Under the pieces are notes generated by a model. It searched no databases and had not been told where the DNA came from. It worked only from the letters and a program-made list of their open reading frames with translations. The position numbers and the translations under genes were made by a program. From the NCBI RefSeq assembly GCF_003991565.1, contig NZ_CP032819.1, forward strand, positions 2,728,001 to 2,792,000: a DNA stretch of 64,000 bases, written 5' to 3'. This stretch comes from Butyricimonas faecalis. GTDB taxonomy: Bacteria; Bacteroidota; Bacteroidia; Bacteroidales; Marinifilaceae. This document shows positions 1-64,000 of the stretch, piece by piece (position 1 is the stretch's first letter; every line of letters begins with the position of its first letter).

Positions 1-212
1 GCCCGGATAGGTCCGGCTACCCGAAATGACAACTTCACCTCCGAAGCTGCCTTGATCTTCCCCGGATAAATAATCGACAATTCTCCTTGGTAACTTTTCA
101 CCGTATCGGCCTGTACCGTAGCTTTACCGCGGTCCTGTTTCGTTTGAGAATTTCCGCAGGCACACATTAATAAAATCAACCCAAATAAAGAAAATACAAC
201 ACCTTTCATCAT
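1..212 (-). CDS. Efflux periplasmic adaptor lipoprotein, N-terminal part (cut by window edge)
   Basis: The reading frame starts at ATG 210-212 (a second ATG follows at once) and runs off the left edge. The first ~20 residues form a lipoprotein signal, with the lipobox LMCAC just before the mature Cys. After a polar linker the sequence has the short beta segment typical of the start of RND/HlyD-type membrane-fusion proteins (ending near SFRVAGPIR). It starts 14 bp after the stop of the ABC-2 permease upstream, so it is probably the next gene of the efflux operon; an RND pump gene would be expected beyond the window. Only ~70 residues are visible, so the family call rests on a short segment and on context. 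Confidence 0.65.
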   Translation of the reverse strand, partial: MMKGVVFSLFGLILLMCACGNSQTKQDRGKATVQADTVKSYQGELSIIYPGKIKAASEVKLSFRVAGPIR

Positions 213-225
213 TTTTCTATTTTAT

Positions 226-1401
226 CTAATCCCTGTTAATTTTTAATCTTCTACATTCTTTTTTATACAACAAACATGCCACAATAAAATAAAATACCAT
301 CAATATACACAATCCACTAAATTCAGGTAATACCTCTGACAATGTGGCACCTGTATTGTTGATTTTCACGAAACCATCAATCCCGAACGAGGAGGGGAAT
401 AACTTGCCAAACCACACCCAATATTCCGGTATCGCCGACTTGGGCCAAGAAATTCCGGAAATAAACATCAATGGAACAGACGTAAACACGAATATCAAGA
501 ATGGCATTTCCCGTTCCCGACTAAAAAACGACATGGCAATAGCAAAAAAAGTACACGCCAGTAAAAACGGGAATAAAAACAACATCAACTCTCCCCGCTC
601 CCCGACCTGAGTCATCCCGAACAAACGAGGCACGATGAAAAACACCCAATAACTCATCACGAAATAAATGGGCAGATAAGCGAAGGCCTTCCCCAAAACC
701 ACTCGCACCGGACGACGAAAATGCTTATTTTCGGGCAACAGCAACCCTTTCCGACGTCGATCCCGTTCTGTACCCGTCATCGTTCCCACGCCCAATAATA
801 ACGACTGCTGTACCACTAAAATCAACACCGCGGGAATCAAAAAAGAAGTAAAACCACCTTGAGGATTAAACAATTTCACGTCCTGAATCCGTACCGGAGA
901 AGAGGCAATCTGCTCCGTGACCTCCGTGGCATACTCAATCCCCTGCACCTGTATATCTTTCCCCATCGCCAGAGCAACATCCGTCCCCGCCGTCAGCAAA
1001 GCCTTGTAATTCAACAAAGCTCCCATATCACAGTAAAGAGAGAGGTACGCCTGCTCCCCCCGAGCTACATTTTTACTAAAATCAGCGGGAATCTCTAAAA
1101 TCCCGTAAATATCTTTTTTATACATCAGCAACCTCGCCGCCTCCATATCCTCACAACGAGCCACCACATCCACGCTGGCCGTGGCATCCCAATTCCGGAT
1201 AAACTCCCGGCTCAACGCCGACTTCGAATGATCAACCACCGCCACAGGAACCTCCATCGCCACCTCGTTACTATAAATAAACGTGTAGACCACCGGATAT
1301 CCCAACATCAATGCCACGAAAAAGGTCAACACGGCATGATCCCGGAACACCGCATAAAACTCCCGTTTAAAAACATAATATATATCTGTCCAGAAAACCA
1401 T
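226..1401 (-). CDS. ABC-2 type transport permease (YhhJ/YbhR-like)
   Basis: A 391-residue inner-membrane protein. A first transmembrane helix (about residues 23-44) is followed by a large extracytoplasmic domain (about 45-180, with the PVAVVDHSKS stretch typical of ABC2_membrane_3 proteins) and then five or six C-terminal helices. It is a paralogue of the 390-residue permease at 2879-4051; such pairs normally act together with an HlyD adaptor and TolC to export drugs or other small molecules. No ATPase gene is visible in this operon. The IS110-family insertion lies directly upstream, so transcription from tolC/hlyD may be interrupted or supplied from within the IS. The family is clear; the substrate is unknown. 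Confidence 0.85.
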   Translation of the reverse strand: MVFWTDIYYVFKREFYAVFRDHAVLTFFVALMLGYPVVYTFIYSNEVAMEVPVAVVDHSKSALSREFIRNWDATASVDVVARCEDMEAARLLMYKKDIYGILEIPADFSKNVARGEQAYLSLYCDMGALLNYKALLTAGTDVALAMGKDIQVQGIEYATEVTEQIASSPVRIQDVKLFNPQGGFTSFLIPAVLILVVQQSLLLGVGTMTGTERDRRRKGLLLPENKHFRRPVRVVLGKAFAYLPIYFVMSYWVFFIVPRLFGMTQVGERGELMLFLFPFLLACTFFAIAMSFFSREREMPFLIFVFTSVPLMFISGISWPKSAIPEYWVWFGKLFPSSFGIDGFVKINNTGATLSEVLPEFSGLCILMVFYFIVACLLYKKECRRLKINRD

Positions 1402-1462
1402 CCCTTATTAATTTTAGATTTATGATTTATGATTTTAGATTGACCCCCTCTAGCTCCCCCTT
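1402..1462. repeat. Left half of a palindromic intergenic repeat, split by the IS110 element
   Basis: AT-rich iterations of the ATTTTAGATTTATG type lead into the 20-nt arm at 1443-1462 (starting ACCCCCTCTAG). This arm is identical to the left arm of the intact perfect palindrome at 5177-5219. The matching right arm (one base different) is at 2782-2800, immediately beyond the IS. The two halves plus their AT-rich flanks reconstruct one copy of the same roughly 100-bp element seen at 5130-5245, in inverted orientation. Confidence 0.8.
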
Positions 1463-1553
1463 TTCAAGTACGATGTTTCAATGTCGCGTGTTCTCCCCCT
1501 GTGTAACCTTAGCTTTGTATCATGAAAAGTAAATGGAATAAAAAAGTAATATT

Positions 1554-1561
1554 TATATTTG
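1554..1561 (+). promoter_or_regulatory. TAnnTTTG promoter box of the IS110 5' region
   Basis: TATATTTG matches the Bacteroidota sigma-A -7 consensus TAnnTTTG. It lies just upstream of the first of two stem-loop domains, so transcription would begin near 1567 and could yield both the guide RNA and the recombinase mRNA. No clear -33 TTG element is seen at standard spacing. Confidence 0.45.
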
Positions 1562-1566
1562 TAAAG

Positions 1567-1735
1567 TATGAACTAATTTGAAAGAAAGGAAACCGAGGTG
1601 TGAACCGTGAGCTGTGTTTGAAAACAGCTTCATCCCCCTATTTGGACACCTTGGCTTTCTTGAACGGGGACCTGTATAAGAAATTAACTTTCTTGTTGTT
1701 AAGGTTTTTAGGTGACGTTCAATATCCTTTCCCTC
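1567..1735 (+). ncRNA. Candidate IS110 bridge RNA with two stem-loop domains
   Basis: Domain 1: 1584-1588 pairs with 1655-1659 and 1593-1601 with 1646-1654 (one G-U). They enclose an internal loop with a 5' strand (1602-1608), a 7-bp apical hairpin (1609-1615/1624-1630) and a 15-nt 3' strand (1631-1645). Domain 2: 1661-1666 pairs with 1716-1721 and 1670-1673 with 1710-1713, enclosing a hairpin (1678-1683/1689-1694) and again a 15-nt 3' strand (1695-1709). Two consecutive internal-loop domains are the layout known for the IS621 bridge RNA (target-binding then donor-binding loop). Bases 1633-1642 of the first loop are perfectly complementary to 2779-2788 at the right IS junction, as a right target guide should be. 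I found no convincing left target guide. The pairings were done by eye. Confidence 0.6.
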
Positions 1736-1758
1736 TTCAAATTGCTAAACACAAAGAT

Positions 1759-2757
1759 ATGGAAAACTTTTATTTTATCGGGGTAGACGTTAGTAAAAAG
1801 AAACTTGATTTTTGCGTGTTGCTAAACGGCACGATAGTTCTTGAAGAAGTAGTAAACAATAACATCCCGTCGATACGTCGTTTCCTGGAAACGTTCTTGG
1901 TTGATTTTAAAACCTCGATCGATAACCTGCTAGTCTGTGCCGAGCACACGGGGCAGTACACCTTCCCCCTGTCAATCGCTTGCCAGTCTCTCTCTTGTGG
2001 TTTATGGCTTGAAAATCCAGCGCAGATCAAGTATTCTTCGGGCTTCTCACGTGGGAAGAATGACAAGGTCGATGCTCACCGAATCGCTCGCTACGCCTCT
2101 CGTTTCAGTGACAACGCTCGTTATTACCAGCGTCCTCGGGAAGAGATCGAGCGCCTCAAGCAGTTAAGGAACGAGCAAGACCTTTACAAGTCGGACTTGG
2201 CCAAGTACAAGGGGCAACTCTCCGACCAACGAGAGTTCATGCTTGATCGAGTCTATCAAGAGAAGGCTCAAAGACTGGAACGGTTGATAGAAGAGCTGGA
2301 AAAATTGATCAAAGATATCGATCTACTCGTCGAGACAATTATCCGTTCCTGCCGTGTTCTCTGGCGGCAGCGGGAGTTGTTGCTATCAGTCGAGGGGGTT
2401 GGGCCGAGTGTCGCCCTTTGCTTGATCATCGAGACTGAAGCGTTCACGCGCTTCGATGATCCCCGCAAGTTCGCCTGTCATGCCGGGGTAGCACCTTTCC
2501 GTTACACCTCGGGAAGCAGTCAACATTCCAGGAACAAGGTATCCCAGCGGGCGAACAAGCAAATCAAGACGTTGTTACACATGGCTGCCTTGTCGATCAC
2601 GGGAAGGAAGTCTGGTGAGTTAAAGGCGTATTACGAGAGAAAGGTTAAGGAAGGAAAGAACAAGATGACGGTCATTAACGCGATCAGGGCAAAGCTGATC
2701 GCGAGAATGTTTGCTGTCATCAAAAAAGATCAATTTTATACCCCTGTTTATTCATGA
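1759..2757 (+). CDS. IS110-family DEDD recombinase (transposase)
   Basis: A 332-residue recombinase that inserts the element using a structured guide RNA (known for the family). The N-terminal RuvC-like domain starts IGVDVSKKKLDF, with D10, E62 (CAEHTGQY) and D102/D105 (NDKVDAHR) forming the DEDD set. A helical linker follows (about 125-195). The C-terminal Transposase_20 domain contains GVGPSVAL, the FACHAGVAPFRYTSGSS stretch with the candidate nucleophilic serine near 251-254, and NKQIKTLLHMAALS. The frame is open upstream to GTG 1600, but that part overlaps the structured RNA and precedes the conserved MENFYFIGVD start, so I choose ATG 1759. All catalytic residues are present and the gene looks intact. 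Confidence 0.92.
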   Translation: MENFYFIGVDVSKKKLDFCVLLNGTIVLEEVVNNNIPSIRRFLETFLVDFKTSIDNLLVCAEHTGQYTFPLSIACQSLSCGLWLENPAQIKYSSGFSRGKNDKVDAHRIARYASRFSDNARYYQRPREEIERLKQLRNEQDLYKSDLAKYKGQLSDQREFMLDRVYQEKAQRLERLIEELEKLIKDIDLLVETIIRSCRVLWRQRELLLSVEGVGPSVALCLIIETEAFTRFDDPRKFACHAGVAPFRYTSGSSQHSRNKVSQRANKQIKTLLHMAALSITGRKSGELKAYYERKVKEGKNKMTVINAIRAKLIARMFAVIKKDQFYTPVYS

Positions 2758-2781
2758 AATATTTGCATAAATCATAAGAAT

Positions 2782-2878
2782 AGGGGGAGTTAGAGGGGGT
2801 AGTTCTTCCATTCTAAATTTTAAATTCTAAATTCTAAATTTCAAATCCTATCTCAACCCGCAAATCGTTTCCAACGAT
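2782..2878. repeat. Right half of the IS-split palindromic repeat
   Basis: The arm 2782-2800 (AGGGGGAGTTAGAGGGGGT) is complementary to 1443-1462 with one mismatch. It is followed by TAGTTCTTCCATTCTAAATT and further AT-rich iterations, the same flank that borders the intact palindrome at 5177-5219 on its other side. Together with 1402-1462 it rebuilds the pre-insertion intergenic repeat. Confidence 0.75.
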
Positions 2879-4051
2879 TTACGGCAAATACTTAAACTCC
2901 AACAAATCCGACTTCAATTTCGGCAGTACAAAAATGGGCAAAAACAGATAGACCATTAATGCCGCGTAACTCTGCCAAGAAAATATCATCGGAATACCAT
3001 TCAAAGCTTGATCCACGTATATCAAAAAATAGTGGCGCATCTGGAACAAATTCGACCCGATCTGTGCCAACTCCGGCATGGAACGCACCGGGTAAGTAAA
3101 ACCGCATATTGAAAACGACAACACGCCCCACAAGGCACATGTACTCAATGCGATCCTGCTCCGGCGATTCATTCCCGTGACAAACAGCGCAAAACACTGA
3201 GAAGCCAGAATCATCAGCACCATCGCCAAAAACATCGGGAAAAATCCACTATTTAACGGGAAATGAGCATAACCATACAACATGGAAAGAGCAAGCATCC
3301 CCATCGCCGTGAAAATCAAAGCCTGCGGGATAAGTTTTCCCATCAATGCCACGATAATAGAACCGTTCCCCGCCTCCAACCACTCTCTTGACGTTCTCCG
3401 CTTAATCTCCTCACTAATACTGTACACCGTGGTAAACATCACGAACATGCACAAGAATGCCGGCAAAAGGAAATTCGCCAAATAAACGGCATAACTCAAC
3501 CACGGGTTATTCAGCGGATGCGTGTCCAACACGATCGGCATCAACTTCGCCGCAAGTAACGGTCCTCCCTCCCCTTTCGCCAACAACAACGTCCGCTGGA
3601 CCACCCCGTTAGCCAAATTTGATTGCATCCGCATATCTTTATACAACAAAGAACCCGCCAAAAAATAAGTATCATTCGTGTAAAACGACAACACGGGCTC
3701 TTTCCCTGTCGAAGCATCCCGCCGGAAATCTGCCGGAATATAAAAGATCCCGTAAACATCACCTCGTTGTAAAGCCTCCCGGGCCTCGCTGAAATTTGCC
3801 GTGCGCATCACCACATCCGTCTGGGCAAACGTGTTCAACGAACGCGCCAGAGAACGGGAAGTCGTAGTATTATCCTCATCCACCACGGCCACAGGCAACT
3901 TCTTCGGCAACCCGTCCTTCAACAAATCCATGAAAAACAGGAAGCAAAACAAAGGCGCAAAAATCATCACGAACCAATAGATCCGATGTTCAGCCAACAT
4001 CCGGATCTCCCGTTTCATCAACACCCCCAAAGCCCTTATATTCTCTCGCAT
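2879..4051 (-). CDS. ABC-2 type transport permease
   Basis: A 390-residue inner-membrane protein, paralogous to the permease at 226-1401. A transmembrane helix near residues 25-43 precedes an extracytoplasmic domain containing PVAVVDEDNTTTSRSL and YGIFYIPADF; about five helices follow from residue ~190. It would pair with the other permease to form a heterodimeric exporter channel fed by the HlyD protein at 4136-5122 and opening to TolC. It ends just before the split repeat that carries IS110. No ATP-binding subunit is encoded nearby. Confidence 0.85.
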   Translation of the reverse strand: MRENIRALGVLMKREIRMLAEHRIYWFVMIFAPLFCFLFFMDLLKDGLPKKLPVAVVDEDNTTTSRSLARSLNTFAQTDVVMRTANFSEAREALQRGDVYGIFYIPADFRRDASTGKEPVLSFYTNDTYFLAGSLLYKDMRMQSNLANGVVQRTLLLAKGEGGPLLAAKLMPIVLDTHPLNNPWLSYAVYLANFLLPAFLCMFVMFTTVYSISEEIKRRTSREWLEAGNGSIIVALMGKLIPQALIFTAMGMLALSMLYGYAHFPLNSGFFPMFLAMVLMILASQCFALFVTGMNRRSRIALSTCALWGVLSFSICGFTYPVRSMPELAQIGSNLFQMRHYFLIYVDQALNGIPMIFSWQSYAALMVYLFLPIFVLPKLKSDLLEFKYLP

Positions 4052-4135
4052 AAATTAATTTTAGATTTACGATTTCAGATTTTAGATTCCAATCGCACAA
4101 CCCCCTTCTTCATTCTAAATTCTATATTCTAAATT
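4052..4135. repeat. Degenerate copy of the AT-rich intergenic repeat
   Basis: This permease-hlyD gap has the same ATTTTAGATTTACGATTT-type flank, a short C-rich centre (ACAACCCCCTTC) and the CATTCTAAATTCTA-type flank as the copies at 1402-2878 and 5130-5245. The long palindromic arms are missing. Confidence 0.5.
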
Positions 4136-5122
4136 TCATAATTTCTTCAAAACGCTCATCCCCGGTCTCAACCCCTCCACTTTCTCCGTGGGCACGGCTT
4201 TCACCTCGAAAGTCTTCGCATCATACTGCCCCGTTGTCTTCGTGGCTCTCCAAGCGGCATAAGTTCCCATATTCTTCATGTGAGTCACTTTCAACTGCAC
4301 CTCCTTATTATTCAACGCCGGAATATATCCCGTGAACACGGCACCCATCTGCAAATCGCCCAACAAATCTTCACGCACGTTAAACACCACCCACATATCT
4401 TCCAAATCCAACACGTTCATCACGGGAGAACCCGTTCCCACCAATTCCCCCACCTTCGGGTAACGCTCGGAAATCTCACCTGAAATCGGTGAAATCAAAA
4501 ACGTCTCTTTGACATAAGAACCGACCTCTTCCACGGCGCCTCTTGCCCGGTTCACCTGAGCCTCGGCAGCCTGTTTGTCTTCTTTCTCCGCCCCGTTTCT
4601 TGCCATCTCGTACTGGGCCTTCGCGGCTTGTTCCGTAGCTAACATCGCCTTGTAATTTGCCTCAGCCTCGTCACGTTTCTGTGCGGAGACCACGTCATTC
4701 TCGAATAACGTCTGTACCCGATCAAAAGACTTCTTTGCCACATCAAGTGCCGCCTGCGTTTTTTTCCACGTTTGGAAGGCCATCGCCTTCTGCTCTTCAC
4801 GGGCACCCTTTTGAGCCTTATCGCTCAACGCTTGAGCGGCCTCTTCCGCCGCTTGTGCCTGATTAAACTTCGCCATCACCTCCGGACTATCCAAAATCGC
4901 CACCGTATCCCCTTTCATCACGTGATCCCCCTCGTCGACCAAAAACCGCTCAATCCTCCCCGGCACCTTCCCGGAAATCCGCACTTCCGTGGCCTCCGCC
5001 TCACCTTGAATCATCTCCGGCACCGGCTCCCAAAAAATAAACCCGAATATAGCAACCAAAAATATGATGATCACGATCCCCGTAAACATCAACACCTTCC
5101 CACTTACTTTCTTTTCACTCAT
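4136..5122 (-). CDS. HlyD-family periplasmic adaptor (EmrA/YbhG-like)
   Basis: A 328-residue membrane-fusion protein that links the ABC-2 permeases to the TolC-type outer-membrane channel. It has one N-terminal transmembrane helix (about residues 10-31). The first half of a biotinyl-lipoyl domain (EVRISGKVPGRIERFLVDEG, with the MKGDTVAILD hairpin) is followed by a long alpha-helical coiled-coil hairpin (about 80-200, rich in Ala/Gln/Glu) and then the second lipoyl half (TFLISPISGEI) and beta-barrel segments. The start at ATG 5122 gives a short cytoplasmic leader before the helix. Its length is normal for the family, and it is probably co-transcribed with tolC, although an intergenic palindrome separates the two. 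Confidence 0.9.
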   Translation of the reverse strand: MSEKKVSGKVLMFTGIVIIIFLVAIFGFIFWEPVPEMIQGEAEATEVRISGKVPGRIERFLVDEGDHVMKGDTVAILDSPEVMAKFNQAQAAEEAAQALSDKAQKGAREEQKAMAFQTWKKTQAALDVAKKSFDRVQTLFENDVVSAQKRDEAEANYKAMLATEQAAKAQYEMARNGAEKEDKQAAEAQVNRARGAVEEVGSYVKETFLISPISGEISERYPKVGELVGTGSPVMNVLDLEDMWVVFNVREDLLGDLQMGAVFTGYIPALNNKEVQLKVTHMKNMGTYAAWRATKTTGQYDAKTFEVKAVPTEKVEGLRPGMSVLKKL

Positions 5123-5129
5123 AACAATT

Positions 5130-5245
5130 AATTTGAAATTTAGAATTTAAAATTTAAAATTTAGAATGGAAAAACTACCCCCTCTAGCTCCCCCTTGGGA
5201 AGGGGGAGCTAGAGGGGGTCAATCTTAAATCTAGTATCATAAATC
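5130..5245. repeat. Intact intergenic repeat with a perfect 20-bp palindrome
   Basis: The arms 5177-5196 and 5200-5219 are exact reverse complements around a GGG loop. AT-rich flanks (TTTAGAATTTAAAATTT on one side, TCTTAAATCTAGTATC on the other) match the flanks of the IS110-split copy. It lies between hlyD and tolC and could form a very stable hairpin in the operon mRNA, so it may attenuate or protect the transcript. No long T-run follows either arm, so a simple terminator is less likely. Confidence 0.8.
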
Positions 5246-6675
5246 TAAAATTCCAGTATTCCATAAGCTTTCTCCAAATAAACCTTACACAATCGAGCCT
5301 CTATCCGCGTATCGATCAGTTCCGAATTCGCCGTCAACCAAGCCGTTTGAGCCTCCAACACGTTCAACACGGGAATCGTCCCCTCCTTAAAGCCCAAATT
5401 CGCGAACTTCAGATTCTCCTCCGCCCGTTCCAGATTCTTACGGGCCATCGCCAACTTCTTCGTCACCTCCTTCATCTTGAATTCCGACTGGTTCACCTGT
5501 AACTCGATCTGCTCCTTCGCCTCCTGCAACTTATAATTCATCGCGTTCGTCTGTGCTTTTGCACCACGTAAACTTTTACGGGATGCTCCCCAATGAAATA
5601 TCGGGGCCTTAATCCCAACTCCCACGCTCCACATACCATCAAATTTCGTACTCACCCCGTCAAAGAAAGAAGGCGTGCTACTCAAGTAATTTGCCGTCAA
5701 AGCAATCGTCGGCAAATACTCGGATAAAGCGATCTTCTCCTTCTTTTTATATATATCCGCGGCCAACTGCAAACTAGCCACCTCCGGACGCCGGCTATAC
5801 ACCTGTTCCAAGCTTTCCGTGGGCACCTCCTCCACGTCCGTGTCTACCACCTCTTCTTTCAACATCACGATCGTGTCTGTCGGTAAACCGCAAATCTGGT
5901 TCAACAACATCCGGGACAAACACAAGCCGTTATCCACCTTCGTTTGAACCATCTCCCCCTCGTTCAGTTTCACCCGCACGGAAAGCACATCCGCTTTAGT
6001 AGCCACCCCCGTCGTGTGCATCAACTCGACATCATGCACGAACTTCCTCAATGTTTCCACGTACTTATCCGCCAATTTCTTCCGGTTTACCAGAGAAATG
6101 ATCTGCCAGTAAGCCTCGTCCGTCGAAAGAATCACGCTCTGCAACTCCTGCGACCGCTTGCTCTTTGCCAATTGCTCCGCCAACCCGGCAATCTGGTTAT
6201 AAGCCCTGATCTTCCCTCCCATATAAATCGGCTGTGTCAGCCCGACCTGCACGATTCCCATATTCCGTTCGTCCACGCTCATTGCCTCCTTCGGCAACAA
6301 GGCATAATCCTTCGGGACATACTGCCCATCCAAACCAATCGTCAATTGATCGGGACGAAACGTAAACTTCCCATCCGAACCCATCGACCCGACGGGCAAA
6401 TGAGCATCATCAGCCAACAAATTAATCTCTTTTTGATTGCGCAGATACACGCCCATAGCGTCAATACCGGGCAGATACTTCGTGAAAGCCTCTGCTTTTT
6501 GCGCCTGACTCGCTTTTACCTCCTCGTCTGCAATTTTCAGTTTCTTATTGTTCTCTATCGCCAACCGCCGACAATCCTCCAAACTTAACACTTCTTGTGC
6601 ATTCGATTGCAATATAAAACACAATAATACAGTAACTAAACTCAAACCAGATTTACATTTCGTAATCCTCTTCAT
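5245..6675 (-). CDS. TolC-family outer-membrane efflux protein
   Basis: An outer-membrane channel subunit of ~476 residues. I choose ATG 6675 because it gives a proper signal peptide (KRITKCKSGLSLVTVLLCF, cleavage after QSNA); the frame is open to ATG 6705, but that adds ten polar residues before the signal. The mature part shows the duplicated OEP layout: VLSLEDCRRLAIENNKKL, the long helices with AEAFTKYLPGIDAMG, and in the second half EKIALSEYLPTIALTA and NLGFKEGTIPVLNVLEAQTA. It is the first structural gene of the efflux operon. A TAnnTTTG box (TAAATTTG) lies upstream at 6713-6720. Confidence 0.92.
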   Translation of the reverse strand: MKRITKCKSGLSLVTVLLCFILQSNAQEVLSLEDCRRLAIENNKKLKIADEEVKASQAQKAEAFTKYLPGIDAMGVYLRNQKEINLLADDAHLPVGSMGSDGKFTFRPDQLTIGLDGQYVPKDYALLPKEAMSVDERNMGIVQVGLTQPIYMGGKIRAYNQIAGLAEQLAKSKRSQELQSVILSTDEAYWQIISLVNRKKLADKYVETLRKFVHDVELMHTTGVATKADVLSVRVKLNEGEMVQTKVDNGLCLSRMLLNQICGLPTDTIVMLKEEVVDTDVEEVPTESLEQVYSRRPEVASLQLAADIYKKKEKIALSEYLPTIALTANYLSSTPSFFDGVSTKFDGMWSVGVGIKAPIFHWGASRKSLRGAKAQTNAMNYKLQEAKEQIELQVNQSEFKMKEVTKKLAMARKNLERAEENLKFANLGFKEGTIPVLNVLEAQTAWLTANSELIDTRIEARLCKVYLEKAYGILEF

Positions 6676-6712
6676 CACTTTCTCGTTTTTATATTCTAAC
6701 TTCAAGCTTCTT

Positions 6713-6720
6713 CAAATTTA
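6713..6720 (-). promoter_or_regulatory. TAnnTTTG promoter box upstream of tolC
   Basis: On the minus strand this reads TAAATTTG. It would start transcription near 6705, about 30 nt before the chosen tolC ATG at 6675. It lies between tolC and the tetR genes, where a TetR operator would be expected, but I could not identify a clear operator palindrome. Confidence 0.4.
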
Positions 6721-6750
6721 TACTTTTCGGTATGTACTCCCGTAAAAACT

Positions 6751-7353
6751 TTATCGAGCTTTTACTAACGAATAAAGTTGTTCATACTGGTAACGCACCG
6801 ATGATAAAGCATAAGAAATATCCTGATGCATGACGATGTAATTTATCAACCCAATACTTATGTTCAACAAATTCTTTGCCAGAATAGACGTATCCACATC
6901 ATCTCTTATCTCTTTAGCCCGTTTTGCCTCTAAAATAACACCTTCCAACTTCGACATCCATGAAATCTTCGTATCGCTCACCATCTGTTTAAACTCCGGG
7001 TACAAGGAAATCACCTCTACCATCAGCGAAAGGCACAAAATTTCGGGGATATCACTATCCAAACGCTTCGCCCCGTAATGACCGATACTTTCCAGGTTAT
7101 GGATCGTCAAGTCAACAAACTCCCGTAACGAATGCACCCGGCTCATTTCCTCGGCTCGCCGACTATTCAACATACGGTAATACCTCGTCACCCCCTCTTT
7201 CAGCACCTCTTCCTTGTTCAAGAAATGATAATAAAACGTACCCTTGGTCATCCCCACGGCCTTTTCCAGATCGGTAAGAGTTACCGTCTTAAATCCCTTT
7301 TTCAAAAACAGCAGAAATGCCGCCTCGATAATCGTGTCTCTCGTTCCACTCAT
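6751..7353 (-). CDS. TetR/AcrR-family transcriptional regulator (second of a tandem pair)
   Basis: A 200-residue regulator. The N-terminal helix-turn-helix spans about residues 5-50 (TIIEAAFLLFLKKGFKTVTL, then the recognition helix in MTKGTFYYHFLNKEEVL). The C-terminal all-helical ligand domain is divergent. Its start overlaps the stop of the upstream tetR gene by a few bases (7350-7353), so the two are translationally coupled. Its position just upstream of tolC suggests that it represses the efflux operon and is released by a pump substrate (inference from TetR biology). It is related to, but clearly diverged from, its neighbour. Confidence 0.88.
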   Translation of the reverse strand: MSGTRDTIIEAAFLLFLKKGFKTVTLTDLEKAVGMTKGTFYYHFLNKEEVLKEGVTRYYRMLNSRRAEEMSRVHSLREFVDLTIHNLESIGHYGAKRLDSDIPEILCLSLMVEVISLYPEFKQMVSDTKISWMSKLEGVILEAKRAKEIRDDVDTSILAKNLLNISIGLINYIVMHQDISYALSSVRYQYEQLYSLVKAR

Positions 7354-7949
7354 TTCTTTATCAACATATAATATTGTTCAAACTGCATCCGGGTATCTGA
7401 AAACATATACTGGAAACTCGCTTGATCCAATTCAATATTCAACATACTACTTGACACGGACATCAAGTTACGCGCCAACACCGAAGTATCCAACGTCTCC
7501 CGGATTTCCCCGCTTTGCTTCGCCTTCAAAATAATCTGCTCCCAATTCGCCAAGCGTCGTTTGGAAATCGTGTATATCCTCTCCCGAAATTCCGGGAAAA
7601 TCGAAGCAACTTCCAACACCAATTGAAAAAACAGCACCTCCAGAATAAAACACCCAAAAGCTTTTTGGGATGCATCAGCACTCGCCTCTTTATTCTTGAT
7701 CACGAGATCAATGAACTCTCGCAAAGAGGTCACACGCTCCACATCGTCCTCGCTCTCCTCCTTCATCACGCTAAAATAACGCTTCATCCCCGCCTCCAAA
7801 ATTTCCTTCTTATCCTTAAAATAATAATAAAACGCTCCTTTGGTCAAGCCCGTGGCTTGTTCCAGTGTTTTCAGCGAACAGGCCTTATACCCCCTGTTCA
7901 AGAATTGCAAAAACGCCTTTTTTACTATTTCCTCCCGAAGTTCTGTCAT
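7350..7949 (-). CDS. TetR/AcrR-family transcriptional regulator (first of a tandem pair)
   Basis: Helix-turn-helix at the N-terminus (EEIVKKAFLQFLNRGYKACS, then LTKGAFYYYFKDKKEILEAG), followed by a helical effector domain of ~150 residues. I choose ATG 7949 (protein MTELREEIV..., 199 aa). The longer frame to 7973 would start inside the TATCTTTG promoter box at 7971-7978 and adds only MQHIIKVS. Two consecutive TetR genes upstream of one efflux operon suggest heterodimerisation or response to two ligands (inference). The stop overlaps the next start. Confidence 0.88.
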   Translation of the reverse strand: MTELREEIVKKAFLQFLNRGYKACSLKTLEQATGLTKGAFYYYFKDKKEILEAGMKRYFSVMKEESEDDVERVTSLREFIDLVIKNKEASADASQKAFGCFILEVLFFQLVLEVASIFPEFRERIYTISKRRLANWEQIILKAKQSGEIRETLDTSVLARNLMSVSSSMLNIELDQASFQYMFSDTRMQFEQYYMLIKK

Positions 7950-7970
7950 AGAAACTTTTATTATATGTTG

Positions 7971-7978
7971 CAAAGATA
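7971..7978 (-). promoter_or_regulatory. TAnnTTTG promoter box of the tetR pair
   Basis: TATCTTTG on the minus strand, about 22 nt upstream of the chosen ATG 7949. Its position argues against translation starting at 7973. Confidence 0.5.
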
Positions 7979-8104
7979 GAGATAAAAACTGAACATCTTA
8001 AATTTAACATTTAGATTCACGTTAACAGGGGAAATAATCGTTTTTTATAAATCATAATCAGGATATCACCTTCTAATAATAAAATAATAAAGCTACAATT
8101 CATA

Positions 8105-8245
8105 ATCACTAGTGGATTACTTCCGTATATAAAGTTTCTAATAAGCTTATAAAATCTTATTAAAACGCTATTCCGTATAGCGTTTTAATAGCGTTCTAAT
8201 AGCGTTTTAATAGCGCTTTACACGGTAGTGATACGGAAGTCATCA
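8105..8245. repeat. Intergenic element A: inverted repeats enclosing 11-bp iterates
   Basis: The outer arms are ACTTCCGTAT (8119-8128) and ATACGGAAGT (8231-8240). Inside is a 13-bp perfect hairpin (8159-8171/8177-8189, loop TCCGT). The right arm of this hairpin begins a run of 11-bp units: AGCGTTTTAAT (8179-8189), AGCGTTCTAAT (8190-8200), AGCGTTTTAAT (8201-8211) and AGCGCTTTACA (8212-8222). The element lies about 50 bp beyond the stop of the symporter gene. Nothing else is visible in the gap 7980-8290. A structurally similar element with a different sequence occurs at 31884-32038. Confidence 0.75.
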
Positions 8246-8290
8246 TGTATTAATCTTTATTTCGTGTATTAAATCAAACTGAATACCAGA

Positions 8291-9502
8291 TTATTCCGCC
8301 ACAACCACCTCTTCTAGTTCCTCCCGAGTCCCCGTGTGGTGACTTTTTTTGTTAATCCGGTCCATAATCACGGCAATTGCACCATCACCCGTCACGTTAC
8401 AAGCCGTACCGAAACTATCCATCGCGATATACAAAGCGATCATCAACCCTTGAGCCGTTTCGTCAAATCCCAACATAGATTGCAATAACCCCAAAGCCGC
8501 CATGATCGCACCGCCCGGTACCCCCGGTGCCGCCACCATGGCAATTCCCAACATAAAAATAAACCCGGCCATCACCCCGAAAGAAATCGGCATTCCTGAC
8601 ATCAACATGATCGCCATGGCACAAGCCACGATCTTCATCGTGCTACCCGACAAGTGTATCGTGGCACAAAGCGGGATTACGAAAGTGGCTAGTTCCCGGT
8701 TGACGCCATTTTTTATCGTTTGCTCCAACGTCACGGGAATTGTCGCGGCGGAAGACTGTGTTCCCAAAGCGGTCATGTAAGCCGGCAACATATTTCGAAA
8801 CAACCGGAACGGATTCTTCTTCGACACGATTCCGGCAATGAAGAATTGGATAAACAACAGTATGATCGTCAGGAAAAATATCATCACGATAATCTTCACG
8901 AACACGCCCAACACACCGGAAACCTGTCCGGAATTCGAGATATTCAAGAAAATACCGAAAATATAAAGCGGCAACAAGGGAATAATCACGCCCGTGATCA
9001 CCTTGTTGATAATATCCTTGAAATCCTCCATCGCTTCTTTCAACGTGGCCCCGTTGATAACCGACATTCCCAGGCCTAACGTGAAAGCCAAGACCAAAGA
9101 GGTCATCACGTCCATCAAAGGTGGCATCATCACCGTGAAATAAGGAGTCAAAGGTTCCACCACCGCCATTTCCTGCGGTTGCAACTCGGCATCTTTCAAT
9201 AACCACGGATAACTCAAATCACTGGCAAGGTAAGTAAAGAATCCCGAAAACAGGGTAAATCCATACGCCAGCAAAGCAGTTATCAACAACAATCTCCCGG
9301 CTCCTTTGCCCAAATCGGCAATACCCGGGGCCACCAATCCAAGAATCAGTAACGGGATAATAAAACCAAGGAAATTACTAAACAAGCCATTTACCGTTAA
9401 GAATATTCTTACCAACCCATCGGGGAAGAAAAGTCCGCACACGATACCGGAAGCTATTGCGATCACAATTTTGGGTAATAATCCTATCTTCTTTTTTTCC
9501 AT
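8291..9502 (-). CDS. Dicarboxylate/amino acid:cation symporter (DAACS/SDF family)
   Basis: A 403-residue inner-membrane carrier of the GltP/DctA/SstT family that couples uptake of C4-dicarboxylates or acidic/neutral amino acids to Na+ or H+. Visible family landmarks are the serine-rich re-entrant loop HP1 (SSAATIPVT, about 249-257), the HP2 region (PGVPGGAIMAALGLL, about 327-341) and the TM8 substrate/cation motif NVTGDGAIAVI (about 370-380). About eight transmembrane helices start near residue 8. The cytoplasmic tail is acidic (EELEEVVVAE). It stands alone, on the same strand as the tetR pair, and element A lies beyond its 3' end. The exact substrate cannot be read from the sequence. Confidence 0.93.
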   Translation of the reverse strand: MEKKKIGLLPKIVIAIASGIVCGLFFPDGLVRIFLTVNGLFSNFLGFIIPLLILGLVAPGIADLGKGAGRLLLITALLAYGFTLFSGFFTYLASDLSYPWLLKDAELQPQEMAVVEPLTPYFTVMMPPLMDVMTSLVLAFTLGLGMSVINGATLKEAMEDFKDIINKVITGVIIPLLPLYIFGIFLNISNSGQVSGVLGVFVKIIVMIFFLTIILLFIQFFIAGIVSKKNPFRLFRNMLPAYMTALGTQSSAATIPVTLEQTIKNGVNRELATFVIPLCATIHLSGSTMKIVACAMAIMLMSGMPISFGVMAGFIFMLGIAMVAAPGVPGGAIMAALGLLQSMLGFDETAQGLMIALYIAMDSFGTACNVTGDGAIAVIMDRINKKSHHTGTREELEEVVVAE

Positions 9503-9627
9503 AGGCCATCTATTTATATTAGTACGTCATTCAAGGCTCTCGCCTTTTGGGCGATTTCCCTATTTACTTTAAACGAGAACGTAAGTAAAAAAGATTTACT
9601 AATCCTATTTATGTACTATTCTAGGCA

Positions 9628-9681
9628 CAATTGTTAATCAACTTGCGTTCGTTGAATGACTTGGAATGACCTTTCCGATTT
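9628..9681. repeat. Noncoding direct repeat, copy 1
   Basis: About 51 bp (core TTGTTAATCAACTTGCGTTC followed by GACTTGGAATGACCTTTCCG) is ~80% identical, by eye, to 11360-11413 in the same orientation. The two copies bracket the AAA-ATPase gene and the secreted-protein pseudogene. The first copy runs up to the 3' end of the ATPase gene. Confidence 0.6.
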
Positions 9682-9702
9682 GAAATGAAGAGGATTTCAC
9701 GA

Positions 9703-10833
9703 CTAAAAATAACGGGAGAGCCACAAAGCAAAGAACTTATCATAGACATAGTATGTTCCCAGCTCCGAGGAGACAAAATCTTTCTCTAACAATCCTTTTA
9801 AAGCAGCTTGCACGGAACTTGCCGAAGCCAAACGGTATTTTTTGATATAGCGACTACCGGTAACCTCTTTCGCCTTCCCCTCTTTGGCAATAGTGATTAA
9901 TACCTCCTTTTGCTTCTCCGGCAACCGGAACAGCGTTTCTTCATAATTATAACGATAGCTTGAAATAATGTTCTGCAAGGCAGTTTGAATCATATCCCCT
10001 GTACATGATCCGCCTTTCTCTGTCATCATAAACAAAGTATTTAACATCTTCTGAATGTACCAAGTGACACCTTCAAAACGGTCATACACCTCCGTTATGA
10101 TTTCCGGGGAGATCATCTTCCCTGCCTTTTCAAAATGCCCCATTGCGAATTCAATGTATTTATCCCGCGGAATGGATTCCAAGTAAAGCATCGATACACT
10201 CTGGTAGAAGGGACGAGAGGGACTTAGAAACATATTCCCCATAATATGCCGCTGGCTTCCCGCAAAAATAAAACGAGCATTATTACAATGCTGGATATAA
10301 GTTCTTAAAAGGGCTTCCAAATTTTTTTCAGGGTACGAGGCAATCTGTTGAAATTCGTCAATAGCAACGATACAAGGCTTATCAGCCACCTCCAAATACT
10401 TGAAGATTTCATCTAATGTTGCCCGAGTATCGCGTACATCACCCAATTGCATGTTAAACGAGGGATTACCGACAACATCAAAAGAAATTCCGGCCTGTAA
10501 TGTCTTCACACAATTCACAAATGTTTCTATGGCTTTTCTTCCGAAAGGTTTCAATCGCTCCAAAATAACCTTACTTAATGACAGTATAAAATCACGTAAT
10601 GATTTTGTGGCGTATATATCCACAAAGAAGGTGTAATACTTATCACTTATTTCCGAATGAGCAAAACAATGCATGACAAGACCTGTTTTCCCCATTCTTC
10701 GTGGAGATATCAATGCAAGATTGTTCCCATTTGTAAGCTGTTTTATAAGTTCGTTGCTCTCCGATTGTCGATCGCAAAAATACTCTGGAGAAATATACCC
10801 CGCCGTAATGAATGGATTATTTACCTGTACCAT
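9703..10833 (-). CDS. Stand-alone AAA-type ATPase (ATPase_2, archaeal-type) with winged-helix C-terminus
   Basis: A 376-residue cytoplasmic protein. The N-terminus NPFITAGYISPEYFCDRQ is typical of the family. Walker A is SPRRMGKT (43-50), Walker B is CIVAIDEFQQI (about 156-166), and a sensor-like FIFAGSQRHIM follows. The C-terminal ~90 residues (KEVTGSRYIKKYRLASASSV, then ALKGLLEKDFV) form a winged-helix DNA-binding domain. Such single-gene ATPases are common in Bacteroidota and archaea; their role is unknown, with suggested links to mobile DNA or defence. It is monocistronic, with a TATCTTTG box at 10853-10860, and lies between two copies of a noncoding direct repeat. Confidence 0.88.
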   Translation of the reverse strand: MVQVNNPFITAGYISPEYFCDRQSESNELIKQLTNGNNLALISPRRMGKTGLVMHCFAHSEISDKYYTFFVDIYATKSLRDFILSLSKVILERLKPFGRKAIETFVNCVKTLQAGISFDVVGNPSFNMQLGDVRDTRATLDEIFKYLEVADKPCIVAIDEFQQIASYPEKNLEALLRTYIQHCNNARFIFAGSQRHIMGNMFLSPSRPFYQSVSMLYLESIPRDKYIEFAMGHFEKAGKMISPEIITEVYDRFEGVTWYIQKMLNTLFMMTEKGGSCTGDMIQTALQNIISSYRYNYEETLFRLPEKQKEVLITIAKEGKAKEVTGSRYIKKYRLASASSVQAALKGLLEKDFVSSELGTYYVYDKFFALWLSRYF

Positions 10834-10852
10834 AACTACTTTTATTAATACA

Positions 10853-10860
10853 CAAAGATA
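10853..10860 (-). promoter_or_regulatory. TAnnTTTG promoter box of the AAA-ATPase gene
   Basis: TATCTTTG on the minus strand, 20 nt upstream of the ATG at 10833. No -33 TTG was found at standard distance. Confidence 0.5.
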
Positions 10861-10961
10861 ATTATTATCTTATAATAATGAGTGCATGATCGTTATAAAA
10901 TTGCACCGTATCTCCACGCGTGACCATCGCCCTTACTGTAACTAAAAATTAATGGGTACGG

Positions 10962-11280
10962 TCATGCTCCTCCGCACGTTTCCCAGATGAAGCGGACACT
11001 AAGCAGGAATTTATTTCGGGGCTGATTTACAACCCGAACAGCCTCCACGTTAAGGCTATGTGCACCTCCTTTCAACACGTTCACCCCACGTATTCTGCAA
11101 CCGAGCGTATTTGATTACGTCAACCGCATACCGGGGTGCATAGTTATCAGCGACTGTTATTTCTTTATACCGCCAGTTATAGGTTCCCCTGTTACCTTTA
11201 TCGTACGAAACCTTCACTTGTGCCACACTTGTTCCCAACAAACCGCACAAGCATATTAAAACGACAAGACTTTTCTTTAT
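10962..11280 (-). pseudogene. Frameshifted small secreted protein, start codon lost
   Basis: Translating from ATA 11278-11280 gives a good signal peptide (KKSLVVLICLCGLLGTSVAQ) and a mature part KVSYDKGNRGTYNWRYKEIT...YARLQNTWGERV, which ends early at TAG 11056. The +1 frame continues the protein at once (LKGGAHSLNVEAVRVVNQPR, then NKFLLSVRFIWETCGGA) to TGA 10962-10964. One extra base near 11070 and an ATG-to-ATA change at the start explain both defects. The restored protein would be ~105 residues and periplasmic or secreted; I do not recognise its family. It is probably a decayed gene; a sequencing error could explain the frameshift but not the ATA. Confidence 0.6.
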
Positions 11281-11814
11281 ATATCAAACACACTATTTTA
11301 TAACTAATTACAAATATATTCAAATTCTTACCCGTATACAAAAGGGGTGGAGAATATTCCAATTATTAATCAACTTATATTCGTTAAAGGACTTGGGATG
11401 AACTCTCCGATTGACTCTGGGCTAATTGTCTCAATAAATTTCGTAATAGTGGTAATTATTTCAGCTTCCATTCCACGACAGTCAGCATGTACAATTATGT
11501 ACGACAGCTAGTTACTACCACTTTAGCCATTCTTGTGAACCAAGATACGCAAACTTAGGGTAAAACAGTTGCTACTCTAATAGCTTTCACGGGAGTCTAT
11601 CTCCTCACGCAGAGCAAAGCCCAAGCAGGCATGGAGAAAAAATGCAGTTAATAACATTCCGATGGAAACATAAATTTAATATAAATTACATAAAAAAGTA
11701 TATTGGAATTATTCACAACAATAATTCATCTGATAATTATTATTCGTAACAACACTCATAATATTGGATAATTTTCGTATATTCGCAGTAATATTAATCA
11801 AACAATTTTGAACT
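11281..11814. other. Gene-poor 534-bp stretch with repeat copy 2 and a broken small ORF
   Basis: It holds copy 2 of the noncoding direct repeat (11360-11413). It also holds a 54-codon frame from ATG 11487 to TAA 11651 with one in-frame TAG at 11556-11558; the second half encodes a hydrophobic segment (TVATLIAFTGVYLLTQSKAQ), so this may be a decayed small membrane protein. The last ~110 bp are AT-rich and include GTATATTCGC near 11779, one mismatch from a TAnnTTTGC promoter box, for the Ig-like gene at 11815. I see nothing else. Confidence 0.4.
11360..11413. repeat. Noncoding direct repeat, copy 2
   Basis: Core TTATTAATCAACTTATATTC followed by GACTTGGGATGAACTCTCCG; about 80% identical to 9628-9681 and in the same orientation. 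Confidence 0.6.
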
Positions 11815-12237
11815 ATGAAAAAATTATTAATGTTAGTAATAATCTCTTTACTTTTTACAGGATTCACTAGCAAAGAAGAAAAAAGATTAGACATTCCCCT
11901 TATGTTAACAGATATGTTACAGCAAAATCTCCCCCCTAAAATATTAAGTGCAACCCCATTGTCCCTTGAAATAGTTATAAAAGAAGGCGATAGAGCTACA
12001 TTTAGCATCACATTTGAAAAGGCTGAGGCAGGAGCAAAGGTGAGTGTTACACGGGAAGGTGGTTCTTTAGGGGAAAATTGCATCTATTCAAGCAATGAAT
12101 CTTCTGTGAACGTTACGATTATTAATACTAGAATGGAAGATGCAGGGAGATATGTCATAACTCTTACCAATAAATATGGTTCGACTTCTATCCTTTTTAG
12201 CGTATACGTTGCCCCTGATTTTACAATTTCAGAATAA
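11815..12237 (+). CDS. Small secreted protein with one immunoglobulin I-set-like domain
   Basis: A 140-residue protein. An N-terminal signal peptide (KKLLMLVIISLLFTGFTS) is followed by ~25 polar residues and one Ig-like domain (about 45-132). The EGDRATFSITF strand corresponds to the B-strand region. MEDAGRYVITLTNKYG (107-122) matches the classic D-x-G-x-Y...N-x-x-G signature of I-set domains, but the B-strand Cys is replaced, so there is no canonical disulfide. It would act as a secreted or periplasmic binding protein. It lies 101 bp upstream of the ABC/M1/golvesin fusion on the same strand, with a hairpin terminator between them, so a functional link is possible but unproven. Confidence 0.75.
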   Translation: MKKLLMLVIISLLFTGFTSKEEKRLDIPLMLTDMLQQNLPPKILSATPLSLEIVIKEGDRATFSITFEKAEAGAKVSVTREGGSLGENCIYSSNESSVNVTIINTRMEDAGRYVITLTNKYGSTSILFSVYVAPDFTISE

Positions 12238-12267
12238 AAAGCAAGAATAAATGATATATTCAAATAT

Positions 12268-12317
12268 AAAAGCACTATTTCAAAAAACGATAACTAAAAT
12301 GGTGCTTTTAATTTTTT
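12268..12317 (+). terminator. Hairpin terminator after the Ig-like gene
   Basis: The arm AAAAGCAC (12268-12275) pairs with GTGCTTTT (12302-12309) across an A-rich loop of ~26 nt, and AATTTTTT follows. The long loop makes it weaker than a textbook terminator, so read-through into the fusion gene is possible. Confidence 0.5.
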
Positions 12318-12338
12318 AATCTTTCAAAGAATTGCATC

Positions 12339-15300
12339 ATGAACAAGGATAACATTTTTATTGAGACCTTATACGAATTTAAACGTACACGCAGGAGTAT
12401 TCTGTTTCATATTTTCATCACATTGGCCATTTTAGGATTAATTTTCTATCAATTTACATTTTTGTCAAAAGGGAATGATGCAATCTCCATAAAAAATTTA
12501 TTACAATTCTACCAAGATTGGCCTTCCTTGGCTTTAGCTTCTGCCATTCCTTTTAAAAGTGCTTACTACTTTAATATCATCCAGTTGATTTTCATCGCTT
12601 GTTGTGCTGTAAACAATTCAAGAAGTTTCAAATTGGGAACAAAGGAAGCCTTACATACTCATTCACAAGGAAACAACGAGATTGTGGCAGGGAATTTCCT
12701 AGGTTTATTACTCGTAATCACCATATTAAACTGGATTTTATTTGCAACTTCTATCCTTTTCAACGCAATCTTGTATCCAGAATCTTTCAGATTATCATAT
12801 TATCTATTTTACTGGTTCACTCTCACGTTTCCTGCATCCATTTACTTTCTAGGAATATCCAGCCTCGTAACCCGCTTTATTCGGCATTCAGGTATAAGTC
12901 TTATGGTATTATTACTTACATTAGGAGGAATCATCTTAGGAGGAGCCACGCTTTTCCATGGCGTTTTGGATCCCTGCGCTCGCAATATACCCAACATGTT
13001 TTCAGACTTCACGGGACATTCAAACTTAGTTAACTATTTGCTACAAAGAGGAGGTATTTTCTTCACAGGGATCAGCTTCCTCGTACTATCAATTATCCCT
13101 TTCCCCCGGATTCCCAATTATAACCGGATATTAAAAAATAGTATAGGTATTGCTTGTTTCTTTCTTATACTGGCCAGTTGTCTAGCACTCTTTTATCTTA
13201 ATCTGCACTGGAAGGAAAAAGATACTCGGGAAATTTACAGACAAGTCTATGAAAAATATGCAGGACCGTCCAAAACAAGAATCACTCGCCATGACTTACA
13301 CGTGAAAGAATTAGCAGATGGAGGTATATCTGCAAGCAGCCACATGACAATCAAAAATAAAACCTCAAATGAGGCTCCTTTAATTATGTACTTGAATCCC
13401 GGTTTAAAAATCAACTCTATTGAGATTGACGGCCAAGAAATTTCGTTCCGGAAAGAGCATCAAATTTTGATCATCAACAAGAAGTTACAAGCTAAAGACT
13501 CTTGCCATGTAACTATGAAATATAAAGGGAAAATAGAAAATACAATTTGCAATTTAGATATTATTCCGGAAAAACATGACTCACCACAAGTAAATTCTCT
13601 CGGGATATATCATTACGGGAATTTCCCGGCTTTTTGTGAAAAAGATTACAAGCTATTCCCCATAGAATGCATCTGGTATCCTATGTGTATCTCCCCATAT
13701 AGTAGACTGGGAAATCCCGCCATAAATTTCACTCGCTACTCCCTTAAAGTGGAACATGATCCTAAACTGACGGCTATCTCCCAAGGATATACCACAGAAG
13801 AAAAAGAGGGTATAACCTCATTTCATTTCAAACATGATATGCCAGGAATCAGCTTATGCATTGGCAATTACAAGAAAAGGACTTTAATGTTACTTCCTAG
13901 ATTTTTCGCAGACACCACCAGCATGCCTAATTACACAACCCGCTTAACTCTTTACTATCATCCCCGCCATGAATATCTTCTTGAAAGATTTGATTTAGAA
14001 GAAGACAAATTAGCTTCTATATTGTTAAATGCAAAACAAACAATAGAATCTAAGGAATGTCTCTCATTCGCAGAGAAAGATCTCACAGCAGAGGAATTAG
14101 CTATGGTAAACACATTAAACGATGGCATTCTCCCTCTACAGAGACTTAAAAATATTGTTTTAGCCAAAAGAGATTTTGACCCAATTCAACATTACCCGTA
14201 TTATTGGCAAATCTTTGTGGAAACTCCATGTAATTACCACATTTATTCTCGTTTAGTACAACCGACTGGAGAAAGAGAACAAGGAGGGATGGTATTCATC
14301 CCAGAAAAATTATATTCCATAACAAAATACAACAATAGGAAACCCCAAACAGAAAAAGAAAAAGAACAATTCAACCTGTTCTTATGGCCAATCACTCTTA
14401 AGCCCATTTTTGAGGACGGAATTTGTAGCATAATACCAGCTTTTCGAGGAAGAACATTTTATATTTCTACAGATGAAAACCCAATTATAAATAATATTAT
14501 AAACAATATTATATTTCAAGATAAAAACATATTACCCCAAGAATGGGACGTCGGAGAAGTCGACGCAATAGCATATCTGAAAAATAAGAGTTTAAAAGAA
14601 GCATTACATGAGCATTCTCTATCCTCTGAAAAACTTCAAAATATCATTCACAAAAAAAGTGCCGAGTTATGGATGTATATATCTCAACAAATTCAAGTTC
14701 ACAGAGATACTCTTAAAGAGTTTTATCATGATTTTCTATTAAGAAATCAATTCAAAGAGGTTCCTGCAGAAGAATTTTATCAACAATTTTACCAATGGAC
14801 CAACCTTAGATTAGATTCCTTGATCGATCATTGGTATAATACAAAACAAGTACCCCGCCTCGAAATACGAAATGCCAAAGTAATTAAAATCGAAGACCCG
14901 GAGGAACAATCATTTTACCCAGAAGTATTATATAGTTTCAGTGTATTTAACGAGAGTGACGTCCCCGGAATCGTGATGACAACTGATTTACAAAGCTGGA
15001 TTATCCCCCCTCATGAAGGTCGAGAAATCCAGACAAAAGAGCTGAAAGAACCACCCTTCCGCACAAATCGTTATTATCTAAACCGTCCATTTTCCCAGAA
15101 TTTCCCGTCATACGTGAATTTGGAACTGGAGAACAATGTTATAAAAGATACTACCTGCAAAATAACCCACATTGATTCCATTACATTCTGGAAGCAAAGA
15201 AACGAGAACGAGATCATTGTCGATAACGAGGATCCTGGATTCAGAATTGTCAAAGCAAAAGGCTTTAAACTCTTGTCTTTGTTCCAAAAAGAGAATAATT

Positions 15301-15743
15301 ATAAAGCATATTACACAAATTATAGACAACAAAAAGCATGGACTCCCGTAATAAACCATCATTTTTACGGTTCTCCCATCCAAAGTGCATATATAAAACA
15401 AGCGGATGCAGGCAAGCAAAAAGTGGAATGGAATACAGAATTACCACAGAAAGGGAAATATGAAGTGTTTTTTTATCATCCAAGTCCCCAAGATAAGGTG
15501 AAAGACCCAAGACAAGAATTTTATTACTCTGTTTTCGATGGTACACAAGAACACGAAGTCGTTATTCACGTAAATCATGACGAAATAGGATGGATTTCCC
15601 TTGGTGTATTCCATTTCACGAAGGAGGCAAAAGTAACTCTATGCGATCGAGATCGTAAAGAAAAAATCGAATCGAAATACTATGGTGTCGCACCACAAGA
15701 ACTTACAGCAGATGCCATAAAATGGGTTCGACTACAAGAATAG
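12339..15743 (+). CDS. ABC-2-like permease fused to an M1-peptidase-like domain and a C-terminal golvesin-like domain
   Basis: A 1134-residue membrane protein. Residues ~20-295 hold six to seven transmembrane helices in ABC-2 permease style (first helix IFITLAILGLIFYQFTFL). Residues ~310-800 resemble the extracytoplasmic part of M1 aminopeptidases, including a GGM segment (QGGMVFIPEKLY, about 647-658) at the place of the GxMEN exopeptidase loop. No HExxH zinc motif follows it anywhere, so this part should be catalytically dead. Residues ~985-1134 match golvesin-type domains (start DNEDPGFRIV, then YEVFFYHPS, WISLGVFHF and the end ADAIKWVRL). ABC-permease/M1 fusions are known in Bacteroidota; the dead site plus a golvesin tail is unusual. 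No ATPase gene is adjacent. Confidence 0.8.
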   Translation: MNKDNIFIETLYEFKRTRRSILFHIFITLAILGLIFYQFTFLSKGNDAISIKNLLQFYQDWPSLALASAIPFKSAYYFNIIQLIFIACCAVNNSRSFKLGTKEALHTHSQGNNEIVAGNFLGLLLVITILNWILFATSILFNAILYPESFRLSYYLFYWFTLTFPASIYFLGISSLVTRFIRHSGISLMVLLLTLGGIILGGATLFHGVLDPCARNIPNMFSDFTGHSNLVNYLLQRGGIFFTGISFLVLSIIPFPRIPNYNRILKNSIGIACFFLILASCLALFYLNLHWKEKDTREIYRQVYEKYAGPSKTRITRHDLHVKELADGGISASSHMTIKNKTSNEAPLIMYLNPGLKINSIEIDGQEISFRKEHQILIINKKLQAKDSCHVTMKYKGKIENTICNLDIIPEKHDSPQVNSLGIYHYGNFPAFCEKDYKLFPIECIWYPMCISPYSRLGNPAINFTRYSLKVEHDPKLTAISQGYTTEEKEGITSFHFKHDMPGISLCIGNYKKRTLMLLPRFFADTTSMPNYTTRLTLYYHPRHEYLLERFDLEEDKLASILLNAKQTIESKECLSFAEKDLTAEELAMVNTLNDGILPLQRLKNIVLAKRDFDPIQHYPYYWQIFVETPCNYHIYSRLVQPTGEREQGGMVFIPEKLYSITKYNNRKPQTEKEKEQFNLFLWPITLKPIFEDGICSIIPAFRGRTFYISTDENPIINNIINNIIFQDKNILPQEWDVGEVDAIAYLKNKSLKEALHEHSLSSEKLQNIIHKKSAELWMYISQQIQVHRDTLKEFYHDFLLRNQFKEVPAEEFYQQFYQWTNLRLDSLIDHWYNTKQVPRLEIRNAKVIKIEDPEEQSFYPEVLYSFSVFNESDVPGIVMTTDLQSWIIPPHEGREIQTKELKEPPFRTNRYYLNRPFSQNFPSYVNLELENNVIKDTTCKITHIDSITFWKQRNENEIIVDNEDPGFRIVKAKGFKLLSLFQKENNYKAYYTNYRQQKAWTPVINHHFYGSPIQSAYIKQADAGKQKVEWNTELPQKGKYEVFFYHPSPQDKVKDPRQEFYYSVFDGTQEHEVVIHVNHDEIGWISLGVFHFTKEAKVTLCDRDRKEKIESKYYGVAPQELTADAIKWVRLQE

Positions 15744-15859
15744 ATCCAAAAAACAACATATAATTACATTCGAAGACCCTTATTCTGATAACAACATTTT
15801 CATACAACAATTCCGAAATAGTTTTTATCCTTTAATGATGCTATTTATTCTTTTATCTT

Positions 15860-15867
15860 TAAATTTG
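15860..15867 (+). promoter_or_regulatory. TAnnTTTG promoter box upstream of the 111-aa gene
   Basis: TAAATTTG, followed by ~60 nt of leader before ATG 15927. The -33 element is unclear. Confidence 0.35.
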
Positions 15868-15926
15868 TGCAAGGATAAGTAGCGTGATCATGGTTATTAA
15901 CGAGAATCCCGTTGATTCTCTGATCA

Positions 15927-16262
15927 ATGAAACTTTTCGCACAACATATCTTTGAAACCGGAAATATCACGGCACATAACATCGTCGTCTGGACTGATTA
16001 TTTCTGGAAACTTTCCCCTTCCGACAAGAAAACCAAAGCGTTATGCAGCAAATGGATCAACTATGCCTATAACATAAATCGTTTCAACGACAAAGTTGCC
16101 GTCCCGGCTGCCGACTTACTGGCCAGAATCGGAAATTTTAAAGATGCCAAAATCATCTTGAAAAAAGCGATTGCCAGTCAAAAGGAACTTAAAAATGAAA
16201 ATCAGAAAGTTTATAAACCTCTCGAACTGAAATTACGGGATATCAACAATGGCAAATTATAA
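15927..16262 (+). CDS. Small helical protein, possibly the C-terminal remnant of a thioredoxin-family protein
   Basis: 111 residues, predicted all-helical and without a signal peptide. The sequence WTDYFWKLSPSDKKTKALCS, then AVPAADLLARIGNFKDAKII, resembles the TPR-like helical tail seen in many Bacteroidota thioredoxin-domain proteins (AxLLxxxGxxxxA rhythm). No thioredoxin fold or CxxC is present, and the frame is closed by TGA just upstream of the ATG, so it may be a truncated remnant. The similarity is by eye and weak. It converges on cbpM, with a shared bidirectional terminator. Confidence 0.5.
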   Translation: MKLFAQHIFETGNITAHNIVVWTDYFWKLSPSDKKTKALCSKWINYAYNINRFNDKVAVPAADLLARIGNFKDAKIILKKAIASQKELKNENQKVYKPLELKLRDINNGKL

Positions 16263-16269
16263 AAAGACA

Positions 16270-16312
16270 GAGAGTGTGACGTATGTATATACGGACACTC
16301 TCCAATTTTTAT
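16270..16312. terminator. Bidirectional terminator between convergent genes
   Basis: GAGAGTGT (16270-16277) pairs with ACACTCTC (16295-16302). CAATTTTT follows on the plus strand and TGTCTTTTT on the minus strand, so it can serve both the 111-aa gene and cbpM. Confidence 0.7.
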
Positions 16313-16623
16313 TCTTCCCAATACCCGAAATGATTCGAGCGGAACACCCGAACCTCCCGACGTAATTGGTCCAGTTCATGTTGCATTTCATGTAATCGTC
16401 CCATCAACTCGTGGATGACACCAATCCCCTCAATATTCACGGACAAATCCTCGTGCCAACGGACAAAACGTTCCAAATCACGTAATTGTGATTCGAGCAA
16501 ATAACGTTCTCCATCGACCTCCCGGATATCAATTAACCCGTCTTCTTCCAAAGACACGATAAATGAAGGATCCACGTGACTTTTCTGACAGTATTCCCTA
16601 ACTATAATTAAATCTGTTTCCAT
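16309..16623 (-). CDS. cbpM: Chaperone modulator CbpM
   Basis: A 104-residue cytoplasmic protein of the CbpM/MerR-like family that binds the J-domain of CbpA and inhibits its co-chaperone and DNA-binding activities (known for the E. coli protein). The N-terminal part (DLIIVREYCQKSHVDPSFIV, then LEEDGLIDIREV) is the winged-helix-like region, followed by a helical dimerisation tail (HELMGRLHEMQHELDQLRRE). It starts 12 bp after the stop of cbpA, the standard cbpA-cbpM arrangement, which strongly supports the call. Confidence 0.88.
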   Translation of the reverse strand: METDLIIVREYCQKSHVDPSFIVSLEEDGLIDIREVDGERYLLESQLRDLERFVRWHEDLSVNIEGIGVIHELMGRLHEMQHELDQLRREVRVFRSNHFGYWEE

Positions 16624-16635
16624 AACTCTTTCCCT

Positions 16636-17547
16636 TTAGCTAAGTTTTTGTAATTCCTGGAATAACTCTTTCTGCTTTTCCGTCAAATTTGTTGGAATCT
16701 CGACAGAATAAGTCACGATCAGATCACCAAATTTTCCCTCTTCCTTGTAGACGGGGAAACCTTTTCCCTTCAACCTTACTTTCGCCCCGTTCTGTGTTCC
16801 GGGTTTTACTTTTAATTTCACCTTACCATCCATCGTATCCACCACCTGTTCTCCACCTAAAACAGCCGAGTAAAGGTTTAAAGGAGCCGTCACGTACAGA
16901 TCATTCCCTAAACGTTTGAACACCGGGTCCTCTGCTATCACGAACGTAATATACAAATCGCCCGCGGGTCCCCCGTTCACACCGGGTCCACCTTGTCCTT
17001 TCAATTTAATCGTTTGCCCGTCAGCTACTCCGGCCGGAACGGTAATACGTATATTTTTACCATTTACCGACAACACTTGTTTGTGTGTCTGTGCGGCATC
17101 ATGGAATGACAGATGCAATTCGGCATTATAGTCCTGACCCCGGAATGCGGCAGAACGTCCTCCTCCTCGACGAGAACCGAATAACGATTCGAAAAAGTCC
17201 GAAAACTCACCATCTCCCCCCATGCCGGAGAACCCGCCTTCCGACGACCAATGGGCTCCACCCCCGAAACCTCCGCCGCCTTGCTGCTGGTAACGCTGTC
17301 TCTGGGCCTCGAATTCGTCGGCATGTTTCCAGTTCTCTCCATACTGGTCATACTTCTTCCGTTTCTCCGGATCACCCAACACCTCATTCGCCTCGTTTAT
17401 CTCTTGGAAACGTTGCTTGGCATTCGGATCGTCCGGATTCAAGTCCGGGTGATACTTTCTGGCCAGTTTCTTAAAAGCCTTCTTGATGTCATCCTGTGAA
17501 GCACTTTTATCAACTCCTAAAATTTTATAGTAATCTATGTAGGCCAT
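16636..17547 (-). CDS. cbpA: DnaJ-class co-chaperone, curved DNA-binding protein CbpA
   Basis: 303 residues. A J-domain (about 4-70) carries the HPD motif at 33-35 ([12 protein letters not shown]) that stimulates DnaK ATPase. A glycine-rich linker follows (about 90-130: [11 protein letters not shown]), then two C-terminal substrate-binding beta domains (about 140-300: [32 protein letters not shown]). There is no zinc-finger Cys repeat, so this is CbpA type rather than DnaJ itself. It forms an operon with cbpM. In the upstream gap 17548-17813 I found no convincing minus-strand promoter; a TACATTTG box at 17562-17569 points the other way. Confidence 0.93.
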
Positions 17548-17768
17548 ACTTTTATAATTTATACATTTGTAATACGTTCATACAAACTACGTACCAACCT
17601 GTGATATACGTTCTAAACTGACGCCTTGTTACGAGCTGACTGACAAAGTGACAAACAAAAAAAGAGAACTCTCCCTAAGTCCTATTTAAGACGGCGCCCC
17701 ACCCAAACATTCCTTACAAACATCTAGTAATCATCCCTCTCTACACAATAGAGCTGTCTACACATACA

Positions 17769-17801
17769 AAGAGGACTTTAGGATATTCCGTCCTCTTTGT
17801 A
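17769..17801. terminator. 10-bp hairpin after SusCD locus 1
   Basis: CAAAGAGGAC (17769-17778) and GTCCTCTTTG (17792-17801) are perfect reverse complements with a 13-nt loop, ~13 bp beyond the last gene of locus 1. There is no strong T-run on either strand, so it may be an mRNA 3'-end stabiliser rather than a strict intrinsic terminator. Confidence 0.5.
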
Positions 17802-17813
17802 TAATTCCCAATA

Positions 17814-19091
17814 TCATTTTTTCTTTAATAACTGCTCTTGAATTATACTTTCAAAATTCTCAGGTCTAGCACCAACTTCAACTATTGGTTTTCCCCCAAC
17901 CGGTATAAAAAAGAATGTCGGTAAAGCCTCAATATCATAGACCCGGCATAATTCTCTTTCCACATCTGCATTTACTTTATAAAAAATCACCTGATCCTTA
18001 TATTTTGCCGCTAACTTTTCCATGATAGGAAGCATCTTCATACAAGGTCCACACCAAGATGCCCAGAAATCAATAACAACAGGTTTATCTCCTTTTAAAA
18101 CAAAATCACCCCCTTTTTTATAATCAAAAATATGTTCTAAAAAATATTCTCCTGTAATCGGATTCAATTTTCCAGATTCAATTTTCACATTCAAATCTTT
18201 AGGAATCAACTCATCTTCAATTTTCACCAGATCATAAGGTTGGAAATACATTTTCGAGCGACGCACATCTATTGACAATATTCCTTCCTTTAATAATCCT
18301 ACCCCCAAAACGGAACGTTGCAAACTCTTATTTTCTGGAATAAGAACATTTTTCATCATATTCTTAACAAATAAACATTCATCTGCAACTTTTACTTGCC
18401 CAGTCTTTATCGGGGCTTCATACCCCAAATTAATATTTAACTCCTGACCTGCCTTTTTCCCTGTAAATAAAGCAAAATCTTCCGGAGACATCGCAATTAT
18501 ATCTTCACACCATGAATCAAATGCAAGAGAATAATTTTTCCCATTAATCACAACCGGACAAAGTAATGTTCCATCTGTTTCTAGCACACAATCAACACGA
18601 TAATCCAATCTCATGTAGGGAGGACGATAGGGGATTGAAGTTGTAATTTTCTGTCGTTTACCATCTAGCGTTATCGTTGCTCCGCGAAACAAGCGGGTGT
18701 TGATTGTACCTGCCACTCCTAATTTTCTAAGATAAGGAGCATCTTTCAGTACAAGTATAGAAAAGTTATTACTGAAAATATTATTTCCAAAAGAAATTTT
18801 ATTTATTTTCATCGTTTTAATAGTTTCTATTCCTCTAGTTTTTGCCACGTTAGATAATGATTTTTGTACTTCTTGATCAATTTCTAATTTTTCCACGTAT
18901 TCAGGTAAAACGGCATTGGCTCCATTAATATCTAAAACGAAATCTGCCTTTATGTCATTAACTAATAATTCCAATATAATTTTACCATCAACGGTACGAT
19001 AATCAAGAACCTCTACCGATGTATTCTTAGACTGTGAAAACACACTAAAGAACACAAAAACACAACATATTAATACAAATATCCTCTTCAT
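17814..19091 (-). CDS. Dead aspartyl-protease-like protein fused to thioredoxin
   Basis: A 425-residue exported protein (signal peptide of about 20 residues, ends FFSVFSQ). Residues ~25-290 align by layout with the two-lobed aspartyl protease encoded next door, but the catalytic DTGG is DING (54-57) and the second DTGS is DSWC (192-195), so proteolysis is not expected. The C-terminal ~95 residues are a thioredoxin domain with active-site WCGPC (346-350) and cis-Pro region ALPTFFF, so it should exchange disulfides in the periplasm. It is the last gene of locus 1, 4 bp after the protease gene. A paralogue that swapped proteolysis for redox chemistry is the simplest reading (inference). C195 next to the lost active site is notable. 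Confidence 0.85.
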   Translation of the reverse strand: MKRIFVLICCVFVFFSVFSQSKNTSVEVLDYRTVDGKIILELLVNDIKADFVLDINGANAVLPEYVEKLEIDQEVQKSLSNVAKTRGIETIKTMKINKISFGNNIFSNNFSILVLKDAPYLRKLGVAGTINTRLFRGATITLDGKRQKITTSIPYRPPYMRLDYRVDCVLETDGTLLCPVVINGKNYSLAFDSWCEDIIAMSPEDFALFTGKKAGQELNINLGYEAPIKTGQVKVADECLFVKNMMKNVLIPENKSLQRSVLGVGLLKEGILSIDVRRSKMYFQPYDLVKIEDELIPKDLNVKIESGKLNPITGEYFLEHIFDYKKGGDFVLKGDKPVVIDFWASWCGPCMKMLPIMEKLAAKYKDQVIFYKVNADVERELCRVYDIEALPTFFFIPVGGKPIVEVGARPENFESIIQEQLLKKK

Positions 19092-19095
19092 ATCA

Positions 19096-20235
19096 TTACT
19101 TCTTTTTATAACGAACTATTTTTTCACCTTGTTCAGTCTGTATGGTCATATTTACAGATCTTTTCCCTTTTAATTCTGGAATCCCTTGTGTTATACTTTC
19201 ACAGAAATCATATTTTTTTGTCTGTCTCCCGTTAATTTTCAACACCTTATCTCCAACTGAAAGAATATCCCTCATCTTTCCCCACACGGTAGACACGATA
19301 AGATTTCCATCTTTTACACGTACTCTAAAATCTGGAAACCTCTGCCCCAAGTCATTCTCCTGTGTATACGCTTCAAAATAAAAACGATGACGAGAATAAT
19401 CAATAGTAAGCTTCCCATAATCCAACAATTTCATCCCCAATAATGTATAAGGGGTATCTGAGGTTTCAGCAAACACATGACAGAAACGAGTTCCCGCAAA
19501 TGAGACTAGAGGGAAATGAACCCGATGAATCACCCTAGCTTTTGCGACACCTGCAACTCCCAGCCCTCCCTCTCCATAACCTTCTATAACATTCTCAAAT
19601 GCACGAGAAGTAGATAAGCGCTCATAATCACTTGTTTTCAAACTGACGAATCCAGAACTTCCGGTATCAAACAATACTTTTATCCCATTTCCCAATCCTG
19701 CTTGCAATTCAATTATCGGCATCACTCCCTCCTCAACAAAAGGAACTGATTTACGTAAAGAAACATTTGTCTGCTTTTCTGCCGTCGTGATAGTAATTAT
19801 CTGTTGCTTAGAATCTATCTCCAAAATCATATTTGCCAACAGATCACTCCCAATCAATCCAACCACCCCAAAGCAATCAAAAGAAAAATGGCCCATTTGT
19901 AAAACAGGAATGTTCTTAAAATTTATACCTTTATCAGAAGTTTCTAAACACTCTAATTCTACAACAGGATAAGATATTGACTGATTATTGACATCCTTTA
20001 CTTGAATCTTTGTTACAATTTTCAGTCCTAACTCTTGGCATAAATCAGGAGACAGAGAAGTTTGTCCTCCCGTGTCAAAAATAAAATTTTGTAACTTCCC
20101 ATTCACGAACATTTCAATAATCATTTTCCCTCCAACAATTCGATAAGGGATAACGGATTTACCCTGTTGGGCCCAAGAAGCGTGAAGTCCCCAAATTAAA
20201 ATTAAAAACAATATAATCAACAATCTACGTTTCAT
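19096..20235 (-). CDS. Two-lobed aspartyl protease with C-terminal PDZ domain
   Basis: A 379-residue exported protein (signal peptide about 1-22, ends HASWAQ). Two retropepsin/pepsin-like lobes each keep the catalytic motif: FDTGGQTSLS (53-62) and FDTGSSGFVSL (189-199). A conserved LLGMKLLDYGKLTIDY segment (265-280) follows. Residues ~300-378 form a PDZ domain (ILSVGDKVLKINGRQ), which usually binds C-terminal peptides. It is therefore a plausible active periplasmic aspartyl protease, rare among characterised bacterial proteases but common as predicted genes in Bacteroidota. It lies between the pseudo-subtilase and the thioredoxin fusion with gaps of only 4 bp, so the three are co-expressed. 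Confidence 0.87.
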   Translation of the reverse strand: MKRRLLIILFLILIWGLHASWAQQGKSVIPYRIVGGKMIIEMFVNGKLQNFIFDTGGQTSLSPDLCQELGLKIVTKIQVKDVNNQSISYPVVELECLETSDKGINFKNIPVLQMGHFSFDCFGVVGLIGSDLLANMILEIDSKQQIITITTAEKQTNVSLRKSVPFVEEGVMPIIELQAGLGNGIKVLFDTGSSGFVSLKTSDYERLSTSRAFENVIEGYGEGGLGVAGVAKARVIHRVHFPLVSFAGTRFCHVFAETSDTPYTLLGMKLLDYGKLTIDYSRHRFYFEAYTQENDLGQRFPDFRVRVKDGNLIVSTVWGKMRDILSVGDKVLKINGRQTKKYDFCESITQGIPELKGKRSVNMTIQTEQGEKIVRYKKK

Positions 20236-20239
20236 CCCT

Positions 20240-21961
20240 TTATTTTTTATTCTTCTTGGCTATTTTTTCTGCCTCAACAAGAGCTTGATAGGCATTCACA
20301 ATTCCTCCGCTCTGGCATAGTTGCTCAAACAAAAAAAGATCTTCTGACATTCGACCATTTATTCGGCAATTTTTTTGAACTTCCACTCCTTTGCGAGAAG
20401 AAACTGTTTTCAACAGCACATCTCGAATTTGATTGCCAGTTAATTGCGGATAATATGTTTTAATTAAGGCTGCAATACCTGCAACCGTAGCCGCCGCCAA
20501 ACAAGGCCCAGATGCAGACTTATAAGTATCACCCACATTGGGTGCAAAAATTTCCACTCCTGGAGCAAAAAGATCAATACCTTGAATCCCATAATTTGAT
20601 GCTATAGACGGATTACCAGCCTTATCCGAAGAGGCAACAACCAGCAAATTAGTTAAATCCTTTCCTCCATCCATCCAGCGATTCGGATAAAAAACAAGTT
20701 GAGACACATCAAAGGACAGATCCCACGTAGGAACAACAACTAACACTCCTTTACTTTCAGCATAACGTATCGCCTCAATCATCCATTGTTTCTGCTCCCT
20801 GGGATAAACTGTATTTTGTTCGCCCAACAATATGATATCCACTTGATGATCGACAGCGTAACGTATTGCCAATGCCATATCTTTCAAATAAGGTTCTCCA
20901 CTCTCCGCAGAAACCACCAGATTCATAATTTGAGCATTCTCTGCTATCGGACTATTACGTCCTTCTATTCCACGTCTTCCAGCTATAATTCCGGCTACCA
21001 TGGTATTAACTTCCGAATTCAACGTTAATAAAATATTATTACCATATATTCTGTCATTAATATCCATATAATTATCCCCGACAATCTCCTTACGCAAATC
21101 AGTTCCATTCTCTTTCAAAACTCGTTCATAGCTTTCTTTCATCCTTTTCTCTGCCTTGTCGCCAAAGTAATAATTATATGTTCCCTCCCAAGCTTTATCA
21201 TCTCCTCTCTTCTCATTCATACTCCATGCCATCAGGTATAACGCAATATCTCTTAGGCTATCTCTCGGACTATTTTTATCAATACAAGCTACAATATCTT
21301 CTACAGTAAATGACTTCTTTCCGGGATTCCTATCTCTCATTTGTTTGTCAAATATCTGAACGTATTCTCGAAGTACATTAGCAAATAATAAACTCCCATA
21401 CTCAGAACACAAGCGAGATGACGGCATCACGATATGTTGATAATATTTGTACTCGTCCATATCTGCCGGAGGATCTAGAGACACCCTTTTACCATTAACA
21501 TATTTGAAATAATTTTTCCCATCAAAAAAATAGGAGCCATATTTATCTTTCAAACGTAGGAATTCCCTATCACCCTCTACCATTAATTTCTCCATCACCT
21601 GTCCATCTGCTGCACCTAAAAAATTCCAACCATGTAAATCATCCACATATCCATTTCTATCATTATCTTTTCCATCTGGTTTTTCTTTGGGATTCGTCCA
21701 TATATTATTTTTCAAAGCTTCATGTTCCCAATCAATTCCCCCACCAATTAAAGCAACAATCGGCTTAGATTTTCCTTTCTTATTTTTTAAAAACTGATAT
21801 GCTTTATTGATTGCTGCTCCATATACATGATCTGCCTCAAATGAACAATTGTACCAATCCAAATCCTTTTGTGCCTTAACAGCACTTTTCTCTTCTAACT
21901 GGGCATAAACTACCCTTATCGTCAGCAATAAGCTAACGAAAAATAACCATTTCATTTTCAT
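20240..21961 (-). CDS. Subtilisin-fold (S8) pseudoprotease, all three catalytic residues replaced
   Basis: 573 residues with an N-terminal signal peptide (ends RVVYAQ). The S8 fold is evident from VALIGGGIDWEHEAL (69-83), NEGYVDD-like NGYVDDLHGWNFLG, MVAGIIAG (321-328), LFAPGVEIFAP (464-474) and SGPCLAAATVAGIAAL (484-499). The catalytic Asp of the DSG motif is G73, the His of HGTHVAG is V318 and the nucleophilic Ser of GTSMA is C487. The oxyanion AAGN motif also reads PTWD. A helical insertion of ~190 residues (about 120-310) separates the Asp and His segments. It cannot be an active serine protease by the classical mechanism and probably binds peptides or acts as a scaffold. It is encoded within locus 1. 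Confidence 0.88.
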   Translation of the reverse strand: MKMKWLFFVSLLLTIRVVYAQLEEKSAVKAQKDLDWYNCSFEADHVYGAAINKAYQFLKNKKGKSKPIVALIGGGIDWEHEALKNNIWTNPKEKPDGKDNDRNGYVDDLHGWNFLGAADGQVMEKLMVEGDREFLRLKDKYGSYFFDGKNYFKYVNGKRVSLDPPADMDEYKYYQHIVMPSSRLCSEYGSLLFANVLREYVQIFDKQMRDRNPGKKSFTVEDIVACIDKNSPRDSLRDIALYLMAWSMNEKRGDDKAWEGTYNYYFGDKAEKRMKESYERVLKENGTDLRKEIVGDNYMDINDRIYGNNILLTLNSEVNTMVAGIIAGRRGIEGRNSPIAENAQIMNLVVSAESGEPYLKDMALAIRYAVDHQVDIILLGEQNTVYPREQKQWMIEAIRYAESKGVLVVVPTWDLSFDVSQLVFYPNRWMDGGKDLTNLLVVASSDKAGNPSIASNYGIQGIDLFAPGVEIFAPNVGDTYKSASGPCLAAATVAGIAALIKTYYPQLTGNQIRDVLLKTVSSRKGVEVQKNCRINGRMSEDLFLFEQLCQSGGIVNAYQALVEAEKIAKKNKK

Positions 21962-21981
21962 ACTTGTGATATTTTACAATA

Positions 21982-22911
21982 CTAATTTAGCAGAGGTAGG
22001 ACAGCAATTCTTGTTATGTCCCACTTATAATTTTTCTTCAAATAATTTACTACAAAATCATAATACTTGATAATCTTCGGATATTTATCCTCCGGATAAA
22101 GACTCAAAACTACATCTCGTTCATACCGGATGGCCAAATACATGTAATCTATAAAATTCCTTTGAATTGACGTATTACTAATACTTTTTAATGGAGCAAT
22201 CCTGAAATTTTTTGGGCCCATTTGTCCAGGGAAACCCCTTGTTTTATAATAATTTATATTATTTTCAGACCCTGTTAAGTAAACAATTTGAGTCTCATAA
22301 TCAAAATCATTCTCAAATTCTGAAGGAATAACAATATTTCCCTTAGTGACAATCCTATACAAAATCTCCTTTAAAATAATCCCTCTTCTTTCCATGTATT
22401 CTTCCGGAGTTTGTGGACGAACAATGCGGGAATAAAGTAATCCCGGTACATCTCCTTCCAGACAGAATGCCCAAAAATCCATACCATCATATTTCGTCGT
22501 ACTTGGGCTAGCTCCCAAAGGCGAATCAAGATACATGTGATAAGCCAAGTAAATATATATTGGTAATACCCGATCTGTCAACTCCGGAGTCAAAAAAGCA
22601 AACACATGATTCTTCATGAAATCCACGTAAAAAGCAGCTTGTTCATCATTCAATGGAGAACCATGGACCGCTCCTCCACTAGATCCAACCCAAGAACGAT
22701 CAAAATCTTCTTCTTTCAAATTTTTATATATCAGATAAGTTTTAAACTTATCAGCTATTTCAACTAAATCTTGATCCCATGCATTATTACCTTCAGGAAA
22801 TTCATAACGTAATTCCATTTCCAAAGGGCGAGGAGTCAATATTTCATCCTCATGACAAGAACTTAACAAAAAAAACGCAAGTCCCACGAATATTGTACTT
22901 ATAATTTTCAT
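21982..22911 (-). CDS. SusD-linked lipoprotein resembling the putative zinc metallopeptidase family (Mx1), zinc motif absent
   Basis: 309 residues. Lipobox FFLLSSC, with the mature N-terminal Cys at about residue 19. The layout (a glycine/asparagine-rich start, then DQDLVEIADKFKTYLIYKNL and EEDFDRSW) is that of the lipoproteins next to many SusD genes annotated as putative zinc-binding metallopeptidases (PF15890). Those carry an HExxH motif; here the equivalent region (about 170-235) has none, so it is probably a binding protein. It is a counterpart of the protein at 34747-35634 in locus 2. The gene starts 8 bp after the susD stop. The family assignment is by pattern, not by search. Confidence 0.6.
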   Translation of the reverse strand: MKIISTIFVGLAFFLLSSCHEDEILTPRPLEMELRYEFPEGNNAWDQDLVEIADKFKTYLIYKNLKEEDFDRSWVGSSGGAVHGSPLNDEQAAFYVDFMKNHVFAFLTPELTDRVLPIYIYLAYHMYLDSPLGASPSTTKYDGMDFWAFCLEGDVPGLLYSRIVRPQTPEEYMERRGIILKEILYRIVTKGNIVIPSEFENDFDYETQIVYLTGSENNINYYKTRGFPGQMGPKNFRIAPLKSISNTSIQRNFIDYMYLAIRYERDVVLSLYPEDKYPKIIKYYDFVVNYLKKNYKWDITRIAVLPLLN

Positions 22912-22918
22912 CTTACTA

Positions 22919-24409
22919 TTAATATTTAGGATTACCTAATCGATTTTGAATTAATCCTGGATTACGATCCATTACTTCTTTAGAAATGGGCAATGTATAA
23001 GCAGCATCTTCTTTCTCCATTGTAAACCATTTTGCTGGCACTCCTCCTTCTTTCCACACACGAGTGAAGCTAGGCATTCCATAACGCCTCAAATCAAACC
23101 AACGATGCCCTTCGAAACAAAGTTCCCGACGACGTTCATTCCTTACAAACTCAAGTAATTCATCCCCGGATAATCCTGATTTATCTTTATATTTCTCTTC
23201 TGATATTCTTTTTTTTCGCAATTCATTTACCGCATTCAATGCAATCATCGGATCTGTTTTAGCAGTTGCCTCTGCCAAAATCAAGTAAGCTTCGGATAAT
23301 CTCAGAGCCAACATAAATTTATCATCAGAAGGAATACTCTCTCCCAAGAACATGCATTTATTTACAGCCAAATAACACACGGGAGTATAACCATATTCCG
23401 GTACGAGATAAAATTGTTTACGCAAATCACCTTCATCTTCATAATTATCAACTAACTCATCTGAAGCATTTATAAGTACCCGATGATCCTTCACACCATA
23501 ATCACCCGTCAAATCATAAGTAAACTTGAGAAGATCATTTCTCTTTCCAAACGCCCAAATTGTCTCCGGATTATCATAAGTTACATAATTAGGAAATGTA
23601 ACCCCATCATAAGAAAGTGAACGCAAATCATATAATGCAAAATCCCAATCCTTAATCACGTTCTTAGCATATTTTGCTGCCTCTTCAAGATTGTTCATAT
23701 AAAGATTCACCCTAGCTTTCAAAAGTTGAACTGCAGGTAATGTGATTCGGTAATTAGGCAAAAATTGTTTTTCTTTTGGAAGCATCAAAAAATATTTTTC
23801 CGCTTCATCCAAATCCCTTACAATCTGGTCATATACCTCTCCGACAGTTTTCCGCTTATCATAACTGATACTCAAAGCACTGGTTAATTTTAGAGGAACC
23901 CCTAAAGCTTCTTTATTATAAGTATAAGGCTCTCCAAACAGGTTCACCAATTGCAAATAGTAAAAAGCTCTTAATGCCAACGCCTGAGCCTGCACGTGAG
24001 CTTTATCCTCTTCTGTTCCAGAAACTTTTTTAATATAATCCAATGCAGCATTCGCACCTAAGATCAAATTATAATAAGTTTCCCAAACCTTTTGATAATT
24101 ACCAGCATCTTTCATCGTCATCTGTAAATCCGGATGCCATGAAAAAAGTTGCATAAAAGCCTCTCTCTGATTAACATTTACCTCACTCCAAGTAACATTC
24201 TCATCAGTTATTTTCACATCATCATCTAAAATGTTGTGAAAAACGAACAATGGGTCGCTCGTAGAAGAAGGATAAGCTGATCCTAACAACATCTCGTCTA
24301 ATGCAGACGCTTGTTCTGGTATATATTCATTCGGAGATTTAGGCTCCAAGAACTCCGAACAGGAGACGAACAGAAGAACAATTGCAAATATGAATATCTT
24401 TATTTTCAT
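22919..24409 (-). CDS. SusD/RagB-family outer-membrane lipoprotein (locus 1)
   Basis: A 496-residue surface lipoprotein (lipobox LLFVSC) that forms the lid of the SusC transporter and captures ligand. Family landmarks are the TPR-like segments (AQALALRAFYYLQLVNLFGE), the KLLKARVNLYM-like QLLKARVNLYMNN, and the C-terminal FVRNERRRELCFEGHRWFDL RRYG signature with PISKEVMDRNPGLIQN at the end. It is encoded directly after susC (11-bp gap). Given the proteases downstream, a peptide ligand (RagAB-like) is more likely than a glycan. Confidence 0.93.
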   Translation of the reverse strand: MKIKIFIFAIVLLFVSCSEFLEPKSPNEYIPEQASALDEMLLGSAYPSSTSDPLFVFHNILDDDVKITDENVTWSEVNVNQREAFMQLFSWHPDLQMTMKDAGNYQKVWETYYNLILGANAALDYIKKVSGTEEDKAHVQAQALALRAFYYLQLVNLFGEPYTYNKEALGVPLKLTSALSISYDKRKTVGEVYDQIVRDLDEAEKYFLMLPKEKQFLPNYRITLPAVQLLKARVNLYMNNLEEAAKYAKNVIKDWDFALYDLRSLSYDGVTFPNYVTYDNPETIWAFGKRNDLLKFTYDLTGDYGVKDHRVLINASDELVDNYEDEGDLRKQFYLVPEYGYTPVCYLAVNKCMFLGESIPSDDKFMLALRLSEAYLILAEATAKTDPMIALNAVNELRKKRISEEKYKDKSGLSGDELLEFVRNERRRELCFEGHRWFDLRRYGMPSFTRVWKEGGVPAKWFTMEKEDAAYTLPISKEVMDRNPGLIQNRLGNPKY

Positions 24410-24420
24410 ATCTTCTAAAT

Positions 24421-27400
24421 TTAAAATCCAATATTAATACTAAAAGAATAATTCCGGGGCATAATGCTATTCCCCAATTCAGGATCAAAACCATTAAAAC
24501 GCTTGGAAGCAATGACGAAAAGGTTACTAACCGATGCATTTAAAGATAGATTTGACACCCCGAATTTCTTTGATATTTCAGGATTCATTCTCCATCCTAA
24601 GCTCAAATTACAACATCTCAAGAAAGAAGACTTCACGACCATTACATTCGAATTTTCCCACATCTCTATCATATTTTCCTGACCAGTTGGAACCTCCATC
24701 ATATAATCTTTCCGAATTAAAGCTGGAATGTTAGTATATTTTTCATCTCCCGGCTTCATCCAACGTTTTACTAAATCTTTGGAAACATTCTTAGTTTCAT
24801 TAGGCAAAAAAATCTTATTTCTAAAATCTTCATAAGGAGAGGGAAGGCGTTTACGTCCTCCCAAAAGTAACGAGAACATTGTCGACAACGTAAAAGATTT
24901 ATACCTAGCATTCAAATTCACTCCTCCAGTGAAATAAGGCTCTATCGTCCCGGAATATACAAGAAAACTCGTCGGATCTCCATTATAAGGCTTATCTTCA
25001 GACACCTCTAACAAATTGAATTGAGGAGTTCCGTTTTCATGGTTCAATCCTGCAAAGCTATAAGACCAAAAAGCCCCTACAGGATAACCTTTTTTCATCA
25101 CTTTTTCGGCATTACCCGATAGGTATTCATACAAACCGGGTTCTCTAGAAGGACCAACTCCCGTTGTGTTCCAGTTTTTGGATGAATTTACACTTACATT
25201 TAGTGCAAAATCTTTTGTTTTTACCGGCACAAAATTCACTGTGACTTCAGCTCCTTTATTATAAATAATCCCTCCATTTATTTCCATTGAACTCAATCCG
25301 TTCTCGTAAGGTATCTCTTGGCCGATAATTGCATTGGAACGCCGGGTATAATATTCAAATACGACAGAAACCTTTTGAAATAATTCCAAATCTACCCCGA
25401 AATTCCATGTCCGTGTCCGTTCCCATGACAAGTTTGGATTAGGAATTCGGGCAATAGAAGAAGAATATTCATTAAATACTCCAGCTACTCCTCCTTGATA
25501 CAAAACCAAATCCGGACCAATCTTTTGCAAAACATTTCCTTGAATGCCATAAGTAGCTTTCAAATTCAATTGAGACAACCACCCGATCTGACTCTGCATA
25601 AACGGTTCCTCACTCACGCGCCAAGAAACACCAAAAGAATATTCAGGGTCAAACCGATGATTCACATCTTGACCGAAACGATTGGATGCTTCATGTCGAA
25701 AATTAGCATTCAACACGTAGCGATCCGAAAATGAATAAGCTACCGTTGCAAATAATGAAAAGAAATTATCTGTTTTTCCATAAATCTTGGCACTATTACT
25801 ATATAAACGGTTAAACAATTCTCCCACGCCACCTTGCGTTTTTCTCCCGATAGGCTTAAAATCACTCCAAGCCGTAGGTGCAATCAATTTATTTCCACGA
25901 CTCTTCACATATCCCCATAATGTATTGGAATGCTCCTCACTAATCGTTGAACGAACTTCTGTGGCAAGCATCATATTCAAACGATGCCTCTCTGCAAATG
26001 TTCTTGAAATAAGCAATTGATTTTGAATATTATAAGTTTGCTGTATCGCATCGGATGTAAATACATCTCCACCGAAAGGCAAAAGTGCTGCTTTAAACCA
26101 AGGATCATCTGGTTCAACGCTATCAAAATCATATCCTCGATATTCATTTGCTACCGCATAAGTTTCCTCCTCTCGGAATGATTGTCGATTTGAGTTAGAA
26201 TAAGTGTATCCTCCTGTAAACTGATACTTCAGCCAATCCAAAAGTTGCCATGACAAAATCAGATTTAAAGACAAACGATGATTCTTTACATCCGAACCAC
26301 TATGATCCAATTCATTTAAAATATTATAACTCAATGTTTCCGATTCGTTATTAAAACCATACGTACTTCGTCTTTTATAAAACAAACGTTCACCCTTCTC
26401 ATCAAAAGCAGGTAATGCACGACTTGTTGACAATGCGTAACTTAACGGATTAACACCAGAAGCATATCCCGCATTTTTTGAGATTGTCCCATTCATCCCA
26501 ACATTAATTTTAATTCGATGCGGAAGTTGCATTCCGACAGAAATACTAGATGTTAAACGTTCCCCATCATTCTTCACTTCTTGACCATGATTGTTATTAT
26601 AACCCAAAGACACCCGATAACTCACTTTATCTGTTCCTCCAGATATACTAAGACTATGAGTTTGACTCAATGTCACCCGGGTTAATAAATCCAACCAATC
26701 TGTATTCACCATTTCTAATGCACTCTTACGGCCCAAATATTCATCTTGATTAATATCTCCATCAATATACATTTTCATCAAACCTTCGTAAGTATAAGGT
26801 TGTTTCAAAGGTTCTTCACCATATCGAGCTCCATAATTATATGCTTCTTCCGCAAATCGAATCCTTTCCTGTGAATTCATATAGTTGAACCGATCGTACG
26901 TGGGTGCTGGTGCATACGAGAAACTTCCAGAATAATTAATAGACATTCTTCCTGTTTTGCCTTTTTTCGTTGTTACCACAATAACCCCGTTTGAGGCTCT
27001 GGACCCATAAACAGCAGTTGCAGAAGCATCTTTTAATACTGTAATTGTTTCGATATCATTTGGGTTTAGCCAAGAGATTTGATTCCCTAAAATATTTTTT
27101 AAGTCATCTGCCATATTCGTCATCAAATCAATCGGAATCGGATCATCTTGAATAATACCATCCACAACCCAAAGAGGATCCTGATTACCCAATAATGTTG
27201 CAGTTCCCCGAATTTTAATTTTAGGGCTTGCCCCAACTCGAGAACTCGTATTCATAATCATCATTCCTGCAACTTGACCTTGTAACATCTGGTCTATTGT
27301 TGAATAACTAGGAATCATCACATCATCAGCTTTTATCACAGTATAAGAACCGACCATATCTTTTCGATTCACCGTTTGATAACCTGTACTCACGACCGTC

Positions 27401-28047
27401 ACCTCTTCCATCTCATTAACCGCCTCTTTCATCACCACGTTAATCATAGCCTGACCGCTATATTTTACTTCAACTGTCTGCATTCCTACAAAAGAGAATA
27501 CAAGTACCAACTTATCTGAGTTTGTCGTTGCAATCTCAAATTTTCCTTCAATATCAGTAGCAACTCCAACCTGCGTACCTTTTATCAAAACAGTTACCCC
27601 TGGCATAAGACCACCTCCCTCATCCTTCACAATTCCTTTTATCGTGTACTTTTTCAGCTGATTTAAAGAATCGGTCACACTCTCTTTTAAGGGAAGAATT
27701 AAGATATAATCTTTCATCAACTTATAGGTCATTCCACTTCCCTCTAAGATTTTTGCCAGAAACAATTCCATCTCAACATCTTTAAAATTAGCAATGATTT
27801 CTTGAGAGGTACTAAAGTTATTATCACTATAAATCACGATTTTATTTGTTTGGCGTTGAAATTCTGTTAACGCCTTTTTAATTGTCGTGTTTCCCAACTT
27901 CATTGTAATTCTTTGTTGAGAAAAACCATTTCCCAATGTCGTAATCACGAGAAATACACACATAAACAATGTCAATTTCATAATCATACAAATTTTCCAC
28001 CACCTGTCTTTCCCAGACACAGGTTTGTGCTCTTGACTTTTTTTCAT
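24421..28047 (-). CDS. SusC/RagA-family TonB-dependent transporter with STN domain (locus 1)
   Basis: A 1208-residue outer-membrane transporter. After a signal anchor (about 20-42) come an STN domain (about 50-115, TTIKKALTEFQRQTNKIVIY) that senses the FecR anti-sigma, a CarboxypepD_reg-like domain (about 130-210, GIVKDEGGGLMPGVTVLIKG), the plug (about 220-345, with DPLWVVDGII and LKDASATAVYGSRASNGVI) and a 22-strand beta-barrel ending in NYSFSINIGF. The STN domain places it under its own ECF sigma/FecR pair upstream. The ATG at 28047 overlaps, on the other strand, a TACATTTG promoter box for a predicted small RNA. The length is normal for the family. Confidence 0.94.
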   Translation of the reverse strand: MKKSQEHKPVSGKDRWWKICMIMKLTLFMCVFLVITTLGNGFSQQRITMKLGNTTIKKALTEFQRQTNKIVIYSDNNFSTSQEIIANFKDVEMELFLAKILEGSGMTYKLMKDYILILPLKESVTDSLNQLKKYTIKGIVKDEGGGLMPGVTVLIKGTQVGVATDIEGKFEIATTNSDKLVLVFSFVGMQTVEVKYSGQAMINVVMKEAVNEMEEVTVVSTGYQTVNRKDMVGSYTVIKADDVMIPSYSTIDQMLQGQVAGMMIMNTSSRVGASPKIKIRGTATLLGNQDPLWVVDGIIQDDPIPIDLMTNMADDLKNILGNQISWLNPNDIETITVLKDASATAVYGSRASNGVIVVTTKKGKTGRMSINYSGSFSYAPAPTYDRFNYMNSQERIRFAEEAYNYGARYGEEPLKQPYTYEGLMKMYIDGDINQDEYLGRKSALEMVNTDWLDLLTRVTLSQTHSLSISGGTDKVSYRVSLGYNNNHGQEVKNDGERLTSSISVGMQLPHRIKINVGMNGTISKNAGYASGVNPLSYALSTSRALPAFDEKGERLFYKRRSTYGFNNESETLSYNILNELDHSGSDVKNHRLSLNLILSWQLLDWLKYQFTGGYTYSNSNRQSFREEETYAVANEYRGYDFDSVEPDDPWFKAALLPFGGDVFTSDAIQQTYNIQNQLLISRTFAERHRLNMMLATEVRSTISEEHSNTLWGYVKSRGNKLIAPTAWSDFKPIGRKTQGGVGELFNRLYSNSAKIYGKTDNFFSLFATVAYSFSDRYVLNANFRHEASNRFGQDVNHRFDPEYSFGVSWRVSEEPFMQSQIGWLSQLNLKATYGIQGNVLQKIGPDLVLYQGGVAGVFNEYSSSIARIPNPNLSWERTRTWNFGVDLELFQKVSVVFEYYTRRSNAIIGQEIPYENGLSSMEINGGIIYNKGAEVTVNFVPVKTKDFALNVSVNSSKNWNTTGVGPSREPGLYEYLSGNAEKVMKKGYPVGAFWSYSFAGLNHENGTPQFNLLEVSEDKPYNGDPTSFLVYSGTIEPYFTGGVNLNARYKSFTLSTMFSLLLGGRKRLPSPYEDFRNKIFLPNETKNVSKDLVKRWMKPGDEKYTNIPALIRKDYMMEVPTGQENMIEMWENSNVMVVKSSFLRCCNLSLGWRMNPEISKKFGVSNLSLNASVSNLFVIASKRFNGFDPELGNSIMPRNYSFSINIGF

Positions 28048-28054
28048 ACATTTG
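28047..28054 (+). promoter_or_regulatory. Antisense-strand promoter box overlapping the susC start (locus 1)
   Basis: TACATTTG matches TAnnTTTG, and TTG at 28025-28027 lies 19 nt upstream, a good -33/-7 pair. It shares its first base with the susC start codon on the opposite strand and points away from susC towards fecR. The same CATACATTTG string occurs at all three susC starts. Confidence 0.6.
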
Positions 28055-28059
28055 TGTTA

Positions 28060-28139
28060 TTAAGTTTTACTTTATTCACCTCTTTCCAAAAGGAGATGAA
28101 TATCATCGGGTAATGTTGGTCGCATTATCCGATTTTTTA
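28060..28139 (+). ncRNA. Predicted small RNA in the fecR-susC gap, antisense to the fecR 3' end (locus 1)
   Basis: It starts downstream of the TACATTTG box and ends at a strong intrinsic terminator: ATCGGGTAATG (28105-28115) pairs with CATTATCCGAT (28123-28133, one G-U), followed by TTTTTT. It is about 80 nt and overlaps the last ~37 nt of fecR on the other strand. Cis-encoded RNAs near susC are known to repress SusCD loci in Bacteroides; a similar role here is inference. The transcription start is estimated, not observed. Confidence 0.6.
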
Positions 28140-29281
28140 TTTATTTTAATTACATCATTTGTTACTATAAAAGAAATATTCGTGACCTCCCCAATCATAT
28201 TCAAGATATCTTGTATATTATCGTATTTTCGAAATCCACCGGAATAAAGCACCTCTTTTAATACATCATCCTCAAATTCGTACTGGATATCGAACCAACG
28301 ACTTAACTTTTTCATCAACAAGTCCAAAGGTAAAGCATCAAATCGGAATATACCATTCGTCCAAGCAATATAACTTTCAGCATCAACCTCTCGTACCAAA
28401 GTTTCCCCTGTTCGCCGGTTAAATACAAACTGTTCGTTAGGTACCAACCGAGCATTAGAACCATCAACAGCAATCTTTACAGCTCCATTTACTAAAGTTA
28501 CTTCTACCCGTTCTTCATCCTCATAAGCAGACACGTCAAACAATGTCCCCAACACCCGAACATCCGCTTCATTTGCATGTACAATAAACGGTTTCAATGA
28601 ATCTTTTGCAACCTCAAAACAAGCACCTCCAGATAAGAAAACTTCCCGACTTTTTCCATTAAAACTAACTGGGAAGCGTAATCTTGATCCAGAATTTATA
28701 ACCACCAGACTTCCATCTACCAATCGCAAACGATACTCCCCGCCTTTAGGTACGATCAATTCATTATATACTTGTTCTTCCTGAGATTTTTCCAAACCTT
28801 CATTCCGGTACTCCAAATAAGCAGAATCAGAACAAATAATCGCACCTTTTTCCTCTATCATGCTCATTTTCGCTACACTCAATTCCTTCGTCTCTCCCGT
28901 CGAAAGCACAAGCGTCGCCTGCCGGGGTTGCCACTTCGGCAGGGAAGCAACAGGAACAATTTCATCTTTCGAAGTAAAGAGCCATATCAATCCAATCACA
29001 CATATTAAAGAAGCTGCAACAGAAGCACTTCTAACAATCCAACGTATCCTTCGTCTATTTCTCCGCCGCCCTTGAATTTGTTCCCAAGCGACCTGTTTCT
29101 TTATCACTACTCGGGAATTAGCCCATTTTCCGCTATACCACAAAGAGCAAAATTTCCGGTATGTTTCCCTATTCTCCCCATTCTCCTCTAACCATGCTTC
29201 AAGTTTTTCCTGACCTAAGACGTCTAATTTAGACGCTAAGTCTTCCAAAATTAATTCATGTATATCTTCCGGTAACTTCAT
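28103..29281 (-). CDS. FecR-family anti-sigma factor (locus 1)
   Basis: 392 residues. The N-terminal cytoplasmic anti-sigma region (about 1-80, LILEDLASKLDVLGQEKLEA) is followed by one transmembrane helix (about 86-104) and a periplasmic FecR domain (about 175-275: VPKGGEYRLRLVDGSLVVIN, FIVHANEADVRVLGTLFDVS). The DUF4974-type C-terminus (FRFDALPLDLLMKKLSRWF) contacts the STN domain of SusC. It relays ligand binding by SusC to the ECF sigma encoded just upstream (standard trans-envelope signalling). The terminator of the predicted small RNA overlaps its 3' end. Confidence 0.93.
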   Translation of the reverse strand: MKLPEDIHELILEDLASKLDVLGQEKLEAWLEENGENRETYRKFCSLWYSGKWANSRVVIKKQVAWEQIQGRRRNRRRIRWIVRSASVAASLICVIGLIWLFTSKDEIVPVASLPKWQPRQATLVLSTGETKELSVAKMSMIEEKGAIICSDSAYLEYRNEGLEKSQEEQVYNELIVPKGGEYRLRLVDGSLVVINSGSRLRFPVSFNGKSREVFLSGGACFEVAKDSLKPFIVHANEADVRVLGTLFDVSAYEDEERVEVTLVNGAVKIAVDGSNARLVPNEQFVFNRRTGETLVREVDAESYIAWTNGIFRFDALPLDLLMKKLSRWFDIQYEFEDDVLKEVLYSGGFRKYDNIQDILNMIGEVTNISFIVTNDVIKINKKSDNATNITR

Positions 29282-29359
29282 AATTACTTATTTTTACCAG
29301 TAAGACCTAAAAAAACAAAAAACGGGTAGGGTAAAATCGATTTTTTTGAAAAAATAATT

Positions 29360-29935
29360 CTAATAATTAGAAAACTTTCGAAGAAAATAAAATAAGACTT
29401 CTGGTCCCATTGAAGCCAAACGTTCCCGTAAACGTTTTGTCCCCTCTTTTAAAGCAAACTTCACAGTGTTTATAGAAATTTTCAATTCCTCTGCAGCTTC
29501 TTTATATTTCAAACCCCGTAACATCACACGTTCCACTACTTGCCGGGTTCTTTCTGGTAGTAATTCTACCTCTTTCATTACAATATCCATTCGTTCCTCG
29601 TCAATATCCTCTACCACGTCTACAAAGATATCTATCACTCCCAATTCTTGAGAATCGCGTAATACATCTTTTTTCTGAAGAAAAGAAATTGCCCGATTCC
29701 TTACCGCAGAATAAAGATAAGAACCAAGAGCTCCTTCAGCCACCTTTAACAAATAATCATCCTCCCACAATTTTACAAAAAAATCCTGCACCAGATCCTC
29801 TGCTGCAGAGCTATCCTTCAAAAATTCATCAGCAAATAGCACTAAAGGACGATAGTAACGATCAAACAAATGTTGAATACCGATAGTCTTATCCTTTCGC
29901 ATGAAAGCTAAAATATCCTGATCTGAAGAATACAT
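29360..29935 (-). CDS. ECF sigma factor, SusCD-associated (locus 1)
   Basis: ~191 residues. Region 2 (about 20-90) includes DRYYRPLVLFADEFLKD, DLVQDFFVKLWED and YLYSAVRNRAISFLQ; region 4 (about 120-180) includes LPERTRQVVERVMLRGLKYK and the helix-turn-helix EEL-KISINTVKFALKEG. I choose ATG 29935; the longer frame begins with TTG 29953, which overlaps a promoter-like box. It activates its own SusCD operon when released by FecR. It is paralogous to the sigma factors at 42121 and 61960. Confidence 0.92.
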   Translation of the reverse strand: MYSSDQDILAFMRKDKTIGIQHLFDRYYRPLVLFADEFLKDSSAAEDLVQDFFVKLWEDDYLLKVAEGALGSYLYSAVRNRAISFLQKKDVLRDSQELGVIDIFVDVVEDIDEERMDIVMKEVELLPERTRQVVERVMLRGLKYKEAAEELKISINTVKFALKEGTKRLRERLASMGPEVLFYFLRKFSNY

Positions 29936-29950
29936 ACTAACACTTTTGTA

Positions 29951-29958
29951 CAAAAATA
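29951..29958 (-). promoter_or_regulatory. TAnnTTTG-type box upstream of the locus 1 sigma gene
   Basis: TATTTTTG on the minus strand, ~16 nt upstream of ATG 29935. The leader would be very short. The same box lies upstream of the locus 2 sigma gene. Confidence 0.35.
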
Positions 29959-30033
29959 TTAATTCTCTCTCTCATTATAATACAATTTCAACTGAAATTC
30001 ACTTTATAATCAACGAGGACAGAAACACCTCTA

Positions 30034-30067
30034 ATTAAAAAAATGCCGGACTTGTTTGTCTCGGCAT
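30034..30067 (-). terminator. Intrinsic terminator of the tonB-like gene
   Basis: Read on the minus strand, ATGCCGAGAC (30067-30058) pairs with GTCCGGCAT (30051-30043) across a 6-nt loop and is followed by TTTTTTT. This is a strong textbook terminator 30 bp beyond the stop. Confidence 0.85.
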
Positions 30068-30096
30068 CCTTTATCAAGCATTACAACAATATGTTA

Positions 30097-30972
30097 TTAC
30101 TGCAAAATATAATTCTCAAAATACAATTTAAACCGATCTTTCAAAAGATCTTTAATCTTTAGCATCTTATCCATCTCTATCTTTCTCATCTCAAGTTCAG
30201 ATTCCACGAAATAACTAATAAATTGATCCTCTCCCAAACTTTCGATCAATTTGATCTTCGTATCGATCTCATTCTCATAGATTTTCGTCAACTCTTTCAC
30301 ATCATTCTTTTTCAACTTCAAGACCTTTGCTTGAGCCTTCACGGTACTATCTATTTCACTTTTAATCGACAGGCTTTTCTCCAGCAACAGTTTACGTACC
30401 GTGGCATCATCTCCTAATTGTTTCTTGAAAGCATTCACCCGACGAGCCATATCCTCCAAACTCATTTTCTCCCCTTTCTTCAGCATTTCCTGCTCCTCTT
30501 CCAAGTTTTTCAAATATTGCTCATACGTCAATTCTGCTTCTTGCGGAGTATACTTAAACGTGATGGGTAACGTCTTTTCAAAACGCACAGCTTTTCCCTC
30601 TGACATAGCCGGTTTCCATTTTGGCATACCGGCAATCACCCGAAGAGCCTCCGCGTCCAAAAGAGGATGAGCAGATCGAACCACACGGGCATGGGTCACA
30701 CTTCCATCTTTCTCAATGACGAAAGTAACAAATACCCGCCCATCAATCTGGTTAGCATACGCCTCTTCCGGATACTGCACATTTTCCCCGATCCATTGAT
30801 TCAAATTCCCGTTAAATTCCGGTTGTACCTCGGCAACAACCATAATTGTCGTGTCTTCATCCATCAGCCGCACGCCCATATCCCGCGCCATCACCGGGGT
30901 CACCAACCACCCCAATCCAAGCATACACCCCATAACAAGTGTCGCTTTAGCCCAATTGTAATTCTTTTTCAT
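30097..30972 (-). CDS. TonB-domain protein with an extra C-terminal helical domain
   Basis: 291 residues from ATG 30972 (the frame extends six codons further upstream, to 30990). An N-terminal hydrophobic segment (about 10-29) acts as signal or anchor. Residues ~58-141 form a TonB C-terminal domain (YPEEAYANQIDGRVFVTFVI, MPKWKPAMSEGKAVRFEKT), which contacts TonB boxes of outer-membrane transporters. Unusually this is not the C-terminus: ~150 charged residues predicted to be helical or coiled-coil follow (LKNLEEEQEMLKKGEKMSLE onwards). The usual Pro-rich spacer is short or missing. It lies next to the locus 1 sigma gene but has its own terminator. It may energise the neighbouring SusCs or act as a periplasmic sensor. 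Confidence 0.8.
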   Translation of the reverse strand: MKKNYNWAKATLVMGCMLGLGWLVTPVMARDMGVRLMDEDTTIMVVAEVQPEFNGNLNQWIGENVQYPEEAYANQIDGRVFVTFVIEKDGSVTHARVVRSAHPLLDAEALRVIAGMPKWKPAMSEGKAVRFEKTLPITFKYTPQEAELTYEQYLKNLEEEQEMLKKGEKMSLEDMARRVNAFKKQLGDDATVRKLLLEKSLSIKSEIDSTVKAQAKVLKLKKNDVKELTKIYENEIDTKIKLIESLGEDQFISYFVESELEMRKIEMDKMLKIKDLLKDRFKLYFENYILQ

Positions 30973-31101
30973 ATCATGTATATTTATCAAATAGTTATCG
31001 TATCCTCTTACAAAAACAGAGCATAAAGCTACAATTAATATTAGAATTTCGAATATTTAATCCTGCTTTTTCTTGTCATTGATTGACAGGAATACTGAAG
31101 A

Positions 31102-31124
31102 TTTGACATAAAATTGGTGTCAAA
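31102..31124. promoter_or_regulatory. Palindromic upstream site of the hsp20 promoter
   Basis: TTTGACA (31102-31108) and TGTCAAA (31118-31124) form a 7-bp inverted repeat with a 9-bp spacer, ~20-40 bp upstream of the sigma-54 promoter. It may be a binding site for an enhancer-binding regulator; the regulator is not encoded in the window. Confidence 0.4.
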
Positions 31125-31141
31125 AAGTCCTCAAAACCCAT

Positions 31142-31158
31142 TGGCACATGGTTTGCAA
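31142..31158 (+). promoter_or_regulatory. Sigma-54 promoter of hsp20
   Basis: TGGCACATGGTTTGCAA fits the consensus TGGCACN5TTGCW, with the invariant GG (31143-31144) and GC (31155-31156) exactly ten bases apart. It lies ~85 nt upstream of the hsp20 ATG and in the right orientation. I see no TAnnTTTG box in this gap. Confidence 0.65.
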
Positions 31159-31241
31159 TAAGCATAGGTGAATGCAGGTTCACAAAGAGCCTGGATCCAA
31201 TAAAATGATAATGTTGAACTTAAAGATAGGAGACTAAAATT

Positions 31242-31670
31242 ATGATGCCTGTAAGAAGAACTCAAAATTGGTTACCAAGTATCTTTAATGATTTCTTTGA
31301 TAACGAGTGGATGACAAAAGCAAATGCAACCGCACCTGCGATTAACGTGATCGAATCCGAAAAGGAATATAAAGTAGAAGTTGCTGCGCCGGGTATGACG
31401 AAAGAAGATTTCAACGTTCGCATAGACGAAGACAACAATTTAGTGATCTCCATGGAGAAAAAGAGCGAAAGTAAAGAAGAGCAAAAAGAACATCGCTACT
31501 TACGTCGGGAGTTTTCATACTCTAAATTCCAACAAACCATGATTCTACCGGATGACGTGGATAAAGAAAAGATCGCTGCGGGAGTTGAACACGGTGTTCT
31601 GACCATCGATCTGCCGAAATTATCCCAAGAAGAAGTCAAGAAAGCAGAAAGAAACATTGAAATAAAATAA
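31242..31670 (+). CDS. Hsp20/alpha-crystallin family small heat-shock protein
   Basis: A 142-residue cytoplasmic holdase chaperone. The alpha-crystallin domain spans about 33-125 (APAINVIESEKEYKVEVAAP, then DFNVRIDEDNNLVISMEKKS and RREFSYSKFQQTMILPDDVD) and ends with the conserved GVLTIDLPK. The short N-terminus (WLPSIFNDFFDNEW) is typical of Bacteroidota members. The gene is monocistronic, flanked by a sigma-54 promoter and a strong terminator. GGAG (31230-31233, in AGATAGGAGACT) gives a fair ribosome-binding site before the ATG at 31242. Confidence 0.95.
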   Translation: MMPVRRTQNWLPSIFNDFFDNEWMTKANATAPAINVIESEKEYKVEVAAPGMTKEDFNVRIDEDNNLVISMEKKSESKEEQKEHRYLRREFSYSKFQQTMILPDDVDKEKIAAGVEHGVLTIDLPKLSQEEVKKAERNIEIK

Positions 31671-31719
31671 GATTAAGGTAACCAAAGGGTGGGTCGCCGC
31701 TATTGTGAACCGCCCCAAA

Positions 31720-31765
31720 AAAAGAAAAGAGTTCGGTAGTGTACCGGACTCTTTTCTTTTAACCC
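31720..31765 (+). terminator. Intrinsic terminator of hsp20
   Basis: GAAAAGAGTTCGGTA (31724-31738) pairs with TACCGGACTCTTTTC (31742-31756, one G-U-type position), with a GTG loop, and CTTTT follows. It also reads with A/T tracts on both sides. Confidence 0.75.
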
Positions 31766-31883
31766 TCCTTCAATTCTTTTATCGTTGTTTTAATCAATAT
31801 TTTCGTCTAAAGCTTATTCAAACTTTTCAGCATAAAGTTTTGCTGAAATAAACAATCACCCCATACTAGTATGTATAGGAATC

Positions 31884-32038
31884 TTCTCCTACATATTTCT
31901 TACACTTCTGGCTGTCACAAGTCGATCGATTATCCATCATCTATCCATCATGTATTGTGTAGAGTAATAGATGATCAACACATGATCAATACATGATCAA
32001 TAGATGAAAGCCAGATATGTAGGAGAGATGTAGGAGAG
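31884..32038. repeat. Intergenic element B: inverted repeats enclosing 11-bp iterates
   Basis: The outer arm TCTCCTACATAT (31885-31896) pairs with ATATGTAGGAGA (32015-32026), and CTGGCT (31908-31913) pairs with AGCCAG (32009-32014). Inside are 11-bp units: ATCCATCATCT, ATCCATCATGT (31932-31953) on the left; GAGTAATAGAT (31962-31972), GATCAACACAT (31973-31983), GATCAATACAT (31984-31994) and GATCAATAGAT (31995-32005) on the right. ATGTAGGAGAG is itself repeated at an 11-bp step (32017-32027, 32028-32038). It fills most of the gap 31766-32086 and has the same architecture as element A (8105-8245) with unrelated sequence. Confidence 0.75.
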
Positions 32039-32086
32039 ATGTGCCTTAGTTTTGACACATCCCCTTTCCATGATGTTTTATCTAAT

Positions 32087-34720
32087 TTATCCTTTTTTCA
32101 AGGAATCAATTATCAATAAAATCGAGCGGTAATGTATCTTATCTGCAGCATTTGCCGAAAGAATTTTAGCTTTTATCAAACGTTCGATTTTTTCCAACAT
32201 ATCTGCATAATAAGCACCGGATTCATCGATCTGGCTAGTTTTGATTTCTGACTGCCAACCATAATCTCCCTTATCTCCAAACTGTTTATATCTTGATAAC
32301 CACGAAGCGACATACCCTTGTCCTCGTTCTTCTTCCAAAGCACGCAGTGCAGGTAAAAATTCTTCAACATACCCCATGGGATCTAAACCGTAAAGAGCTA
32401 ATTCATCCACGGAGGGTGCATAAGCTAAGATTTGATCCTGAAGAGACTTGCCACTTTTCTTACCTACAATCTTACCTACAGAATTTACCGCATTTTGCAC
32501 CAACATTCTCTGTAATAATTTATCACCATCCGTCAAATGACGACCTTGAATTGTAGGCCCCCAAATTCCGGTATATAAATCATTATAATAATCTTTTAGT
32601 GTATAAGGTCGCATACTAACATGTGAAGACAGGAGTACTCCATTATTCAATTCCAAAAGTTTTTTCCCAATAATACCTTTTAAAACAATAGATTTACTTA
32701 ATGCCAAAGGAAGTCGACGAGTCAATTCATGTTGATCCAACCAATCACTATTACGAAGTTGTTCGATCACCCATAATAAAGATTTCTGTTGAATCTCCCG
32801 GGGCACAGATTGCCAACGTTCACCCGAAGTTCCATCTTTCACTTCTGTTAAATAAATACCACCCACGTTTACCAAAGCATTTAATAAATAACGAGTATAT
32901 TGAGTGCAAAGTTCAACATAGAGTTCTTCACGGCGAGTCATTGCTTCATCGTCTTTTATCCATTCGTCGAAATGTGCTAATATATATTGCAAATTTTTAA
33001 TTCCATAATCTCCAGCCTTACATGCATCGTCTCCAAGATCTTCTTCAAGAGCACTCGGATCATAACGAGAAAAAACTTGTTGTTTCCCGTAACGATACAT
33101 GGGATCTCCAACTTTCTCATCTACCCAACTTTCTAATATTTTGGCTTCTTCCTTCACGGATTTATTTCCCGGAATCGGAGAATATAACCATTTTATGGCA
33201 TAATCATCATACACTCCCATATCAGGAGGAGACAGACGAACTCCTTTATCCTCGGGTTGAGCAACATAATTAAAACGGGCATAGTCCATGATAGAAGGAG
33301 TGGTACCATATTTTTGAGTAAATGTTGCAGAACGCAAAGAGTCTACAGGGATGGCACTGGATGCTGCCATATTATGCATTAACCCCAAAGTATGACCTAT
33401 CTCGTGAGCAAAAACATAGGTCAAAGATTCATCTATAACCTCCTGCGGCATTTTTTTAGCACGTACTCTTGGATCAAGCTGCGAGGTTTGGATGAAGCGC
33501 CAGCTATTAATCAATTTAATCACGTCATTATAAACAAGCACCGTTGCATTGATAATTTCCCCCGTACGAGGATCAACCCAAGAAGGACCCATGGCATTCT
33601 CCACGGCAATAGGCACATAGCGAATACAGGAATATTTCAAGTTATCCGGATCAAAATTCGGATCATCTTTGGGAAAATCCAAAGCTTTCATCACGTTTTT
33701 GAATCCAATTTTTTCAAAAGCCTTGTTCCAAATCAACACAGATTGTTTCAAAGGAGCTTTCCAAGATTCGGGGAAGGCATCATCAATATACCACACAATA
33801 GGCTTCACCGGCTCCACGAGTTCACCACGTTCCCAAGCATGCATATCTTTTGGCTCAAGACGCCAACGATTAGCCAACGTGTAATTATAGATGCCATCTT
33901 TTTCCATTGTAATGTTCTGTTTGGCGGTAAGGAAGATCCCCACCCGGGTATCCGCGATACGCGGTTTCATTTGTTCTTCAGGTAATAAAAGAATGGTACG
34001 ATTCACTTTTGTTGTTAATTCATTTTTCTGTACCTCGCTTCCAAAAAAGGACAAGGTATAATCGTAAGTCATATAGGATTCTATTGTAATATTATCCTCA
34101 AAAGCTTTAATCTTCCCTAGCGATGCAAAATTGGGTCTCAATCTTGAACTCACCGTCAATATACTATATCTTTCTTCTACAGGTTTCAAAGCGGGCTCAT
34201 CACCAATAAACATTTCCGTCATATCAATAACAACAGACGTAGAATCATTACTATAAGCCTCAATAACATACTTTTTATTAAATGGATTCATGTAGTTACG
34301 TTGTAATGCCAATTTCAATTCAACATCACATTCAACTCTAGAATTCACAGACTCCAATATCATAGAACTGTCCATCTTGACAAATCTGACATGCATCGGA
34401 TCATTAATCTTATGTCCCACAGTAGCTAATCTGGAATTGCTAGATTCAGCCGTGGTAGAGGCGATTAACAAATCTCTTCCACAATACTTCAAGGGAATTT
34501 CAACATAAAGTTTACCCCCTATTTTGTGTAAAGTCATAAAGCCTCCTCTCGCTGTTTCCCGACCGGATTTTTTCATTAACTTGTCATAATCCGTTTCTTT
34601 AGCGATTGAAGATCTTTGGACCTCTTTTTTCTTGTCTTTTTGTTTATCAGCCGCAGAAATTATGTTCGTAAAAGAAGTTACGAACATAACTGCTGCAAAT
34701 AATACAATCCATTTTTTCAT
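32087..34720 (-). CDS. Zinc-dependent metalloprotease, metzincin type with DUF5117/DUF5118-like domains
   Basis: An 877-residue exported protein (signal peptide about 1-23, ends NIISA). The zinc site is HEIGHTLGLMH (439-449), the full metzincin HExxHxxGxxH, with the Met-turn SIMDY (476-480). The N-terminal ~300 residues (KIGGKLYVEIPLKYCGRDLL, then ILLLPEEQMKPRIADTRVGI) match the DUF5118/DUF5117 region of large Bacteroidota metalloproteases; a helical C-terminal region follows. All catalytic residues are present, so it should be an active periplasmic or surface protease. It is the last gene of locus 2, 26 bp after the degenerate metallopeptidase-like lipoprotein, and probably supplies the proteolysis of that locus. 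Confidence 0.93.
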   Translation of the reverse strand: MKKWIVLFAAVMFVTSFTNIISAADKQKDKKKEVQRSSIAKETDYDKLMKKSGRETARGGFMTLHKIGGKLYVEIPLKYCGRDLLIASTTAESSNSRLATVGHKINDPMHVRFVKMDSSMILESVNSRVECDVELKLALQRNYMNPFNKKYVIEAYSNDSTSVVIDMTEMFIGDEPALKPVEERYSILTVSSRLRPNFASLGKIKAFEDNITIESYMTYDYTLSFFGSEVQKNELTTKVNRTILLLPEEQMKPRIADTRVGIFLTAKQNITMEKDGIYNYTLANRWRLEPKDMHAWERGELVEPVKPIVWYIDDAFPESWKAPLKQSVLIWNKAFEKIGFKNVMKALDFPKDDPNFDPDNLKYSCIRYVPIAVENAMGPSWVDPRTGEIINATVLVYNDVIKLINSWRFIQTSQLDPRVRAKKMPQEVIDESLTYVFAHEIGHTLGLMHNMAASSAIPVDSLRSATFTQKYGTTPSIMDYARFNYVAQPEDKGVRLSPPDMGVYDDYAIKWLYSPIPGNKSVKEEAKILESWVDEKVGDPMYRYGKQQVFSRYDPSALEEDLGDDACKAGDYGIKNLQYILAHFDEWIKDDEAMTRREELYVELCTQYTRYLLNALVNVGGIYLTEVKDGTSGERWQSVPREIQQKSLLWVIEQLRNSDWLDQHELTRRLPLALSKSIVLKGIIGKKLLELNNGVLLSSHVSMRPYTLKDYYNDLYTGIWGPTIQGRHLTDGDKLLQRMLVQNAVNSVGKIVGKKSGKSLQDQILAYAPSVDELALYGLDPMGYVEEFLPALRALEEERGQGYVASWLSRYKQFGDKGDYGWQSEIKTSQIDESGAYYADMLEKIERLIKAKILSANAADKIHYRSILLIIDSLKKG

Positions 34721-34746
34721 ACACGCAATTTTTTTACATACAACAA

Positions 34747-35634
34747 TTATTCATAAATAGTATTTCCGATTTTAACGATATCTATACCATATTCCGTTTT
34801 TAACCAGCTAACCAATATATCATATTTTTGCTTGACCAAAGGATATTGCAAATCATCTTCCCACTCTTTAGCCGTCCGGAAAACAAGAGAAGCAAGATAA
34901 GCATTCAAATCATTCGATTCTGTCATATTACCATCAATACTCCACTCATAATCCATCGTTGGATTTAAAACAAATCCTGCATTCCGAGCCTCCTCAGTAT
35001 CATCTACATTATTTGAATAGTCACTAATTGCAATAAATTCATCTGGAGCAACAATGGTTGCTGAAGCCACAAGTGATTCTAAGAATACACTCTGCAAATT
35101 AGATTTATACACTCTCTTTTCTTCTGCAGACATATCGGCTACACTTTTATTCACGTTGCTAATAGCTATTTGATTATCCAGGTAACGAGCATATACATCT
35201 TTCCAACTTAAAATATAATCCCATATGCCCCAATCAAATTTACGAACTTGTAATTGCACGGTTTCAGTCAAAAATATTCGTATAGGCATTGCATGGGCTA
35301 GAAATTCTTGATCATAGAAATCAAACCAAGTAAGTTGAAGTAAATCAAGCAAGTTTTTCACTTTACCCGGTTCTATAGGATCAAACCGAAATACATCATC
35401 ACCTAAAGAATTCGAAATTTGCGTCCAATTGAAATCTTTTTCCGAAAATTCATACAAGAAATAACTACCATAAGTCTCGTATAATTTCAAGATTCGTTGA
35501 TCTGCCATAGCGTCACCTCCTTGAGGAAGTACATAATCAGCTCCAGGCACCTGAATATTTCCAATTTGGGTATCTTTCGCGCAGCCACTTAAGAATAAGA
35601 TTGCCAACAAACTTATATATATTCTCATTTTCAT
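34747..35634 (-). CDS. SusD-linked lipoprotein resembling the putative zinc metallopeptidase family, zinc motif absent (locus 2)
   Basis: 295 residues, lipobox FLSGC (Cys at about 18). QGGDAMADQRILKLYETYGS followed by FLYEFSEKDFNWTQ is close to the start of the putative zinc-binding metallopeptidases found next to SusD (PF15890). The HExxH expected in the second half is not there; the region reads ASATIVAPDEFIAISDYSNN. The end (YPLVKQKYDILVSWLKTEYG IDIVKIGN) parallels the end of the locus 1 protein (IIKYYDFVVNYLKKNYKWDI TRIAVL). The two are probably diverged non-catalytic members with a ligand-binding role. The gene starts 24 bp after susD. Confidence 0.62.
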   Translation of the reverse strand: MKMRIYISLLAILFLSGCAKDTQIGNIQVPGADYVLPQGGDAMADQRILKLYETYGSYFLYEFSEKDFNWTQISNSLGDDVFRFDPIEPGKVKNLLDLLQLTWFDFYDQEFLAHAMPIRIFLTETVQLQVRKFDWGIWDYILSWKDVYARYLDNQIAISNVNKSVADMSAEEKRVYKSNLQSVFLESLVASATIVAPDEFIAISDYSNNVDDTEEARNAGFVLNPTMDYEWSIDGNMTESNDLNAYLASLVFRTAKEWEDDLQYPLVKQKYDILVSWLKTEYGIDIVKIGNTIYE

Positions 35635-35658
35635 TTCTATTACATTTTAGATTTCACA

Positions 35659-37092
35659 TCATCTTCCTTGTCTCAGCGGCTCTTTGGCTGATTCATTTTG
35701 CTGGAGAGCCGAGTTTTCATTCATCACATCGCTAGGTAGCGGCAAAGTATACAACGGATCCTTTTCATTTAACGTGTATGTTTGCCAAGATGCCGATTTT
35801 CTCACTTTGTAAAGATGAGAGATAGAAGGCATACCATAACGACGTAAATCAAACCAACGTACTTCATCAAAACATAATTCTAAGCGCCGTTCCTCACGAA
35901 TCTCCTTCAACAACACAGTTGCATCGGTTATTGCAGTTTCACTATATTCTTTATAACGATTCTCTCGTAAATGGCTTAAATCATTCCAAGCTGCCACACA
36001 CTCTCCCTTTTGAGCATAAGCTTCTGACCTATTCAAATAAGCCTCTGACATACGAATGGAGTTTGTCGGAGTCCGAGGTGTTCCGGAAGGATAACTAATA
36101 CGTTTTTTGGTAATATTCCAGTTTGTACGATTAATCAAGAACCACAAGTTAATACGGGTATCATTGGGGTTTTCTAAAAATTTATTACGCAACTCTGTCG
36201 ACACAACCATTCCAGGCAAAGAGCGGGTAGGGGTATTGCCATTCCCATACACCCATTCCACTTCCGAATAGTTGTAATTGGAAATACAAGTCGAAGAACT
36301 CTTCAGATTGACGTAATTGGTTAAAACTCCACCATTTTCAATTGCCTTCGTGGCTGCCGCAATCGCCTCATCCCATAACTCCATGTGCAAATAAACCCGA
36401 GACAAAAGAATATTTGTAGCAGGTAGGTTGATACGATAGCTTCCCCGACGTTTCGGGTATTTCTCAAACAAATCCGATGCAGCCTTCAAATCTGACACGA
36501 TTTGCTTGTACACGTCTTCCACCGTACTACGAGCCGTCCCGTTTGTTTCCATATTGGCCGTCAATTTTAAAGGAACACCCAAAGCTTGTTTGTTGTAATT
36601 ATAAGGCTCTCCGTAGAGGTTCACCAACATAAAATAGTAATATCCTCTTAATGCCAAGGCCTCTGCCTTTACTTGATCTCGATCTTCAATTTCACCGATT
36701 GCCTCATCAATTCCGTCCAAAACGGCGTTCACGCCCATCAGCCGGGTATAAGTCGGGGAATAAGATTCGCCATACGTAGATGCATTAACTTCCTGTCGTT
36801 CCCACATATTTGCTTGCCAAGTATAGAAAGGGAATGCACTCACGGCTCCACTGTAATCTTCTTCATCATCCAAAGAATTTTCATTAAGCATATAATCATC
36901 ATCCAACAGATACAATGTATTATAGAGAGAACCCGTTGGTTCCGGATAACCAGCCCCTAAAAGCAATTCACTATAATCCGAAACCGTTTTCACGATTACT
37001 TCATCCGACGATTCTTTGTTCAGATAGTCGGAACAGGCATTTAAACCAAGTAATCCTAATATACATATCATGAATTGTAATTTCTTCATCAT
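35659..37092 (-). CDS. SusD/RagB-family outer-membrane lipoprotein (locus 2)
   Basis: A 477-residue surface lipoprotein (lipobox LLGLNAC, Cys about 20). Landmarks: LALRGYYYFMLVNLYGEPYN, LLSRVYLHMELWDEAI, EIREERRLELCFDEVRWFDL RRYG and PLPSDVMNENSALQQN near the C-terminus. It works as the lid and ligand-capture partner of the SusC encoded 33 bp upstream. It resembles the locus 1 SusD (22919) more than the locus 3 one (55607), so loci 1 and 2 may be related by duplication. Confidence 0.93.
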   Translation of the reverse strand: MMKKLQFMICILGLLGLNACSDYLNKESSDEVIVKTVSDYSELLLGAGYPEPTGSLYNTLYLLDDDYMLNENSLDDEEDYSGAVSAFPFYTWQANMWERQEVNASTYGESYSPTYTRLMGVNAVLDGIDEAIGEIEDRDQVKAEALALRGYYYFMLVNLYGEPYNYNKQALGVPLKLTANMETNGTARSTVEDVYKQIVSDLKAASDLFEKYPKRRGSYRINLPATNILLSRVYLHMELWDEAIAAATKAIENGGVLTNYVNLKSSSTCISNYNYSEVEWVYGNGNTPTRSLPGMVVSTELRNKFLENPNDTRINLWFLINRTNWNITKKRISYPSGTPRTPTNSIRMSEAYLNRSEAYAQKGECVAAWNDLSHLRENRYKEYSETAITDATVLLKEIREERRLELCFDEVRWFDLRRYGMPSISHLYKVRKSASWQTYTLNEKDPLYTLPLPSDVMNENSALQQNESAKEPLRQGR

Positions 37093-37125
37093 ACTATCTT
37101 TTACATTTGATGTTCAATTTATATC

Positions 37126-40100
37126 TTAAAACATTACTTGCAATGACAAGGATGTAACTCGTCTTGCAGGCCAATTGCCTGTTTCCGGATCCAAACCATC
37201 CCATTTACTATCGGAAACCCACATGAATGGATTTGTCATACTTGCTTTAATGACAAAACGTTGAGCGGCAATACGAGATAACCATTTTTGATTAAATTCA
37301 TAAGAAAGTGATAATGAACGACAGCGAATAAAATCCGTGTTTGCAACACGCAAATCTGAATTATTATACATATCATAAAGTTTCCTTTCTGTACTAGCAA
37401 CCGAAGCTGTTGCCGGAAGATCGATATAAGCCTCAGATGTCGGAATAGAAGGTATATTCGTTTTATCCCCAACTTTCCTCCAACGGAGAGCTAAATCCCG
37501 AGATACATTTTGTTCCGGAGTTGGGATCCCATAATTATTGTCCGTGTCATACAACTTCGGTAAACGGGCATGGCCACCCCATTGTACGTTAAACAACGCG
37601 AATAATGACCAGTTTCTATATTTAAACATCATGTTTAAACCTCCAGAAAAATCAGGTGTGAATTTCCCGGATTTCACCAAATAATTTAACGGACTTGCTC
37701 CATTTAAAACATCCATATAGGCAAATTCCGGTGTCCCATTTTCATCGTTCAGTCCATTATATTTAAAAGAATAAAAGGTTGAAAACGCCTCTCCATCCAC
37801 CACGGCACTCCCTTCCAAATAATCATTCAATGTATTGATACGTTGATTTTTATTAACCTTATTCTTGGTCTCGCTGGTATTCAAGGATAACTGCCAAGTG
37901 AAATCTTTGGTGCGCACAGGGATCACATTAATCACGAAGTCATAACCGGTGTTAGTCATTTCTCCACCATCCACCACTGCATTCTTCATGCCATTTTCCC
38001 GTGGAATGTTACGAGAAGAAAGCACATCACTAATCTTCTTAAAATAATTTACCGTAAAATTCAAACGTCCATCCAACAAGGCAGCATCAACACCAAAATT
38101 ATAAGTTTTTGTTTTTTCCCACCCGAGATCAGGATAAGGTAATGAACTAATATTTAACAAATAAGCGTTATAATATTCATTAACACCTCCATCTTTTGCA
38201 ATCAAGTAGGGAGAAACACTTTCGACGGCATTTCCCTGAAATCCATAAGATGCAATTAAATCCAAATTGTTCAACCACCACAAGTTTTTCGCAAAACGTT
38301 CGGCAGCAACTCGCCACTTAACCCCCACAGACCACGTTGGAGCAAAGCGTTTATTCTTATCCTGTCCAAAACGATTGGAAGCATCCAGGCGAGCACTCGC
38401 GTTCAACACGTAACGACCGTCATAAGTATACACGGCAGAAATATACTCACTAAGCTTATTATCAATCTTATTCAGCACCATCGCTTCTCCTTGGGCTAGA
38501 TCATTATCTAAAAGATCACCTTCCCAGGCTAAATCAGAATAGGTCAGAGGCAATTTAATAAAGGTTTCACCTCGATCTTTCAAATACCCGTAACGCTTAC
38601 TTGTTGTTCCTCTTGTCTTCGAGGAATTGGTCTCAACACCTAGTTGTAAAGTTAATCGATGAATATCCTCAAACATATGGTCATACACCAAAGCATTTCG
38701 AACAGTAACCGTAGAAACATCTGTCAATCCCGTTTCCAATAAACCACCAAAAGGCAAACGAGTATAAGCAAACTCCGGAGCCGAGCTTTCATAAACCCCA
38801 TAATCATACCCACGCAAAGAGGCAACATAAAAAGAACGTTCTGTTGCATACTTTTTCACGTCTGCAGATGAAGACGAGTAAGAAACTAACCCTTGATAAT
38901 CCAATCCCGGCAAGATATTCCATTTGACATCTAACGTGGTGCCCCAAGTTTTCGTGTTATTTTCACTTCCTGTATTATCCAACTCATTTTGGATATTGTA
39001 TAAATAACTCGTTTTATTATTGATGACCGTGCTTGACTCATTGGCCCATTTCTCATGATAATACAAAGAACCATCCTCACTATACATTGGAATTACCCGA
39101 CTCGTATTATAAGCATAGCTAAAGGGATCCACATCATAAGCAAAGCCTTTCACTTTACGCCACGTCCCTTTCAATAATAAATTTACAATAAGCTTATTAT
39201 TCATCAAATTAACGGTCGTGTTGGAAGTTGCCGTCAATAACGTAACCTTATTCCCAGTCGCCTCTCCCGTTTCATCTGTATACCCAAGAGAAGTTCTGTT
39301 TTGAATCTTTTCAGATCCCCCAGCAAGACTCAAACTATGTTTATGACTAAATGAATTTTGGAAAAGCAAGTCAAACCAATCCGTGTTCGTAGTAGCCATC
39401 TTTTCATACTGTTGGTCAAACTCCTTTTTACTAATCTCTTTGTTCAAATAAGATTGCAGCAAACCAGCAAACCCGATAGATAACACTTTTGAAGGATAAC
39501 TTACCCTATCTTCATACATTTCCTGAGAAAATTCCATCATTTCCTGAGAATTCATCTGGTTATACAAACCATAACGAGGCCTTTGGCCAATGGAGAAATC
39601 CCCGCTATATGCGACAGAAACTTTACCAACATTCGCTTTTTTAGTCGTAATAACAATCACACCATTTGCGGCCTCTGAACCATAAATTGCCGTCGCAGAT
39701 GCATCTTTTAAAACGGTGATCGACTCTATATCATTGGGATTCAACCAAGAAATAGCATTACCAGCCAACTGAGAGATATCATCTGCATCCACTGAAAATT
39801 TTGTGTTATCTTCCGAATTGAATGGTTGTGGATCTCTTTGTATTACCCCATCAACGACCCAAACCGGTTCTTGACTACCCAACAATGAAGACACCCCACG
39901 AACCCGAATTTTGGGGGAGGCACCAACCATTCCCGTTCCCTGTTGAACAAGCATACCCGGCACCACTCCTTGCAACATCTGATCAATTGAAGAAACTCCC
40001 GCCATCATAATATCTTCGGCTTTCATCGTAGTTGCAGCACCCGTGTAATTACCTTTTGACATATTCCCATAACCGGTAACCACTACATCTTCCAAAACTT

Positions 40101-40716
40101 CTATATCATCCTTCATAACCACGTTTACAGAATCCTGCCCGGTGTATTTCACTTCCTGCGTATGCATCCCGACAAAAGAAAATACCAAGAGTATATTATC
40201 AACCTTTGGAATTGTCAATACATAACGTCCATCAGGACCAGTTGTTGTTCCCAACTTCAAATCTTTTACCATTACTGTCACTCCAGGTAAAGCCATGTTT
40301 TTTTCATCAACGACTTTCCCGGTAACCGATACGGTTTTCTTCTTTTCATCTTTCATGATAACTTTCAGTATCACGAATTCATCCATAAACTCATAACTCA
40401 AGTTAGTTCCAGCTAAAACCTTGTCCAGCACATCCTTCAGCTCCATCTGTACAAATCCGGCTTGTATTTTCTTGTCTTTATTCAATTCATTGTTACTATA
40501 CACAACCGTCAAGCCCGTTTGTTTTTGAATCTGAGTAAATAATTCTTGATAAGTAACAAACTGATGTTCAATTGTCACTTTCGATTGAGCACCTACGTTT
40601 GCAAAAGTCAGGTGCATTCCGATAAACAATAAAATTACACTTAACCTCATAATTTTAAAAAGTTTTCGCAGCTGATTATTTCTCTCGAAAAGCCACTTTG
40701 TACCCTTTTTCTTCAT
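37126..40716 (-). CDS. SusC/RagA-family TonB-dependent transporter with STN domain (locus 2)
   Basis: A 1196-residue outer-membrane transporter with the same domain order as the locus 1 SusC: signal (about 20-44), STN (about 52-120, YQELFTQIQKQTGLTVVYSN), CarboxypepD_reg-like (about 130-205, GKVVDEKNMALPGVTVMVKD), plug (about 210-340, QEPVWVVDGVIQRDPQP, LKDASATAIYGSEAANGVI) and barrel ending VTSLSLQVMF. Its plug is clearly similar to that of locus 1 (VGASPKIRVRGVSSLLGSQE), supporting a shared origin. It signals through the FecR/ECF pair upstream. An opposite-strand promoter box overlaps its start codon. Confidence 0.94.
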   Translation of the reverse strand: MKKKGTKWLFERNNQLRKLFKIMRLSVILLFIGMHLTFANVGAQSKVTIEHQFVTYQELFTQIQKQTGLTVVYSNNELNKDKKIQAGFVQMELKDVLDKVLAGTNLSYEFMDEFVILKVIMKDEKKKTVSVTGKVVDEKNMALPGVTVMVKDLKLGTTTGPDGRYVLTIPKVDNILLVFSFVGMHTQEVKYTGQDSVNVVMKDDIEVLEDVVVTGYGNMSKGNYTGAATTMKAEDIMMAGVSSIDQMLQGVVPGMLVQQGTGMVGASPKIRVRGVSSLLGSQEPVWVVDGVIQRDPQPFNSEDNTKFSVDADDISQLAGNAISWLNPNDIESITVLKDASATAIYGSEAANGVIVITTKKANVGKVSVAYSGDFSIGQRPRYGLYNQMNSQEMMEFSQEMYEDRVSYPSKVLSIGFAGLLQSYLNKEISKKEFDQQYEKMATTNTDWFDLLFQNSFSHKHSLSLAGGSEKIQNRTSLGYTDETGEATGNKVTLLTATSNTTVNLMNNKLIVNLLLKGTWRKVKGFAYDVDPFSYAYNTSRVIPMYSEDGSLYYHEKWANESSTVINNKTSYLYNIQNELDNTGSENNTKTWGTTLDVKWNILPGLDYQGLVSYSSSSADVKKYATERSFYVASLRGYDYGVYESSAPEFAYTRLPFGGLLETGLTDVSTVTVRNALVYDHMFEDIHRLTLQLGVETNSSKTRGTTSKRYGYLKDRGETFIKLPLTYSDLAWEGDLLDNDLAQGEAMVLNKIDNKLSEYISAVYTYDGRYVLNASARLDASNRFGQDKNKRFAPTWSVGVKWRVAAERFAKNLWWLNNLDLIASYGFQGNAVESVSPYLIAKDGGVNEYYNAYLLNISSLPYPDLGWEKTKTYNFGVDAALLDGRLNFTVNYFKKISDVLSSRNIPRENGMKNAVVDGGEMTNTGYDFVINVIPVRTKDFTWQLSLNTSETKNKVNKNQRINTLNDYLEGSAVVDGEAFSTFYSFKYNGLNDENGTPEFAYMDVLNGASPLNYLVKSGKFTPDFSGGLNMMFKYRNWSLFALFNVQWGGHARLPKLYDTDNNYGIPTPEQNVSRDLALRWRKVGDKTNIPSIPTSEAYIDLPATASVASTERKLYDMYNNSDLRVANTDFIRCRSLSLSYEFNQKWLSRIAAQRFVIKASMTNPFMWVSDSKWDGLDPETGNWPARRVTSLSLQVMF

Positions 40717-40723
40717 ACATTTG
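40716..40723 (+). promoter_or_regulatory. Antisense-strand promoter box overlapping the susC start (locus 2)
   Basis: TACATTTG, in the same position and direction as in loci 1 and 3. A TTG at 40698-40700 is 15 nt upstream, shorter than optimal. Confidence 0.5.
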
Positions 40724-40728
40724 CATTG

Positions 40729-40796
40729 TTAGTTAATTATAAAAGTTAATTAAACTTCCTCCCGGGTAGTGCGTCACCACTATTCGGGATTTTTTA
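40729..40796 (+). ncRNA. Predicted small RNA in the fecR-susC gap (locus 2)
   Basis: About 67 nt from the estimated start to a strong intrinsic terminator: a 12-bp stem 40760-40771/40778-40789 (two G-U pairs, loop 40772-40777), followed by TTTTTT. The two wobble pairs form only in the plus-strand RNA and become A-C mismatches on the minus strand, which supports the plus-strand direction. It ends before the fecR stop at 40816. Confidence 0.6.
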
Positions 40797-40815
40797 GTTT
40801 ACTGTCACACAATTT

Positions 40816-41997
40816 CTATTCTATTTTTCGAACCAAAATTTTTCCATCTTTTTCTTGAAAAGCGACTTTTGTCGTTTTCGCAATCATCCCCAACACGTAA
40901 TCCAATGTCCTATATTTCGTTACCGCACCAGAAAAACGAAACTCTTTCACAGTCTCATCCTCGAACATAAATTGCACACCATACCAACGAGCCAGTTTCA
41001 CCGTCAATCTATCCAAAGGCATATCCTCAAAATTGAACCGTCCTGTTTTCCAATCTATGATCGATTCGACATTCCCCTTTCGAAGAGTTGCCTCTCTATC
41101 TCCTTTGTCCCAAGTTGCGATCTCCCCTGGTACCAATACATATTCATTATTTGGTAAATTGAACCCAACCTTACCGCGTAATAAAGCAACTTCAACTTGT
41201 TGATCTTCCTGATAAGCCGATACATTAAATGCAGTTCCCAACACCTGTACTTTAGCCTCCCCAACTTGAACATAAAATGGCTTTTGCGGATCAGCAATCA
41301 CTTCAAAATAAGCCTCTCCTGTCAACTTCACCTCTCGTACATTTTTGTGAAAACGGTCTGGGAATTCTAATTTTGAATCTGAATTAATCCAAACTTTCGT
41401 ACCATCACTTAATATAACTTGATATTCACCTTTCTCCGGCACGACGATTGAACTATACCGACAAACTTCCTCTTCTGTAACAACACCACGATCTTCAAAT
41501 CGGACACTCCCCGTCGAATCTTGAATAATCTCAATCCCTGAAACATCTGCTACTTGACAGGTTTTGCCATCATTTAAAGCTATTTTTTCTCCCGCACTTG
41601 TTACTAAAATCGCTTTTGGAGAGCCAGATTCAACTTGTAGCACATTGGAAACCAATATTGTCTCCATCTCTGACCCCGATCTATTCTGCCATATGAATGC
41701 CACTCCAATCGCAACAATAATCATCGAGGCAATCCGAGCCCCCCATATATACAACTTTTTCCTTCGACATTCTATAAAAAGCGTAATCTTATCCCACGTT
41801 CTCTGTTGCACATCATCCAACTCTTTCCATTGCCCAACAGCAGATACTCGCATTTTGATTCGCAACATTTCCCGAAATTGTTTCTCATGTTCAGGAGCTG
41901 CCTCCAACCACCGGAGTAACTCGATTCTATCTTTCTCAGAAAGAACTCCACGTACATATTGATTGACCCATTCGTCTATTCTATCTCCTGCCTCCAT
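40816..41997 (-). CDS. FecR-family anti-sigma factor (locus 2)
   Basis: ~393 residues from ATG 41997 (MEAGDRIDEWVNQYVRG). The frame is open to 42063, but the extra residues (MKISIFDSPVFIFCCLYEKQ) are unlike FecR starts. N-terminal anti-sigma region, transmembrane helix at about 85-103 (IASMIIVAIGVAFIW), FecR domain (VPEKGEYQVILSDGTKVWIN, FYVQVGEAKVQVLGTAFNVS) and DUF4974-type C-terminus (FNFEDMPLDRLTVKLARWYG). It holds and activates the ECF sigma encoded upstream in response to SusC occupancy. Confidence 0.92.
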   Translation of the reverse strand: MEAGDRIDEWVNQYVRGVLSEKDRIELLRWLEAAPEHEKQFREMLRIKMRVSAVGQWKELDDVQQRTWDKITLFIECRRKKLYIWGARIASMIIVAIGVAFIWQNRSGSEMETILVSNVLQVESGSPKAILVTSAGEKIALNDGKTCQVADVSGIEIIQDSTGSVRFEDRGVVTEEEVCRYSSIVVPEKGEYQVILSDGTKVWINSDSKLEFPDRFHKNVREVKLTGEAYFEVIADPQKPFYVQVGEAKVQVLGTAFNVSAYQEDQQVEVALLRGKVGFNLPNNEYVLVPGEIATWDKGDREATLRKGNVESIIDWKTGRFNFEDMPLDRLTVKLARWYGVQFMFEDETVKEFRFSGAVTKYRTLDYVLGMIAKTTKVAFQEKDGKILVRKIE

Positions 41998-42120
41998 AAC
42001 TTTTTGTTTTTCGTATAGACAACAAAAAATAAAAACGGGTGAATCAAAAATGGAAATTTTCAAATAATATTATCTCATTTATTCCCGAACACAGTATAAA
42101 AACACAGCATAATAGTAGAA

Positions 42121-42666
42121 TTATCTAAATAAAAATACAAAAAGAAATAAATCTCCACGTCCAGAAAAATGTTCCCGTAAATGCTTCATACCATTTTTCA
42201 GCAAAGTCTTCACTGTATTTATAGATATCCCCAACTGATCTGCCACCTCTTGATATTTTAAACCTTGGAAAAAAACACCTTGGATAATTTCTCGTGTTTG
42301 TTCCGGCATATTTGAAATCTCTGTCTCAATCTCTTGAATTAACTCGTCATTCCACGTCATCATCTCTTCTTCCGCAACATCTCCATACAACAAATCCAAA
42401 CGATCCTTTAATACGTCTTTCTTTTTCAAGCGATTCAAACAATTATTTTTAACAGAGCGGAATAAATAGGTCTTTGTTACTTCACTTTTTACCTTGTGAT
42501 AAGTATCATCTTTCCAAAAATTGACAAAAACTTCTTGTATCACATCTTCCGCTTCCTCTTCTGAAGTTAGTAAACTAATGGCATACAAAAACATAGATTT
42601 CGAATAGTCTCTATAGATTTCTTCGAATCCAATTCTTTTATTCGTTATACTCCTTAGTTTCGTCAT
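42121..42666 (-). CDS. ECF sigma factor, SusCD-associated (locus 2)
   Basis: 181 residues. Region 2: IYRDYSKSMFLYAISLL, EDVIQEVFVNFWKD and TYLFRSVKNNCLNRL. Region 4: MPEQTREIIQGVFFQGLKYQ EVADQLGISINTVKTLLKNG. The order sigma-FecR-SusC-SusD on one strand is the standard trans-envelope signalling unit. A TATTTTTG box lies upstream at 42691-42698. Confidence 0.93.
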   Translation of the reverse strand: MTKLRSITNKRIGFEEIYRDYSKSMFLYAISLLTSEEEAEDVIQEVFVNFWKDDTYHKVKSEVTKTYLFRSVKNNCLNRLKKKDVLKDRLDLLYGDVAEEEMMTWNDELIQEIETEISNMPEQTREIIQGVFFQGLKYQEVADQLGISINTVKTLLKNGMKHLREHFSGRGDLFLFVFLFR

Positions 42667-42690
42667 CTCTTAGTAACAACACGCCTAGGG

Positions 42691-42698
42691 CAAAAATA
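42691..42698 (-). promoter_or_regulatory. TAnnTTTG promoter box of the locus 2 sigma gene
   Basis: TATTTTTG on the minus strand, ~25 nt upstream of ATG 42666. No clear -33 TTG. Confidence 0.4.
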
Positions 42699-42744
42699 CA
42701 AATTTATTCCAAACGAACTAAAAGTATATCACCTAAAATAAACT

Positions 42745-42782
42745 AATTAAGAAACCCCTTGATCCATTTCTGAATCAAGGGG
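42745..42782 (-). terminator. Intrinsic terminator of the tldD/pmbA-like operon
   Basis: Read on the minus strand, CCCCTTGAT (42782-42774) pairs with ATCAAGGGG (42763-42755) and is followed by TTTCTTAATT. It lies 30 bp after the stop of the PmbA-like gene. Confidence 0.7.
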
Positions 42783-42812
42783 CACCCTGTGTTCTAATAT
42801 CTTAAAATAACT

Positions 42813-44462
42813 TTACCGTTGTAACGGGAAGGTCAATACCTGTTCTTTGTCTTTCTTCACGTCAGACTTATTAATCTCGATATTCTCAATCAAGATTGAA
42901 GACGGGTAAATCAAAGAAGACAACAACTGACCGTTCAAAATATAGTTGCTCACATTTTCCTTGCTGGAAATATTCAGCATACGTTTCAAATTTATCAAGG
43001 TCAATCCACTCACATCACCGAAACGAACCTGAGTTTCTTTACCATCCAAATCCACCCGATAAATACGAGAGGCTTTACCGGCTAAACTCCGCACGATATA
43101 AGCATACTTCAAACCTTCCTCTTTAGCAGCCTTAATCAATGCACTCTTCATCTTTTCCGGCTTCGTCCCTTTTTCCACCTCGATATGAATAGTACCCGGA
43201 GCCGTGGAGAACATTCCGTTTCTGCTGGACAACAAGAACCGAGAACTACCCGTTGATTGAGGAGCGTATAAAGTCGGAGTACACCCGTTCAACATACTTT
43301 TGAAAATACCATTTTCAACCAATGTCATCTCCTTAGCAGGAACAACACCTTCGGCATCAATATTATAAGCTCCCAACAAAGGAACTCCATTATACTTGTC
43401 CAAAGAACTGTAATTCTTAATGGAAATACGATTATCCACAATCTTCATACCTAACCGTGCATCCAATGTTTTCATCGGCTGAGCCCGATCCGTGTCAGGT
43501 TTACGATAAGCAAACAAAGCACCGCGTTTCAAGAAATTACTTATAAAAACAGAAGAACAAGCACCGTCTTCAAATAACACCGGTCCGGCATAATACTCTG
43601 TAATCGCGGGAGCATTCTTCAACTTGATCAAGTTATCAGCAAAAGCCTTAACCCCCTTCTTCAACTCATCCAAAGAAGGCAAATCATCCGGACGAGCAAC
43701 AAGCACGGAAAATGCATCATCAATTCGAACCCCATCTTCCGTCATCACGTATGCAGAAGCAACCAAGCTTGCATAACGTAACGGCTCTTTCAACACAACA
43801 CCATCCGTGGTAGACTTGTACACTTCCATTTCCTGTCCGGTAATTGCCACGGATGAATCATAAATATCCTTATAGTCTTTGAAAATAGCAGACAATTCTT
43901 CTACAATCTTCTCTAACTTCGCACGATCAATCGTATAGGCCGTTTTCGGTTCCTCGATTCGAGTAACCGCATCCACCTTCTGTTGATCCTTCACGGCTAA
44001 CTCCTCGGCTGTTTTCGGGTTTGCCTTCAAATAAGCATCCTTCATTGCTCCTGCCTGCAAAGACCATTTGTACATGGCATCCGATCCCAACCAGAAATTC
44101 CTACGAATTACATCATAATCAGCCTCTTCCGGCATTCCAGCTTGAATAGATGCACATATGTAATTAATATCATTATTATGGTCATAATCACCCAAAAACA
44201 TCTGAACACCTCCCACGGCACTCCAAGGAGACTCGTAGAAATTAACAACACCACCTAACGCACCCACAACCTCAAACTGATGTGTACGCCCCAAAGTATA
44301 AGACAAATAATACGGCTTTTGCATACCCGGCAACATCAATTGATCCTTACTGCGTTGCATCTCATCCTGCATAGCCTTAAAGATCACCTGATCCTGTTTA
44401 TTCTGTGCGGTTAACGATCCTGCCAGCAGGAAAAACAATATAATCGATAATATATATTTCAT
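42813..44462 (-). CDS. Exported TldD/PmbA-family protein without the zinc motif (PmbA/TldE-like)
   Basis: 549 residues with an N-terminal signal peptide (KYILSIILFFLLAGSLTAQ). The C-terminal half has the family layout: YAGPVLFEDGACSSVFISNF (about 297-316) stands where the active partner has the HExxxH segment, and LVENGIFKSMLNGCTPT follows. As in E. coli TldE/PmbA, the zinc ligands are absent. PmbA and TldD act as a heterodimeric peptidase in which TldD brings the metal. The gene directly follows the TldD homologue (44541-46247). Export of both subunits is unusual, since the E. coli pair is cytoplasmic. Confidence 0.85.
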   Translation of the reverse strand: MKYILSIILFFLLAGSLTAQNKQDQVIFKAMQDEMQRSKDQLMLPGMQKPYYLSYTLGRTHQFEVVGALGGVVNFYESPWSAVGGVQMFLGDYDHNNDINYICASIQAGMPEEADYDVIRRNFWLGSDAMYKWSLQAGAMKDAYLKANPKTAEELAVKDQQKVDAVTRIEEPKTAYTIDRAKLEKIVEELSAIFKDYKDIYDSSVAITGQEMEVYKSTTDGVVLKEPLRYASLVASAYVMTEDGVRIDDAFSVLVARPDDLPSLDELKKGVKAFADNLIKLKNAPAITEYYAGPVLFEDGACSSVFISNFLKRGALFAYRKPDTDRAQPMKTLDARLGMKIVDNRISIKNYSSLDKYNGVPLLGAYNIDAEGVVPAKEMTLVENGIFKSMLNGCTPTLYAPQSTGSSRFLLSSRNGMFSTAPGTIHIEVEKGTKPEKMKSALIKAAKEEGLKYAYIVRSLAGKASRIYRVDLDGKETQVRFGDVSGLTLINLKRMLNISSKENVSNYILNGQLLSSLIYPSSILIENIEINKSDVKKDKEQVLTFPLQR

Positions 44463-44540
44463 CTCAATTTTAGATTTTAAATTTTAGATTTACGGTTTCC
44501 AACGCCACAACCTTTCTTCCTCATAAATCACTTAACATTT
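44463..44540. repeat. AT-rich intergenic repeat, degenerate copy
   Basis: ATTTTAGATTTTAAATTTTA followed by GATTTACGGTTTCCAACGCC resembles the flank of the repeats at 1402-2878, 4052-4135 and 5130-5245. The G/C-rich palindrome is absent. Confidence 0.4.
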
Positions 44541-46247
44541 TTAATTATTTCCCGGGGCTGGTAAGATCGGGGGTAAATCTCTTGACTTCTGTCTACGCTG
44601 AGTCTCGATCTTGTTTACCAGAATCATTGGAGAACTTGCCGTTACAGGCACCCAACCGGATTCTGCCCCACACTCTCCGGTAAACACGCTGGGAGTATCA
44701 CCTCCACACATGATATTAGAGAACATGGATAACGGGGTTCCGATCAAATCCACGCCGCGCACCAACTCATCCGGACGTCCATCCACGTATATTCTGTACA
44801 CTTCCAAGGGAGTCACATTAAACGAGTTCAAGCTACCACCCTCTCCCGTCAACGTGAAACCACTGGTTACCTCTTTGAAATAATATCCATATTCCTTTCC
44901 TTGTTTTTTAGCCTCCTCGATCAACATGGAACGCAACTCTGCCTCCGTATAAGGATGTGAAGTCTCTACCACCAAGTTTGATTGACGAGAAACAGGGTCG
45001 CCACCTCCAGCCGTACGTCCATGCCCGTTACTGCTAGGGAATCCATCCAAAGGCACGCGGCTCATCAAAAATTCTTTCAAAATACCATCTTTCACAACAT
45101 CTACTCGACGAGCTTTTACACCTTGATCGTCATACAAGTAGAATCCATTCAACTCGGTTCCTGCATAACGGCGCAAAGTCGGGTCGCAATACACTTGGAA
45201 TTCTGCCGGAAGAACCAACTCTCCTACTTTCTTCTTAAAAGTCTCGCCACCACCTTTCAAACGATGTCCTTCAATACGGTGACCGAAAATTTCATGGAAA
45301 AATACTCCACTAGCCGGACCGGACAAAATAGCCGGACCCGTGTAAGGATCAACAACCGGAGCATCACGCAACACGGTCAATCTCTTTACCATATCTTTAG
45401 CGTCAGCAATCATTCGGTCGTTAGACGGAAGATCTTTCGGGTCATACGCGAAATATGACATATTCAACGGCAATTCCATACCGTCCTCGGCCTTCATCGA
45501 CGCGCTGATAATGATTCGTGCATAGGTTCTATTCTGCACGACCTCGGTTCCTTCCGTATTTACAAAATAATTCCGAAGCACCCGGAACGTCAAACTAACA
45601 TCACCCGATTGTAATAACGGATATGCTTTAAACACGGCAGAAACTTCATTCAAACGTTTTTCCCAAGCTGCTTGATCAATCGCCAACTTCTCTGCAGGAA
45701 GAGGAGCCTCATAATATTTCTCCACCGGAGCAGCAGAGAACGAAGCAGCCTTATCCTCGTCAGCAACACTCACTTGGCTTTGGGTTTTTGCCTTTTGGTA
45801 AGCATCAACGGCAAAATCATACCGCTTCATCACTTCAGCCCAGATTGCCTGACGAGTTGCATCAGCACCTTTTTCATCATCCAATCCCAGATAAGCCACC
45901 CGCACATTACCGCGTTGATCCGACGGGGCACCCATGGCATTATATTTAAAATTATCCAGAGTAGTATCTCCCACCCGAATCTGTGGAACCATTGAACGAG
46001 AATGTTGTTTCACGGACATCATCGTAGCCCCGAAAGAACTCGAAATACTCACTGTCCGATCATCCATCACCCTAAAATTCATGTGGTAGGGAGGATTTTC
46101 CTGTTTCTGCAGCTCTTGCATATCAGCCGCCAACTCCTGTTTCAATAGTTGCAACAACTTATCTTGTTCCTGCGCATACAACGTATGCACCGACAACAAC
46201 GAGAAGATACAACTAATAATAATCAATCCTAATTTTTTCATTGTCAA
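44541..46247 (-). CDS. Exported TldD-family zinc metalloprotease
   Basis: 568 residues with a signal peptide (about 1-25, ends HTLYAQ). The metal site HEIFGHRIEGH (318-328) is the TldD HExxxH motif. The start of the C-terminal domain (PYTGPAILSGPASGVFF) and the Cys-containing end (SNIMCGGDTPSVFTGECGAE) match the family. TldD/TldE heterodimers finish the cleavage of partly unfolded or modified peptides (microcin B17 precursor and CcdA in E. coli). Here both partners carry signals for export, so the substrate is probably a periplasmic peptide. It is the first gene of a two-gene operon with its own promoter (46303-46332). Confidence 0.9.
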   Translation of the reverse strand: MTMKKLGLIIISCIFSLLSVHTLYAQEQDKLLQLLKQELAADMQELQKQENPPYHMNFRVMDDRTVSISSSFGATMMSVKQHSRSMVPQIRVGDTTLDNFKYNAMGAPSDQRGNVRVAYLGLDDEKGADATRQAIWAEVMKRYDFAVDAYQKAKTQSQVSVADEDKAASFSAAPVEKYYEAPLPAEKLAIDQAAWEKRLNEVSAVFKAYPLLQSGDVSLTFRVLRNYFVNTEGTEVVQNRTYARIIISASMKAEDGMELPLNMSYFAYDPKDLPSNDRMIADAKDMVKRLTVLRDAPVVDPYTGPAILSGPASGVFFHEIFGHRIEGHRLKGGGETFKKKVGELVLPAEFQVYCDPTLRRYAGTELNGFYLYDDQGVKARRVDVVKDGILKEFLMSRVPLDGFPSSNGHGRTAGGGDPVSRQSNLVVETSHPYTEAELRSMLIEEAKKQGKEYGYYFKEVTSGFTLTGEGGSLNSFNVTPLEVYRIYVDGRPDELVRGVDLIGTPLSMFSNIMCGGDTPSVFTGECGAESGWVPVTASSPMILVNKIETQRRQKSRDLPPILPAPGNN

Positions 46248-46302
46248 TTGTTTTAATCATTTAAATTTTGGATCTCTGAAGATCACGCACTAATTCTGTC
46301 AA

Positions 46303-46332
46303 CAAAATTATATTTCTCATTTTGTTATTCAA
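46303..46332 (-). promoter_or_regulatory. Promoter of the exported tldD/pmbA-like operon
   Basis: On the minus strand TTG (46332-46330), a 19-nt spacer, and TAATTTTG (46310-46303). This is among the best -33/-7 pairs in the window, ~55 nt upstream of the tldD ATG. Confidence 0.6.
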
Positions 46333-46545
46333 AATGAATTTACATTAATTCTTTGTTAATTCTTCCCTGCCAGGTTGTTAACATTGTTAATTTCAACCTC
46401 TTAAAAAAACGGTTCTAAAGGAAATTACACATGAGCTAAAACGATGTGAATTAGGCATAATTTCGAGCCACACAAAAAGAGTAACCCAATAAGAAGTTGG
46501 GGGGGGAAAATGCATACCTACATCCGGACAACTATCATGCAAGAA

Positions 46546-46575
46546 GGTGTGCATTTTAACACACCCTCTTTTTCT
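46546..46575. terminator. Hairpin at the end of the ABC/GldFG operon
   Basis: GGTGTG (46546-46551) pairs with CACACC (46560-46565). On the minus strand the hairpin reads AGGGTGTG...CACACCTTCTTG, closely similar to the hairpin beyond the third GldFG gene (62633-62656). The T-run is weak on the minus strand and better on the plus strand. The rest of the gap 46248-46601 (354 bp) shows only the tldD promoter and a G8 run at 46499-46506. Confidence 0.4.
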
Positions 46576-46601
46576 TCATTTTAGAAGATTATTTAAAAAT
46601 A

Positions 46602-48899
46602 CTATCTTCTTTTTCTTCTAAACAATAATATAACACAACCCACCACAAGCGATAGTGGGACAATCCACATGATAACAACTTTTATAGCAGAAACTCCATT
46701 TTGAGAAATCACGACTTGATTATCAGGTGGATTTACTCGACTTGCATCAACAGGGAATTCCTCGTAGGACATATTACGGAATGTTTCCGTTATTAACGTA
46801 AAATTCGAACTTCTAAACCCGGCCCTGTTCTGCGAAAGTTCCAACGTACTAATACAATCAGCATCTCCAATCACAAAAATACGTTGTTCTTTATTCTTTA
46901 CTAAACGCGTGAGGTACAACATGATCGAATTAGAACGCTCCACCTCTCCGGCATCCGGGTTTAACACTGACTTTTCATTAATAAAATCCGTCGTTTCCTT
47001 CTCGATCCAAGAACCTTTACTTGCACTAGCCAACACTTCGGTTATTTTAAATCCTTTCGTCGTGTCTATAATCTCGACCGCACAAGCCGAAGGAGTGATG
47101 ATAGAATAGCCTCTACGAAAATACTTGATATAGTTTTCTGAAACCATTGCTGCCCCTTCTTTTATGTCTGCGGCGACAATATCATCCAGATGAATCTCGG
47201 AAGGAGACACGATAATACCATCCGCGAAACGTAATCCTAATTTTTCAACAACCGGATTCATAAATTTCTGACGCTTAGGCTCTCCTAATATAAACAAATT
47301 ACCTCCTCGTGCCAGATAAGCATCAAAATTACGAAATTCTTCCTCCGTCAAACCACTACGCATATCTGCCAGTACCACAATGTCAATATCCTCCGGTACC
47401 GGTTGTCCCAATGATATTTCGCGTATCCCGAAACCACTATTTATCAATGAATAGCGGAATGTTTTATTTGATGCAAAAGTCCCGTATCCTTTTTCTCCCA
47501 AATCCATGCCACTTCTCTCCTTATGTCCCGTAACAAAACCGACCACGGGAGCCTCTTGAAGTAAAGTTTTTAACGCTGTAGAGATTTGTGCTTCATAAGG
47601 ATAAATGCTATTATCTTGATAAATACGCAAAATAGCCTTTTTCCCATTCGCGGCAGTAATCACCCGGGCAAACCGACCATTTTCTCCCGAAATATCATCT
47701 TTCTTCAATACCTCGTCCAAAGATAGAAAACGTTTAGGATTGTATCCCGAATAGCGACATTTATCCTCCACGATCTGTTCTAAGGTCATCGTATCGTAAT
47801 CAGCCCTCGCGTAAGGCATATATCCTTTCGCATAATAATAGACGTACTCGAGTTTTATTTCTGGTTTAAACCGTAAATATTGCTCAAATTGGGCGATATC
47901 ATCAATTCTATTTCTCGGGGCGCCCCGATCATAGGTCTCATCCAAATAATTCACGTAAGTCGTAATGGACAGATCTCCCTTTAATTGTTCAAGAATCTGC
48001 TGACTTTCCTCGGTCAACGTGTTTATTTTGGTAGCCGTTGAATCATAATAAATACTGAATTTGGGTAAGGACGAAATGTAGCCTAAGGTCAACGTGATTA
48101 ACAACACGAAGCCGTATTTCAACGAGGTTTTCCACTTATTCAATCGTAGACGTTCTCCCTGCAACTTAATCACAGAAAATCCCAAGAACATGAAAATCAC
48201 TAAAATGAAATATAACGTATCCTTGGAACTGATCATCCCGTCAATGAACACCTTCGAGCGTCCGGATATAGCCAACCAATAGGTGATATCCCGAACAAAA
48301 TCATATTCTTGTCCGACACCACCGATGAAATTCAAGATAGCAAGAATAGCCAACGTTCCCACCACGGCAACAACCTGATATTTCGTGATTGTCGACATGA
48401 ATAGCCCGATGGCCCCGTATGCCAGAACCGTCAAGAAAACACCCAACACGCCGGTTAACATCAACAGAACATCTGGAGCCTGCACGGAAACACACGTACT
48501 GATAAGTGGCCCCATCAAAATCACGCACAAGAGTAAAGCGTAAACCACTACGGCCAAGAATTTACCTAGAATAATCTGCAAATTCGACACCGGTGATGAA
48601 TACAATAATTTTATGGATCCGCTGCTCAATTCACGACTCATCAATCCCATCGTGAATAACGGGATATAGAGATACAAGTTCTCCAACAGATTGGAAAGAA
48701 TCCCCGAATATCCACTAAATAAAGAGAGTGTGACCGCGAACACCCGATAACCCAACTCTTGGTTTCTAAGTTGTAAAGCAAGGGCATCGCTATACGCCAT
48801 ACCTACCTGGAAACTAAAAACAATCAAGATAAGCCATGCAATAGGAGAGAAAAACAGAACTCGAAGCTCTGATTTTGTAATCCGTATAATCGTTCTCAT
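46602..48899 (-). CDS. GldF-GldG-like fusion: ABC-2 permease with Gldg auxiliary domain (copy 1)
   Basis: A 765-residue inner-membrane protein. Residues ~1-245 are an ABC-2 permease with six helices (VLFFSPIAWLILIVFSFQVG; LMSRELSSGSIKLLYSSPVS coupling segment). After a seventh helix (about 257-275), residues ~285-735 are the extracytoplasmic Gldg/IFT52-like auxiliary domain (EESQQILEQLKGDLSITTYV, DIDIVVLADMRSGLTEEEFR). A C-terminal helix (about 740-758) ends in RRKRR. In gliding flavobacteria GldF and GldG are separate proteins that form an ABC transporter with GldA; here they are fused. It is paired with the ATPase encoded 45 bp upstream. The substrate is unknown; no other gliding genes are present. 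Confidence 0.87.
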   Translation of the reverse strand: MRTIIRITKSELRVLFFSPIAWLILIVFSFQVGMAYSDALALQLRNQELGYRVFAVTLSLFSGYSGILSNLLENLYLYIPLFTMGLMSRELSSGSIKLLYSSPVSNLQIILGKFLAVVVYALLLCVILMGPLISTCVSVQAPDVLLMLTGVLGVFLTVLAYGAIGLFMSTITKYQVVAVVGTLAILAILNFIGGVGQEYDFVRDITYWLAISGRSKVFIDGMISSKDTLYFILVIFMFLGFSVIKLQGERLRLNKWKTSLKYGFVLLITLTLGYISSLPKFSIYYDSTATKINTLTEESQQILEQLKGDLSITTYVNYLDETYDRGAPRNRIDDIAQFEQYLRFKPEIKLEYVYYYAKGYMPYARADYDTMTLEQIVEDKCRYSGYNPKRFLSLDEVLKKDDISGENGRFARVITAANGKKAILRIYQDNSIYPYEAQISTALKTLLQEAPVVGFVTGHKERSGMDLGEKGYGTFASNKTFRYSLINSGFGIREISLGQPVPEDIDIVVLADMRSGLTEEEFRNFDAYLARGGNLFILGEPKRQKFMNPVVEKLGLRFADGIIVSPSEIHLDDIVAADIKEGAAMVSENYIKYFRRGYSIITPSACAVEIIDTTKGFKITEVLASASKGSWIEKETTDFINEKSVLNPDAGEVERSNSIMLYLTRLVKNKEQRIFVIGDADCISTLELSQNRAGFRSSNFTLITETFRNMSYEEFPVDASRVNPPDNQVVISQNGVSAIKVVIMWIVPLSLVVGCVILLFRRKRR

Positions 48900-48944
48900 T
48901 CTTATAATCTTTTTAAATAACGTATTATCATATCAATACCCGTT

Positions 48945-49871
48945 TCACGCATCCTTTCCGGACAACTTGGCAAACACTTTATCCAATGATTCCTTTTCCA
49001 AGGATATCTCCCGTAAATGCCAGTGATTCGAGACGGCCTGTTTTACCACTCGTCCAATAATCGAATCATCCCCCCTAAAGTGTAAACGAATACGGGTATT
49101 CGTCAGCCGCTCCACCCGCACGACTCCCTCTATTTTCATCAACTCTTCCGAAGAAGGGGCGTTGTGCATAATCGTAAGTAAAGCACTGGGAGACATGTAC
49201 GTGTTGAAAGCATTAATCGTACCTTCAAACACTTTCTGCCCGTGTTCGATCATCATGATATAGTCACAAACGGCTTGCACCTCAGGCAATATGTGAGTCG
49301 AAATTAAAACAGCCCGATCCTTCGCTATTTCTCGAATCAAACGTCGAACTTCCACAATTTGATTCGGATCGAGCCCGTTGGTCGGTTCATCAAGAATCAC
49401 GAATAAAGGGTTGTGAATAATCGCTTGTGCAATCCCGACACGTTGTTGGTATCCCCCAGAAAGATTCCGAATTTGTCGTTTACTGAAATGTGTTATCCCA
49501 CATTTTTCTTTAGCCCTCTCCATCGCTTTAGGTATCTCTTTTTTAGGCATCAATCGGATATCCGCGCAATGATACAAATATTCGTCCACCGTCATTTCCG
49601 TGTGAAGAGGAGCTTTCTGAGGTAAAAAACCGATAAACTTTTTCGCCTCGATCGGATGCTCTCTTAGATTAATACCATTAATAAAAACATCCCCTTCCGT
49701 TTGTGTTAACACGTTGCAGATAATATTCATCGTCGTGGATTTACCCGCTCCATTAGAACCCAATAATCCAAACACGCCATTCTCTTTTATCTCGAAATTG
49801 ATATCTCGAATAGCCCAATCCACACTATATTTATGAGATAGATGTTTAACCTCCACTATTTTATTTAACAT
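48945..49871 (-). CDS. ABC transporter ATP-binding protein, GldA-like (copy 1)
   Basis: 308 residues. Walker A GLLGSNGAGKST (about 37-48), signature LSGGYQQRVGIAQ (about 137-149), Walker B FVILDEPTNGLDP (about 157-169) and switch His in STHILPE. The C-terminal ~80 residues (SPSALLTIMHNAPSSEELMK onwards) are the DUF4162-like/GldA regulatory tail. It drives the GldFG fusion encoded immediately downstream. It is closely related to the ATPase at 52234-53160, so the ATPase/GldFG unit has been duplicated in tandem. Confidence 0.95.
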   Translation of the reverse strand: MLNKIVEVKHLSHKYSVDWAIRDINFEIKENGVFGLLGSNGAGKSTTMNIICNVLTQTEGDVFINGINLREHPIEAKKFIGFLPQKAPLHTEMTVDEYLYHCADIRLMPKKEIPKAMERAKEKCGITHFSKRQIRNLSGGYQQRVGIAQAIIHNPLFVILDEPTNGLDPNQIVEVRRLIREIAKDRAVLISTHILPEVQAVCDYIMMIEHGQKVFEGTINAFNTYMSPSALLTIMHNAPSSEELMKIEGVVRVERLTNTRIRLHFRGDDSIIGRVVKQAVSNHWHLREISLEKESLDKVFAKLSGKDA

Positions 49872-49910
49872 ACATTCGAATTTTAATGTGAAAACATATC
49901 TTCTATAGCC

Positions 49911-52232
49911 CTATTTACGTTGTCTTCTATATATGATCGAAATACCCGAAATCGCAAGGAAGAGAGGGAAGAGTACCATAAAAAACAATTTAATCCAAAA
50001 TCTCCAGCCAGAAGATAGATCAATACGATTATCTATCGCCGCAATACGTTCTGTATCTATCGGGAATACATCATTTGAAAGCCAACGGAATGAACCAGAA
50101 ATAATCCCCATATTATTCACTTCCATTCCTGGACGTGATAATCCGAATTCCTCATTCGTGATAAAATCGCTATCACCCGAAACCACGATACGCTGTTCCT
50201 TATCACCCACTTTACGTCTTAAATAAATCAATGTCGCATAAACACCTTCCTTCTCTCCGGCCTCTGCATTGCAAATGAAATCACCATCTACGAGATCTTT
50301 CGTTTCATATTCAATCCAAGCCTTGTCGCTCGTTTCCAACACGGGATAAACTTCGAAATCCTTCACCTCCGAATAGTCCAATGCCAGGGATGAAGGCACC
50401 GATACGCCATATCCGAAATCACGCATAGTGGCAAATATCGAATGTTTTTCAACAGCTTCCTCCGTGTAGGTGGTTCTCAAAACAACCGGGGAATTTAACT
50501 CGTTCGGACAAGCCAATACTCCATCCGAAAAACGAACTCCTAAAGAGGCTGTCAATCGATTCATGTTTTCACTTCTTCCATACTCTCCTAGAATCATCAT
50601 GTTCCCTCCTCTTGCCATAAAATCCTTCACGTTAGCTAGTGCTTTTTCCGATAAAGGCTCTCGCAAATCTGAAATAACGAGCACGGAAATATCATCTGAT
50701 ACTTTTTCGTTATCCAAATCAATCTCTCGCGTGTCAAAACCTTGATTCAACAACGAATTACGGAACCACAAATCTTTTGCGAATAAATAGAAACCACGTC
50801 CCCCGTAATTATTAATACTCCGCGAACCGTATCCCTTAGAAAACGCAACCATCGGAGCTTTAGCCACAAAACGCTTCAACATGGCAGTGATTTCGGTTTC
50901 ACGCGGATGACGCTGGTTATCATTAAATAATCGTAAAAACGCTTTTTTACCGTCTTTTTGTTCCGCAACACGAACGAACTGATATCCTTCACCACTTAAA
51001 TCAACAATCTTGTCAATCTCCTCCGGAGATTTAAACATCTTAAAATTCAAATCGCTAATTTTACAAAGAGCCTTAGCACGCTCTTCATCCGTCATATTCG
51101 GGTACTGCGCGTCAAGATCCGGATTATTTGCATGATGATAATAATACACGTATTTCATCTTGATATCCGGTTTGAAACGTACATAGTGTTCAAATCGTTC
51201 AAAATCCCAGTTACGGTTAAAAGGTAATCCAGCAAAATAATCCGGAGCTAAAATATTCACGTATGTCGTAATTGTGAGCGGTTGAGTTAATTTTTTCATC
51301 ACCTCCTGGCTCTCCGGAGACAACGTGTTGCTTTTCGTGTAAGTTCCGTCATAATACAACTTTGCTTCTGGCAAAGAAGTCAAATAGCCCAACAATAATG
51401 CCGTTACAATAATCGTACTATATTTTAAAATTTTCGTGCGCAAGGACATGATCTTCTTCTCCGTGTTTAATTTCAATACAGAGAGCGAAAGGAACAATCC
51501 GATTACAATTAAGAAGTACATCACATCCGCGCTAGGCAATAACCCCTCAATAAAGGAAATCGCACGTCCATAGATGGACAACCAAAAAGTAATATCCCGA
51601 ACAAAATCAATATTTTGACCAACATCCCCGATAAAATTCAAGACGGCTAAAACGGCCAAAGTACCCACTGCCGCCACCACCTGATAAGCCGTAAGTGTCG
51701 ACATAAACAATCCGATTGCCGAATAAGCCAAGATTAAAAGATAAATTCCCAACATTCCAACCAAAAGCATGGAGATTTGGAAATTTTCAACTGTCAGCCA
51801 AGAGAAAAGTACGTTCAACCCGATAATACTCATCAAAGCTGCACCGTAACACATCATAGCTAAATATTTCCCCAATATAATCGAAGAGTTTTTCACCGGA
51901 GAGGAATATAACAATTTGATTGAACCCGATTGGTACTCACGGCTCATCAAGCCCATTGTGATCAACGGAATGTATAAATAAAGATTACGTAAAATCGGTT
52001 TCAGAATACCCGTCATCCAACTATTATAAATCGCCGATGACACATTCCATAATTCGCGATCCAACGATTGGGCTCTTAGCTGATTATCAAACACGTTTGC
52101 ATAATCATACCCTATCAACAAGGCAAAAATAATCAACACCAACCAAGCTACAGGAGAATAGAACATAGAACTCAGTTCTATCTTAGCCACCCTAAACGTC
52201 TGTCTTATATTATTATTTAATTTCATATTCAC
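49911..52232 (-). CDS. GldF-GldG-like fusion: ABC-2 permease with Gldg auxiliary domain (copy 2)
   Basis: A 773-residue paralogue of 46602-48899 with the same layout: permease part (MFYSPVAWLVLIIFALLIGY; LMSREYQSGSIKLLYSSPVK), a helix at about 264-282, then the Gldg domain (ESQEVMKKLTQPLTITTYVN; DISVLVISDLREPLSEKALA) and a C-terminal helix ending in YRRQRK. The start lies 1 bp beyond the stop of its ATPase gene, so the two are translationally coupled. The motif HYVRFKPDIKMKYVYYYHH in the auxiliary domain recurs in all three copies in this window. Confidence 0.87.
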   Translation of the reverse strand: MNMKLNNNIRQTFRVAKIELSSMFYSPVAWLVLIIFALLIGYDYANVFDNQLRAQSLDRELWNVSSAIYNSWMTGILKPILRNLYLYIPLITMGLMSREYQSGSIKLLYSSPVKNSSIILGKYLAMMCYGAALMSIIGLNVLFSWLTVENFQISMLLVGMLGIYLLILAYSAIGLFMSTLTAYQVVAAVGTLAVLAVLNFIGDVGQNIDFVRDITFWLSIYGRAISFIEGLLPSADVMYFLIVIGLFLSLSVLKLNTEKKIMSLRTKILKYSTIIVTALLLGYLTSLPEAKLYYDGTYTKSNTLSPESQEVMKKLTQPLTITTYVNILAPDYFAGLPFNRNWDFERFEHYVRFKPDIKMKYVYYYHHANNPDLDAQYPNMTDEERAKALCKISDLNFKMFKSPEEIDKIVDLSGEGYQFVRVAEQKDGKKAFLRLFNDNQRHPRETEITAMLKRFVAKAPMVAFSKGYGSRSINNYGGRGFYLFAKDLWFRNSLLNQGFDTREIDLDNEKVSDDISVLVISDLREPLSEKALANVKDFMARGGNMMILGEYGRSENMNRLTASLGVRFSDGVLACPNELNSPVVLRTTYTEEAVEKHSIFATMRDFGYGVSVPSSLALDYSEVKDFEVYPVLETSDKAWIEYETKDLVDGDFICNAEAGEKEGVYATLIYLRRKVGDKEQRIVVSGDSDFITNEEFGLSRPGMEVNNMGIISGSFRWLSNDVFPIDTERIAAIDNRIDLSSGWRFWIKLFFMVLFPLFLAISGISIIYRRQRK

Positions 52233-52233
52233 G

Positions 52234-53160
52234 CTACTTTACTTTTCCGGATAATTGTGCAAAAATCTGATCCAAACTACACCTTTCAACCACAAGTTCC
52301 TTCAAATCCCAATCATTCATCACGCTCTCTTCAATATATTTTTCGGTGATTGTATTATCCTCATTAAAAAATATTCTAAAACGTTTTTCCGACAACGCCT
52401 CCACGCCCTTGTTCGGAGCCAACCGGGCAAGCACTTCTTTCCCCGGAGAATGATTCAACTCAATAACGAAACTATCGGGAGCGATATAATTATCAAAATC
52501 TTCCATAGACCCGGAAAACACCAAATGGCCGTTATCAATCATTTTTATATCATTACATATCGCTTGAACTTCAGACAATATATGGGTGGACAATAACACG
52601 GAATGTTCCTCCGCGATCTCTCGAATCAGGTTACGAATGTCAACAATTTGATTCGGGTCCAACCCATTCGTCGGCTCATCCAACACCACAAAACTTGGAT
52701 TATGAACGATGGCCTGTGCGATGCCTACCCGCTGTTGATATCCACCAGAAAGATTCTTGATCAAACGATCACGAAAATGCGTGATCGAACAACGCTCCAA
52801 GGCTATATCAACAGCCTTATTCACTTCCGATTTATCCATCAAGCGCAAAAAAGCCGCATTCCGTAAATATTCCTCCACCGTCAAATCCGTGTACAAGGGA
52901 GGCTGCTGAGGCAAAAAACCAATATACTTTTTAGCCTCTACAGGATTTTCTCGTAAATTAATGCCATTAATAAAAACTTCCCCTTCCGTCTGATTCAAAA
53001 CCCCACAAATAATATTCATCGTAGTTGATTTGCCGGCTCCATTGGACCCCAACAAACCCATCACCCCCTTTTTAGTGATATCAAAACTAATATCTTTTAT
53101 CGCCCATTGCACGCTATAGCGATGAGACAGATTTTTTACTGATACAATCGAACTTCCCAT
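52234..53160 (-). CDS. ABC transporter ATP-binding protein, GldA-like (copy 2)
   Basis: ~308 residues from ATG 53160 (MGSSIVSVKNLSHRYSVQWA). The frame is open to 53202, but that stretch overlaps a strong intergenic hairpin (53180-53216) and would add a non-conserved leader. Walker A GLLGSNGAGKST, signature LSGGYQQRVGIAQ, Walker B FVVLDEPTNGLDP, switch STHILSE. It follows the PKD-like gene of SusCD locus 3 on the same strand, so the transporter may be the last module of that locus. Confidence 0.94.
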   Translation of the reverse strand: MGSSIVSVKNLSHRYSVQWAIKDISFDITKKGVMGLLGSNGAGKSTTMNIICGVLNQTEGEVFINGINLRENPVEAKKYIGFLPQQPPLYTDLTVEEYLRNAAFLRLMDKSEVNKAVDIALERCSITHFRDRLIKNLSGGYQQRVGIAQAIVHNPSFVVLDEPTNGLDPNQIVDIRNLIREIAEEHSVLLSTHILSEVQAICNDIKMIDNGHLVFSGSMEDFDNYIAPDSFVIELNHSPGKEVLARLAPNKGVEALSEKRFRIFFNEDNTITEKYIEESVMNDWDLKELVVERCSLDQIFAQLSGKVK

Positions 53161-53179
53161 ATTTATTTTTTCATTAAGG

Positions 53180-53216
53180 ACTTTCCTTGCAAGCACATAC
53201 AACCTGCAAGGAAAGT
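53180..53216. other. 12-bp perfect hairpin between the SusCD locus 3 genes and the ABC genes
   Basis: ACTTTCCTTGCA (53180-53191) and TGCAAGGAAAGT (53205-53216) are exact reverse complements with a 13-nt loop, 26 bp after the PKD-like stop. On the minus strand no T-run follows. It may be a 3'-end stabiliser or partial attenuator that lowers expression of the ABC genes relative to SusCD. Confidence 0.6.
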
Positions 53217-53241
53217 GTATTCCTTATCTATTTATCTTTGA

Positions 53242-54855
53242 TTAATAATTCCAATGATCCAATTGTTTGTATTGGATGTCCACGATCCGTCCCATACGCT
53301 CCTCTTCAGGATAAGCCATTCCATTTTTCGGGTAAAGGACTTTTTCTTCCTCAGAAAGATTCTTAGCCCCGTAAATAAACAACACGTAAAACTCGCCATT
53401 TTCTAATCCCACGGCCATGTGAGCTCCATAATAAGTTGCCGATTCAGCATTCATCGCCACAATATTAGCATTAAAACTCTTGTAAAGGACTACCGGATTT
53501 TGTGTATTATTGAAATCCATGTAATACACATCTTTACCAACAGCAAAGAACATATATTCCGGACCACTCAACGGCATCGTGGAAACAGTTGGAATCCCAG
53601 GCAAACCCATCACTTCATCCTTGCAAATTTCAACAATTGTAGGGTTTCCTCCACTTCCCTTAAATTTCACCCGCTCTAAAAATATTTTATCAGTCGCCTC
53701 CTCTTTCAACAATAGGGCTACACCATAATTCGGATATCCAAACCCAAACATCGTTGCTTTCAGTAATTCATACCCTTTCATGTTGTCTAAAGGAATGATC
53801 GCATTAATATCATCATTCTCCCCACAAGCTGGCAACTTACTTATGCGACCAGCACCTAACAACTCTGAATCCCAATTCGTTCCCCCATTCGTTACGTAAA
53901 GTAATCGCTTATTCTCTCCATCATAAATAAAGTTATACCCCGTGCGATTCGATCTATAATATCCATGGATCACCGTACAATTCCGTAAGGGTTCACTTTC
54001 ACCCTCACAACACAACGGTGTATGTAAAAAATAATCCGAATTATAGACTGTACTCGTCACTTTCAACCGAGAATATAATTGTCCCTCTTGATCGGTTACT
54101 ACATCTACCCAATCCATAAAAGTTCCAGGATGAAGCACAATTCCCTCCTTCGGGTACACACCTCCATCAAAAGCTTCCACCATATCAATCTCTTTTTCAA
54201 AGCTCACTCCACTCAAATCCACTGCACCACTCTCTTGAAAAACACAGATATTACCAACAATATTTTCGCTCCACTCAATCTTCTCCCTAAAATGCTCTTG
54301 CAAAGCAATCGGGCCTGATCCCAATTCTGCTCCATTATTCGCTATTCCATAAACATCCAGAATTAACCGCGACGCAATAATTGTGTCTGCATTTTCATCG
54401 TATTCCAATGTATTGAAATAGGATAATTGCGATTTTCCTCCCACATCCGACAAAATCATCCATGAACATCGATTTTCATAAACTCCAACGACCTCCAAAG
54501 TCACGCGTTCCATATAAACTACTCCAGTTTGCTTGTCTGTTACCTCCAAAGAGATATTACCGTGTTGCACAACTTCGTCAATTTTCCACTTAAATGTTGG
54601 CTGATCCCAACCTTCACGAGTTTCGTCATTCAACTTCCACAAATACGTGTACCTATCGGGATTTTGACTTAAATCTATATTAAAGGTAGGTTTCAATTCC
54701 AACACTTCACCAAATGTTTTCGATAAGAAACCCTCACCATCAAATGAAATTTTTATTTCATTAATATCTTTATAATCGTAATTTCCTTTATCATCATAGC
54801 AAGCGGTCAAGAAGACTACGGAAAACAACAGAAATATTGAATATATTTTTTTCAT
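53242..54855 (-). CDS. PKD-like surface lipoprotein (locus 3)
   Basis: 537 residues, lipobox FLTAC (Cys at about 19), followed by the DDKGNYDYKDINEIKI start typical of the Bacteroidota PKD-like family that follows SusD and DUF4843 genes. The first ~110 residues form a PKD-like domain (TFNIDLSQNPDRYTYLWKLN, ISLEVTDKQTGVVYMERVTL). The rest (about 120-535) is a repeat-rich beta region with GSGPIALQEHF, GYGYPNYGVALLL-like FGFGYPNYGVALLL and YYMDFNNTQNPVVLYKS, possibly a beta-propeller. It probably sits on the surface next to SusC/SusD and binds a macromolecule. No catalytic motif was seen. Confidence 0.82.
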   Translation of the reverse strand: MKKIYSIFLLFSVVFLTACYDDKGNYDYKDINEIKISFDGEGFLSKTFGEVLELKPTFNIDLSQNPDRYTYLWKLNDETREGWDQPTFKWKIDEVVQHGNISLEVTDKQTGVVYMERVTLEVVGVYENRCSWMILSDVGGKSQLSYFNTLEYDENADTIIASRLILDVYGIANNGAELGSGPIALQEHFREKIEWSENIVGNICVFQESGAVDLSGVSFEKEIDMVEAFDGGVYPKEGIVLHPGTFMDWVDVVTDQEGQLYSRLKVTSTVYNSDYFLHTPLCCEGESEPLRNCTVIHGYYRSNRTGYNFIYDGENKRLLYVTNGGTNWDSELLGAGRISKLPACGENDDINAIIPLDNMKGYELLKATMFGFGYPNYGVALLLKEEATDKIFLERVKFKGSGGNPTIVEICKDEVMGLPGIPTVSTMPLSGPEYMFFAVGKDVYYMDFNNTQNPVVLYKSFNANIVAMNAESATYYGAHMAVGLENGEFYVLFIYGAKNLSEEEKVLYPKNGMAYPEEERMGRIVDIQYKQLDHWNY

Positions 54856-54873
54856 AACTCATCAAATTACACG

Positions 54874-55593
54874 TTAATAGATTGGTATCACCATTGCGTC
54901 ACCATTCGCTTCAGTAATCCCATGTTTCCGGATATACTCTTTTGTATTCAATGCTATTTTGCGCCTAGTCGTGATATCCAAGCCTTCAAATGTCGTGAAT
55001 CCTTCATTCGCCGCAACAATCGCTTCTAACTTTTCATACGAATAAGGACCCAAAAATGCTAACTCAATTTCCTTTGTCCACCATAATGGTTTCATTTTCA
55101 TATCATTAAACCGAACTCGCACATCCGTATAACCTATATAACCTAAACCAAAGTTTTCATTTTCCACCAAACGCAAGGTCAAATGTACCTGTTTGTCTTT
55201 CAATGCCGGAGTCTTGTGTAATATCACGGTTAATGAATCAGAAGATCGTCCTTTTCGAAAAACTGGATCTTTAATCGTATATTGATCTTTCGTAGCTGTT
55301 GTCAATGAATCAACAACAATCACCCGATACTCCATATCTTCCTCCAACAAATTTCCAATCAAATTTACTTTAAAGCGATGCTCCAAATCTTCAGCCCCAA
55401 CATAGTGGGAAAAAGAATATTGCACCGTATCCAAACGAACATATTTATTAGTTCCAACCTGCTCCCAACGCTCAAAAAACAACGCACGATCTGCCTCGTA
55501 AGAAAAAACGTCACGTTTATCACAACTTTGCGACAACATCATTAAACACAAGCCTCCCAACAACACTTTTCCTATAATATGTTTATTTTTCAT
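54874..55593 (-). CDS. DUF4843-family lipoprotein (locus 3)
   Basis: ~239 residues from ATG 55593. A strong ribosome-binding site GAGGAGGTG lies 5-6 nt upstream of it, whereas the longer frame to 55644 overlaps susD and adds MFSRNRIVKILINEEVI. Lipobox LMMLSQSC (Cys about 23), then the DUF4843 pattern: YEADRALFFERW, a middle beta region (HRFKVNLIGNLLEEDMEYRV) and the end MKPLWWTKEIELAFLGPYSY. These lipoproteins regularly sit between SusD and the PKD-like protein; their role is unknown, probably an accessory surface-binding subunit. Confidence 0.82.
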   Translation of the reverse strand: MKNKHIIGKVLLGGLCLMMLSQSCDKRDVFSYEADRALFFERWEQVGTNKYVRLDTVQYSFSHYVGAEDLEHRFKVNLIGNLLEEDMEYRVIVVDSLTTATKDQYTIKDPVFRKGRSSDSLTVILHKTPALKDKQVHLTLRLVENENFGLGYIGYTDVRVRFNDMKMKPLWWTKEIELAFLGPYSYEKLEAIVAANEGFTTFEGLDITTRRKIALNTKEYIRKHGITEANGDAMVIPIY

Positions 55594-55606
55594 AATCACC
55601 TCCTCA

Positions 55607-57148
55607 TTAATTAATATTTTCACTATCCGGTTTCGGGAAAACAAAGGACTCCGGCTTCATCCCAGACCTCAAACTTTCTCCATATTTTTTATAATAAAAA
55701 AAGGTCTGTCCCTCTTGAAAAAATTCGCGTCTCACCTCTCCCAAAAGCCGAGCCTTAAAAGTCGCCATATCAACAATTCCTAAACTCACATCCCCTTTAC
55801 AATTTCTTCCCTCACGCACTTGTTTCAAGTAATATGCAGCTTGCTCGAAATTTTTAATAGATGCGTAGTATTCTGCTAAAATAAAATGCATCTCGCTCAA
55901 ACGCATCATCGGAACCATATCCTCGATCTGCGACACCAACTCTTTATCAGAATTCGGACGGATATTTTTCAACGGCATACTTACAGGATAGAAACCATCT
56001 ATCGTTTTAATAAATTTCAAACGGAAATCACCACCATCAGCAAGATCATAATTCCAAACTTCATCATATTTGGCCAAGGACAAACAAGAGTTGCTAGTTG
56101 ATAGCGAATAATCACTATAATCCTGTTGCAGCAATGGATATGATAAACAGAATATCAAATCCTGCGTACATTTCCGATCATAATCCAAACGACCATCCCA
56201 ACCGTTTTCCGTATAATTCAACGCTAAGTCTCCCTCTCGAGTCCATTTAAAATCAACTACTTCTTGAGCATTCTTGGCAGCAATAGCTAACTTTTCACCT
56301 CCCCAATAACTATACACGCGTGCCAACAAACCAGTCACAGCCATAGCGTTGATTCGATAACCTCGATAGTGATAGAAAGGCAAACTTATTACCTTCGAAC
56401 CATCCTCACTAGAAGAAAGCGCATACGAATCAAAACGATACTGCGCCCCCAAGGCTTTCCGATGAGCCAAATCCAATGTATCATAAGCCATAATCATTCC
56501 TTTTGCCATCAAAAGATCCGCCTCGATTTTCTTTAACGTCTCCTCCACACTCAATGCCACTTGCCCTCCATAATACGGGAATTCTGTTACATAAGGAATA
56601 TATATACTAGTAGGATTAGACACTAACGCCGGAGCGAATAAACGTAATAAATCAAAGTGCATTAAAGCTCTAGCTGCCAATGCTTCACCCTTAATCATCT
56701 GACGTTCTACCTCTCCTCCGCGAAAATCTTCTGTCTTTAAATCATCAACATGATTAATAATATTATTGCAATTAGCTATCGTATTATAACCCTTTGCCCA
56801 AATACTTTCAATGGCATTCTTTATATCCTTATTGGCATCATAAGCAAACTTAGTTCCATGATAATAATAATGATATTGACTAATACAGCTACTCCAAGTT
56901 TTATTCTCTCCATATATCCTATATACTTGGCCCATGGCATCAATCAATCCGAAAGTCAATTCCCGTCCATACAAGGAAGTACTTGCCATTTGCTGATACA
57001 CACCATTCAACGCATTTTGAAATCCGGTAGCTTCTTTAAATAAATCTTCCTCTTCCACCGTGTCTTCCGGAGAAACATCCAACCAATCGGTACATGCCGA
57101 TAATAATAAGCCACACGTCACTAAAATCAATATATTCACTTTTTTCAT
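55607..57148 (-). CDS. SusD/RagB-family outer-membrane lipoprotein (locus 3)
   Basis: 513 residues, lipobox LLLSAC, then TDWLDVSPEDTVEEEDLFKE, the most common SusD start. TPR-like helices include GEALAARALMHFDLLRLFAP and MRLSEMHFILAEYYASIKNF. The C-terminal signature is LLGEVRREFFQEGQTFFYYK. It lacks the ERRRELCFEGHRWFDL form seen in loci 1 and 2, so it belongs to a different SusD branch. It starts 16 bp after the susC stop and precedes DUF4843. Confidence 0.92.
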   Translation of the reverse strand: MKKVNILILVTCGLLLSACTDWLDVSPEDTVEEEDLFKEATGFQNALNGVYQQMASTSLYGRELTFGLIDAMGQVYRIYGENKTWSSCISQYHYYYHGTKFAYDANKDIKNAIESIWAKGYNTIANCNNIINHVDDLKTEDFRGGEVERQMIKGEALAARALMHFDLLRLFAPALVSNPTSIYIPYVTEFPYYGGQVALSVEETLKKIEADLLMAKGMIMAYDTLDLAHRKALGAQYRFDSYALSSSEDGSKVISLPFYHYRGYRINAMAVTGLLARVYSYWGGEKLAIAAKNAQEVVDFKWTREGDLALNYTENGWDGRLDYDRKCTQDLIFCLSYPLLQQDYSDYSLSTSNSCLSLAKYDEVWNYDLADGGDFRLKFIKTIDGFYPVSMPLKNIRPNSDKELVSQIEDMVPMMRLSEMHFILAEYYASIKNFEQAAYYLKQVREGRNCKGDVSLGIVDMATFKARLLGEVRREFFQEGQTFFYYKKYGESLRSGMKPESFVFPKPDSENIN

Positions 57149-57164
57149 ATCGCTAATTTTTTCA

Positions 57165-60100
57165 TTATAGTGAAACTTTGATAGAGAACGTCACCGTACG
57201 AGCGAAAGGATAACTCGTTCCTCTCTCCTGCTTCACACTGGAAAGATGCCAAATGTCGTTCATACCGAAACTGAAACGTAACATACTCAAATTCAATTTA
57301 TTTGTAATACTAGACGGTAAATCATAGCCCAACTCCAAAGAGTTCCACGACAACACATTATAATCCTGCACAAAACGAGAAGTGGGCTTTGTTTGCTCGA
57401 CAACATTTCGCCCGACAACCAAACTTTTATACTTTGCCTTGTCGCCCGGTTTTGTCCACCGACTGGTCAACACTCGCTCGTCCACATTATCCGTATACAC
57501 ATTCACATTTTCCACTTTATCCACCAAAGTTTGATTATAACGTTGCCCACCAGTTTCATACATAAAATTCGTAAACAAACTGAATTGTTTATAAACAATA
57601 TTAAAACCAAAAGTTCCTTGTGCTTTGGGCTCTGACGTGCCCAAGGCTACTTGATCCGAAGCAGCCCAAACTTTTGTCAATTGACCATTACGACTTACAA
57701 ATACTTCCTGACCATCAGCAGGATTAATACCTTGCGAACGCACGCCAAAAATAGAATTCAAAGAACCACCTTCCACATACTGCAAGAAAGGTTGTGATTG
57801 TAACTCCTTATCCGGATCATTAAAAGCCAATTGTTTCGAGAACATCTCTTGCACGCGTTCATTATAGGCACGCAAACTCTCTGAAATTTTCTCTATCCGG
57901 TTTTTGTTATGTGCCAAATTAAAGTTAAAAATAACAGACCAATCCTTCGTCTGATAAGCAGACACTCGTACATCAAACTCGTACCCTTTATTCGAAACTT
58001 CCCCCACGTTATCTCGATAAGAAGTAAAACCGGTAGAAGTAGGGACTGTCACATCATTTACCAAATCGATGGTTCGTTTGTCGTAATAAGATCCCTTCAC
58101 ATACAACAAATCACCGAACAATGACAATTCTGCCCCGATATCAAATGTATTGGTCGTTTCCCAAGTCAAATTCTTATTACCCAAGGCCTTCAACCTAGTA
58201 CTCAATCCTGTTTTATACCATTCATCTGTTGCAATATCATATGTAGATCGAGCAGCATAAGCCGGAAAATTCGCTTTACCAATCTGCCCGTAAGAAGCAC
58301 GAAGTTTCAACTGATCAACAAATCCTAACGATTGGATAAAATTATATTTATGCAAGTTCACACCTAACCCAAATGACCAAAAAGGAGCAAAACGTTGATC
58401 AGATCCAAATGTCGAAGAACCATCCATACGAACAGAGGCGTCCAAAAGATAAATGTCTTTATACGAATAGTTCAATGAAAATAAGAATCCCACTAGACGT
58501 TTCGTACTTTCATTAAAGCGAGTCTTTTGATACATTTCTTTAGCATATTCTGGAGATGAAAGAGTTCCGGAGGGGAAACCAATATAGGTAGCGCCATTTG
58601 ATTTAGATTTATCCTCTTGCACAGAAATTCCTGTCAAAGCATTTATCATATGACCATTCAAAGCTTTATTGAATGACAACGTGGCATTCATATCCACACT
58701 AAAACCATCATTATTATCCAAATACAATGTACCCGAATTCACATTTTTCAAAGACAAAATATTCAAATTAGCCGACTGCTGGGATAATGGATCATAAAAA
58801 CGTTTAGTATTACCTATCGTTTTAGTCAAACTCAACTGACCTTTCAACAATAACCCGTCAATAATATTCCAATTGACTGACAAATTATTGATAAACTCTT
58901 CAGAGCTTCCCTTATTAAAATTATTTAAACTCGGTTCATACATCGGATTCACACGTCGACTATCAGAACCTCTCCCCCAATATTTCATCGTCGGATTATA
59001 AACACCATCCTCGTCCTTATACGTGTCATAAGGTAATTGCTTTGCAAAAGCAGCAAAATTTCCATAAGGAGATTCCTTCGTACGCACTCGTTGATAAGTC
59101 ACCGTATTTTTTACCAAAAATGTTTTATAATTATACGCTAAAGAAACACCTGCCCCCATACGATCACGCAAAGAGCCCTTCATCACACCATCTTGATTAG
59201 CATATTGCAATTCAATGCCAAAACGCACACTCTCACTACCTCCATCAATATACAAACTATGAGAATGATTAAACACGGTCTGTAACGGTTTTGCCAGCCA
59301 ATAAGTATCCACTCCTTTTACAACATTTGCCAATTTATTGCTATACTCTTTATCCAAAGTATATTTGTCCGTATAACCATCATTATTCTTGTCAAAATCA
59401 TAACATCCTGCCAAACGTTCCACTTCCAATTTTTCCTTGGCATTCAATAGATGATAGTCCGTCAAATCCGGAAATGTAATATCTCCCACAATACTGTAAT
59501 CAATGTTCAACTTTCCAGCTTTAGGAGGAATTGTGGTAATAATTACCACACCATTAGCTGCGCGTGATCCATAAAGAGCCGTTGCTGTAGCATCTTTTAA
59601 AATGGTGATTGACTCGATCCTATTTGGGTCCATATCATACAATTTACTCACACTCACCTCGAAACCATCCATAATAAATGTTGGAAGATTCGGATTATCC
59701 ACTAGATTCGATTTTGACAAAGCGTCACGATCTAACTGTTTCACTCCCAAACCGGATTCTCCACGAATATACACCTCGGGTAAAGCATTCGGGTCTGATC
59801 CCCAACGATTATTCTCCTTAATGCGGAAAGAAGGATCGAATGTTTGCAAAGCCTTAATGACATTCGTTTTCGACACTTTCAGCAAATCCTCCTTTTTCAC
59901 CGTAACAGCATTACCCGTAAAACTTGAATTACGAATATTCATAAATCCCGTCACCACCACATCTTCCAAAGCCTTAACATCCTCTTTCATCACAACATCA
60001 ATCGTATCCTTCCCGGCGTAAACAACTTCCTGAGTCAGCATCCCCACAAAAGAATAAACAAGTGTGAATTTTTGGGGAGCATTAGGGATTGTCAACGAGT

Positions 60101-60599
60101 ATTTACCATCATGCCCCGTCGCTGTTCCGATAGCAACCCCCTTCATCTGCACGGTCACACCGGGAAGAGGCTGTTTTTTCGCATCAGAAACTTTTCCCGT
60201 TATAACGATCTTCTTTACTTCCTTATCATCTTGGGCATCTCTAGGTCGTACGACGATCATATTGCCGTTAAAAACGTACGTCAAATCTGAATTTTTGAAA
60301 ACAGACATCAACACAGATTCCACGGTCTCATTATTCACGTCCAAAGAAATTTTCCCCAACTGCTTTACTTGTTCTATATTAAACAAGAAATAAAGCTTCG
60401 TCTGACGTTGAACCTCGTCGAACAATTTCTCCACACCCACGTTCTTCATTTTCAAGCTCACGCGTTCCTGTTGTGCCAAACTATTGGCTGACAACGAAAG
60501 CGTAAAGCAACAAGTGAGTAAAAAAAACAGTTTCATAATTACTAAAATTTTACGCCATGGTCTTTTAAAAAAAGAATGGCACAATCGTTTTTTTTCCAT
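57165..60599 (-). CDS. SusC/RagA-family TonB-dependent transporter with STN domain (locus 3)
   Basis: 1144 residues. Signal anchor (about 17-43), STN (about 50-118, NVGVEKLFDEVQRQTKLYFL), CarboxypepD_reg-like (about 130-205, GKVSDAKKQPLPGVTVQMKG), plug (about 210-345, NLPTFIMDGFEVSVSKLYDM, LKDATATALYGSRAANGVVI) and barrel ending FARTVTFSIKVSL. The plug carries an IMDGFEV variant in place of WVVDGII and is more distant from the other two SusCs. It is controlled by the FecR/ECF pair at 60702-62526. The mRNA segment at 60551-60557 is complementary to the loops of the predicted small RNA next door. Confidence 0.94.
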   Translation of the reverse strand: MEKKRLCHSFFKRPWRKILVIMKLFFLLTCCFTLSLSANSLAQQERVSLKMKNVGVEKLFDEVQRQTKLYFLFNIEQVKQLGKISLDVNNETVESVLMSVFKNSDLTYVFNGNMIVVRPRDAQDDKEVKKIVITGKVSDAKKQPLPGVTVQMKGVAIGTATGHDGKYSLTIPNAPQKFTLVYSFVGMLTQEVVYAGKDTIDVVMKEDVKALEDVVVTGFMNIRNSSFTGNAVTVKKEDLLKVSKTNVIKALQTFDPSFRIKENNRWGSDPNALPEVYIRGESGLGVKQLDRDALSKSNLVDNPNLPTFIMDGFEVSVSKLYDMDPNRIESITILKDATATALYGSRAANGVVIITTIPPKAGKLNIDYSIVGDITFPDLTDYHLLNAKEKLEVERLAGCYDFDKNNDGYTDKYTLDKEYSNKLANVVKGVDTYWLAKPLQTVFNHSHSLYIDGGSESVRFGIELQYANQDGVMKGSLRDRMGAGVSLAYNYKTFLVKNTVTYQRVRTKESPYGNFAAFAKQLPYDTYKDEDGVYNPTMKYWGRGSDSRRVNPMYEPSLNNFNKGSSEEFINNLSVNWNIIDGLLLKGQLSLTKTIGNTKRFYDPLSQQSANLNILSLKNVNSGTLYLDNNDGFSVDMNATLSFNKALNGHMINALTGISVQEDKSKSNGATYIGFPSGTLSSPEYAKEMYQKTRFNESTKRLVGFLFSLNYSYKDIYLLDASVRMDGSSTFGSDQRFAPFWSFGLGVNLHKYNFIQSLGFVDQLKLRASYGQIGKANFPAYAARSTYDIATDEWYKTGLSTRLKALGNKNLTWETTNTFDIGAELSLFGDLLYVKGSYYDKRTIDLVNDVTVPTSTGFTSYRDNVGEVSNKGYEFDVRVSAYQTKDWSVIFNFNLAHNKNRIEKISESLRAYNERVQEMFSKQLAFNDPDKELQSQPFLQYVEGGSLNSIFGVRSQGINPADGQEVFVSRNGQLTKVWAASDQVALGTSEPKAQGTFGFNIVYKQFSLFTNFMYETGGQRYNQTLVDKVENVNVYTDNVDERVLTSRWTKPGDKAKYKSLVVGRNVVEQTKPTSRFVQDYNVLSWNSLELGYDLPSSITNKLNLSMLRFSFGMNDIWHLSSVKQERGTSYPFARTVTFSIKVSL

Positions 60600-60606
60600 A
60601 CATTTG
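60599..60606 (+). promoter_or_regulatory. Antisense-strand promoter box overlapping the susC start (locus 3)
   Basis: TACATTTG at the same position and in the same direction as in loci 1 and 2. No -33 TTG at standard spacing (a T-run lies there). Confidence 0.5.
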
Positions 60607-60611
60607 TACTT

Positions 60612-60708
60612 AAAGTTATTAATACCTCAACAAGAAACTACGCCAAATAGTTTTTGTTGTCCTTAATTACAAACGGGAAGTACGCCAAATACTTTCCGTT
60701 TTTATTTT
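60612..60708 (+). ncRNA. Predicted small RNA in the fecR-susC gap with two matching stem-loops (locus 3)
   Basis: About 95 nt. Stem-loop 1 (60628-60640/60648-60659, one bulge) and the terminator stem-loop 2 (60671-60682/60690-60701, 12 bp with one G-U, then TTTTTATTTT) both present the same 7-nt loop CGCCAAA closed by a T-A/A-T pair. The loop sequence UACGCCA is complementary to UGGCGUA in the susC mRNA (60551-60557, about codon 15). The RNA ends at the fecR stop (60702). The direction is supported by the T-run being on the plus strand only. Confidence 0.62.
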
Positions 60709-61874
60709 GATACAATAATCGTCTTTCCTTGAATAGAAAACGTTACCCCTGTTGATAAGGTAATCGCATCCAAAATCACACGGACATCTTTATACCGTTC
60801 CATATACCCCGAGAAATGTAACTCCTTCACGGAAGGTGTTTGATAAAAAACATCCACATCATACCAGTTCGACAAAACAGTAAGAATATCTTCCAATCTC
60901 TGATTTTCAAAACGGAAAATGCCATCCTTCCAATCCGTATAAACGGCTACATTTACTTCCTTCACGTCAACCTTCGTCTTTCCTTGCTTAAATTCAGCCA
61001 TCTGTCCGGGTTTGATCACGCTCTCCGTCCCCGAAGCCAAAACCTTGACCCCAATACTTCCCTTGACTAATACGGTTTGTATGCACCCTTTTTGATGAGT
61101 ATTAACATTGAAAGAAGTCCCGTACACTCGAACCTCCACACCTTCCATTTCCACAAAAAATGGACACTCGGGATCTTTGGCAACCTCAAAATAAGCCTCT
61201 CCCGACAAATACACTTTACGTTCTTTCCCATCAAATTTAACAGGATATTTCATCCGAGTAGCCGAATTCAAATACACCAATGTTCCATCCGCTAACTTCA
61301 CCTTATACTCCCCACCACGAGGAACCTCAAGTTCATTGAAACGGATTCCGTCTACATTTTTACCCTCGGAAGAAGTATATACCAAACGATCTTTTTCCCC
61401 GGTAACCGTTATCTCCTTATCCTCAGAAATCACCCCCTCTTCCTCCTCCTTCAAAAACACCTTACGCCCGTCATCCAAAACTAACACGGCCTGTGAACAT
61501 CCCGGTTGAACTGACGCGACAGATGAGACTACGACAGGAACTTGCACTGTTTCATGCATTAACTTCCACGATCCCACAACTAAAATAGGGAATAACAACA
61601 CGACTGCGTATTTCCACCAACGCCCTATGTACTTCGGGGAGACTTTTCTCACACGTTTTTCAAAAACATGTAATGCTTTTATATCATTAATCTCCTTATA
61701 AACAGCGTGTTCTTTCGAGAATAAATCTTCCTGGCAAATTTGCTCAAATAATTTCCTATTTCGGGGAGCATCTTCACACCAGCTCTCTAATTCCTGCCGT
61801 TCCTTCTCGGTAATATTTCCAAGCAAGTATAACTGCAACAAGCGAACAATTCTATCGGAATACTGATTCTTCAT
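60702..61874 (-). CDS. FecR-family anti-sigma factor (locus 3)
   Basis: 390 residues. N-terminal anti-sigma region (QLYLLGNITEKERQELESWC), transmembrane helix at about 86-105 (YAVVLLFPILVVGSWKL), FecR domain (VPRGGEYKVKLADGTLVYLN, FFVEMEGVEVRVYGTSFNVN) and DUF4974-type tail (FRFENQRLEDILTVLSNWYD). It is the standard relay between the SusC STN domain and the ECF sigma encoded 85 bp upstream. Confidence 0.93.
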   Translation of the reverse strand: MKNQYSDRIVRLLQLYLLGNITEKERQELESWCEDAPRNRKLFEQICQEDLFSKEHAVYKEINDIKALHVFEKRVRKVSPKYIGRWWKYAVVLLFPILVVGSWKLMHETVQVPVVVSSVASVQPGCSQAVLVLDDGRKVFLKEEEEGVISEDKEITVTGEKDRLVYTSSEGKNVDGIRFNELEVPRGGEYKVKLADGTLVYLNSATRMKYPVKFDGKERKVYLSGEAYFEVAKDPECPFFVEMEGVEVRVYGTSFNVNTHQKGCIQTVLVKGSIGVKVLASGTESVIKPGQMAEFKQGKTKVDVKEVNVAVYTDWKDGIFRFENQRLEDILTVLSNWYDVDVFYQTPSVKELHFSGYMERYKDVRVILDAITLSTGVTFSIQGKTIIVSK

Positions 61875-61959
61875 CTGATAATTTTTGCATCATATACAAC
61901 CATGATACAAAAACGGGGTATCCTAAATCCATCTTTTTTCAAAAAAAAGACACAAAATT

Positions 61960-62526
61960 TTACAAATCAATGATATTCAAAATAATTAACAAATAATACG
62001 ATTTACCTAATCGCTCTCGCAAAAAATACATCGCCTTCTTTTTCTGTGTTTTCACTGTTTCTACAGAAAGTTCCAGTACTTGAGCTATTTCCTCATTTTT
62101 CTTGCCCTGCAAATGCAATTCGAACACTTGACGACAACGCTTCGGTAACTCATCCACGGTTCGATGTAACTCCCGGTATAGCTCTTCACGCATCAACCGG
62201 TAATCCTCGTCCTCTTCATTTTGTTCCTGCAATAAAATTTCTGCATGTCGCCGTTCAACCTCTTCATGCTTTAAATAATTTAAACAACGATTTTTGACCG
62301 CATCATACAAAAATGCCCGAAACCCGTGATATGAATTATACTTCTTATCACTCTCCCAAATAGCAATAAAAACCTCCTGCACAACATCTTCCGACACCTC
62401 CTGCTGTTTCACGTAACGTAGGGCATATAACACCAGATATCGATAAAATGTACCAAACAACTCGCGGAAAGCCGGCATCTGCTTTCTATTTATTTGGTCT
62501 ATAAATTCATCTGGTTGCATTTCCAT
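61960..62526 (-). CDS. ECF sigma factor, SusCD-associated (locus 3)
   Basis: 188 residues. Region 2: FGTFYRYLVLYALRYVKQ, SEDVVQEVFIAIWESDKKYN and FRAFLYDAVKNRCLNYL. Region 4: LPKRCRQVFELHLQGKKNEE IAQVLELSVETVKTQKKKAM. ATG 62526 is supported by a promoter at 62564-62595, ~40 nt upstream; a second ATG two codons in is also possible. Confidence 0.93.
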   Translation of the reverse strand: MEMQPDEFIDQINRKQMPAFRELFGTFYRYLVLYALRYVKQQEVSEDVVQEVFIAIWESDKKYNSYHGFRAFLYDAVKNRCLNYLKHEEVERRHAEILLQEQNEEDEDYRLMREELYRELHRTVDELPKRCRQVFELHLQGKKNEEIAQVLELSVETVKTQKKKAMYFLRERLGKSYYLLIILNIIDL

Positions 62527-62563
62527 GTAACTCTAATAATTGTTTTCCCGCGTTACTTTATCG

Positions 62564-62595
62564 CAAAGCTATGATTTTTCATTCAAATAAACACA
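62564..62595 (-). promoter_or_regulatory. Promoter of the locus 3 sigma gene
   Basis: On the minus strand TTG (62595-62593), a 21-nt spacer and TAGCTTTG (62571-62564), a good TTG/TAnnTTTG pair with a leader of ~30 nt. Confidence 0.55.
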
Positions 62596-62632
62596 AAATA
62601 TATCACAAATTCAAATAAACACGATCAAGTAA

Positions 62633-62656
62633 AGGGCGTGCCAAAAGACACACCCT
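62633..62656 (-). terminator. Terminator beyond the third GldFG gene
   Basis: Minus strand: AGGGTGTG (62656-62649) pairs with CACGCCCT (62640-62633, one G-U) across TCTTTTGG, followed by TTACTTG. The same AGGGTGTG...CAC hairpin type follows the GldFG copy at 46602, which suggests that terminator and gene were duplicated together. Confidence 0.5.
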
Positions 62657-62705
62657 CATTATTAATAACAATCATACCATGTTTATCGTTGGTTATTTCT
62701 TTTTA

Positions 62706-64000
62706 TTAATTTCTCTTTCTACGAATCCACAAAATCGTACCCCACAACAACAGAATCACGGGAATAACACCCATAAAGACAATCTTCACGTACGGCATAT
62801 CCGGACGTTTCAAACGGAAACCGACATCCGAACCGCTCGGGCGACGCACATCCAAAGGAGCCTCCCCGTAAGAGAACCAATGGAACGTTCCGGTTACCAA
62901 CGGATAATTCGCCACGGGCACCCCTCGTTCTCCGGCAACCCCGTCATTACTGATACAACTGGCATTTCCCAAAATCATGATTCGTTGTTCTCGATCACCT
63001 ATTTTACGAGATAGAGCCAACGCCGTCGGGTACATCCGTTCGATCTCTCCTGCCGCGGGATTCAACACCACAGAATCATTCACGAAATCCCGTGTTTCCA
63101 TCTCATTCCAACATCCGGTGGAATCTGTACGCAACAACTCTCGCACGGTAAAGCCTTTGTCCGTCGTGTAATCCAATCCCACGGCATCCTTCATGTTCAC
63201 TTTAAACTTACGTACCAACCACATGAATTCATAATGATACGAAAGTTCTTTCACTGTTTCTGGCACAGCATTTACCATCATGGAGTTCGGGAGAATATCC
63301 ACTTTCTTCTGTACCAATGTTCCCGGCAACATACGTACACCAAATGGTTCGATAATCGGGTTCATAATGTTTTGCTTCCCGGCTCCACCCGCGATCAACA
63401 GATTGCCGCCCCGTTCGATATACTTGTTCAATTTGGTCATCTCCTCCGGATTTAGAGGCGTGTTCATATCGGCAACAACCAAAATATTGATATAATCGGG
63501 TATATCGGAATTGCCAGAAATAGATACTTCTTCCGTATCGAACCCCTGATTCAGCAACGAATGGCGGAATGTTTTCTCCCCGGCAAACAACAAATAATCC
63601 CGTTTCCGCTCTCCAGTGATGGAAGGTTCCCCGTGTCCGGTAAGGAATCCGACTTTAGGCATCTCCATCACGAAACGCTTGAATGTCACCCCGATTTCAG
63701 CTTCACTCGGGAATTTCTCCAAGTCATTGAACAACCGCAGGAATGCCTTTTGTCCGTTTTTCCGTTCCACCAACCGCACGAAAACATTCCCTTCCGGTTC
63801 CAAATCAATTATCTTTTTAATCTGTTTCGGGGTCAGCAATTTTTTGACATCCCAGTCCCGTTTTTCTGACTCCTCTTTTGCAATTTCGTCAATTGTTTTG
63901 CCCGGATAACGCCCCATCAGCCAAGGATTCGTAGCCACCGTATCATAATAATACACGTATTTCATTTTGATATCCGGCTTGAAACGCAGGTATTGCTTGA
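62706..64000 (-). CDS. GldF-GldG-like fusion, C-terminal part (copy 3, cut by window edge)
   Basis: The frame stays open to the right edge; the last bases encode KQYLRFKPDIKMKYVYYY, the segment shared with copies 1 and 2, so the visible ~430 residues are the Gldg auxiliary domain and the final helix. Visible motifs: GQKAFLRLFNDLEKFPSEAE, FLTGHGEPSITGERKRDYLL, DYINILVVADMNTPLNPEEM and the last helix VIPVILLLWGTILWIRRKRN. The permease part and probably an ATPase gene lie beyond the window. It ends in its own terminator, so locus 3 is inserted between this unit and the two other ABC units. Confidence 0.88.
   Translation of the reverse strand, partial: KQYLRFKPDIKMKYVYYYDTVATNPWLMGRYPGKTIDEIAKEESEKRDWDVKKLLTPKQIKKIIDLEPEGNVFVRLVERKNGQKAFLRLFNDLEKFPSEAEIGVTFKRFVMEMPKVGFLTGHGEPSITGERKRDYLLFAGEKTFRHSLLNQGFDTEEVSISGNSDIPDYINILVVADMNTPLNPEEMTKLNKYIERGGNLLIAGGAGKQNIMNPIIEPFGVRMLPGTLVQKKVDILPNSMMVNAVPETVKELSYHYEFMWLVRKFKVNMKDAVGLDYTTDKGFTVRELLRTDSTGCWNEMETRDFVNDSVVLNPAAGEIERMYPTALALSRKIGDREQRIMILGNASCISNDGVAGERGVPVANYPLVTGTFHWFSYGEAPLDVRRPSGSDVGFRLKRPDMPYVKIVFMGVIPVILLLWGTILWIRRKRN

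Follow-up and report, generated by a model that had tools for sequence, protein, structure and literature searches.

Most fecR-susC loci of Butyricimonas faecalis very probably carry a small RNA gene of their own on the strand opposite susC, with a -7 box of the sigma-ABfr type and its own terminator, because the arrangement stands far above shuffles and controls, recurs in other genomes and has hairpins that are kept as RNA. The best reading of their sequences is that they form a numerous group of DonS-like cis-antisense RNAs, relatives of DonS. It is likely that the RNA gene of each locus would hold susC silent until the ECF sigma factor is activated.

The window, the whole 64,000-nucleotide stretch analysed, contains three such loci (Table 1), each consisting of susC with its sigma and FecR genes, and a SusD match is found at the first. 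The original prediction placed one string at all three susC starts, and this was borne out: CATACATTTG is present at 3/3 window susC genes with its CAT as the start codon, and these are its sole copies in the window when both strands are searched (0.28 expected by chance; three copies reached in 0 of 100 shuffles). The TAnnTTTG part overlaps the start codon by exactly one base. The looser pattern CATANNTTTG matches 12 times in the window versus 3.87 expected, with nine of the matches away from the three susC starts. The predicted RNAs of gaps 1, 2 and 3 fold with energies of -24.1, -22.5 and -22.7 kcal/mol (z -4.98, -4.65 and -4.24, respectively), and the RNA region of gap 3 has 92-93% identity in two congeners. 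The ten neighbouring genes tested encode proteases, thioredoxin-like, ABC-transport and other proteins, with no glycan enzymes among them.

Table 1. Predicted RNA genes and adjacent protein genes at the three loci, in window coordinates
Gap	Feature	Position	Strand	Remarks
1	CATACATTTG	28045..28054	+	CAT is the start codon of susC (28047-28045, minus strand); -7 box predicted at TACATTTG (28047-28054)
1	Predicted antisense RNA	28060..28140	+	81 nt; ends inferred from box and T-run
1	First hairpin	28073..28102	+	RNA folding
1	Terminator hairpin (28105-28133) and T-run, locus L099	28105..28139	+	Overlaps fecR 3' end
1	susC/ragA-family TonB-linked outer-membrane protein, 1208 aa	24421..28047	-	TIGR04056, E 4.5e-198
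1	fecR-type anti-sigma gene	28103..29281	-	PF04773, above its cut-off
1	ECF sigma factor	29360..29953	-	TIGR02937, above its cut-off
2	CATACATTTG	40714..40723	+	susC start codon (minus strand, at 40716) and predicted -7 box (40716-40723)
2	Predicted antisense RNA	40729..40796	+	68 nt; ends inferred
2	Terminator hairpin (40760-40789) and T-run, locus L035	40760..40795	+	
2	susC/ragA-family gene, 1196 aa	37126..40716	-	TIGR04056, E 1.4e-192
2	fecR-type anti-sigma gene	40816..42063	-	PF04773, above its cut-off
2	ECF sigma factor	42121..42666	-	TIGR02985, above its cut-off
3	CATACATTTG	60597..60606	+	susC start codon (minus strand, at 60599) and predicted -7 box (60599-60606)
3	Predicted antisense RNA	60612..60708	+	97 nt; ends inferred
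3	First hairpin	60628..60659	+	Loop CGCCAAA inside TACGCCAAATA (60639-60649)
3	Terminator hairpin, locus L078	60671..60701	+	Loop TACGCCAAATA again (60681-60691), as in first hairpin; T-run overlaps fecR stop codon
3	susC/ragA-family gene, 1144 aa	57165..60599	-	TIGR04056, E 1.5e-202
3	fecR-type anti-sigma gene	60702..61874	-	PF04773, above its cut-off
3	ECF sigma factor	61960..62526	-	TIGR02985, E 2.3e-47

Across the genome, CATAnnTTTG is found at or near the downstream start in 65 of 80 fecR loci, where the box is counted from -150 to +80 relative to the downstream start as called and not every downstream ORF is scored as SusC; the original phrase 'every fecR-susC gap' is thus too strong. 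Boxes with altered spacings or permuted letters occur at 0-2 of the 80 loci, and TTTTTTCATANNTTTG has 68 copies in the genome versus 1 for the reversed control. By another criterion, 66/80 loci are boxed within -60..+500 of the fecR stop, 65 of them with a downstream frame of more than 150 codons. The 65 loci used here include L067, where the box opens a 4-codon frame, and L043, which has two boxes, the first at the long frame and the second the one used. Two boxed loci lie outside the 65, namely L068 and, on the second criterion's tally, L096. The box tracks susC rather than fecR, because it is also present at 5 of 8 susC genes without an adjacent fecR (the eight being those among the 56 of 136 candidates that were scored). 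Half of the chromosomal CATACATTTG sites (17/34) fall outside the 80 fecR regions, and the string is therefore not exclusive to these loci. As to a promoter, a predicted -7 box lies at the susC start facing fecR, but no enriched -33 element goes with it (TTTG in 6 of 65 boxed loci versus 4.0 in shuffles), and TTTG, TTG and variants in the -30..-12 region are not above shuffles. The sense-strand susC promoter was not located by a k-mer search, which mainly returned strings resembling fecR codons.

Strong terminators are present on the antisense strand at 54 of the 65 boxed loci, versus 6 on the sense strand and 0.65 in shuffles, and the remaining 11 have none on the antisense strand by the finder used. 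A repressor RNA for each locus, as first proposed, accordingly becomes an RNA gene at most loci and not in every gap; likewise, a hairpin and T-run on the plus strand only describes the three window gaps and the general case, but not the six loci with a sense terminator. Among the 15 fecR loci outside the 65, an antisense terminator is found at one (L032, where the box is one base off). At 44/54 loci, no more than 11 nt separate the end of the terminator hairpin from that of the fecR stop. Predicted RNA lengths have a median of 79 nt and a range of 63-118 nt (n=54 loci), with 29 RNAs of at least 78 nt; the proposed 60-95 nt is roughly right. A small peptide encoded in the RNA was rejected as a candidate, since closed ORFs are shorter than in shuffles.

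The combination of box and opposite-strand terminator, which was to be sought in related genomes, is found again in congeners, in a further genus of the same family, in one genome of another family and in one Bacteroides, namely Bacteroides sp. GM023 with 13/50 fecR loci (50 of its 51 covered). In Bacteroides, the stretch from fecR stop to terminator gives a hint of a TATGA-like element that is too weak to claim. A set of 89 loci (L141-L229), picked by pattern among the matches listed, has the box by construction; the 81 with an upstream ORF entered the strand comparison described below, and 57 passed the terminator cut.

Evidence that the hairpins are kept as RNA comes from their imperfect pairs. 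In 127 hairpins from 159 loci, picked strand-symmetrically and including related loci, so that the counts are not independent, the non-Watson-Crick stem pairs read on the antisense strand are G-U in 94 cases, A-C in 10 and other in 22, whereas the sense-strand reading of the same hairpins gives G-U 10 times. The genome under study alone gives 42, 3 and 8. G-U pairs are thus tolerated mostly on the antisense strand, which is good, if indirect, evidence for the production of an antisense RNA at these loci. Each G-U pair of the small RNA is an A-C on the sense strand, where stems are worse, and the susC leader therefore need not show the same hairpins. For the gap 3 family, with a structure predicted from the very alignment used for its counts, 22 cells are altered on both sides versus 7.0 in shuffles, but two of five covariation measures are not clearly above shuffles, namely pairs altered on both sides (6 versus 4.3; 48 of 500 shuffles) and further pair types (12 versus 13.0). 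Anatomy, strand and conservation of RNA structure are the parts of the account that the sequences support.

In the proposed mechanism, a housekeeping promoter of the sigma-ABfr type, its -7 box touching the susC start codon, would fire away from susC. The RNA (~60-120 nt) would cross the susC leader on the opposite strand, form one or two hairpins and stop at an intrinsic terminator, usually ending at the fecR stop codon. While FecR holds the ECF sigma factor, the RNA would pair with stray susC leaders beside the start codon and keep them silent, and sigma activation would then yield enough susC mRNA to overcome the RNA by titration. We infer its expression, this titration logic and repression of the neighbouring susC, the last because such repression is reported for the published DonS-like class (described in PMC7366714, PMC10994844 and PMC11697453). 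It is unlikely that the RNA product is irrelevant and that susC transcription is blocked by antisense transcription through the leader towards fecR or by a polymerase occupying the start codon. Such interference would suit a box with a constant position at the susC start across most of the 65 loci and a transcribed piece that usually fills the gap up to the fecR stop, but interference alone would need neither hairpins kept as RNA with G-U on the small RNA strand nor loop letters that recur within a locus above permutation.

A chiefly trans-acting role, with the susC mRNAs of different loci as targets or an RNA-binding protein as partner, as for FopS of B. thetaiotaomicron, would be a rather improbable explanation. 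FopS RNAs are described as pairing with susC translation starts (PMC11697453), and several loci here (L033, L038, L041, L078, L079 and L090) have the letters CGCCAA in common; most terminator loops, however, differ from locus to locus, whereas each RNA is fully complementary to its own leader. An Rfam covariance model search also gave no family at gathering score in the window, and for 20 of the 80 fecR loci, searched up to E 1, only the unrelated Six3os1_3 (E 0.06, below gathering score). The FopS family itself was rejected on this lack of a gathering-score match, which bears on FopS only if that Rfam copy has its model. There is very little likelihood that CAAAnnTATG is a susC translation-start signal and no promoter, the hairpin having another role: adenines ahead of the start codon are reported to correlate with translation efficiency in Bacteroidota (PMC7366714) and the string touches the start codon at nearly all boxed loci, but CAAAnnT precedes only the three susC among the window's 29 tested ATG-start ORFs and is missing at the other 26, the antisense terminator accompanies the box (54/65 loci with it, 1/15 without), and the two middle bases vary as in TAnnTTTG (9 of 16 dinucleotides occur, none with final G).

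For the preferred antisense RNA, repression may proceed by loop-loop pairing. At least six letters are common to the terminator loop region and the upstream sequence in 19 of 121 RNAs (permutation mean 4.26, maximum 15 in 2000), and an earlier hairpin-based count of repeated loops gave 7/42 versus 1.15 permuted. By genome, repeats exceed permutation in the genome under study (10/54; 2.04) and its congeners (4/17; 0.30), are not clearly above it in G400 (2/15) and Bacteroides (2/10), and are not above it in G509 (1/25); loci with weak terminators were dropped from the loop counts (11/65 in the own genome, 3/13 in Bacteroides). Twin loops as a general rule were rejected on the count of 19/121, as was CGCCAA as a family-wide loop, found in only 8/121 RNAs. 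In the sense reading, YUNR is present in 37 of 78 loops of at least 5 nt versus 19.2 in shuffled loops, a share not higher than in real control terminator loops (21/50), which are generally longer. RNA loops of the form [CG][TG]NCNAA, a consensus read from the same loops it describes, could meet U-turn loops (UUNGN..) of the susC leader; the same loop on two hairpins would offer two docking chances, and the loop letters would serve as a locus key. We tentatively raise the possibility that the DonS-like class acts by loop-loop recognition as plasmid copy-control RNAs do, and that shared keys form a loop-coded exclusion network. If so, loci with a common key, such as the CGCCAA group that includes gap 3, would cross-regulate and dozens of receptors would be networked.

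The anatomy of start-codon box, terminator mostly located at the fecR stop, strand-specific G-U pairs and, in some RNAs, repeated loops provides a searchable definition for Bacteroidales, and the loop letters give a concrete handle on how the class recognises its target. The terminator position and the upstream repetition of loop letters are perhaps new. A single genome here shows the DonS-like class at about 65 loci, so an individual off-switch may be present on many of the TonB-linked receptors in a cell of this kind.

Among known systems, FopS and GibS are likewise small RNAs with an intrinsic terminator at the end, and differ in being trans-acting with a shared single-stranded seed (PMC11697453), whereas the RNAs searched here have no credible Rfam match. 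Kissing-loop plasmid RNAs (ColIb-P9 Inc RNA, IncB/K RNAI) are similar in that a loop CGCCAA stands opposite UUGGCG in the target leader; CGCCAA is the complement of the ColIb-P9 loop motif, and the motif 5'-rUUGGCG-3' is named in the title of Asano 1998 (reference list of PMC10724649). A few RNAs here repeat CGCCAA upstream, and it is confined to the minority noted above, whereas the plasmid RNAs control copy number; no DNA similarity to plasmids was found. R1 CopA is a further plasmid replication antisense RNA with kissing loops (PMC4485353), and kissing is described in the same source as not critical in pMV158.

DonS-like RNAs of Bacteroides, whose features are taken here from descriptions in later papers rather than the original Cao 2016 account, are described as antisense RNAs of 78-128 nt, divergent to susC homologues and reported to lower susC expression; a Northern blot saw 5 of 10 in B. 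thetaiotaomicron, and the same source warns that random promoters may account for some antisense RNAs (PMC7366714). PMC10994844 annotates 32 PUL-associated antisense RNAs in that species, mentions RNA-PUL pairs with positive correlation too and asks for functional work on the class, and PMC11697453 calls the DonS mechanism unknown. The likeness lies in a predicted RNA opposite the susC 5' region, at the three window loci and, by box and downstream ORF, at 65/80, and in an own terminator, by sequence, at 54/65 boxed loci. The differences are that the shortest predicted RNA has 63 nt, that several of the neighbours tested at the first two loci resemble proteases and not sugar enzymes, and that a single genome has 65 boxed fecR loci, where the gap is so small that it is usually taken up by the RNA gene.

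In the window, whose three loci encode SusC/RagA-family receptors, FecR-type anti-sigma factors and ECF sigma factors, every susC gene begins within CATACATTTG, and all three occurrences of this string in the window lie at these starts. The susC start codon is the CAT at the left end of the string and shares one base with the box TAnnTTTG, a predicted -7 promoter element of the antisense strand (CAAAnnTATG in the sense reading). The looser form CATANNTTTG occurs 12 times in the window against 3.87 expected. The antisense RNAs predicted for the three fecR-susC gaps fold far above shuffled sequences (z -4.98, -4.65 and -4.24), and hairpins also form in the sense leaders of the three susC genes but are less distinct from shuffles (z -3.20, -3.17 and -2.50). 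The thioredoxin-like, aspartyl protease and subtilase genes that follow the first susC/susD pair suggest uptake of peptide rather than sugar at that locus. The neighbour region of the second susC encodes a Met-zincin (DUF4953/DUF5117) protein and contains a sub-cut-off zinc-peptidase match.

Features of the window loci and of the box-bearing genome
Feature	Position or locus	Strand
Hairpin and T-run, gap 1	28105-28139	plus
Hairpin and T-run, gap 2	40760-40795	plus
Hairpin and T-run, gap 3	60671 onward	plus
CATAGCTTTG, immediately upstream of ECF sigma gene	62564-62573	minus
Genes after first susC/susD pair	17814-21961	
Neighbour region of second susC	32087-35634	
Boxed susC genes without adjacent fecR	L360, L362, L363, L365, L367	
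fecR apparently split across two frames	G000:C1:314211-314493	

The feature is real and very regular across the 4.98 Mb genome, in which 81 domain matches (two apparently pieces of one gene) gave 80 fecR loci, all of which were analyzed. CAAAnnTATG lies at or near the downstream start in 65 of the 80, so the original prediction of a matching small RNA gene in every fecR-susC gap was too strong. Without the need for a start call, the box is found within -60 to +500 of the fecR stop in 66 of 80 loci; with altered spacings or letter orders the count was 0-2, and control stretches gave 1 (within fecR) and 0 (further downstream). The genome contains 36 copies of CATACATTTG and 2 of its reversed control, and half of the 34 chromosomal sites of CATACATTTG (17) are located outside the 80 fecR regions, the other 17 inside them. 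Eight of the 56 scored susC candidates have no fecR next to them, and five of these eight carry the box at their start, which indicates that the box is tied to susC rather than fecR. Possibly decayed loci are the split fecR (see table) and L068, where the frame that opens at a boxed start ends after 73 codons.

A strong hairpin with a T-run lies no more than 140 nt from the box on the antisense strand in 54 of the 65 boxed loci, compared with a mean of 0.65 in dinucleotide shuffles, and the predicted pairing of box and terminator is thus clearly enriched in this genome. Its restriction to the antisense strand holds as a strong preference and not as a rule, since six loci have such a hairpin on the sense strand. 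Among the 15 loci outside the box criterion, one has an antisense terminator (L032, whose box has a single changed letter). The distance between the hairpin end and the end of the fecR stop codon is at most 11 nt in 44 of the 54 loci, and the RNA gene therefore usually fills the fecR-susC gap.

The strand on which the fold is kept was evaluated by selecting the best hairpin of each boxed locus by Watson-Crick pairs alone, ignoring T-run and energy and treating both strands equally. The 159 loci yielded 127 hairpins, whose other stem positions comprise 94 G-U, 10 A-C and 22 others when read on the antisense strand; this genome alone gives 42, 3 and 8. Relatives are among the loci counted, which makes the binomial value smaller than can be taken at face value. 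An A-C on the antisense strand would read as a G-U on the sense strand, so the predominance of G-U argues that it is as antisense-strand RNA that the fold is maintained. Alignment A1 of the gap-3 family, with 12 sequences, has 22 cells altered on both sides (shuffles 7.0) and a covariation score of 0.308 (shuffles 0.159). The counts of pairs altered on both sides (6 versus 4.3, reached by 48 of 500 shuffles) and of further pair types (12 versus 13.0) are not distinct in this family.

The comparison of terminator loops covered five sets, with 121 strong-terminator RNAs in all. The 37 loops of 7 nt have T or G at position 2 in 35, C at position 4 in 28 and A at position 6 in 34, which in the susC leader reads UUNGN.., the U-turn YUNR pattern described for many antisense systems (PMC4485353, PMC6562991), although PMC4485353 also describes one system in which kissing is not critical. 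In the sense reading, YUNR occurs in 37 of 78 loops of at least 5 nt (shuffles 19.2, with a maximum of 31 in 500), with 0/10, 6/21, 25/37 and 3/5 at lengths of 5, 6, 7 and 8 nt; the RNA's own reading of the same loops has no excess (12 versus 11.3). This enrichment is only suggestive because the control terminator loops of the genome, which tend to be longer, also have YUNR in 21 of 50 cases (shuffles 15.6, largest 23). The loop region shares at least six letters with upstream sequence in 19 of the 121 RNAs (permuted mean 4.26, largest of 2000: 15), and G509, a genome of another family, shows no such excess. Gap 3 contains TACGCCAAATA twice, L042 and L074 have repeats of 7 and 9 letters, and the Bacteroides loci L327 and L330 each have CGCCAA twice. 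Three sequences of the gap-3 family have CGCCAA in both loops and four have CTCCAAC in both; in the other members the two loops are unlike each other. CGCCAA is the complement of UUGGCG, which a ColIb-P9 paper in the reference list of PMC10724649 names in its title as a loop motif. The AT-rich strings AGTTAA, TTAATA, TAAACA and AACATT also recur in the RNAs above shuffles, by eye near the 5' end (e.g. 60612-60627).

With the place, strand, terminator and conserved fold of the predicted antisense RNA gene established at the sequence level, a mechanism can be proposed. The housekeeping polymerase would make the antisense RNA, which would pair next to the start codon with the leader of susC and keep production of the receptor low until release of the sigma factor. 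The RNA would repress susC, and susC transcription and initiation of the small RNA would be mutually exclusive, as the original prediction also held. A search upstream of the boxes found no -33 promoter element, which counts against a simple promoter reading. A susC promoter was likewise sought and not found. CATAGCTTTG is likely a housekeeping promoter of the sigma-fecR pair.

Matches to TTTTTTCATANNTTTG were counted against a reversed control in 247 genomes of the order, of which 196 have at least one. This genome has 68 (control 1), G400 of another genus of the family 29 (0), G499 of the same genus as G400 2 (1) and G509 33 (0); the others have mostly 0-6, with a few higher (e.g. 15 versus 2 in G393). 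Three congeners have 55, 65 and 73 matches (control 0), and 131 of 295 genomes in the class sample have a match.

Cis-antisense RNAs opposite susC are known as DonS in B. fragilis and as DonS-like RNAs in B. thetaiotaomicron (PMC7366714, PMC10994844), for which PMC7366714 gives ten, five of them detected by Northern blot, and PMC10994844 gives 32. PMC11697453 calls the mechanism of DonS repression unknown and describes FopS RNAs as blocking susC translation. The only match in a limited literature search for a kissing-type antisense RNA of SusC in Bacteroides concerns vitamin B12. In several loci of Bacteroides sp. GM023 (L310-L351) a TATGA-like element, which might be a sigma-dependent susC promoter, lies between the fecR stop and the antisense terminator. 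The box at the start recurs in this strain, in 13 of 50 fecR loci examined (of 51), 10 of the 13 having a strong terminator. The gaps of these loci are longer (135-268 nt) than those of B. faecalis. The RNAs of B. faecalis and those of Bacteroides thus very likely form one class, and the original prediction had named the right one.
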